64,000 bases of DNA from Rhizobacter sp. OV335 (GTDB taxonomy: Bacteria > Pseudomonadota > Gammaproteobacteria > Burkholderiales > Burkholderiaceae_C): NCBI RefSeq assembly GCF_900142965.1, contig NZ_FRCQ01000035.1:1-64000 (forward strand). Reading direction: 5' to 3'. The position numbers and the translations under genes were made by a program. Below, one piece after another: positions 1-64,000 of the stretch. Position 1 is the stretch's first letter. Each line of letters begins with the position of its first letter. The notes under the pieces are model-generated. The model saw nothing but the letters and a program-made list of their open reading frames with translations, did no database searches and was not told the origin of the DNA.

Positions 1-162
1 GATCGTCTGCTGTGCTTGGTCAAACTCAACCCACTAGAAGCACTCAGGCCCCTTCAAGGTTTCGATCGGCTCCGGCTCACTAACGATCGTTCCAACGCTA
101 GCCTGCTTCCATCCGCCAAGTGAGGAGACGATGACACGGTCACGGGGGTTGAAGCTCTTCAT
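1..162 (-). pseudogene. Small conserved-type ORF interrupted by an in-frame amber codon (partial at window edge)
   Basis: Reading leftwards from ATG at 162-160, the frame encodes 42 residues starting MKSFNPRDRVIVSS and rich in beta-strand-like segments. It stops at TAG (plus-strand cta, 34-36). After the stop the same frame continues as WVEFDQAQQT to the window edge. From memory, short proteins of this kind in Proteobacteria continue through a Y-W-V-E-F-D segment, so the TAG sits where a Tyr codon would be expected. That suggests a recent nonsense mutation, though a sequencing error or readthrough is possible. Function unknown. The short form could still be expressed. Confidence 0.5.
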
Positions 163-191
163 GGCTGAACATCCTAACGCGACACCCGAAA

Positions 192-205
192 GCTGCCGGT
201 CGCGA
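192..205 (+). repeat. Left copy of an inverted 14-bp repeat flanking the immunity gene
   Basis: GCTGCCGGTCGCGA here recurs exactly, on the opposite strand, at 860-873. Similarity continues imperfectly downstream of both copies (a GCTT..GG pattern). The two copies bracket the Tdi1-like gene. Confidence 0.6.
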
Positions 206-234
206 GCGTCTGCTTGTGGCCGATCAGCGACTTC

Positions 235-297
235 CGCGGCAGGCGCGGCAGGCGCGGCAGGCGCGGCAGGCGCGGCAGGCGCGGCAGGCGCGGCAGG
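235..297. repeat. 9-bp tandem repeat (minisatellite)
   Basis: Six perfect head-to-tail copies of AGGCGCGGC occupy 241-294, with partial copies at each end. The array abuts the stop codon (298-300) of the minus-strand immunity gene, so it lies directly 3' of that gene. A 9-bp unit would keep frame if translated. No protein on either strand can be assigned to it. Copy number is likely to vary between strains. Confidence 0.9.
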
Positions 298-774
298 CTA
301 CGAGCCTACGTTGATTCTGACTTGCGCGCCGTCAGGGAGTTCTCGGATCTCCTGGAGGAGGTGTCCGGTGAGGGCAAAGTGTTCGCGCGCGTTGACCGGG
401 TTCAGATTCGAAACCTCATAGGTGCCTTCCTTGAAGACTGGCAGCGTCACGTAGGTGAAGCATTCGCCAGGAGAGGGACGCTTCCCGGCACCGTGAAGGC
501 GCTCCACGAGATCGGGCATGAACCAATCGTCCACAAGGTCGGTACCGAGTAGGCTTTGGAATTCCTCGACAGAGCCAGCGACCCGATTGACCTCCGCCGT
601 TCCTGCGTTGAGCCACCAGACGCCACCAGAACGGGCCTCGAAAAACACATCACCGAGTACCGAGAACAGAACGGGCACGAATGGCTCGCGCAGCAGCCAT
701 GACCAGGACTCTCGAAGCTGCTGCACGGCCTCGTCACTGGGCACGAATGTGAGCGACGACCATTTGTGCGACAT
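298..774 (-). CDS. Tdi1/DUF1851-type immunity-like protein
   Basis: A 158-residue protein resembling the C-terminal domain of T6SS immunity protein Tdi1 (DUF1851). Family features visible are a WSWLL stretch near the N terminus, VFFEARSGGVWWLN, a WF..DLVERLHGAGK segment, GECFTYVTLPVF, and the terminal ELPDGAQVRI. Such proteins neutralise toxins in bacterial competition, but some members are orphans of unknown role. The N-terminal GAD-like domain of longer members is absent. The frame is open upstream to 987, but that extension is unlike the family, so I chose ATG at 774. The Shine-Dalgarno is weak. No toxin gene lies in the window. Short repeats lie on both sides. Confidence 0.7.
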   Translation of the reverse strand: MSHKWSSLTFVPSDEAVQQLRESWSWLLREPFVPVLFSVLGDVFFEARSGGVWWLNAGTAEVNRVAGSVEEFQSLLGTDLVDDWFMPDLVERLHGAGKRPSPGECFTYVTLPVFKEGTYEVSNLNPVNAREHFALTGHLLQEIRELPDGAQVRINVGS

Positions 775-1069
775 GTTATGCGGGAGGAGATCCTTGTACG
801 GGAGCTCGTCGATTGTGCCTTGGGCGGTGGACCTCGCCGCACGCCCCCAAAGCGGCCCTTCGCGACCGGCAGCAAGTGGCCGACTGCACCCCTCCGCCCC
901 GTGCCCCGGAAGCGGCCGTCGAGAGGTGACGCCCCCGCCAGCGACCGGATGCTTGCAGTGATGTCGCGAACATAAACCGTCGGCCAATAGCGGGCGCTGA
1001 CGTCGACACTGCGAAAGAAATCCCCCGGGACATCACACCGACAAGTTCGGCCAAGTTCCGCGCGAGCTT
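775..1069. other. Gene-free stretch with repeat-like sequence
   Basis: No convincing gene on either strand. Short open frames here have Arg/Ala-rich translations typical of noncoding GC-rich DNA. The stretch contains the right-hand inverted repeat (860-873) and a segment around 972-1005 whose reverse strand, with its CGCTATTGGCCGAC core, resembles the sequence near 205-235. It looks like dispersed intergenic repeat material. Confidence 0.5.
860..873 (-). repeat. Right copy of an inverted 14-bp repeat flanking the immunity gene
   Basis: The reverse strand reads GCTGCCGGTCGCGA, identical to plus-strand 192-205. Imperfect similarity extends beyond the core. Confidence 0.6.
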
Positions 1070-1945
1070 CTATCCCATCAGTACAAGCGATTCCTCTGGG
1101 TATCGGTTGCACATGAACTCCACGAACGCCCGGACCTTCGGCGCAGGCAGGCGTCTCGATGTGTGCAAGACCCAGAGCGCGGTCTCCACGCCCGAGACCG
1201 TTCCCCACTGAACCAACTCGCCTCGAGTCAACTGGTTCCATGCGATGGACTGCGGAATGAGGGCCGCGCCGGCGCCGGCGACGGCAGCGTCGCGGATCAT
1301 CAGGAACGAGGACAGCCTCAGCTTCGGGATGGGGTCCAGGACCAGGCGTCCATCGTCGAGCTTCCAATGGGTCGGCTGGAAGCTCGAGGACACGATGCCG
1401 GGAACGGCCCTGACCGCACCCGGGTCGGGCATCGGCACCGAGGGCGCGGCCACGACCACCAGCCGGTCCTTCGCGAAGCACCGCCCCACCAAGCTGCTGT
1501 CCGGGCTTGGGTTGATCCGAATGGCGACGTCGAACTGCTCCTCGACCAGGTCGACCAGGCGGTCCTCGGCCACGACCTCGCACGTGACCTCCGGGTAGGC
1601 CGTGCAGAACTCCGCACTGATCCGCCCCATCGCCAGTTGCGAGAACAGCACGGGCGAGGCGACACGCAGGCGTCCGCGAGGCATTGACACCCCCTCCCGG
1701 GCCGCGGTCATGGCTTCGGCCACTTCGTGAATCGGCCCTTCGGTTCGAGCCATCAACAGATCGCCGGCTTCGGTGAGCTTCAGCCCGCGGGCGCTGCGCT
1801 CGATGAGTCGCACGCCGAGCTGCTCTTCCAGGTCGGAGATGCGCCGGGACAAGGTCGCCTTCGATTTGCCGCTGGCGCGACTCGCCTTGCCCAACCCCCC
1901 GTTCGTCGCGACGAGCGCGAAATCGGCCAATGCGTTCAGATCCAT
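1070..1945 (-). CDS. LysR-family transcriptional regulator
   Basis: A 291-residue protein of typical LysR length. An N-terminal winged helix-turn-helix (about residues 2-62) carries the signature KATLSRRISDLEEQLGVRL and RGLKLTEAGD. The remainder is the periplasmic-binding-like effector domain, with RLRVASPVLFSQLAMG at its start. It is divergent from the MDR oxidoreductase gene at 2049 across a 103-bp gap. In this layout a LysR protein usually controls the neighbour and itself, so I infer control of the two oxidoreductase genes. The inducer is unknown. A frame on the opposite strand is a shadow. Confidence 0.93.
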   Translation of the reverse strand: MDLNALADFALVATNGGLGKASRASGKSKATLSRRISDLEEQLGVRLIERSARGLKLTEAGDLLMARTEGPIHEVAEAMTAAREGVSMPRGRLRVASPVLFSQLAMGRISAEFCTAYPEVTCEVVAEDRLVDLVEEQFDVAIRINPSPDSSLVGRCFAKDRLVVVAAPSVPMPDPGAVRAVPGIVSSSFQPTHWKLDDGRLVLDPIPKLRLSSFLMIRDAAVAGAGAALIPQSIAWNQLTRGELVQWGTVSGVETALWVLHTSRRLPAPKVRAFVEFMCNRYPEESLVLMG

Positions 1946-2048
1946 GGTGTTCCATATTTGAAACGGTGTATCTACATTTTGGCGTCTTCGTTTTAATGGT
2001 GCAACAGCCTATCTTCTCGTCATCGCAACTTGATACGAGGAACTTCAA
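1946..2048. promoter_or_regulatory. Divergent promoter/operator region between the LysR gene and the oxidoreductase pair
   Basis: The gap is AT-rich for this genome, as expected for a promoter. A weak dyad (ATA at 1954-1956 with TAT at 1969-1971, enclosing TTTGAAACGGTG) could be a LysR site. The ribosome-binding site of the plus-strand gene is ACGAGG at 2035-2040, 8 bases before ATG. No confident -35/-10 pair was identified. Confidence 0.4.
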
Positions 2049-2987
2049 ATGAGCACCACTCAACAACGCGCAGTCCTGATCCGGGCCTATGGAGGCGCCA
2101 GCGTCGCCGAGGTGGCCGAGATCGCCCGGCCGGAAGCCGGGCACGGCGAGGTCCTGGTCCGGGTTCGGGCCGCCGGCGTGAACGGCCTCGACTGGAAGGT
2201 CCGCGAGGGTTACGTCCGGGATGCCTTCCCGCTTCAACTGCCGGCCGTGCTGGGCATCGAACTGGCGGGCGTGGTCGAGGCCGTCGGCCCCGGCGCCTCC
2301 CGCTTTCGCGTCGGCGACCGCGTCATGGGTCCGCTGGGCAGGCTCGGCGCCTACGCCGATGTCGTGGCAGTCGCCGAAGGCAACCTGGCTCGCACACCCG
2401 AAGGCCTCGACGATGTCCGGGCGGCCGCCATTCCCGTGGCAGCCGTCGCGGCCTGGCAGAGCCTGCATCACGCGGGTCCGATCCTCCCTGGCCAGCGGAT
2501 CCTGATCCACGGCGCGGCGGGCGGGCTCGGCGGCCATGCCGTGCAGTACGCGAAACGGGCGGGCGCCGAAGTCTTCGCGACGGCGGCCACTGCTCATGTC
2601 GAGTACGTGAAGAGCCTCGGCGCCGACCACGTCATCGACCACCAGACCCAGCGCTTCGAGGACATCGCCCGCGACATCGACCTGGTGCTCGACTACGTCG
2701 GAGGCGAAGTCCTCGATCGCTCATGGCAGGTTCTGACGCCGACCGGCGCGATCGTCGGCACCTCGTCCCCCGACATCCTGGCGCGCACGCCGGCGGGCCG
2801 CCGCGGCCTGTGGTTCATGAACAAGTCGGACACCGCACTGCTGGAAACGCTGGCGGCCGATGTCGCCGCCGGCACGCTGAAGTCTCCGGTCAGCGAGGTG
2901 GTCGGCTTCAACGACCTCCCTGCGGCCATCGAACGCAATCGCACCGCCTCGCGCACCGGCAAGGTCGTCGCGGACTTCTCCCTCTGA
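2049..2987 (+). CDS. MDR-family NAD(P)-dependent oxidoreductase (quinone oxidoreductase-like)
   Basis: A 312-residue medium-chain reductase without the structural zinc cysteines. The N-terminal GroES-like half has GVNGLDWKVREGY and GIELAGVVEAVG. The Rossmann half carries HGAAGGLGGHAVQYAKRAGA, the NADPH-binding loop. This group reduces quinones or alpha,beta-unsaturated carbonyls; the real substrate is not deducible. ATG at 2049 follows a clear Shine-Dalgarno. It is 23 bp upstream of, and probably cotranscribed with, the NmrA-like gene, and divergent from the LysR gene. Confidence 0.9.
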   Translation: MSTTQQRAVLIRAYGGASVAEVAEIARPEAGHGEVLVRVRAAGVNGLDWKVREGYVRDAFPLQLPAVLGIELAGVVEAVGPGASRFRVGDRVMGPLGRLGAYADVVAVAEGNLARTPEGLDDVRAAAIPVAAVAAWQSLHHAGPILPGQRILIHGAAGGLGGHAVQYAKRAGAEVFATAATAHVEYVKSLGADHVIDHQTQRFEDIARDIDLVLDYVGGEVLDRSWQVLTPTGAIVGTSSPDILARTPAGRRGLWFMNKSDTALLETLAADVAAGTLKSPVSEVVGFNDLPAAIERNRTASRTGKVVADFSL

Positions 2988-3010
2988 TCCAACATTTCCT
3001 GGAGATTCAC

Positions 3011-3898
3011 ATGAGCATCCTCGTCACCGGTGCCACCGGCACCATTGGTTCCCTCATCGTTCAACGCCTGGCCGACGCCGGCGCCGAGGTCAAGGCCCTC
3101 GTTCGCCAGCAGGGCAAGCGCAGCTTTCCCGCAGGCGTCACCGAAGTGGTCGGCGACCTGACCGACGTGCCCTCGATGCGTGCAGCGCTGTCGTCGGTGC
3201 GAACGCTGTTCCTGCTGAACGCCGTGACGCCCGACGAGGTGACGCAAGCCCTCATCGCGCTGAACCTGGCGCGCGAGGCCGGCATCGAGCGCGTCGTCTA
3301 CCTGTCGGTGATCCACGCGGACAAGTACACGAACGTGCCGCACTTCACGAGCAAGTACACGGTCGAGCGCATGATCGACAGCCTCGACATGCCGGCGACC
3401 ATCCTGCGCCCGGCCTACTTCATGCAGAACGAAGGCACGGTCCAGCAGGTGATCCAGGGTCATGGCGTCTATCCGATGCCGATCGGCTCGGCCGGCGTCT
3501 CGATGATCGATGCGCGCGACCTCGCCGACCTCGCCGTCGCCGAGCTGTTGCGCCGCGACAGGGCACCTGCCCCGCTTGCGCGAGTGACGCTGGACGTGGT
3601 CGGTCCGCAAGCGCTGACGGGCACTTCCGCAGCAAGGATCTGGGGCTCCGCCTTGGGTCGCGAGGTGGCCTACGGAGGCGACGACGTGGCAGCCTTCGAA
3701 GGACAGATGGCGTCGTTCGGCCCGGCCTGGCTGGCCTACGACATGCGCCTGATGATGGCCGGCATCCAGAAGCTCGGGATGCGGGGCGAGGACGGTGCGG
3801 TGGACCGCCTGCAGGCGATCCTGGGACGCCCCCTGCGCACCTACGCCGCCTTCGTGGCGGAGTCCGTCGCCGCAACTTGGCCTGAGGCACGGAACTGA
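3011..3898 (+). CDS. NmrA-like NAD(P)-binding protein
   Basis: A 295-residue atypical short-chain reductase. The N terminus MSILVTGATGTIGSLIVQ is the dinucleotide-binding GxxGxxG motif. ALVRQQGKR follows beta-2, and a YLSV segment and an ILRPAYFMQN segment are typical of the NmrA/HSCARG group. Members sense NADP(H) redox state or reduce quinones and small carbonyls. ATG at 3011 is preceded by TGGAGA. It is the second gene of the pair with the MDR enzyme. It ends 29 bp from the tRNA gene, which is on the other strand. Confidence 0.88.
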   Translation: MSILVTGATGTIGSLIVQRLADAGAEVKALVRQQGKRSFPAGVTEVVGDLTDVPSMRAALSSVRTLFLLNAVTPDEVTQALIALNLAREAGIERVVYLSVIHADKYTNVPHFTSKYTVERMIDSLDMPATILRPAYFMQNEGTVQQVIQGHGVYPMPIGSAGVSMIDARDLADLAVAELLRRDRAPAPLARVTLDVVGPQALTGTSAARIWGSALGREVAYGGDDVAAFEGQMASFGPAWLAYDMRLMMAGIQKLGMRGEDGAVDRLQAILGRPLRTYAAFVAESVAATWPEARN

Positions 3899-3927
3899 GG
3901 GCCCATCGGTCAAGGAAAATCGGGCAG

Positions 3928-4001
3928 TGGAGCGGGTGAAGGGAATCGAACCCTCGTATGAAGCTTGGGAAGCTGCCGTTCTACCATTGAACTACACCCG
4001 C
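3928..4001 (-). tRNA. tRNA-Gly (anticodon CCC)
   Basis: The minus strand runs from GCGGGTGTAGTTCAATGG through anticodon arm CTTCCCAAG to the T arm GGGTTCGATTCCC and acceptor ACCCGC with discriminator T and encoded CCA (3928-3930). It is 74 nt long and closely resembles E. coli glyU. Its 3' end faces the accessory region 1-3900, the usual geometry for a tRNA used as an integration site, but no integrase is visible. Confidence 0.97.
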
Positions 4002-4074
4002 AACGGGGCGGATTCTAGCGCGTGCTCGGGCACAATTCGGCCCCCTGCCTGCGAGGCATGCCCGCCGAATTGCC

Positions 4075-4767
4075 ATGACCGCCCCCTCCGACCCCACCGT
4101 TCCGCCGCGCGGCATCAAGAGCTTCGTGCTGCGTGCCGGTCGCATGGGCCCCGGTCAGGTGCGCGCGCTCGAGACGCTCGGCCCGCGCTACGTGATTCCG
4201 TTCTCGCAGCAGCGCTTCGACCCGCAGGCCGCGTTCGGCCGCAGCGCCCCGCTGGTGCTGGAGATCGGCTTCGGCATGGGCGACGCCACCGCGGCGATCG
4301 CGCAGGCATTGCCGGGCACCGATTTCCTCGGCGTCGAGGTGCACACGCCGGGCGTCGGCGCGCTGCTGAAGCAGATCGGCGAGAAGGAGATCGCGAACCT
4401 GCGCATCGTTCAGCACGACGCGGTCGAGGTGCTGGAGCACATGGTCGCGGCCGGCTCGCTGGCCGGCGTGCACGTGTTCTTTCCGGACCCGTGGCACAAG
4501 AAGAAGCACAACAAGCGCCGGCTGATCCAGGCGCCGTTCGTCGCGAAGCTCGCCGCGCACCTGGCCCCCGGCGGCTACCTGCACTGCGCGACCGATTGGC
4601 AGCCCTATGCCGAGCAGATGCTGGAGGTGCTGTCGGCCGAGCCCGCGTTGGCCAACACGGCCGAGGGCTACGCCCCGAAACCCGCCTACCGCCCACTGAC
4701 CAAGTTCGAGAACCGCGGCCTCAAGCTCGGCCACGGCGTCTGGGACCTGGTGTTCACGAAGCGCTGA
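4075..4767 (+). CDS. trmB: tRNA (guanine-N7-)-methyltransferase
   Basis: A 230-residue SAM-dependent methyltransferase that makes m7G46 in tRNA variable loops. The SAM motif [17 protein letters not shown] lies at about residues 60-76. The TrmB signature [15 protein letters not shown] at about 140-154 contains the catalytic/RNA-binding core. The C terminus has [12 protein letters not shown]. Length is normal for the family. The gene stands alone, convergent with the small secreted-protein gene one base downstream. Confidence 0.97.
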
Positions 4768-4768
4768 T

Positions 4769-5020
4769 TCAGCCCTTGGCGGGTGCCGACGCCGCGCGCG
4801 GCGGCACGAACGGCCCCGGGTCGACGCAGGCAGCCAGCTTCTTCGCCACCGCACCCGATGCCGCCGGCCCGTAACTCGGCGCTCGTTGCCCTGCCCTGCA
4901 CTGCTGGAAATCCTGCAGCTTGCGCGCCCAGGCGGCTCGGGCCGCGCCCTCGTCCTCGGGCGCTGCGGCGCAGGCCGCGGCCGTGATCAAGGCCATCGCT
5001 CCGACAAGCATCCGGCGCAT
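4769..5020 (-). CDS. Small putative periplasmic protein
   Basis: An 83-residue protein with a clear signal peptide (MRRML followed by a hydrophobic Ala-rich core, likely cleaved near ACAAA-PEDEG). There is no good lipobox. The mature part has two cysteines (CRAGQR and ACVDPGP), which may form a disulfide, and ends in a Pro/Ala tail. No known family recognised. It starts 9 bp after apbC, so the two are probably cotranscribed. Confidence 0.7.
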   Translation of the reverse strand: MRRMLVGAMALITAAACAAAPEDEGAARAAWARKLQDFQQCRAGQRAPSYGPAASGAVAKKLAACVDPGPFVPPRAASAPAKG

Positions 5021-5029
5021 GCGTGTTCC

Positions 5030-6121
5030 TCAGGTGGTCTTCGAGATCGAGATGGTCGGGAACTTCGACGAGAAGTCCTTGCTCCGCTGCGCGATCTTCG
5101 CCGCCACCTGGCGGGCGATCGCCTTGTAGAGCCCCGCGGTCTCGCCGTCGGGGTCGCTCACCACCGTCGGCTTGCCCGAATCGGCCTGCTCGCGGATGGA
5201 CAGCGCCAGCGGCAGCGCCCCCAGGTAGTCCATGTTGAACTCGGCCGCCATCTTCTTGCCGCCATCGGCCCCGAAGATGTGCTCCACGTGCCCGCAGTTG
5301 CTGCACACGTGCACCGCCATGTTCTCGACGATGCCCAGGATCGGCACACCGACCTTCTCGAACATCTTGATGCCGCGGCGCGCGTCGATCAGCGCGATGT
5401 CCTGCGGCGTCGTCACGATCACCGCGCCGGTCAGCGGCACGCGCTGCGAGAGCGTCAGCTGGATGTCGCCGGTGCCGGGCGGCATGTCGACGATCAGGTA
5501 GTCCAGGTCGCCCCAGTTGGTCTGCCGCAGCAGTTGCTCCAGCGCCTGCGTGGCCATCGGTCCGCGCCAGATCATCGCGCTGTCGCGCTCGACCAGGAAG
5601 CCGATCGAGATCACCTCGACGCCGTGGTTGCGCATCGGCTCCATCGTCTTGCCGTCGGCGCTCTCCGGGCGGCCTTCGAGGCCCATCATCATCGGCTGGC
5701 TCGGGCCGTAGATGTCGGCGTCGAGGATGCCGACCTTCGCGCCCTCGGCCGCCAGCGCCAGCGCCAGGTTGGCCGCGGTCGTGCTCTTGCCGACCCCGCC
5801 CTTGCCCGACGCCACCGCGACGATGTTCTTGACGTTCGGCAGCAGCTGCACGCCGCGCTGCACCGCGTGGGCGGTGATGCGGGTGGCGATCTCCACGTCG
5901 ACCTTGCCGATGCCCGGCAGCGTGCGCGCCGCCTGCTGCAGACTCTCGCGCAGCGCCGCGTGGAGGCTCTTCGCGGGGTAGCCCAGCTCCAGCTCGAAAC
6001 TCACGTCGGCCCCCTGGATGCGCAGGTTCTTCACCTGGCGGCCACCGACGACGTCCTTGCCGGTGAGCGGGTCGTTGACGGTTTGCAGGGCGGCCAGGAG
6101 GGCGGATTCGGTGATGGTCAT
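5030..6121 (-). CDS. apbC: Iron-sulfur cluster carrier ATPase (Mrp/ApbC)
   Basis: A 363-residue P-loop ATPase that transfers Fe-S clusters to apo-proteins. The N-terminal MIP18-like domain spans about residues 5-85. The deviant Walker A SGKGGVGKS is at 105-113, with DADIYGPSQP and DMPPGTGDIQL after it. The CxxC cluster ligands are in HVCSNCGH near residue 280. The frame is open to 6160, but family members begin near MTITESALLAAL, so ATG at 6121 was chosen. It is divergent from metG, with 103 bp between them. Confidence 0.96.
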   Translation of the reverse strand: MTITESALLAALQTVNDPLTGKDVVGGRQVKNLRIQGADVSFELELGYPAKSLHAALRESLQQAARTLPGIGKVDVEIATRITAHAVQRGVQLLPNVKNIVAVASGKGGVGKSTTAANLALALAAEGAKVGILDADIYGPSQPMMMGLEGRPESADGKTMEPMRNHGVEVISIGFLVERDSAMIWRGPMATQALEQLLRQTNWGDLDYLIVDMPPGTGDIQLTLSQRVPLTGAVIVTTPQDIALIDARRGIKMFEKVGVPILGIVENMAVHVCSNCGHVEHIFGADGGKKMAAEFNMDYLGALPLALSIREQADSGKPTVVSDPDGETAGLYKAIARQVAAKIAQRSKDFSSKFPTISISKTT

Positions 6122-6224
6122 GGCAGGCGGTCGGGTGGCGGCCGGCAGTCTAGCCCACACCCCTTTCCCCTCTGGCCGGCAAGCCTAGAATCGCCCCCTT
6201 CCCCCGTTGATCCGGACGCCTCCG

Positions 6225-8270
6225 ATGACCCGCAAGCTCTTCGTCACCACCGCCCTGCCGTACGCCAATGCGCCGTTCCACATCGGGCACATGATGGAGT
6301 ACATCCAGGCGGACATCTGGGTGCGGTTCCAGCGCATGGTCGGCAACGAGGTGCACTTCGTCTGCGCCGACGACGCCCACGGCGCGCCGATCATGATCGC
6401 CGCCGAAAAGGCCGGCAAGACGCCGCAGCAGTTCGTCGCCGAGATCGCGGCCGGCCGCAAGCAGTACCTCGACGGCTTCAGCATCGGCTTCGACAACTGG
6501 CACTCCACCGACGGGCCCGAGAACCACCAGCTCGCGCAGGACATCTACCTCGCGTTGCGCAAGGAAGGCCTGATCGCCGAGCGCACGATCGAGCAGTTCT
6601 TCGACCCGGTGAAGGCGATGTTCCTGCCCGACCGCTACATCAAGGGCGAATGCCCGCGCTGCGGCACCAAGGACCAGTACGGCGACTCCTGCGAGAACTG
6701 CGGCGCCGTCTACGCCCCCACCGAGCTGAAGAACCCGTACTCGGCGCTGAGCGGCGCCACGCCGGTGCTCAAGAGCAGTGCGCACTACTTCTTCCAGCTG
6801 TCGTCGCCGCGTTGCATCGAGTTCCTGAAGGACTGGACGCACACGCCCGGCCGCCTGCAGCCCGAGGTGCTGAACAAGATCCGCGAATGGTTCGCCGTCG
6901 ACGAGCACGGCCACGGCGGCCTGGCCGACTGGGACATCAGCCGCGATGCGCCCTACTTCGGCATCCGCATCCCCGACACCGACGACAAGTACTTCTACGT
7001 CTGGCTCGACGCGCCGGTCGGCTACCTCGCGTCGCTGAAGAATTACTTCGACAAGACCGGGCGCGACTACGACGCGTTCTTCGCCGACCCGGCGGTCGAG
7101 CAGGTGCACTTCATCGGCAAGGACATCACCTACTTCCACACGCTGTTCTGGCCGGCGATGCTGCATTTCAGCGGCCGCAAGACGCCGGACCACGTCAACG
7201 TGCACGGCTTCATCACCGTCAACGGCGGCGAGAAGATGAGCAAGAGCCGCGGCACCGGCATCTCGCCGCTGAAGTACCTCGAGGTCGGGCTGAACCCCGA
7301 ATGGCTGCGCTACTACATCGCCGCCAAGCTGAACGCGAAGGTCGAGGACATCGACTTCAACCCCGACGACTTCATCGCCCGCATCAATTCCGACCTGGTC
7401 GGCAAGTACATCAACATCGCGAGCCGGGCCGCCGGCTTCCTCAGCAAGCGCTTCGACGGGCGCTTGTCGTCCGACCTCGGCGTCGAGGGCCGCGCGCTGC
7501 TCGACGGCCTGCGCAACCACCGCCGCGCGATCGAGGAGCTCTACGAGGAACGCGAGTACGGCAAGGCGCTGCGCGAGGTGATGCTGCTGGCCGACCGCGT
7601 GAACGAGTACGTCGACCAGAACAAGCCCTGGGACCTCGCGAAGAAGGCCGGGCAGGAGGCGGTGCTGCACGACGTGTGCAGCGTCTGCATCGAGGCCTTC
7701 CGCGTGCTCACGATCTACCTGAAACCGGTGCTGCCGACATTGGCGGCGCAGGTCGAGGCCTTCCTGAAGCTGGAGCCGATGGTGTTCGCCGATGCGATGC
7801 GCGCGATCGGCGGGCACACGATCGGCGACTACAAGCACCTGATGCAGCGCGTCGACCCGGCGCTGCTCGACAAGCTGCTCGAGCCGCCGGTGATCGCGCT
7901 GCCGCCGCCGGGTGGCGAGGAGCTCGCGCCCGAGATCAAGATCGACGATTTCGCGAAGGTCGATTTGCGCATCGCGAAGATCGTCGCCTGCGAGGCGGTC
8001 GAGGGCAGCGACAAGCTGCTGCGCCTGACGCTCGACGTCGGCGAGGCGAAGACGCGCAACGTCTTCAGCGGCATCAAGTCGGCCTACAAGCCCGAGGACC
8101 TGGTCGGCAAGTTCACCGTGATGGTGGCCAACCTGGCACCGCGCAAGATGAAGTTCGGGCTCAGCGAAGGCATGGTGCTGGCGGCCTCGCACGCCGACGA
8201 GAAGGCGCACCCGGGGCTGTATGTGCTGGAGCCGTGGCCGGGGGCGACGCCGGGCTTGCGAGTGCGCTGA
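6225..8270 (+). CDS. metG: Methionyl-tRNA synthetase
   Basis: A 681-residue class I synthetase. The HIGH motif is FHIGHM (residues 18-23) and KMSKS is at 337-341. The zinc knuckle uses Cys143, Cys146, Cys156 and Cys159. The C-terminal Trbp111-like domain starts near [16 protein letters not shown] and aids dimerisation and tRNA binding. A TTG upstream at 6207 is open in frame, but ATG at 6225 gives the standard N terminus. The DNA is strongly codon-biased, like the rest of the core region. Confidence 0.98.
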
Positions 8271-8354
8271 CGGCGCCGCGGCATCCCCCATCGGGATGAA
8301 CGACACGCAGCGCCCTGCGGGCTATGCTGCGCGCGCAGTGGAGGGAGGAACACC

Positions 8355-8726
8355 GTGGGATTTCTGGACGACCTGAAGCGTCAGGCCGAGTCGTTGAAGA
8401 CTCAGCAGACGATCGACATCGCAGCGCTGGCCCGCAACGCCGGGGCGGTCGAAGCGGCCTGCAAGACGACGTGGCATTACTGGATGGACCTCGCGCCCCA
8501 GCTCAACGTGCTGCTGCCGCGCCCGCCGGTGCGCCTGCTCCCCGATCACGACCAGGGCACTGTCGCCTTCAAGGCCAGCAACCTGGACAGCCTGGAAACG
8601 GTGACCGTGAGCTTCGCAGCCGAACTGGTCAACGCCGACATGCTGGACCAGTTGGCGCGCTGGTTGGTCGGCGAGCCGCACACTTTCCTGAAGCTGGGCA
8701 CCGATACGCGCCGGCAAGAAGCCTGA
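8355..8726 (+). CDS. Conserved hypothetical protein, possibly an internally shortened version
   Basis: A 123-residue protein starting at GTG after a strong GAGGGAGGA Shine-Dalgarno. The N-terminal part (MGFLDDLKRQAESLKTQQT) is predicted helical. The C-terminal part ends DQLARWLVGEPHTFLK. I recall Burkholderiales proteins of roughly twice this length that share both ends, with about 100 residues between; here the two ends meet near VLLPRPPVRLL. That would be an in-frame internal deletion. Function unknown. It sits between metG and the aminopropyltransferase-like gene, converging with the latter. Confidence 0.75.
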   Translation: MGFLDDLKRQAESLKTQQTIDIAALARNAGAVEAACKTTWHYWMDLAPQLNVLLPRPPVRLLPDHDQGTVAFKASNLDSLETVTVSFAAELVNADMLDQLARWLVGEPHTFLKLGTDTRRQEA

Positions 8727-8728
8727 GC

Positions 8729-9469
8729 TCAGCCTGGCGACGCGCCGCGCGCCGCTGCAGCGATCTTCAGGAAAGCGGCCGACAGCGCCGGCCAGCCCGA
8801 GGCCGACAACGCCACGGGGCAGCGCGGCACCCCCCGCGCCGGCTTCAACCCGCCGCGGCACGCGAACACCACGCAGTTGCTGCGGTCATCGTCATGCACC
8901 ACCAGCGGCTCGTGCCCGAAGCTGTGCCGGACGCGCGCGAGCCACACCGGCTGCTCGGCATGGTTGGCGTGCAGGTTGGCCACCAGCACGCCGCCCGGCT
9001 GCAGCGCATCGGCCGCGTCGTCATAGAAGCGCTGCGAGCACAGCTGCCGCGGCAGGCCGTGCCGGTCGAAGCCATCGACCAGCAGCGCATCGAAGCGCAC
9101 CGGGGCATCGCGCACGAACCGGGCGCCATCGACCAGGCGCACCGCCAGCCGCTCGTCGTCCGCCGGCAAGTGAAACCGATCGCGCAAGGCCAGCACCTCG
9201 GGGTTGACCTCGGCCACCTCCAGCCGCGTGCGGCGCAGGTGCCGGTGGCAGAACTTGGCGATCGAGCCACCGCCCAGCCCGATCATCGCGATGCGCTCCG
9301 CGCTGCCCGCGAACAGCAGGAAGCCCATCATCAGGCGGGTGTACTCCAGGTCGAGCGCATCGGGATCGCGCAGCCACATGCGGCTCTGGACCTCGGCGTC
9401 CGAGAACTGCATCACCCTGCGGTCCAGCGTTTCGCTCACCCGCGGCACATCGTCATCGCGTTCGGACAT
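8729..9469 (-). CDS. Spermidine synthase-like aminopropyltransferase/methyltransferase-fold protein
   Basis: A 246-residue Rossmann-fold protein. Motif I, IAMIGLGGGSIAKF, matches the polyamine synthase glycine loop. LEVAEVNPEVLALRDRF is the acidic beta-2 loop, and ALLVDGFD occupies the position of the SpeE catalytic DxxD region. The N-terminal beta domain of true SpeE is missing, and substrate-binding residues cannot be confirmed, so aminopropyl transfer is uncertain. The stop is 2 bp from the stop of the preceding plus-strand gene. Confidence 0.8.
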   Translation of the reverse strand: MSERDDDVPRVSETLDRRVMQFSDAEVQSRMWLRDPDALDLEYTRLMMGFLLFAGSAERIAMIGLGGGSIAKFCHRHLRRTRLEVAEVNPEVLALRDRFHLPADDERLAVRLVDGARFVRDAPVRFDALLVDGFDRHGLPRQLCSQRFYDDAADALQPGGVLVANLHANHAEQPVWLARVRHSFGHEPLVVHDDDRSNCVVFACRGGLKPARGVPRCPVALSASGWPALSAAFLKIAAAARGASPG

Positions 9470-9558
9470 CGCACCACTGCGTCGTTGTGGAGGCAGATCA
9501 TAGGTCGCGGCCGAGGACGGCTAAAATCCGCCCTCCCTCGCTTCACCTGGCCCCGACC

Positions 9559-9759
9559 ATGCCGCTCTTCTGGAAAGCCTACAAGTCCGACACCACCTCG
9601 TTCATCGAGGAGCTGAAGGCCAAGGACCCGACCCTGTCGGACCGGATGCTGAAGGGCCGCCAGCTGCTGTGGGACAAGCCGGTCGACCGCGACGCGCAGA
9701 GCGACTACCGCGACGCCGAGGTGCCGCAACAGCCCTACGTCTACCAGACCGGGCACTGA
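9559..9759 (+). CDS. DUF3460 family protein
   Basis: A 66-residue hydrophilic protein ([20 protein letters not shown], ending [11 protein letters not shown]) matching the small DUF3460 family, found next to scpA in many Betaproteobacteria. Function unknown. ATG at 9559 was preferred over an upstream in-frame ATG at 9487 because family members begin MPLFW/MPLYQ-like. First gene of a probable scpA-bioB-panBC run. Confidence 0.85.
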
Positions 9760-9794
9760 CCCGGGCCGGACCGCGACACCGAACGGGCACCCCT

Positions 9795-10634
9795 GTGAGC
9801 GAAGACGCCCTGGCGCAGGCCGCCACCGATGCGGCAGCGCCCACCGTGGTCGACCACGTGGCCGTGGCCCGCCTGTACGGCGAGCCGCTGTTCACGATGC
9901 CGACCGACCTGTACATCCCGCCGGATGCGCTGGAGGTCTTCCTCGAGGCCTTCGAAGGCCCGCTCGACTTGCTGCTCTACCTGATCCGCAAGCAGAACTT
10001 CAACATCCTCGACATCCCGCTGGCCAGCGTGACGCGCCAGTACCTGGCGTATGTCGAGCAGATCCGCAAGACCAACCTCGAGCTCGCCAGCGAATACCTG
10101 CTGATGGCGGCGATGCTGATCGAGATCAAGTCGCGCATGCTGCTGCCGCCGAAGAAGGTCGCCGAAGGCCAGGAGCCCGAGGACCCGCGCGCCGAGCTGG
10201 TGCGCCGGCTGCTGGAGTACGAGCAGATCAAGCTGGCCGCGGCCGGGCTCGATCGCCTGCCGGTGCTGGGCCGCGATTTCCTGCGCGCGCAGGTGACCAT
10301 CGAGCAATCGCTGACGCCGCGCTTCCCCGACGTCGAGATCGACGAGCTGCGCGCCGCCTGGGCCGACATCCTGAAGCGCGCCAAGCTGAACCAGCACCAC
10401 ACGATCACCCGCGAGCAGCTGAGCGTGCGCGAGCACATGAGCATCGTGCTGCGCGGGCTGCAGGGCCGGCGCTTCGCGATGTTCGAGGAGCTGTTCGACC
10501 TGAGCCGCGGCCCGCAGGTGCTGGTGGTGACCTTCATCGCGATGCTGGAGCTGGCGCGCGAGCACCTGCTGGAGATCACGCAGGCCGAGGCGTTCGCGCC
10601 GATCTACGTGCGGCTCGCCTATCAACCCGCCTAG
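9795..10634 (+). CDS. scpA: Segregation and condensation protein A
   Basis: A 279-residue kleisin subunit of the SMC-ScpAB condensin, which acts in chromosome segregation. The N-terminal SMC-binding helix [20 protein letters not shown] and [16 protein letters not shown] are diagnostic. The C-terminal winged helix ends near [19 protein letters not shown] at 9795 is the first sensible start after the DUF3460 stop. It precedes bioB by 12 bp. scpB is not in the window. Confidence 0.95.
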
Positions 10635-10646
10635 AAAAGAACATTC

Positions 10647-11639
10647 ATGACGATCCACGAAGCACCCGTCCACCTCGTCACCCGCGCTGCCCCCCAGACC
10701 GCGCCGACCGACCGCTGGCAGGTGGCCGACATCGAAGCCTTGTTCGAGCTGCCGTTCACCGAGCTGATGTTTCGCGCGCAGACGGTGCACCGCGAGCATT
10801 TCGACCCGACCGAGGTGCAGCTCTCGACGCTGCTGTCGATCAAGACCGGCGGCTGCCCCGAAGACTGCAGCTACTGCCCGCAGGCGGCGCGCTACGACAC
10901 CGGCGTCGAAGCCGGCAAGCTGATGGAGACCGAAGCCGTGCTCGAGGCCGCGCGCCGCGCGCAAGAGGCCGGTGCCTCGCGCTTCTGCATGGGTGCCGCA
11001 TGGCGCGGCCCGAAGGACCGCGACATCGAGAAGGTGGCCGAGCTGGTCAGCGCGGTGAAGGCGCTGGGGCTCGAGACCTGTGCGACGCTCGGCATGCTGG
11101 AAGACGGCCATGCCGAACAGCTGCAGAACGCCGGCCTCGACTACTACAACCACAACCTCGACACCGCGCCCGAGTTCTACGGCGACATCGTGCGCACCCG
11201 CCAGTACCAGGACCGCCTCGACACGCTGCAGCGCGTGCGCGGCGCCGGCGTCAAGGTATGCGCCGGCGGCATCGTCGGCATGGGCGAGACGCGGGCGCAG
11301 CGCGCCGGCCTGATCGGTGCGCTGGCCAACCTCGACCCGTACCCGGAATCGGTGCCGATCAACAACCTGGTGCAGGTCGAAGGCACGCCGCTGCACGGCA
11401 CGGTGCAACTCGACCCGCTGGAGTTCGTGCGCACGATCGCGGTGGCGCGCATCACGATGCCGAAGGCCCGCGTGCGGCTGTCGGCCGGCCGCCAGGCGCT
11501 CGGCGAAGCGGTGCAGGCGCTGTGCTTCACGGCTGGCGCCAACTCCATCTTCTACGGCGACAAGCTGCTGACCACCGGCAACCCCGACGTGCAGGCCGAC
11601 CGCGCGCTGCTCGACAAGCTGGGAATGCGGCCGGCATGA
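10647..11639 (+). CDS. bioB: Biotin synthase
   Basis: A 330-residue radical-SAM enzyme inserting sulfur into dethiobiotin. The radical-SAM cluster ligands are Cys70, Cys74 and Cys77 ([12 protein letters not shown]). [13 protein letters not shown] and the auxiliary cluster region near [10 protein letters not shown] are conserved. Its last base pairs overlap the panB start (ATGA), so the two are translationally coupled. No other bio gene is nearby. Confidence 0.97.
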
Positions 11640-12469
11640 GCAGCCACCCGGCCCAGGACACCGCGCCCGGCCGCAAGCCGGTGACGCTGCACAAGCTGCG
11701 CGAGATGCATGCGGCCCGCGAGCCGATCGCGATGCTGACCTGCTACGACGCGAGCTTCGCGCGGCTGCTCGATGCCGCGGGCGTCGACTGCCTGCTGGTC
11801 GGCGATTCGCTCGGCATGGTGCTGCAGGGCCAGGCGAGCACGCTGCCGGTGACGCTGGACGAGATGGCGTACCACACGCGCTGCGTCGCGCGCGGCAACC
11901 GTGGCGCGTGGCTGATCGGCGACCTGCCGTTCGGCAGCTACCAGCAGGGGCCGGCGCAGGCGCTGGCGAGTGCGACGGTGCTGATGCAGGCCGGCGCGCA
12001 GATGGTGAAGCTCGAAGGCGGCGGCTGGACGGCCGAGACGGTGCGCTTCCTGGTAGAGCGCGGCATCCCGGTGTGCGCGCACCTCGGGCTGACGCCGCAA
12101 TCGGTGCATGCGCTGGGCGGCTACCGCATCCAGGGCCGCGACGACGAGGCCGCGGCCACGCTGCTGCGCCATGCGCGCGAGCTGGCCGAGGCCGGCGCCG
12201 CGATGCTGGTGCTGGAGCTGATGCCGGCGGCGGTGGCGAAGCAGATCACCGACGCACTCGACATCCCGGTGATCGGCATCGGTGCCGGCGTGGCCTGCTC
12301 CGGCCAGGTGCTGGTGCTGCACGACATGCTCGGCATCACGCAGGGCAAGCTGCCGCGCTTCGTGCGCAACTTCATGGACGGCAGCGCGGGCATCGGCGAT
12401 GCGATCACGCGCTACGTGGCCGATGTGAAGGCCCGCCGCTTTCCCGACGACACGCTCCACGGTTATTGA
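11636..12469 (+). CDS. panB: 3-methyl-2-oxobutanoate hydroxymethyltransferase
   Basis: A 277-residue TIM-barrel enzyme making ketopantoate from alpha-ketoisovalerate and methylene-THF. [14 protein letters not shown], the metal site [11 protein letters not shown], and VKLEGG are typical. ATG lies inside the bioB stop (4-bp overlap). panC follows 21 bp later. Pantothenate feeds CoA and the 4'-phosphopantetheine arms used by carrier proteins. Confidence 0.97.
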
Positions 12470-13324
<855 letters not shown>

Positions 13325-13353
13325 CGGGCCGAGCACCGGATCGACAGGATCGC

Positions 13354-15996
13354 TCACGCCTGAAGATGGCTCAGCGCCCTTTCGCGGTCGGCCAGCGACA
13401 AGGTGTCGTCTGAACGAATCGAATTTGTCAACTCCATGCGCAACCGGTCGATGATTTCGGAGACCTTGCGTCTTTGCTTTGAATTGACCACGACGCCATT
13501 GGCACGCTCAAATATGGATGCCTTGATCAAGGGGCTGAAGTCTGCGTCCAGAAAGTGCTTCGCCACTCTGGATGCGAATTCGGCATCACGGTGCAAGGCC
13601 ATGGCCAGCAAGTTCTTGTCTCTGGAATCGGCCTCGAATTTCCACAAGGCTTCGACAGTTCTCTTCGGAAAACGTGTCATGTCGTCAAACAGCATTTCCG
13701 CTTCATCGAGATTGTTGTTCGACAAGGCTTCGCCGATTGAGGCAACATAGAATTCCTCGTGGTCTGACTGACGAGTATTTCTCGAGAGAGCATTGACGGC
13801 AGTCTTCAGATCCGCGGCATGCATCGAAGCGTCCCGCGCCGCCGACTTGAGTCGCGTCCACATTGCTTTATATTCTTCTGGTTTCTGGTTGCCACGCAAC
13901 AGGTTTCTTGCTGTCTTCAACAGATCGTTGAACTTGTCGAGAGCCTGGTAAGAAATCGAATTACAGGTCAATGCGGCCGTCAATATCTCGGCCAACGCTG
14001 ATGGATCGCGTGCGACCAAGCCTACGCCGGCAATGATCTCCGAGGCGGTTGCCGTGCCGATCTGTCCCGTCAATGCCAGAGCGAGCACCGTCTTGTGTTC
14101 TTCATTGCGTTCGCACAATGCGATCACTTGATCGGCAGGGCTCAGCTTGGAAATCATTTGAAAGACGGTGGAGATGGTTTCCTTTTGGCCCTCGGCAGTT
14201 GCCATCAGCAACAGCCCACCGCAGAGAGACGGAGACGCCACTCGAGTGATTCGAAGAATGGGGCCGATGGCAGCGCACAAAGGCGCCGATAGTATATCCA
14301 CCGGCCAATGGCTCAATGGGTCTGTATCCCATGAAATGAGTTCGGCAAGGGAGTTGAGCTCGCTACTGCTGGCAACGCGCGTGCCAAGCAGAAACAGCAT
14401 ACGGATCTGTTTGGGGGAAAGTACGTCAACCGTTTTCATCCCGAGATCGAACGTCAACTGTTGTTCACGCTTGCTTGCGTAGTTGACGAAGCTTCGCTCC
14501 AGCATCGACTTCCACTCGATCGAGTCGGGCGCAATCTCCTTGGAGATGGACGACGGGATGATGTCGTGTTGCGCCAGCCAATCATCCAGCGCCAAAGCAC
14601 TGCGCATCAGGTTGTAGGCATCGGCATCCTGCCCCAACGACGATTGATGGCTCGCTTCGGCGGCCCGCAAACACGCCTTGGCTTGCCGGTAGAAGGCCCG
14701 CGTCAAGGCATCGGACCACAGCGTACCGTGCTCTTGCAAGCTTCGGGCGTAGTGGTTCATCCGGGCCAGCAACGTTGTCCGCAAACCTTTGCGTCGAAGG
14801 TAGTCTCTGTGCTTGGTGATTGGGTTCTGGTGGCGCGAAAAGAATTCGGCCAGATTGCGATCGGCAGGCCTGCGACCGCTGTTGCGGCGACGAACCGGCG
14901 TCTCTGCCGTTGCGCCACGATGAGCTTCAATGAACTTGCTGGTCTGGGCAAGCACCAGCAGTTCTGCGGGCAAGTCCATCGCGAAAAAATTTTCCCACCC
15001 GTCAACGGGTTTTGCGTTCTGAAGAAGCTGCTCCATCGGTATACGGTAGCTGCCATCGGCTTCAATTTGTGTCAGGGCCTTGCCAACAGCGATGGTATGC
15101 GTTCGGCACCCGTGCCCTATTTGGCTCTTCTCGGTCACCAGATAGATGGCCGACTTCGATTTATCTCTCAGGCGCGCCAAGTCCTTCAGCATGCGCGTGT
15201 GATAACTCGGCATTCCAGTTCTCGGCATGGCAAGCGTTCCGAAGGAATCAAAAATCATCCAGCACGTCAGCTGCGGAGATCGAACAAAAGTCAGTGGAAT
15301 TGAATGGTTTCCGTTGTCGACGGCGAAACTCAAACGCAGCTCGGAACGGTCGCCCCGACCGGACAGTTCGGCCAGCAATTCGTCCAGGTGGGCCTTGATT
15401 TCCCCAATGGGAACAGGATCGTCATTCTCATCTCGCGGCAATCTGATGGACGTTCCGAGCTTGGTGTTGTAGAAATCGATGATGGATTTCTGTGCAGGCG
15501 TCTTCAGTTCCGGGAAAATATTTCCGGCACGGGCATCCCAGCACAGATCGAAATGTTCGGCGTCTCCGTTGCCTCCTGCATCGAACGGCACGATGTTTCT
15601 TTTCATGTCGAGCATGGAAAGCCAATCGGGCACGCTCGCAAACCATTCCGGCAGCGCGAACTTCTCTCGAGCAGGCCAGGATATCTTCCATTGCGTTTCA
15701 GTGAAGCGCACGCTCCTGTAGGCGACGATGGATTCAATCAGTTTCGGAGGAACGGCGAGCATGGCCCGGATCTCTGCATCATCCTGCCATCCACTGAAAT
15801 CAAGCGATGGCGCCTGTGCATTCAGCGTATCGCGCAGTTCCCTGCAGACCGGAGACGAGCAGGCATTCGATTGCTGGAATTCTGCGATTTCGTCCTCGAT
15901 GCGTTCCAGCTCCAGATCATGAATTTCGTTGCGTGTCGCGGCGAGAGTCTTGTGGAATCTCGGGGTTGGCTGAGAATTACTGAATTGTGGGTTCAT
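13354..15996 (-). CDS. Large protein with a YopJ-like acetyltransferase (C55-type) domain; putative effector
   Basis: An 880-residue protein that I do not recognise as a whole. Residues about 220-305 fit the YopJ/C55 core. His231 (DNGNHSIPLTF) is followed 19 residues later by Asp250 (WMIFDSFGT). Cys297 lies in SQIGHGCRTHTIAVGKAL, which parallels the Q..S..C..F...A.K block. YopJ has His-Glu at 19 spacing and PopP2 has His-Asp at 19, so spacing and residues agree. Residues about 400-880 look all-helical, with no family assigned. There is no signal peptide or transmembrane segment. GC is visibly lower than in neighbours, suggesting transfer. Shine-Dalgarno poor. Effector status is inferred only. 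Confidence 0.55.
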   Translation of the reverse strand: MNPQFSNSQPTPRFHKTLAATRNEIHDLELERIEDEIAEFQQSNACSSPVCRELRDTLNAQAPSLDFSGWQDDAEIRAMLAVPPKLIESIVAYRSVRFTETQWKISWPAREKFALPEWFASVPDWLSMLDMKRNIVPFDAGGNGDAEHFDLCWDARAGNIFPELKTPAQKSIIDFYNTKLGTSIRLPRDENDDPVPIGEIKAHLDELLAELSGRGDRSELRLSFAVDNGNHSIPLTFVRSPQLTCWMIFDSFGTLAMPRTGMPSYHTRMLKDLARLRDKSKSAIYLVTEKSQIGHGCRTHTIAVGKALTQIEADGSYRIPMEQLLQNAKPVDGWENFFAMDLPAELLVLAQTSKFIEAHRGATAETPVRRRNSGRRPADRNLAEFFSRHQNPITKHRDYLRRKGLRTTLLARMNHYARSLQEHGTLWSDALTRAFYRQAKACLRAAEASHQSSLGQDADAYNLMRSALALDDWLAQHDIIPSSISKEIAPDSIEWKSMLERSFVNYASKREQQLTFDLGMKTVDVLSPKQIRMLFLLGTRVASSSELNSLAELISWDTDPLSHWPVDILSAPLCAAIGPILRITRVASPSLCGGLLLMATAEGQKETISTVFQMISKLSPADQVIALCERNEEHKTVLALALTGQIGTATASEIIAGVGLVARDPSALAEILTAALTCNSISYQALDKFNDLLKTARNLLRGNQKPEEYKAMWTRLKSAARDASMHAADLKTAVNALSRNTRQSDHEEFYVASIGEALSNNNLDEAEMLFDDMTRFPKRTVEALWKFEADSRDKNLLAMALHRDAEFASRVAKHFLDADFSPLIKASIFERANGVVVNSKQRRKVSEIIDRLRMELTNSIRSDDTLSLADRERALSHLQA

Positions 15997-16242
15997 GATG
16001 GCGTTGAGATGGACCGACGATCCCGAAGTCGAGAAGTCGTCAGCACCCGTCGCTCGTTTGCTTCATCAAACCAAGTGCGTCGTTGTCGCGACCATGCCGA
16101 TCCGGTTGGAGATCGTTGGTGACGCCGGAAACGTTGGCGTTCCGTATCCATGAGAGCGGGGGATGAGCCATTGGTCATCCCGAGTTGTGCCGCTGCAGCG
16201 AGATGGTGATTCGGAGCCGAGTTCATCAGCTCCTGTCGGAGT
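15997..16242. other. Spacer between the biosynthetic operon and the YopJ-like gene
   Basis: No gene found. The spacer lies 3' of the operon's last stop and 5' of the YopJ-like gene, so it should hold a terminator and a promoter. A stem GGAGCCG (16213-16219) / CGGCTCC (16248-16254) overlaps the operon stop but has no U-run. No plant-inducible-promoter box (TTCG-N16-TTCG) was seen on the coding strand of the YopJ-like gene. Confidence 0.4.
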
Positions 16243-17124
16243 TCAAACGGCTCCCGCCACCCACCCCACGATCCCCCCGATCACCCGCTCCCGATTCACC
16301 TCCGCGGTGAACGTGTGGTCCGTGTCCTCGTGGTACTCCAGCTGCAGCCGGTCGCCGAACGGCACGTCGGGAAACGCGTCCAGCAGTTGCTCGCGGTAGT
16401 TGTGGAAATCTTCCCGCTCGGCCGTCAGCACCGCCAGGAAGCGGTTGCCCGAGCGCTGCGCCGCCGCGTAAGCGTTCGACAGGAAGGCGCGCGCTTCGGG
16501 CGAATCCAGGTCCGCACGCGCCCCCTCCTCCGGCGGCTCGGCGTGGCTTGCGCCGCCCATGCGCTGCCCCAGCGCCTGCCACAGTGGGTGCTTCCCCCGC
16601 GCGATGTTCATCCAACTGCTCAGCCGCGTCGCGCGCCGCGCGTAGTGGTTCAGGTAGTAGCGCGGCGTGTGCGGGATCGACGGGTCCAGCAGCACCAGCC
16701 CCGTCACGCGCGCGTCGCGGCCTGCGTAGACCACCGCGTGGTCCGCGCCCGAGCACAGGCCGACCAGCACGAAGCGCTTGAAGCCCCGCGCTGTCTCCAG
16801 CGTGTCCAGCGCCTCCTTGATGTCGGCCAGGCTCGCCTCCAGCAACCCGAGCCCGTCGTCGCGGGGCTCGCTGTCGCCGATGCCCGAGAGGTCGAAGCGC
16901 ACCGCATCGACACCGTGTTGCGACAGCCGCCGGCACAGCTGCACCGTCATCCGGTTCGCGCCGACGCGGTGGATGATCCCCGAGTTCAGCACCACCACTG
17001 CCGGCCGGTCCGGTGACACCGCCGTGCCCTCGGCGGCCGGCGTCACGATGCCCACCAGCGCCTTGCGCGGCCCCATCAGCAGCACCTGCTCCGTCACCGG
17101 TCGATCGTTCACGCGTTCGTTCAC
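16243..17124 (-). CDS. Alpha/beta-hydrolase with Cys at the nucleophile elbow
   Basis: A 293-residue hydrolase, last gene of the biosynthetic operon. The nucleophile elbow reads VGLCSGADH, placing Cys124 where Ser usually sits, as in dienelactone-hydrolase-type enzymes. A catalytic His is likely in EDTDHTF. RFDLSGIGDSE is the usual loop after beta-4. I chose GTG at 17124 because GGTGGAG lies 6 bases upstream, and it sits 2 bp after the previous stop; the frame is open to 17205. It resembles the paired hydrolases near some exosortase and NRPS/PKS loci. It may release or edit the product. Confidence 0.8.
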   Translation of the reverse strand: MNERVNDRPVTEQVLLMGPRKALVGIVTPAAEGTAVSPDRPAVVVLNSGIIHRVGANRMTVQLCRRLSQHGVDAVRFDLSGIGDSEPRDDGLGLLEASLADIKEALDTLETARGFKRFVLVGLCSGADHAVVYAGRDARVTGLVLLDPSIPHTPRYYLNHYARRATRLSSWMNIARGKHPLWQALGQRMGGASHAEPPEEGARADLDSPEARAFLSNAYAAAQRSGNRFLAVLTAEREDFHNYREQLLDAFPDVPFGDRLQLEYHEDTDHTFTAEVNRERVIGGIVGWVAGAV

Positions 17125-17126
17125 GG

Positions 17127-17852
17127 TCAGCTCCACCACTGCGCCATGCGCTGCAACACCTTCACCGGCACCGCGCCGGCCCCCGAATGGTGATCCTCCA
17201 GCCACGCGGGCTGGCCCTCGACCTGCTCGACGGGCACGGAGCCGACGGCCTCACCCGGCACCGATCGAACCACCAGCGTGCGTGCCGGCAACTCCGCCGC
17301 CGGCAGCGCCAATCCACGCAGCTCCGCCACCATCGCGTCACCGAGCGCGAAGCCCATCACCTCGTACCCGCCACCGTGCTCCGCCTTGCGGGCCGGCGCA
17401 TCAGCCAGCAGCTCCTTCAGATACCCCTCGCCCGACACCACCGGGTCCCACAGCACCACGCTGTCGACATCCTTGCGCCGCCGCGCCGCGACACCCGCGG
17501 CCAGCGTGCCGCCCAGCCGCAACCCCAGCAGCCCGACGCGCGCCGCGTCGGTCGTGTCTTTCAGCTCGTCGATCGCCGTCTCGATGTCGGCCTGCCAGCC
17601 GGCCAGGCTCGCGTCCAGCATCTCGCCAGCCGAATCGCCGGTGCCGAAGTAGTCGAAGCGCAGCACGTGCACGCCGGCCTGGTTCAGCAGCGTCGCGAGC
17701 TGCTTCATCGCGCGATGGGCACGCAGGTACTCCTGCCCCCACGGCGGGCACAGCAGCACGGCTTTCGTGCCGCTGCCGGAAGCCGATGCCCGCGCCGGGC
17801 TGTACACGCCGAACAGCCGCCGTTGCCGCGTGCCGAAGAAGAATGGGTTCAT
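17127..17852 (-). CDS. Alpha/beta-hydrolase-fold protein lacking the canonical nucleophile
   Basis: A 241-residue protein starting MNPFFFGTRQRRLFGVY. CPPWGQEYLRAHRA and RFDYFGTGDSAG are conserved core loops. The elbow reads GLLGLRLGG, so the nucleophile position is Arg112 rather than Ser or Cys. It is probably non-hydrolytic or unusual in mechanism; related hydrolases of exosortase loci may share this. Its ATG overlaps the NRPS stop by 4 bp (ATGA), so it is translated with the NRPS. It pairs with the Cys-type hydrolase downstream. Confidence 0.8.
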   Translation of the reverse strand: MNPFFFGTRQRRLFGVYSPARASASGSGTKAVLLCPPWGQEYLRAHRAMKQLATLLNQAGVHVLRFDYFGTGDSAGEMLDASLAGWQADIETAIDELKDTTDAARVGLLGLRLGGTLAAGVAARRRKDVDSVVLWDPVVSGEGYLKELLADAPARKAEHGGGYEVMGFALGDAMVAELRGLALPAAELPARTLVVRSVPGEAVGSVPVEQVEGQPAWLEDHHSGAGAVPVKVLQRMAQWWS

Positions 17853-20800
17853 GTGCTGGGCAAGTGATCTGAAACATGCGCGGCGCCCGCAGCCGCGATC
17901 TGGCGAAGGTTCTGGAAGAACAGCACGCGCGGATCCATGCGCCAGCCGGTGCGCTGCTCCACCGCCACCGCGACGCGCAGCGACAGCAGCGAATGCCCGC
18001 CCAGCTCGAAGAAGTTGTCCTCGGCGCCCACCCGCTCGATCTGCAGCGTCTCCTGCCACACATCGGCCAGCAGCCGCTCCAGGCCCGGCGCCGGCGGCTC
18101 GTAGGCCGCCACCGGCGCGGCGTTGCGGAACGGGTCCGGCAGCGCCGCGCGGTCGACCTTGCCGTTCGGCGTCAGCGGGATCGCGTCGAGCGCGACCACC
18201 AGCGACGGCACCATGTAGTCCGGCAGCTCGCGCCGCAGATGGCGCCGCACCTCGCTGACGGTCAGGTCCTCGCCGGGCTGGTAGACGACGTACGCGACCA
18301 GCCGCAGGTCGCCCGGCCCGGCCTCGCGCGCGATGACCACCGATTGCCGCACCGCCTCGTGCCCGGCGAGCACCGATTCGATCTCGCCGAGCTCGATGCG
18401 GAAGCCGCGGATCTTCACCTGGTGGTCGATGCGCCCCAGGTGCTCCAGCCGCCCCTGCGCGGTCCAGCGGCCGAGGTCGCCGGTGCGGTACAGCCGCGCC
18501 CCGGGCTGCGTCGAGAAGCGGTCGGCGACGAAGCGATCGGCCGTCAGCTCCGGCCGCCGGTGGTAGCCGGTCGCGACGCCCGCGCCGCCGATCCACAGCT
18601 CGCCCGGGATACCGGCCGGCTGCAGTTCGCCGGCGCGGCTCAGCACATGCACCTGCGTGTTGTCGATCGGCCGGCCGATCGTGACCGGTGCGCCGCCGCC
18701 GATCACGCGCTCGGCCGTCGACCACACCGTCGTCTCGGTCGGGCCGTACAGGTTCCACAGCTCGCTGACGCGTGCGAGCAATGCATCAGCAAGCTCGCGC
18801 GGCAGCCCCTCGCCGCCGCACAGCGCGCGGAAGCCCGGCCCGCCGGTCCAGCCGGCTTCGATCAGCAGCCGCCAGGTGGCCGGCGTCGCCTGCAGCACGG
18901 TCGCGCCGCTCGCCGCCAGCGCGGCGGAGAGTGCAATGCCGTCGGCCGCCGTCTCGCGCGACAGCAGCTCGACCCGCGCGCCGACCAGCCACGGCAGGTA
19001 CAGCTCCAGCCCGGCGATGTCGAACGAGACGGTCGTCACGGCAGCCAGCACGTCGCCGGCCTGCAGCCCCGGCTCGCGCCGCATCGAATGCAGGAAGTTC
19101 GCGAGCGCGCCGTGCGGCACCACCACGCCCTTCGGCCGGCCGGTCGAGCCGGAGGTGTAGATGACGTAGGCCGGGTCATCGGGCGCGGGCGCGCCCGCGA
19201 GGTTGTCCTCGCTGCCGGCCCCCAGCGCAACCGCATCAGCCAGCACGTCCAGCAGTTGCACGCCGGGCGGCAGCGCGATGCCGTCGGCCGCATCGCCACC
19301 CGCCACCAGCACGGTCGCGCCGCTGTCTTCCAGCATGTAGGCGAGCCGCTCGGCCGGGAAGCCCGGGTCCAGCGGCACGTAGGCCCCGCCCGCCTTCTGC
19401 ACGCCGAGCAAGGCCACCACCAGCGCGAGCGAGCGCTGCAGGCACACGCCGACCAACTGCCCCGGGCCGACGCCCATCGCGCGCAGCCGGTTGGCCACGC
19501 GGTTCGCGCGGGCGTTCAGCGCCGCGTAGGTCAGCGACGCGCCTTCGTAGCGCACCGCCTCGGCCGCCGGGCTGCGGGCGACCTGGGCCTCGAAAAGGCG
19601 TGGATAAACATCGCTGGCATGCGCGGCCGCGGTGCCGTTCATCTCGACCAGCAGCCAGCGCTGCTCGTCGGCCGTCAGCATCGGCAGCTTCGCCAGCGCC
19701 ATGGAAGACGACACGGCAGGCGCCGCCACCAGCGCTTCGAGCAGCGCGCGGTAGTGCCCCGCCATGCGTCGGATCGTCGGTTCGTCGTACAGCTCGGTCG
19801 AGTACTCGAACAGCACGCTGCCGCTGACGGCCGCCTCGATGTACAGCCCCAGCTCGAACGGCGCAGCAGCACGGTCGATCGCGACCGGCTCCCATTGCAG
19901 GCCGGGGAACTCGATGCCGCTCATCGGCGCGTTCTGCAGCGTGAACAGCACCTGCGCGAGCGGCGGCAGCGCAGGCCCGCGCATCGGCCGCAGTTCTTCC
20001 ACCAGCTTCGCGAACGGCAGCTCCTGGTGCGCATACGCCTCCAGCGCGGTCGTGCGCACGTTCGCCAGCAGCTCGCTGAACGCGGTGTCGTCGCCGCAGG
20101 TGCTGCGCAGCACCTGCGTGTTGATGAAGCCGCCGACCAGCCCTTCGACCTCGCGCTGCTCGCGGTTGGCGATCGGCACCGCGACCGCGATGTCGGCCTG
20201 CCCGGTGTAGCGGTGAAGCAGCGTCACGTAGGCGGCGAACAGGGTCATGAACAGCGTGCAGCCGTGGCTGCGACTGAACGCTTCGAGCGACGCGATCAGC
20301 GCGGGCGGCAGCACGTCGGCATGCCAGGCGGCGCGGTCGGAGAGGATGGTCGGCCGCGGGTGGTCGGTCGGCAGCAGCAGCGGCGCAACGCCGTCGAGCT
20401 GCCGGCGCCAGTAGCCGAGCTGCGCCTCCAGCACCTCGCCCTGGAAGCGCTCGCGCTGCCACACCGCGACATCGCGGTACTGCACCGCCAACGGTTGCCA
20501 CGTCGGTGCGCCGCCGCGGCGGAACGCGGCGTAGGCCTCGGCCAGTTCGCGGCCCAGCACGCCGTACGACCATTGGTCGCCGGCGATGTGGTGCATCGCG
20601 AGCAGCAGCAGGTGCTCGTCGTCGGCCACCTGGACCAGCAGCGTGCGGAAGACCGGCCCATGCACCAGGTCGAAGTAGGCGCGCGCGGTGTCGGTGGCCA
20701 GTGCGATCGCGGCCTCCTCGGCCTGCCGACCCTGTGCGCGCAGGTCATGGAACGGCAGCGCGACCGGCTGGTGCGGCTGCACCGTCTGCATCGGGCGGCC

Positions 20801-23800
20801 ATCGATCATCGCGAAGGTGGTGCGCAGCGTCTCGTGCCGCTGCACCAGCGCGTCGAGCGCACGCTCCAGCGCGCTGCGGTCGAGCACGCCGTGCAGGCGG
20901 AGTGCGACCGGCATGTTGTAGGCCGAGCTGTCCGGCGCCAGCTCGTGCAGCAGCCACATGCGCTCCTGCGCGAACGACAGCGGCGACGGGCCGTCGCCGG
21001 CCAGCCGCGTGATCGGGGTGCTCGTTGAAACCGGCGCGCGGCCCGCGTCGATCGCCCGCGCCAGCTCGTGCAGCAGCGGCCGCTCGAACACCGTGCGCAG
21101 CACGAAGCCGCGGTCGAGGGCCTGGCGGATGCGCGCCGTCACCTGCGTCGCGAGCAGCGAGTGGCCACCCAGCTCGAAGAAGTTGTCGTGGCGGCCGATC
21201 TCGGCGTCGCCCAGCGCCAGCACGTCGCGCCAGATCGCCGCGAGGCCCAGCTCGGTCTCGCCCTGCGGCGGCTCGACGCGCCGCCCGGCCGCGCCAGCCA
21301 GCCCCGCTGGCGCCGGCAGCGCCTGGCGGTCGACCTTGCCGTTGCCGGTCAGCGGCAGCGTCGGCAGCGTGACGAACGCGGCCGGCACCATGTAGTCGGG
21401 CAGCCGCTCGCGCAGCGCCTGCTTCAGCACGTCGACATCGGCCGTGCCGGCCACGTACGCGACGAGCCGCTGGTCGCCGGGCACGTCCTCGCGCGCCAGC
21501 ACCGCGCTCTCGCGCACGCCCGGCTGCTGCGCCAGCAGCGCCTCGATCTCGCCGAGCTCGATGCGGAACCCGCGGATCTTCACCTGGTGGTCGATGCGGC
21601 CGAGGTACTCCAGCTCCAGTGCGCCGTCGGCGGCCCGCATGCGCCAGCGCGCCAGGTCGCCGCTGCGGTACAGCCGCTCGCCCGGGTTGAACGGATCGTC
21701 GACGAAGCGCGCCGCCGTCAGCTCGGGCCGGTCCAGGTAGCCGAGCGCGAGGCCCGGCCCGCCAACGTACATCTCGCCGGTCACGCCGATCGGCACCGGC
21801 TGCATCAGCGCGTCGAGCAGCAGCACGCGCAGGTCGGGAATCGTCACGCCGATCACGCTGCCGGCGCGCGCCTCCACGTCGGCGCGCGTGATCGGCCGGT
21901 ACGTCACGTGCACGCAGGTCTCGGTGATGCCGTACATGTTGACGAGCCGCGGCTGCGCGTCGCCATGGCGCTCGAACCATGGGCGCAGGCTCTGCAGCTC
22001 CAGCGCCTCGCCGCCGAACACCACCTCGCGCAGGGCAGTGCGCCGCGGCGCACCACTGTCGACATCGGCTTGCACGAGTTGGCGGAAGGCCGACGGCGTC
22101 TGGTTCAGCACCGTCACGCGCTCGTCGTGCAGCAGCTGCAGGAAGGCCTCCGGCGAGCGGCTCACCGCATGCGGCACCACCACCAGGCAAGCGCCATGCG
22201 CCAGCGCGCCCCACAGCTCCCACACCGAGAAATCGAAGGCGACCGAGTGGAACAGCGTCCACACATCCTGCGGGCCGAAATGGAACCAGCCGGCGGTGGC
22301 GCTGAACAGCCGGTCGACCGCGCGGTGCGTCAGCAGCGTGCCCTTCGGCTGGCCGGTGGAGCCGGAGGTGTAGATCACATAGATCAAATCATCGGCGCCG
22401 ACAGGGCTTGCCGGATTGCCGGTGGATGCCTCGGCCAGAGACGGGTCATCGAGGCACAGCGTGGTGCCCGCGTGCTGCGGAAGCTGCGCAATCAGCGCCG
22501 ACTGCGTCAACATCACCGGTGCCTGCGCGTCGCCGAGCATGAAGGCCACGCGTTCGGCCGGGTACGACAGATCGACCGGCAGGTAGGCGCCGCCCGCCTT
22601 CAGGATGCCGAGCAGCCCGACCACCAGCGCGATCGAGCGCTCGGCGCACAGCCCGACGCGCGTGCCCGGCCCGACGCCCAGCCCCTGCAGCCGGTGCGCC
22701 ACCTGGTTCGCGCGGCGGTTCAGCTCGCCGTAGCTCATCGCGACGCCGTCGCAGCGCAGCGCGGTCGCGTCGGGCGTGTTCGCGGCATGGGCCTCGAAGC
22801 GATGGTGGATCGGCTGCGCATCGCTGGCGAGCGCAACCACCGGTGGCAGCAAGGCCGCACGCTCGGCGGCACCCAGCAACGGCAGCCGGCCGATCGGCAT
22901 CGCCGGGTCGGCCACGATGCCATCGAGCAGCACGCGGTAGTGCGCCCACAGCCGCTCGATCGTCGCGCGGTCGAACAGCGCAGGGTTGTACTTGAACGCG
23001 CCCGACAGCGCATCGCTGCGGTCGATCAGCCCGAGCCCGAGGTCGAACTGCCCCTCCTGCTGCGCCATCGCATACGGCGTCACGCGCCAGCCAGCGAAGT
23101 CCACCGGCACGTCGCTCGCGCCGGCGACCAGCAGGTCGTTCAGCTCGCGGAACTGCTCGAAGCGCTGCAGGACGAACATGGTCTCGAACAGCGGCGAGCG
23201 GCTCGGATCGCGCACCGGCTGCAGCCGGTCGACCAGCAGGGACAGCGGGTACTCCTGCGCGTCCAGCGCCTCCAGCAGCGTGCCGCGCACCTGCTGCATC
23301 AGCGTGCGGAACGGCAGCGCGGCGTGCAGGCGCGAGCGCAGCGCGACCGGGTTCACGAAATCGCCCATCACGCGCGCGAACTCGGGCTGCGTGCGGCCGA
23401 AGGTCGGCGTGCCGACGATCACGTCCTCGGTGCCGGTGTGGCGGTACAGCAGCACCTTGAACGCGGCCAGCAGCAGCACGTACAGCGTCATGCCTTCGTC
23501 GCGCGCGAGCTGGTTCAGGCGCGCGGTGGTGGCGGCATCGACATGGAAATCGAAGGTGGCGCCCTGCCCGCTGCGCCGCGGCGGACGCGGGCGATCGGGC
23601 GGCAGCTCGACCTCGGCGCGCGGCGCGGCGAGCTGGCGCGTCCAGTACGCGGCAAGCTGCTCGCCCTGCGGGCCGGCCAGCATCGCGGCCTGCCAGTCGG
23701 TGTAGTCGGCGTACTGCAGCTCGACGCGCGGCAGGCCGGCCGGCGCGCCACCGCCCGCTTCGACCAGCAGCGCACGGAACTCCTCCAGCAGCATCAGCAG

Positions 23801-24415
23801 CGACCAGCCGTCGATCGCGATGTGGTGCATCGCCAGCAGCAGCACCCGGTCGTCGGCGGCGCGGCGGTACAGCGAGGTGCGCATCACCGGGCCGTGGGCC
23901 AGGTCGAAGGGGCGTTGCGCGTCGGCCTCGATGCGCTGCAGCAGTGCGGCATCGGAGAGGCCCGCCGCGTCGTGGAGATCAAGCATTGCGGTGCCGATGC
24001 CCGCGATGCGCTGGCGCGGCAGGCCGTCGATCACGTCGTAGGTGGTGCGCAGCACCGCATGCCGGTCGACCAGTGCCTGCAGCGCCTGGCGCAGCGCGGC
24101 CTCGTCCACCGGCGAAAGAACGCGCAACGCGAACACCACGTTGTAGGCCGCGCTGTCGGGCTGCTCCTGGTGCACGAACCACAGCGCCTGCTGCGGGTGC
24201 GACAGCGGCGCGATGCGCTGCTGCTGTGCCGCCTGCGCACGCAGGCCTGCCAGTACCTCGTCGCGCCGCGCGCCGATCTGCGCGCGCAATTCGGCCGACA
24301 GCGCCCCCTGCGGTGCACGGAAGCGCAGCCGGCTCCCTTCGAACCACAGCAGCACGCCTTGCGCGGCCAGGGCAGACAGCAAGGCGCTGATGTCAGGGTG
24401 TTCGTTCAGGGTCAC
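17849..24415 (-). CDS. Two-module NRPS: docking-C-A(Thr)-PCP-C-A(Gly)-PCP
   Basis: A 2188-residue protein. The TubC/beta-hairpin docking domain is about residues 6-62. C1 70-500 has MHHIAIDGWS (HHxxxDG). A1 540-1010 gives specificity residues D-F-W-N-V-G-M-V-H(-K), the threonine code. PCP1 has Ser1086. C2 1140-1570 reads HHIAGDQWS, with Gln replacing the last Gly. A2 1610-2085 gives D-I-L-Q-L-G-L-V-W(-K), a glycine-type code. PCP2 has Ser2142. There is no epimerase, thioesterase or reductase, so the chain is not released by this protein. GTG at 24415 has GGAGG 5 bases upstream; the open frame beyond it is repeat sequence. Confidence 0.95.
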   Translation of the reverse strand: MTLNEHPDISALLSALAAQGVLLWFEGSRLRFRAPQGALSAELRAQIGARRDEVLAGLRAQAAQQQRIAPLSHPQQALWFVHQEQPDSAAYNVVFALRVLSPVDEAALRQALQALVDRHAVLRTTYDVIDGLPRQRIAGIGTAMLDLHDAAGLSDAALLQRIEADAQRPFDLAHGPVMRTSLYRRAADDRVLLLAMHHIAIDGWSLLMLLEEFRALLVEAGGGAPAGLPRVELQYADYTDWQAAMLAGPQGEQLAAYWTRQLAAPRAEVELPPDRPRPPRRSGQGATFDFHVDAATTARLNQLARDEGMTLYVLLLAAFKVLLYRHTGTEDVIVGTPTFGRTQPEFARVMGDFVNPVALRSRLHAALPFRTLMQQVRGTLLEALDAQEYPLSLLVDRLQPVRDPSRSPLFETMFVLQRFEQFRELNDLLVAGASDVPVDFAGWRVTPYAMAQQEGQFDLGLGLIDRSDALSGAFKYNPALFDRATIERLWAHYRVLLDGIVADPAMPIGRLPLLGAAERAALLPPVVALASDAQPIHHRFEAHAANTPDATALRCDGVAMSYGELNRRANQVAHRLQGLGVGPGTRVGLCAERSIALVVGLLGILKAGGAYLPVDLSYPAERVAFMLGDAQAPVMLTQSALIAQLPQHAGTTLCLDDPSLAEASTGNPASPVGADDLIYVIYTSGSTGQPKGTLLTHRAVDRLFSATAGWFHFGPQDVWTLFHSVAFDFSVWELWGALAHGACLVVVPHAVSRSPEAFLQLLHDERVTVLNQTPSAFRQLVQADVDSGAPRRTALREVVFGGEALELQSLRPWFERHGDAQPRLVNMYGITETCVHVTYRPITRADVEARAGSVIGVTIPDLRVLLLDALMQPVPIGVTGEMYVGGPGLALGYLDRPELTAARFVDDPFNPGERLYRSGDLARWRMRAADGALELEYLGRIDHQVKIRGFRIELGEIEALLAQQPGVRESAVLAREDVPGDQRLVAYVAGTADVDVLKQALRERLPDYMVPAAFVTLPTLPLTGNGKVDRQALPAPAGLAGAAGRRVEPPQGETELGLAAIWRDVLALGDAEIGRHDNFFELGGHSLLATQVTARIRQALDRGFVLRTVFERPLLHELARAIDAGRAPVSTSTPITRLAGDGPSPLSFAQERMWLLHELAPDSSAYNMPVALRLHGVLDRSALERALDALVQRHETLRTTFAMIDGRPMQTVQPHQPVALPFHDLRAQGRQAEEAAIALATDTARAYFDLVHGPVFRTLLVQVADDEHLLLLAMHHIAGDQWSYGVLGRELAEAYAAFRRGGAPTWQPLAVQYRDVAVWQRERFQGEVLEAQLGYWRRQLDGVAPLLLPTDHPRPTILSDRAAWHADVLPPALIASLEAFSRSHGCTLFMTLFAAYVTLLHRYTGQADIAVAVPIANREQREVEGLVGGFINTQVLRSTCGDDTAFSELLANVRTTALEAYAHQELPFAKLVEELRPMRGPALPPLAQVLFTLQNAPMSGIEFPGLQWEPVAIDRAAAPFELGLYIEAAVSGSVLFEYSTELYDEPTIRRMAGHYRALLEALVAAPAVSSSMALAKLPMLTADEQRWLLVEMNGTAAAHASDVYPRLFEAQVARSPAAEAVRYEGASLTYAALNARANRVANRLRAMGVGPGQLVGVCLQRSLALVVALLGVQKAGGAYVPLDPGFPAERLAYMLEDSGATVLVAGGDAADGIALPPGVQLLDVLADAVALGAGSEDNLAGAPAPDDPAYVIYTSGSTGRPKGVVVPHGALANFLHSMRREPGLQAGDVLAAVTTVSFDIAGLELYLPWLVGARVELLSRETAADGIALSAALAASGATVLQATPATWRLLIEAGWTGGPGFRALCGGEGLPRELADALLARVSELWNLYGPTETTVWSTAERVIGGGAPVTIGRPIDNTQVHVLSRAGELQPAGIPGELWIGGAGVATGYHRRPELTADRFVADRFSTQPGARLYRTGDLGRWTAQGRLEHLGRIDHQVKIRGFRIELGEIESVLAGHEAVRQSVVIAREAGPGDLRLVAYVVYQPGEDLTVSEVRRHLRRELPDYMVPSLVVALDAIPLTPNGKVDRAALPDPFRNAAPVAAYEPPAPGLERLLADVWQETLQIERVGAEDNFFELGGHSLLSLRVAVAVEQRTGWRMDPRVLFFQNLRQIAAAGAAHVSDHLPST

Positions 24416-24425
24416 GGCTTCCTCC

Positions 24426-24496
24426 CGTTCGCCCTGAGCTTGTCGAAGGGCCTGCGCGCACGGGACCTGGGCTTCGACAAGCTCAGCCCGAACGGA
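24426..24496. repeat. REP-like inverted pair between transporter and NRPS genes
   Basis: CGTTCGCCCTGAGCTTGTCG (24426 on) and its near reverse complement CTTCGACAAGCTCAGCCCG (24472 on) form a hairpin in the 121-bp gap inside the operon. It could stabilise or attenuate the mRNA upstream of the NRPS start. Confidence 0.85.
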
Positions 24497-24536
24497 GATT
24501 TGTGCAGCGCGCACGGAACACTGTCGGCCACTGAAG

Positions 24537-25451
24537 TCACTTGGGGACGATCCTTTCCACGGACGGTTGCCACAGCCAGAGCGCGAGCAGCGCCAGCGCG
24601 ATCCACACCGCGCCGAGCATGTCGCGGTGCGTGAAGGCTTCGCCCGCGGCGCCCCACTCCACCAGCGCCATGCACAGCAGGTGCACGTGCAAGGTCGGCG
24701 CCACCTGCGCGACCGGCGCGCGCTCGCAGGCGCGGTCCAGCGCCCACAGCGCGAGCAACCCGACGATGCCGATGCCGGCCAGCAGCACCGCGTCGTGCAG
24801 GTTCGGCGTGACCCAGACGAAGGGCATCAGCGGCGTCAGCAGCGCGAACACGCCGAGCGCGGTGAAGAACAGGTTGGCCCGCACCGGCTCGTCGCGCAGC
24901 GAGCGCGTCATCACGACGTAGACGCTGAACGACAGCGCCATCGCGAGCGGCAGCAGCGCGCCGGCCCACGAATGCGGCAGCGACGGCTCGGCCATCACCG
25001 CCGCGACACCGCTGCCGATCGCCGCAACCGCCCACACCCAGCGCGGCACGCGTTCGCCCAGGGCCCAGCGCGCGAAGCCGAGGATCAACAACGGCGCGAC
25101 CCAGAACATCGCCCACACGGTGCCGGGCCGGTCGCCGGCCGCGAGCGACAGCGCGAAACTCGCCGGCATCACCAGCATCAGCACCGAGCGCGACAGCTGG
25201 AAGCCGACCCGCTGCGTGCGCCACAGCCGCGACGGCGCGCGCCAACCAACGATCAGCAGCAGGCAGGCCAGGTGCGCCGCATAGCGGCACCACACCACCT
25301 GCATCAGCGAGTAGTGCAGTTGCAACCGCGCACCGAACACGCCTTCGACGAAGGCCCAGGCCGCCGCGAACAGCGCGAGCAGCAGCATCGCGCTGCGGCC
25401 CGGGTCGCGCCGGACGAAGGAGGATGCGAAGGCGGGCGGCGCGAGGTTCAT
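24537..25451 (-). CDS. EamA/DMT-type transporter, second of a pair
   Basis: A 304-residue integral membrane protein with about ten hydrophobic helices, in the EamA (RhaT/DMT) family. The repeat-2 segment VVMTRSLRDEPVRANLFFTALG aligns with ALTRSLRHEPVMTNLFYVGLG of the upstream gene, so the two are tandem paralogs. ATG at 25451 has GAGG upstream and lies 2 bp after the previous stop. Position between PKS and NRPS genes suggests export of, or immunity to, the product; the substrate is unknown. The long open frame upstream of the ATG is a shadow. Confidence 0.85.
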   Translation of the reverse strand: MNLAPPAFASSFVRRDPGRSAMLLLALFAAAWAFVEGVFGARLQLHYSLMQVVWCRYAAHLACLLLIVGWRAPSRLWRTQRVGFQLSRSVLMLVMPASFALSLAAGDRPGTVWAMFWVAPLLILGFARWALGERVPRWVWAVAAIGSGVAAVMAEPSLPHSWAGALLPLAMALSFSVYVVMTRSLRDEPVRANLFFTALGVFALLTPLMPFVWVTPNLHDAVLLAGIGIVGLLALWALDRACERAPVAQVAPTLHVHLLCMALVEWGAAGEAFTHRDMLGAVWIALALLALWLWQPSVERIVPK

Positions 25452-25453
25452 CG

Positions 25454-26419
25454 TCAATGCCTCGTGTCGTCGTCCAGCGGCACCGGGCCGGTGGCCGATT
25501 CCAGCGCCATCGGGCCGGTCATCGGAACGCGCTGCCCCGGCAGGTCGCGCGCCACCGCGGCGCGCCACAGCGCGAACGCGATGCCGCCGACCATCGCCAG
25601 CCCGAGCGCAATGCGCAGCGACGGCAGGTGCCCGCGGGCCGCCAGCGACACGAGCGTCAGGCAGGCCACGTGCACGTACAGCGCCGGCGCGATCCACGGC
25701 AGCGGCGAGCGGCGCAGCGCGTGCTCCAGCAACCACAGCGCGACGAAGCCGACCACGCCGAGCGCGGCGAACACCAGCGCATCGTGCAGCGAGGGCATCA
25801 CCCACACGCCGGGCAGGAAGGGCAGCACGCCAAGCAGCCCGCCCAGGCCGACGTAGAACAGGTTGGTCATGACCGGCTCATGGCGCAGCGAACGCGTCAG
25901 CGCGAGGTAGGCCGCGAAGGCCAATCCCATCAGCAGCGGCACCACCGAGGCCTGCAAGGTGGTCGGCCGGGCCGGCTCCAGCATCGCGATCGTCGCGCAC
26001 AGGCCCGCGGCGGCGGCGATCCAGACGAACAGCGGCGCCTTCGACAGCAGCCAGCCGCGTGCCAGCAGCAGCGCGAACACCGGCGCGACCCACAGCCCGG
26101 TCATCGCGAGGTGCGGCGACGCGCCCTGCAGCACCGCGACGCCGAACGACAGCGGGATCGCGAGCATCAGCGCTGATCGAACCAGTTGCGCAAACGGACG
26201 GGTCGTGCGCCACAGCGGCGTCTTGCTGCGCCAGCCCCACACCGCGCCCATCAGCGCGAGCTGCACCGCGAAGCGGCAGCCTTCGATCTGCAGCACGTCG
26301 TAGCCGCCCTGCAGGCGGGAAGCGATCAGTTCGAGCACGGCCCAGAGCGCGGAGAACGCGAACGCGAAGCCCAGCGCCGCGCGAGCCGACGGCGCCCGTG
26401 TGTGCTTCGGGCGACTCAC
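25454..26419 (-). CDS. EamA/DMT-type transporter, first of a pair
   Basis: A 321-residue membrane protein starting at GTG, overlapping the PKS6 stop by 4 bp (GTGA). It has about ten hydrophobic segments, with the basic stretch WRSKTPLWRTTRPF after helix 2. TRSLRHEP is shared with the neighbour. The C-terminal tail after the last helix (about 30 residues, ending DDDTRH) is hydrophilic. It probably acts with, or duplicates, the next protein in drug/metabolite transport. Confidence 0.85.
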   Translation of the reverse strand: MSRPKHTRAPSARAALGFAFAFSALWAVLELIASRLQGGYDVLQIEGCRFAVQLALMGAVWGWRSKTPLWRTTRPFAQLVRSALMLAIPLSFGVAVLQGASPHLAMTGLWVAPVFALLLARGWLLSKAPLFVWIAAAAGLCATIAMLEPARPTTLQASVVPLLMGLAFAAYLALTRSLRHEPVMTNLFYVGLGGLLGVLPFLPGVWVMPSLHDALVFAALGVVGFVALWLLEHALRRSPLPWIAPALYVHVACLTLVSLAARGHLPSLRIALGLAMVGGIAFALWRAAVARDLPGQRVPMTGPMALESATGPVPLDDDTRH

Positions 26420-29400
26420 AGCGAGCCCTCCTCGTACGCAGCCTGCGACGCTGCAGCCGGTGCCGTCGGCGCCCCCACCGCGAGCGACGTCTCCGCCAGC
26501 ACCGACGCTGCCAGCTGCGCAATGCTCGGCCCCTTCAGCAACGCCGCCACCGCGACCTTCGCCTTCAGCGCGGTCTGGATGCGGTTGCGCAGCTCCATCG
26601 CCATCAGCGAGTCCATCCCCATCTCCATCAGCGAGCGCTGCGGGTCGACCTGGTGCGAGGCCGGCAACGCCAGCACGCGCACGATCTGCTCCGACAGGAA
26701 GCCGACCAGCAGCGCGAGCCGGTCCTCGGCCGGCGCCTGCGCCAACTGCGCGAGGATGTCGACCTGCCCCACCCCACCGGCCGGTGTCGCGGCCCGCACC
26801 GGCGCCGCCTGCACCAGCTCGCTGAAGAACGGCCCGAGGTTGCGCGGCAGCCGCGCGCGCACCAGCGGCATCGCGGCCATCTGCGGCGACCGGGCCGACG
26901 CGAGCATCTGCTTCATCATCGCGACGCCCTCGTGCGGCGCGATCATCCCCAACCCCATCGCGGCCCAGCGCCGGCGGTGCTGCTCGCCGATGCCCGCCGC
27001 CATGCCGACCTGCGACCAGCTGCCCCAGTCGATGCTCAGCGCATGCTGGCCGCGCGAGCGGCGCAGGTGGGCCAGCGCATCGACGAACGAGTTCGCCGCC
27101 GCGTAGTTGCCCTGCCCCGGCGAGCCGAGCAGCGCCGCGCCCGACGAGAAGCCGATGAAGAAATCGAGCGCCAGGTTCGCGGTCAGCTCGTGCAGGTTCC
27201 AGGTGCCGCGCACCTTCGGCGCCATCACGCGGGCGAAGCGGCGCATGTCCTGCTCGGCCAGCATGCCGTCGTCGACAAGGCCCGCCGCATGGATCACGCC
27301 GCGCAGCCGCGGCAGTTGCGCCGCGACCTGCGTGACCAGGCGCGTCATCTGCCCGGTGTCGGCCACGTCGGCCTGCGCGACCAGCACCTGCACGCCGTCG
27401 GCGCGCAGCGCATCGATCGCGGCCTGCGTCTCGGGCGACGGCGCGCGCCGGCCGACCAGCACCAGGTGGCGGGCGCCCTCGGCGGCCAGCCATTGCGCGC
27501 TGACCAGGCCCAGCCCGCCCAGCCCGCCGCTCACCAGGTAGCTCGCGTCCGGCCGCACCGGCGGCGTGCGGTGCTGCGTGACGACGATCTTGCCGACGTG
27601 GTGGCCCTGGCCCATGTAGCGGAAGGCCTCTTCGGCGCGCTCGATCGGGTAGAGCTTCTGCGGCAGCGGCTGCAGCACGCCGGTCGCGAAATCGGCCAGC
27701 AGCTCCTGCAGCATCTCGCGCACGAACAGCGGCCGGGCTGCGGCGATCTCGCCGAGGTACAGCGGGTGGTAGTGCCGGCCCGGGAACTCGTCGGCGACGC
27801 GTGCGGCGTCCCAGATGCCGGTCTTGCCGATCTCGATGAAATGCCCGCCGGGTTTCAGCAGGCGCAGGCTGGCCGGAATGAAATCGCCGGCCAGCGAGTT
27901 CAGCACGATGTCGACGCCGTCGCCGTTGGTGTCGCGCAGGACGTCGTCGACGAAGCTCAGCGAGCGCGAATCGGCCACATGCTGCACGCCCAGCCGCTGG
28001 GCCAGCGCGCGCTTGTGCGGCGAGCCGGCGGTGCCGAAGATCTCGGCGCCGGCCCGCTTCGCGAGCTGCGCCGCCGCCATGCCGACGCCGCCGGTCACTG
28101 CATGCAGCAGCAAGCGGTCGCCCTTCTTGATGCCGGCCAGGTGCTTCAGCGCGTACTCGGCGGTCAAGAAGGTGACGGGGATCGTCGCCGCCTCGGCGAA
28201 GCTCATCTGCGGCGGTTTGCGCACCGTCAGCGACGCCGGCGCGAGCACCCAGGTCGCGAAGCTGCGGTCGACCATCGCGATCACCTCGTCGCCGACCTGC
28301 AGGTCATCGACGCCGGTGCCGACGGCGGTGATGACGCCCGAGCATTCGTTGCCGAGCGGCCCGGGGTCACCGGGGTACATGCCGAGCGCGTTCAGCACGT
28401 CGCGGAAGTTCAGGCCGGTCGCGAACACGCGGATCTCGACCTGGCCCGCGCCGGGGGCTTCCCTGGTCACCGGCTGCAGCGCGAGGTTCTCGAGCGAACC
28501 GCGCTCGGTGATTTCCAGGCGCAGCGGCTGGTCGTCGGGAACGAAGACGCCGGGCACCAGGCGGGCGGCGAGGCGCGTACCGTCGCGCAGCGCGATGCGG
28601 TCTTCGGCGTCGGCTTGCCAGAGGCTGGCGAACAGCAGCTCGGCCTCGTCGGCGCGCACGACCGGGTCGAGGTCGATGCGCACGCAGCGCGCGAGCGGTG
28701 CCTCGGACGCGATGACGCCGCCGAGCCCCCACACGGTTGCCTGCACCAGGTCCGGCACCGAGCCCTGCACCGGCTGCGCGCCACGCGTGACCAGCCAGCG
28801 GCGCGCGCTCGAATCGCCGAGCGCCTGGGCGGCGTGCAGCAGGTTGCCGAGCAGCAGCGCCTGCGCGTTCTCCATCGCCTCCAGCGAGTGGGCGACCGGC
28901 GGCACCAGCGCCCACAGCACGACGACGCCTTGCAGCGGGCGAGGATCGGCCTGCGCGGCCTCGTCGATCGCGCGGCGGATCTGCGCGCTGTCGGCGGCAT
29001 CGACCTGCCAGCCTTCGGCCAGCGCCGCATAGCCATCGCCGCGGTAGACCAGCGCGACACCGGCGCCTTCGGCTTTCAGGCGTGCGGCGAGGGTGGCACC
29101 AACGCCGGTGCGGTCGGCCAGCACCAGCCAGCGGCCTTCAGCACCCACTCCGTTCGCCGTTGCAGCACTGCCGTTCGCCGCCGCCCCCTCTCCGTTCGCC
29201 CTGAGCCTGTCGAAGGGGCCCTCCGAGGTATGCGCCGGCTTCGACAGGCTCAGCCCGAACGGAGGTGGGGGGCTCGGCCCGAACGGTGCAGGTCGCCACT
29301 CGGTCTCGAAGGCCCAGTCGGACGCCGCACTGACGGCCGGTAGGCCAGCCACGCGCTGCAGCGCTTCCCGCGTGATGCGGCGCAGCTCCAGCCCGGACAG

Positions 29401-32400
29401 CTCGGCCAGCACGCGGCCGTCGTCATCGAGCAAGGTCAAATCGGCGCGCAGCACGTCGGCATCGCGCGCGGCGGGTTCGACGCGCACCTGGCACCAGGCC
29501 TGCGCCGCCCCGCCTTCGAACACGCGGTAGCCGGCCAGCCCGACCGGCACGCAGATGTCGTCGCTGCCGAGCGGATCGTCGGCCCACGGCAAACCGAGGC
29601 CGATCAGTTGCAGGCAGGCATCGAGCAACGCCGGGTGCAGCACCAGGCCCGCGGTCGGCAGCCCTGCCGGCAGTTGCACGCGGCCGAGCACCTGCGTGCC
29701 GTCGCGCGCGATCGACGTGATGCCGCGGAAGGCCGGCCCGTAGTGCGCACCTTGCGCAGCGAGCTTGTCGTAGTACGGCTCGACCGGCTGCGTCGGCGCA
29801 CCGGCCAGGCGCCACGCGCCGTCGACCGCCGGCGCGTCGCCGCGGCCGGGCATCAGCGTCGCGCTCGCATGCAGGCGCCACGCGGCGTCATCGGCGGCGC
29901 GGCTGAAGACCTGCACCGTCTGCGCGTCGGGCGCGATGGCGTCGGCCGGCGTCACGATCACCTGCAGCGTCACGCCGCCCTGCTCCGGCAGCACCAGGCC
30001 TTCGCGGATCGCGAGGTCCTGCAGCCGCACATCCTCGCCACCGCTGACCTCGCGCGCGGCAGCCTGCATCAGTTCCAGGAAGCCGGTCGCCGGGAACAGC
30101 GTGAAATCGAAGATGCGGTGGTCGACGAGCCACGGCTGATCGCCGAGCCCGATCGTCGACTGGAAGATCGGCAGCGGGCTCGCGACCGTGCCGCCGAGCA
30201 GCGCATGCGGCGTGCGGGTCGCGCCGAGCGCGTTGCCGGTCGACGCGTTGCCGGAGCGCGGCTCGAAGCTCTGCCAGTAATGCTCGCGCTGGAACGGATA
30301 CGTCGGCAACGTGGCCCGCGGCCGATGCCCGCCCTGCACCGCCGCCCAGTCCGGCCGCACGCCGCGCACGAACAACTGGCCCAGGCTGTCGAGCAGCGAC
30401 ACCACATCGTCGCGGCCCTTGCGCAGCGACGGGATCCATGCGCTGTCGGGCATCACGCTGCCGCGCTGCGCCATGTTCAGCAGCGTCGGCTGCGGGCCGA
30501 GCTCGATGAAGACGCGCAGCCCGTCGGCCTGCAGCGCCGCGATCGAATCGCCGAAGCGCACCGCGTCGCGCACATGGCGGCGCCAGTAGCCGGCGTTGCA
30601 GACTTCGTCGCCGGCCAGCCGGCCGGTGACGTTCGACGCCAGCACGAGCTGCGGCGGACGGAACTCGACCTGCGACGCGACCGCCTCGAACGCATCGAGC
30701 ATCGGCTCCATCAGCGGCGAGTGGAAGGCATGCGAGACCTTCAGCCGCTGCGCCTCGATGCCGGCGACCGCGAGCCGTTCCAGCGCCGCGTCGACCGCGT
30801 CGCTGCGGCCGGAGATCACGGTGTTCTGCGGGCCGTTCGCCGCGGCGATGGCGAGCACGGCAGCATCGCGCGCGATCGCGGCGCGCACGGTGGCCTCGTC
30901 GCTGAAGACCGCCGCCATCGCGCCGTCGCGCGGCAGCGCGCCCATCAGCCTGCCCCGTTCGACGATCAGCCTCAGCCCGTCGGCCAGGCTGAACACGCCG
31001 GCCACGCAGGCCGCGACGTACTCGCCGACGCTGTGGCCCATCACCGCGGTCGGCTTGACGCCCCACGACTGCCACAGCTGCGCGAGTGCGTATTCGATGG
31101 CGAACAGCGCCGGCTGCGTGAACGCGGTGTCGTCGAGCCGCTCGGCGTCGTTCCACACCACGTCGAGCAGGCTGCGGCCGAGCAGCGGCGCGGCGATGCG
31201 CTCGCAGTCGTCGAGCGCGGCGCGGAACACCGGCTCGGCGTCGTACAACCCGCGGCCCATGCCGGCGTATTGCGCGCCCTGGCCGGTGAACAGGAAGACG
31301 AGCTCGGGCACCGTGCCGCCGGTAGCGCGGCCGCGCGAGGTGCCGGCGCTCGGGGTGCCGGCGCTGAATTCAGTCAGCCGCGCCTTCAGCGCGTCGGCGC
31401 TGTCGGCGACGACCGCGAGCCGCTCGATGAACGGCGAGCGGCCGACCGCGAGCGTCGCGGCGATCTGGTCGAGCGGCGCCGTGCCGGCGGCATCGACCAG
31501 CCGGCGCGCGGCGGCTTCGAGCGCGGGCGGGGTCTGCGCGCTCAGCACGAAGAGCTGCTGCGCGCGCGTGGCCGCCGGCACTGCGGCCATGGCCGGCGCT
31601 TCTTCGAGCACGACGTGCGCGTTGGTGCCGCTGAAGCCGAACGAGCTGACGCTCGCGCGCCGCGGCTGCCCGGTGGCCGCGGACCACGGCGTCGGCACCG
31701 TCGGCACCGTGATCGGCATCTCGTCCCACGCGATCAAATGGTTGCGGTTCTTCAGGTGCAGGTGCGGCGGGATCGTGCGGTGCTGCAGCGCCAACGCGAC
31801 CTTGATGACGCCGGCCACGCCGGCGGCGGCCTCCAGGTGGCCGATGTTGGTCTTCACCGAACCCAGCATCAGGGGCGTGTCGGCCGCGCGCTGGCCGTAG
31901 ACGTGGTGCAGCGCCTTGACCTCGATCGGGTCACCGAGCGGCGTGCCGGTGCCGTGCGCCTCGACATAGCTGATCTCGTCCGGCTTGACGCGCGCATTCG
32001 CGAGCGCAGCGCGGATCACCGCCTCTTGTGCGGTGCCGTTCGGCGCGGTCAGGCCACTGCTGCGGCCGTCCTGGTTCAGCGCCGAGCCCCGCACCAGCGC
32101 GACGATGCGGTCGCCGTCGCGCTGCGCATCGGACAGGCGCTTCAGCACGAGCACGCCGCAGCCTTCGCCGCGCACGTAGCCGTCGGCCGCGTCGTCGAAG
32201 GTCTTGCAGCGGCCGTCGAACGACATCATCCGCGCGCGAGAAGTGAGGATCGAGCCGTCGGCCGTCAGCGTCAGGTTCACGCCGCCGGCGAGCGCCAGGT
32301 TCGCTTCGCCGCTGCGCAGGCTCTGCACCGCCCAGTGGATCGCGACCAGCGACGACGAGCACGCGGTGTCGATCGCGACGTTGGGCCCGTGCAGCCCCAA

Positions 32401-32988
32401 GAAGTACGACAGCCGCCCGGCCGCGACGCTGTGCGCGGTGCCCGAGGGCGTATAAGCATCGCCGAAGCGCGAGCCGATCGCCTCGGACAGCTGGTTCGCG
32501 TAGTCGTGCGTCGTGATGCCCATGTAGACGGCGGTGGGGCTGCCGGCCAGCGACGACGGCGCGATGCCGGCGTGTTCGAGCGATTCCCAGGTCACCTCCA
32601 GCAGCAGCCGCTGCTGCGGATCGAGGCTGACCGCCTCGCGCGGCGAGATGCCGAAGAAGCCCGCATCGAAGCGGTCGACGTCCTTCACGAAGCCGCCCCA
32701 GCGGGTGTAGCTCTTGCCGGGCACGTCGGGGTCGGCGTCGAAGCAGGCGTCGGCATCCCAGCGCTCCTTCGGCACCTCGGTGACGCCGTCGGTGCCGCTC
32801 TCGAGGAAACGCCAGAAGGCCTCGGGCGTGTCGCCGTCACCGGGGAAGCGGCAACCGATGCCGACGATCGCGATCGGCTCGTGGCGCGCATGCTCGGCCG
32901 CCTTCAGCTTTGCCTCGAGCTGGTCGATGGCCTGCAGCGAGCGCTTCAGCAGCGCTGCGTAGTCGGGGGTCTGCCTCGTATCGGTCAC
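26416..32988 (-). CDS. Type I PKS module 6: KS-AT-DH-ER-KR-ACP
   Basis: A 2190-residue fully reducing module. KS 38-466 (Cys210). AT 562-845 (GHSVGE, Ser653; HAFH, malonyl type). DH 926-1205: His957 and Asp1123 are present, but the HxxxGxxxxP glycine is Asp. ER 1505-1805 ([24 protein letters not shown]). KR 1816-1995 (GGLGGLG, VDD, Tyr1962). ACP Ser2127. A repeat-derived insert is at 1243-1267. The C terminus YEEGSL fits a short motif for a beta-hairpin docking domain, as found on the NRPS. GTG at 32988 follows AGGAGA; the frame is open to 33240 through repeats only. Confidence 0.95.
29192..29263. repeat. REP-like inverted pair inside the PKS6 coding sequence
   Basis: CGTTCGCCCTGAGCCTGTCG and the later CTTCGACAGGCTCAGCCCG form an inverted pair read through in frame in the DH-ER linker, giving PFGLSLSKP and PFDRLRANG. 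It lies between folded domains and probably is tolerated as a flexible linker. Confidence 0.9.
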
Positions 32989-33037
32989 GGGGTCTCCTGA
33001 GCAATGAAGGACTCGGCCCGAGCGCGGGCCTCCACAC

Positions 33038-33335
33038 CGTTCGCCCTGAGCTTGTCGAAGGGCCCGATCATCCTGAGCTTGTCGAAGGGCCTGAGCTTGT
33101 CGAAGGGCTTGCTCGCATTGAACCGGGGCTTCGACAGGCTCAGCCCGAACGGAGTGGGGCTCAGGTCGAACAAAAGAACCGTTCGCCCTGAGCCTGTCGA
33201 AGGGCTGCCCTGAGCTTGTCGAAGGGCATGCTCGCTGCATGCGCCGGCTTCGACAGGCTCAGCCCGAACGGAGGTGGGCTCAGTCCGAACGGAGGTAGCT
33301 TCAGCCCGAACGGTGTGGAACTCCGCCCGAACGGG
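33038..33335. repeat. REP-like cluster between PKS5 and PKS6
   Basis: At least five CTGAGC(T/C)TGTCGAAGGG units and two CTTCGACAGGCTCAGCCCG units, plus degenerate CAGNCCGAACGG pieces, fill most of the 376-bp gap (32989-33364). No gene is in this gap. Both orientations are present, so strong mRNA hairpins are expected in the middle of the operon. Confidence 0.92.
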
Positions 33336-33364
33336 TGCGGGAAGGCCAGGTCGCACACGATCCA

Positions 33365-39139
<5,775 letters not shown>

Positions 39140-39200
39140 TCAAGGCCTCCGTGATGAGCGCAGTCCGGATGCGCGAGAAAGCCGGTTGGGCTGATATTTC

Positions 39201-39396
39201 CCGTTCGGGCTGAAGCGAATTCCCCCGTTCGGGCTGAGCTTGTCGAAGCCCTGGTTGCATGCGTGCAGGCCCTTCGACAGGCTCAGGGTGAACGGTCTTG
39301 TTTGCTCAGGCTGAAGCGGATTCACCCGTTCGGGCTGAGCCTGTCGAAGCCCTGGTTCCATGCGCGCAGGCACTTCGACAAGCTCAGTGCGAACGG
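39201..39396. repeat. REP-like cluster between PKS4 and PKS5
   Basis: The 297-bp gap (39140-39436) holds alternating units: CCGTTCGGGCTGAGC(T/C)TGTC near 39225 and 39326, and CTTCGACA(G/A)GCTCAG near 39271 and 39372, plus a degenerate copy at 39201. Arrangement is head-to-head pairs spaced about 100 bp. No gene here. Confidence 0.92.
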
Positions 39397-39436
39397 AGTG
39401 GGAGGCGCGAACAGCGGGACGGTGAAGGTGCTTCAC

Positions 39437-58004
<18,568 letters not shown>

Positions 58005-58006
58005 CG

Positions 58007-63256
<5,250 letters not shown>

Positions 63257-63268
63257 CGAAGCCTCTCG

Positions 63269-64000
63269 TCAGGCGAAGCTGAAGGACTGTGTCGGCGTGG
63301 GCGTCAGCAGCGGTGCCAACGTGACCGACAGGTCGGCCAGCAGCGCATCGCGCCGGCCGGCCAGGTAGAAGTGGTCGCCGGGGAACACGCGCACGCGGAA
63401 CGGGCCGCGCGTCTCGCCGCGCCAGCCGTCGAGGTGCTCGCGCGGCGTCAGCGGGTCGTCGCTGCCGCCGAATACCGACAGCGCGCAATCGAGCGGCGCG
63501 CGGCCGACCGGCGGCCGGTGCGTCTCGAGCGCGGCGATGTCGGCGCGCAGGCTGGGCAGCAGCAGCGCCATCACGTCGGCATGCTGCAGCAGCTCGGCCG
63601 GAATGCCGCCGTAGCGGCGCTGGATCTCGGCAACGAAGGCAGCATCCGGCAAGCGGTGCAGCGCCGGCTCGTTCGACGGCCAGTGCGGCGGGCGGCGGCC
63701 CGACACGATCAGTTGCGCCGGCACCGGCGCGCCGGCGTCGCGCAGTGCGCGCGCGACCTCGGCGGCGAGCACTGCGCCCATGCTGTGGCCGAAGAACGCG
63801 AACGGCCTGCCGTCGAGCTCGGCGCGCAGCACCGGCAGCAGCGCGTCGATCAACGCGCCCATGCGGTCGATCGGCGGTTCATCGAGCCGGTTCGCGCGGC
63901 CGGGCAGTTGCACCGCGACCAGCTCCAGCTCGGCGGGCAGACCGGCGAGCCACGGGCGGTACACGGCCGCGCCCACACCGGCATGGTGGAAGCAGAACAG
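63269..64000 (-). CDS. Type II thioesterase, 5' end beyond the window
   Basis: At least 243 residues of a GrsT-type external thioesterase; the frame continues past the right edge. The visible start LFCFHHAGVGAAVYRPW is the usual oxyanion-loop N terminus, so only a few residues are missing. FFGHSMGAVLAAEVARAL holds the nucleophile Ser, and GDHFYLAGRRDALL holds the catalytic His. Such enzymes clear stalled or wrongly primed carrier proteins. As the first visible gene of the operon it indicates that upstream cluster genes (loading, regulation) may lie beyond 64000. Confidence 0.95.
   Translation of the reverse strand: MFCFHHAGVGAAVYRPWLAGLPAELELVAVQLPGRANRLDEPPIDRMGALIDALLPVLRAELDGRPFAFFGHSMGAVLAAEVARALRDAGAPVPAQLIVSGRRPPHWPSNEPALHRLPDAAFVAEIQRRYGGIPAELLQHADVMALLLPSLRADIAALETHRPPVGRAPLDCALSVFGGSDDPLTPREHLDGWRGETRGPFRVRVFPGDHFYLAGRRDALLADLSVTLAPLLTPTPTQSFSFA

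Follow-up and report, generated by a model that had tools for sequence, protein, structure and literature searches.

The stretch of DNA analysed here (the window: 64,000 bases from the start of a 75-kb contig in the 6.9-Mb genome of the root-associated bacterium Rhizobacter sp. OV335) raises two questions, namely what the assembly line encoded on it would make, and how the finished chain could leave a line that ends without a thioesterase. The line, encoded between 64,057 and 16,243 of the minus strand, comprises a type II thioesterase (TEII), six PKS proteins, two EamA-like transporters, an NRPS and two hydrolases (Table 1), and its presence and make-up as first noted from the sequence are confirmed. 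Pfam finds six separate one-module PKS proteins, as the sequence-only reading had claimed, and the paired transporters and paired hydrolases of that reading are present, with the EamA score of DMT1 under the Pfam cut-off. The extent had been given correctly except for the true beginning, which is the TEII gene just past the window (to 64,057), unnamed in that reading; TEII precedes PKS1 in two related lines of Hydrogenophaga as well.

Table 1. Features of the PKS-NRPS line in the window, in order of transcription
Feature	Coordinates	Strand	Basis and remarks
Type II thioesterase (TEII)	63269..64000 in window (gene 63,269-64,057)	-	PF00975, E 8e-49; GHSMG elbow
PKS1: KS-AT-DH-KR-ACP	58007..63256	-	Pfam; AT motifs GHSMGE and VASH
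PKS2: KS-AT-DH-ER-KR-ACP	51567..58010	-	Pfam and motifs
PKS3: KS-AT-MT-ACP, without KR	47005..51570	-	Pfam and motifs
PKS4: KS-AT-DH-MT-ER-KR-ACP	39437..47008	-	Pfam; His replaces KR catalytic Tyr
PKS5: KS-AT-MT-KR-ACP	33365..39139	-	Pfam; His replaces KR Tyr; without DH
PKS6: KS-AT-DH-ER-KR-ACP	26416..32988	-	Pfam; start inferred, longest frame from 33,240
DMT1, EamA-like transporter	25454..26419	-	EamA E 1.6e-4, under Pfam cut-off
DMT2, EamA-like transporter	24537..25451	-	EamA E 2.8e-9
NRPS: TubC docking-C-A(Thr)-T-C-A(Gly)-T	17849..24415	-	Pfam, A codes; no thioesterase
hyd2, alpha/beta hydrolase, Arg (GLRLG) at nucleophile place	17127..17852	-	Elbow alignment
hyd1, alpha/beta hydrolase, Cys (GLCSG) at nucleophile place	16243..17136	-	Start codon uncertain
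21 REP-like TTCGACAAGCTCAGG copies in the window	24433..50155		In junctions and inside PKS frames

The genes had been described as one minus-strand operon of about 48 kb, a description with which the common strand and five 4-base overlaps (PKS1-2, PKS2-3, PKS3-4, PKS6-DMT1 and NRPS-hyd2) agree but three open gene junctions, of 297, 376 and 121 bases, do not. REP-like repeats occur in each of the three junctions and also within the PKS3, PKS4 and PKS6 frames; the repeat motif was absent from the open-licence PMC papers searched. Because the longer frames of PKS6 and the NRPS run through repeats, the shorter starts are preferred, and PKS6 probably begins at 32,988 and the NRPS at 24,415.

Repeats that fill three junctions and sit inside three PKS frames could mean that their invasion has left the line of this strain silent or in decay. 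This is very improbable, as the PKS and NRPS reading frames are open throughout and dN/dS against the orthologous lines of Rhizobacter sp. SG703 (NZ_JAAZQK010000003.1) and Root1238 (NZ_LMDM01000011.1) lies at 0.16-0.28 for the PKS, NRPS and TEII genes (0.16-0.27 for PKS and NRPS, 0.27-0.28 for TEII). For DMT1 the ratio is 0.41-0.43, and four neighbouring genes give 0.07-0.20, a distribution indicating purifying selection on the PKS and NRPS genes that is weaker than that on most neighbours. In these two relatives the PKS and NRPS proteins are about 86-93% identical to those of the window and DMT1 is 82-86% identical. PKS1 was found at 90% identity or more in 3 of the 11 genus genomes searched, its own included, and in all three Rhizobacter carriers the flanking genes are panC at one end of the line and, at the other, miaA with a C39 peptidase gene. 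Elsewhere in the genus the C39 and panC matches lie more than 0.5 Mb apart on one contig (G001, G003, G009) or on separate contigs (G004, G008), and no C39 match was found in G010 and G007. Two neighbouring frames were rejected as members of the line: the C39 peptidase gene, which has no match in the related stretches of Hydrogenophaga or Rubrivivax, and an 880-residue frame at 13,354-15,996, which has no Pfam match.

Modular cis-AT type I PKS with C-methyltransferase modules are a known class, and the line shares their domain order and the placement of its methyltransferase (MT) domains, differing in that it has one module per protein and a glycine end without a thioesterase. Each of the six modules contains KS, AT and ACP domains with their active-site motifs: DTACSSS in all six KS domains, GHSxGE in all AT domains, and in the ACP of PKS1 the variant GxTSL, which retains the serine. 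DH, ER, MT and KR motifs are intact in the window and its orthologues, except for a His in KR4 and KR5 and an HxxxD in place of HxxxG in the DH of PKS6, and the catalytic motifs are kept across five orthologous lines. The module order and building blocks proposed from the sequence stand. There is no loading module or acyl ligase within the line.

A methyl group had been assigned to module 1. It remains plausible even without an MT domain in PKS1, the assignment then falling to the AT; an MT domain between the DH and KR matches was rejected, since only 186 residues separate the two and no MT match was found. VASH and YASH are marks of methylmalonyl AT domains and HAFH of malonyl ones. In all five orthologues AT1 carries GHSMGE and VASH, which we take to be methylmalonyl-like, and the remaining AT domains read YAFH, HAAH and HAFH. 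The best matches of PKS1 among solved structures are DEBS modules and mycocerosic acid synthase, both of which use methylmalonyl, and the genome contains two genes of the methylmalonyl-CoA mutase family. On these three grounds (the VASH motif, the structure matches and the mutase-family genes) a methyl from a methylmalonyl-type AT is plausible.

The outcome in modules 4 and 5 had been left as reduced or keto, and the His at the catalytic Tyr position of KR4 and KR5 may have been the reason for that wording. In a survey of KR domains covering 73 of 75 loci (L017-L089, the two Rhizobacter orthologues being left out), His stood at this position in 11 of 14 modules with an MT domain and in none of the 120 without one, all of which had Tyr; two further rows with a gap were uncounted. 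With the family members L018-L020 removed the counts were 6 of 9 against 0 of 117, and Fisher's p is 9e-14 for the full set and 2e-8 for the reduced one, uncorrected for kinship among rows. His-type KR domains are thus also present in MT modules outside this family of lines, in other taxa. Furthermore, DH and ER domains need a working KR before them, and 9 of the 11 modules with a His-type KR contain a DH, four of them an ER also. Because His is usual in MT modules, and because the DH and ER domains found there require a functional KR, the prediction for modules 4 and 5 leans to reduction; that KR4 and KR5 are dead for want of Tyr is unlikely, His being common in C-methylating modules. The pattern would let genome miners score C-methylating modules as reducing rather than doubtful.

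Related lines occur beyond the genus, in Hydrogenophaga borbori LA-38 (NZ_QVLS01000002.1) and in Hydrogenophaga sp. MAG ACE_PRO41 (NZ_JAHBZK010000019.1), both to our knowledge uncharacterised, and in part in a Rubrivivax MAG. Like the window, the Hydrogenophaga lines have TEII followed by PKS1 to PKS6 in unchanged order (60-72% identity), and also two transporters, the hyd2-hyd1 pair and a last A domain of the DILQ type. They differ at the peptide end, where a glycine module, an extra KS-AT-KR PKS and a second glycine module precede hyd2 and hyd1, in place of the Thr-Gly of the window; in the Rubrivivax NRPS a Thr code is found in the first A domain. Furthermore, PKS5 has a DH with its His and Asp motifs in Hydrogenophaga and in the Rubrivivax MAG, which is missing in the three Rhizobacter lines. 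Judged by the shared order of PKS1-6 and by the differences in the PKS5 DH and in the NRPS ends, the polyketide part is stable, while a single reduction step and the peptide end differ from relative to relative. A TEII search of 399 genomes of the order returned 9 matches at 1e-40, none above 47% identity except that in the genome of the window itself; the sample evidently missed the Hydrogenophaga carriers.

The locus had been put forward as an undescribed system. Its product is still without a name, which agrees with that claim, and the earlier failure to match it to a known compound stands, as the second analysis could name none either; the line itself, however, is a conventional cis-AT PKS-NRPS with relatives in other genomes. 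An already known compound, or something closely analogous, that went unrecognised is improbable as the product: no product of such a line was found among the open-licence PMC papers listed, weak evidence from searches that were few and partly mis-aimed. The solanimycin line was rejected as a match, since the available part of its report (PMC10204066) describes a trans-AT line of other logic with no such hydrolase pair, and the main text of PMC7762793 contains neither 'Rhizobacter sp' nor 'Root1238'.

The NRPS has C, A and T domains, and alignment gives the A codes DFWNVGMVHK and DILQLGLVWK, which we read as specifying Thr and Gly; the claim of a Thr-Gly NRPS is borne out to that extent. The second C domain has the motif HHxxxDQ. 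No Pfam thioesterase match was found in the NRPS, and the protein stops 46 residues past the serine of its last T domain. Domain content, largely intact motifs, the Thr and Gly codes, the lack of a thioesterase and an overlapping pair of hydrolase genes are what the sequence itself provides, and taken together they make it somewhat more likely than not that this is a colinear cis-AT PKS-NRPS line whose acyl-Thr-Gly thioester is released by hyd2 and hyd1. We infer that the proteins act in gene order, and the specificities given for the AT and A domains are predicted from their codes. An acyl starter would enter PKS1, after which the six PKS proteins would act in turn to give R-CH=C(CH3)-CH2-CH2-CO-CH(CH3)-CH2-CH(CH3)-CH(OH)-CH(CH3)-CH2-CH2-CO-Thr-Gly, with the first methyl derived from methylmalonyl-CoA and the other three from S-adenosylmethionine through the MT domains. 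The line thus predicts a defined scaffold with a calculated mass: the free acid started with acetyl would be C24H42N2O7, [M+H]+ 471.3065, and the lactone would appear at 453.2959. Export of the product is the probable task of the EamA-like transporters, and TEII probably frees carriers that have been mis-loaded.

A different chain would result if the line were not colinear, or if a module were skipped or iterated. The missing loading module, the odd motifs in the PKS1 ACP and the PKS6 DH, and the variable NRPS end would fit such behaviour, which we nevertheless regard as unlikely given that the order of the six PKS proteins is the same in Hydrogenophaga as in Rhizobacter, with 60-72% identity between them. 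For the colinear line, the C-methylated 5-hydroxy-9-oxo acyl-Thr-Gly would sit as a glycine thioester on the last T domain, to be freed by the hydrolase pair, with hyd1 providing the Cys nucleophile and hyd2 serving as a partner without a nucleophile. Release could be by hydrolysis or by cyclisation, for example by attack of the C5 hydroxyl on the glycine carboxyl to form a 12-membered ring; alternatively, that hydroxyl could attack C1, giving a delta-lactone, or the C9 ketone, giving a six-membered hemiketal.

The gene for hyd2 overlaps the NRPS stop by 4 bases and hyd1 comes next. Neither protein has the GxSxG elbow of serine hydrolases and thioesterases, Cys replacing the serine in hyd1 and Arg in hyd2. 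The Cys is found in 34 of 34 aligned rows, and an Asp-His near the C terminus of hyd1 does not vary among five NRPS-linked rows; across the 34, its His is present in 29. Arg occupies the nucleophile place of hyd2 in 32 of 34 rows, one of the two others (L142) being a hyd1 protein mis-hit by the hyd2 profile and the other, with Gly, coming from a second H. borbori line. The order hyd2-hyd1 and the Cys and Arg elbows are shared with the nearest named families, TIGR03100 and TIGR03101, the hydrolases 1 and 2 associated with the exosortase A system. The window proteins score below the curated cut-offs of these families (99.3 against 168.45 bits for hyd1; 105.9 against 202.75 bits for hyd2, in a scan inside a longer frame) and adjoin an NRPS, and hyd1 has GLCSG where the family elbow is GLCD[AG]. 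Stand-alone thioesterases acting in trans on NRPS are also a known class, and like them hyd2 and hyd1 are alpha/beta hydrolase relatives near a line that lacks a thioesterase, but here there are two proteins, one without a nucleophile, and no classic GxSxG. Solved structures matching hyd1 and hyd2 are general alpha/beta hydrolases and esterases only, and single-sequence structure models (mean pLDDT 41.5 and 45.9) were discarded as too poor. Among the open-licence PMC papers listed, no title or opening of an abstract connects exosortase hydrolases with thioesterases or NRPS.

In the order, hyd1 matches were present in 58 of 399 genomes, and at all 30 listed loci a hyd2-like match, one of them partial, lies before hyd1; an A-T end stands directly before the pair at 3 of the 8 best loci (window included) and at none of the other 22 listed, and at 27 of the 30 the pair is not beside an NRPS. 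In the class, a profile built from five NRPS-linked hyd1 proteins, which favours NRPS-linked pairs at the top, gave matches in 48 of 369 genomes, with the arrangement A-T-hyd2-hyd1 at 8 of the 10 best loci (7 of 9 without the window) and at none of the other 20 listed; the pair is not beside an NRPS at 22 of the 30. Loci were inspected for about 1.5 kb on each side, and L195, with a weak A match and no T, was scored negative. Second matches in two class genomes add two more A-T-hyd2-hyd1 ends, and the two exceptions among the ten best, pairs with the same elbow type (G730 and G471 C5), had no NRPS domain within 9 and 17.5 kb. In the NRPS-linked lines that were read, the gap from the last T domain to hyd2 is at most about 190 bases, and there is therefore no room for a thioesterase domain between them.

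Such a distribution also bears on a rather unlikely alternative, that the pair tailors, proofreads or inactivates the product while release falls to TEII, to an enzyme encoded elsewhere or to slow hydrolysis. A type II thioesterase is indeed present in the line, 36 of the 60 rows in a hyd1 tree form a clade without an A-T end within about 1.5 kb, and relatives are found among polysaccharide genes and, once in this genome, near an acyl carrier protein and a ligase. On the other hand, the pair lies directly behind a terminal T domain without a thioesterase in several lines of differing module order, hyd2 overlaps the NRPS gene here, and a carrier-protein context outside NRPS also fits a thioester substrate. 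Genes for an acyl carrier protein, DUF1839 and an amino acid:[acyl-carrier-protein] ligase form a run with this other copy of the pair, a neighbourhood that points to carrier-bound substrates; the polysaccharide genes that other hyd relatives adjoin do not.

The tree, with an arbitrary root and some very long branches, was built from 60 rows after dropping L171 (the same as L131) and five rows shorter than 150 residues (L152, L189, L191, L192 and L198). Nearly all of the 36 rows without an NRPS neighbour have a GLCD elbow, and their clade has support of 100/100. The 16 NRPS-adjacent rows require 5 changes, compared with 14.4 in shuffles, and at least 3 on the starred branches; NRPS adjacency thus follows the hyd1 tree but not as one clade, and the Rhizobacter and Hydrogenophaga rows fall outside the other NRPS-linked rows.

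Release by the pair could extend beyond this locus. Hyd2 and hyd1 may be a distinct trans-acting release class in NRPS and PKS-NRPS lines of Gammaproteobacteria, consisting of a Cys hydrolase and an Arg partner that act mainly on carrier-bound C-terminal glycine, and kin to pairs of exosortase and of amino acid:[carrier protein] ligase neighbourhoods, whose substrates would likewise be carrier-bound thioesters; among the users of this class would be the Rhizobacter line, making a new acyl-Thr-Gly with methyl branches or the 12-membered lactone of it. This wider proposal is tentative and somewhat doubtful, its odds being lowered by the presence of the window among the 8 of 10 loci, by a profile made from pairs that are NRPS-linked, and by a tree in which the NRPS-linked rows are not united. 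With the line conventional in architecture, and its product still to be named, the release pair may be the part that is new. If the pair are off-loading enzymes, lines that lack a thioesterase and often end in glycine become interpretable, and one could test what is done by a pair whose name so far reflects only its exosortase neighbourhood.

The suggested preference for glycine comes from the last A domain before the pair, readable in 14 lines and of the DILQ type in 10: the window, H. borbori, the Hydrogenophaga MAG, G252, G192, G639, G570, two lines of G615, and G471. In the remaining four the code begins with DIEH (G477, G719 and G623) or DFFS (G596). Counting the three orthologous lines as one gives 8 of 12, and G252 and G192, like G477 and G719, are also related. 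The tally covers ends with the hydrolase pair only, and it is suggestive of a link between a glycine-type last A domain and the pair. DILQ domains also occur inside the lines of G596 and Hydrogenophaga, and the second H. borbori line ends in C-T without a last A domain, an arrangement that its counterpart in the Hydrogenophaga MAG appears to share.

The palindrome TTCGACAAGCTCAGG, which resembles a REP element, was found 21 times in the window when up to two mismatches were allowed, compared with 0.12 copies expected from shuffling, and all 21 of these lie within the PKS-NRPS gene cluster. Three gene junctions that are closed in the Rhizobacter relatives SG703 and Root1238 are filled by copies of the palindrome, and copies also occur inside the reading frames of PKS3, PKS4, and PKS6. 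The exact sequence TTCGACARGCTCAGG is present 148 times in the genome, with 12 of the 148 in the 26-kb stretch over which the palindromes are spread, a density ~22 times the genome average.

The gap separating panC from hyd1 is 2.9 kb in the window, compared to ~1 and 1.8 kb in these two relatives, and includes a long open frame for which no Pfam match (at 0.05) and no tandem repeats were found. The 4-kb stretch holding this frame is 60% G+C, as opposed to 66-74% in the remaining 4-kb stretches.

Features discussed, with their positions
Feature	Position	Remarks
PKS1	58007-63256	ACP motif GxTSL
Open frame, 880 residues	13354-15996	minus strand
REP-like palindrome, 21 copies	24433-50155	<=2 mismatches allowed
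Second Hydrogenophaga NRPS line	L099 9136-20000; L102-L103	terminates in hyd2-hyd1
Another PKS-NRPS line, genome of the window	L169, L170; G000:C56:32163-57868

The hydrolase pair is also found elsewhere. Each of the two Hydrogenophaga genomes has a further NRPS line, arranged back to back with the one already described and likewise ending in hyd2-hyd1; in H. borbori the pair follows C-T, without the last A domain. At another locus (L161, 8966-16623), a single 607-residue open frame combines hyd2-like and hyd1-like parts. The run of genes to which it belongs includes an acyl-CoA dehydrogenase-like gene and genes for a carrier protein, DUF1839, and an amino acid:[acyl-carrier-protein] ligase.

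The ACP of PKS1 carries GxTSL rather than GxDSL in all five orthologues read. Root1238 also has a PKS1-like gene in broken pieces (L107, C1:331463-334030), 79-88% identical, after which come the opening residues of a KS; this may be what is left of a second copy of the assembly line. The additional PKS-NRPS line at L169/L170, in the genome of the window, has a type II thioesterase-like gene of its own.
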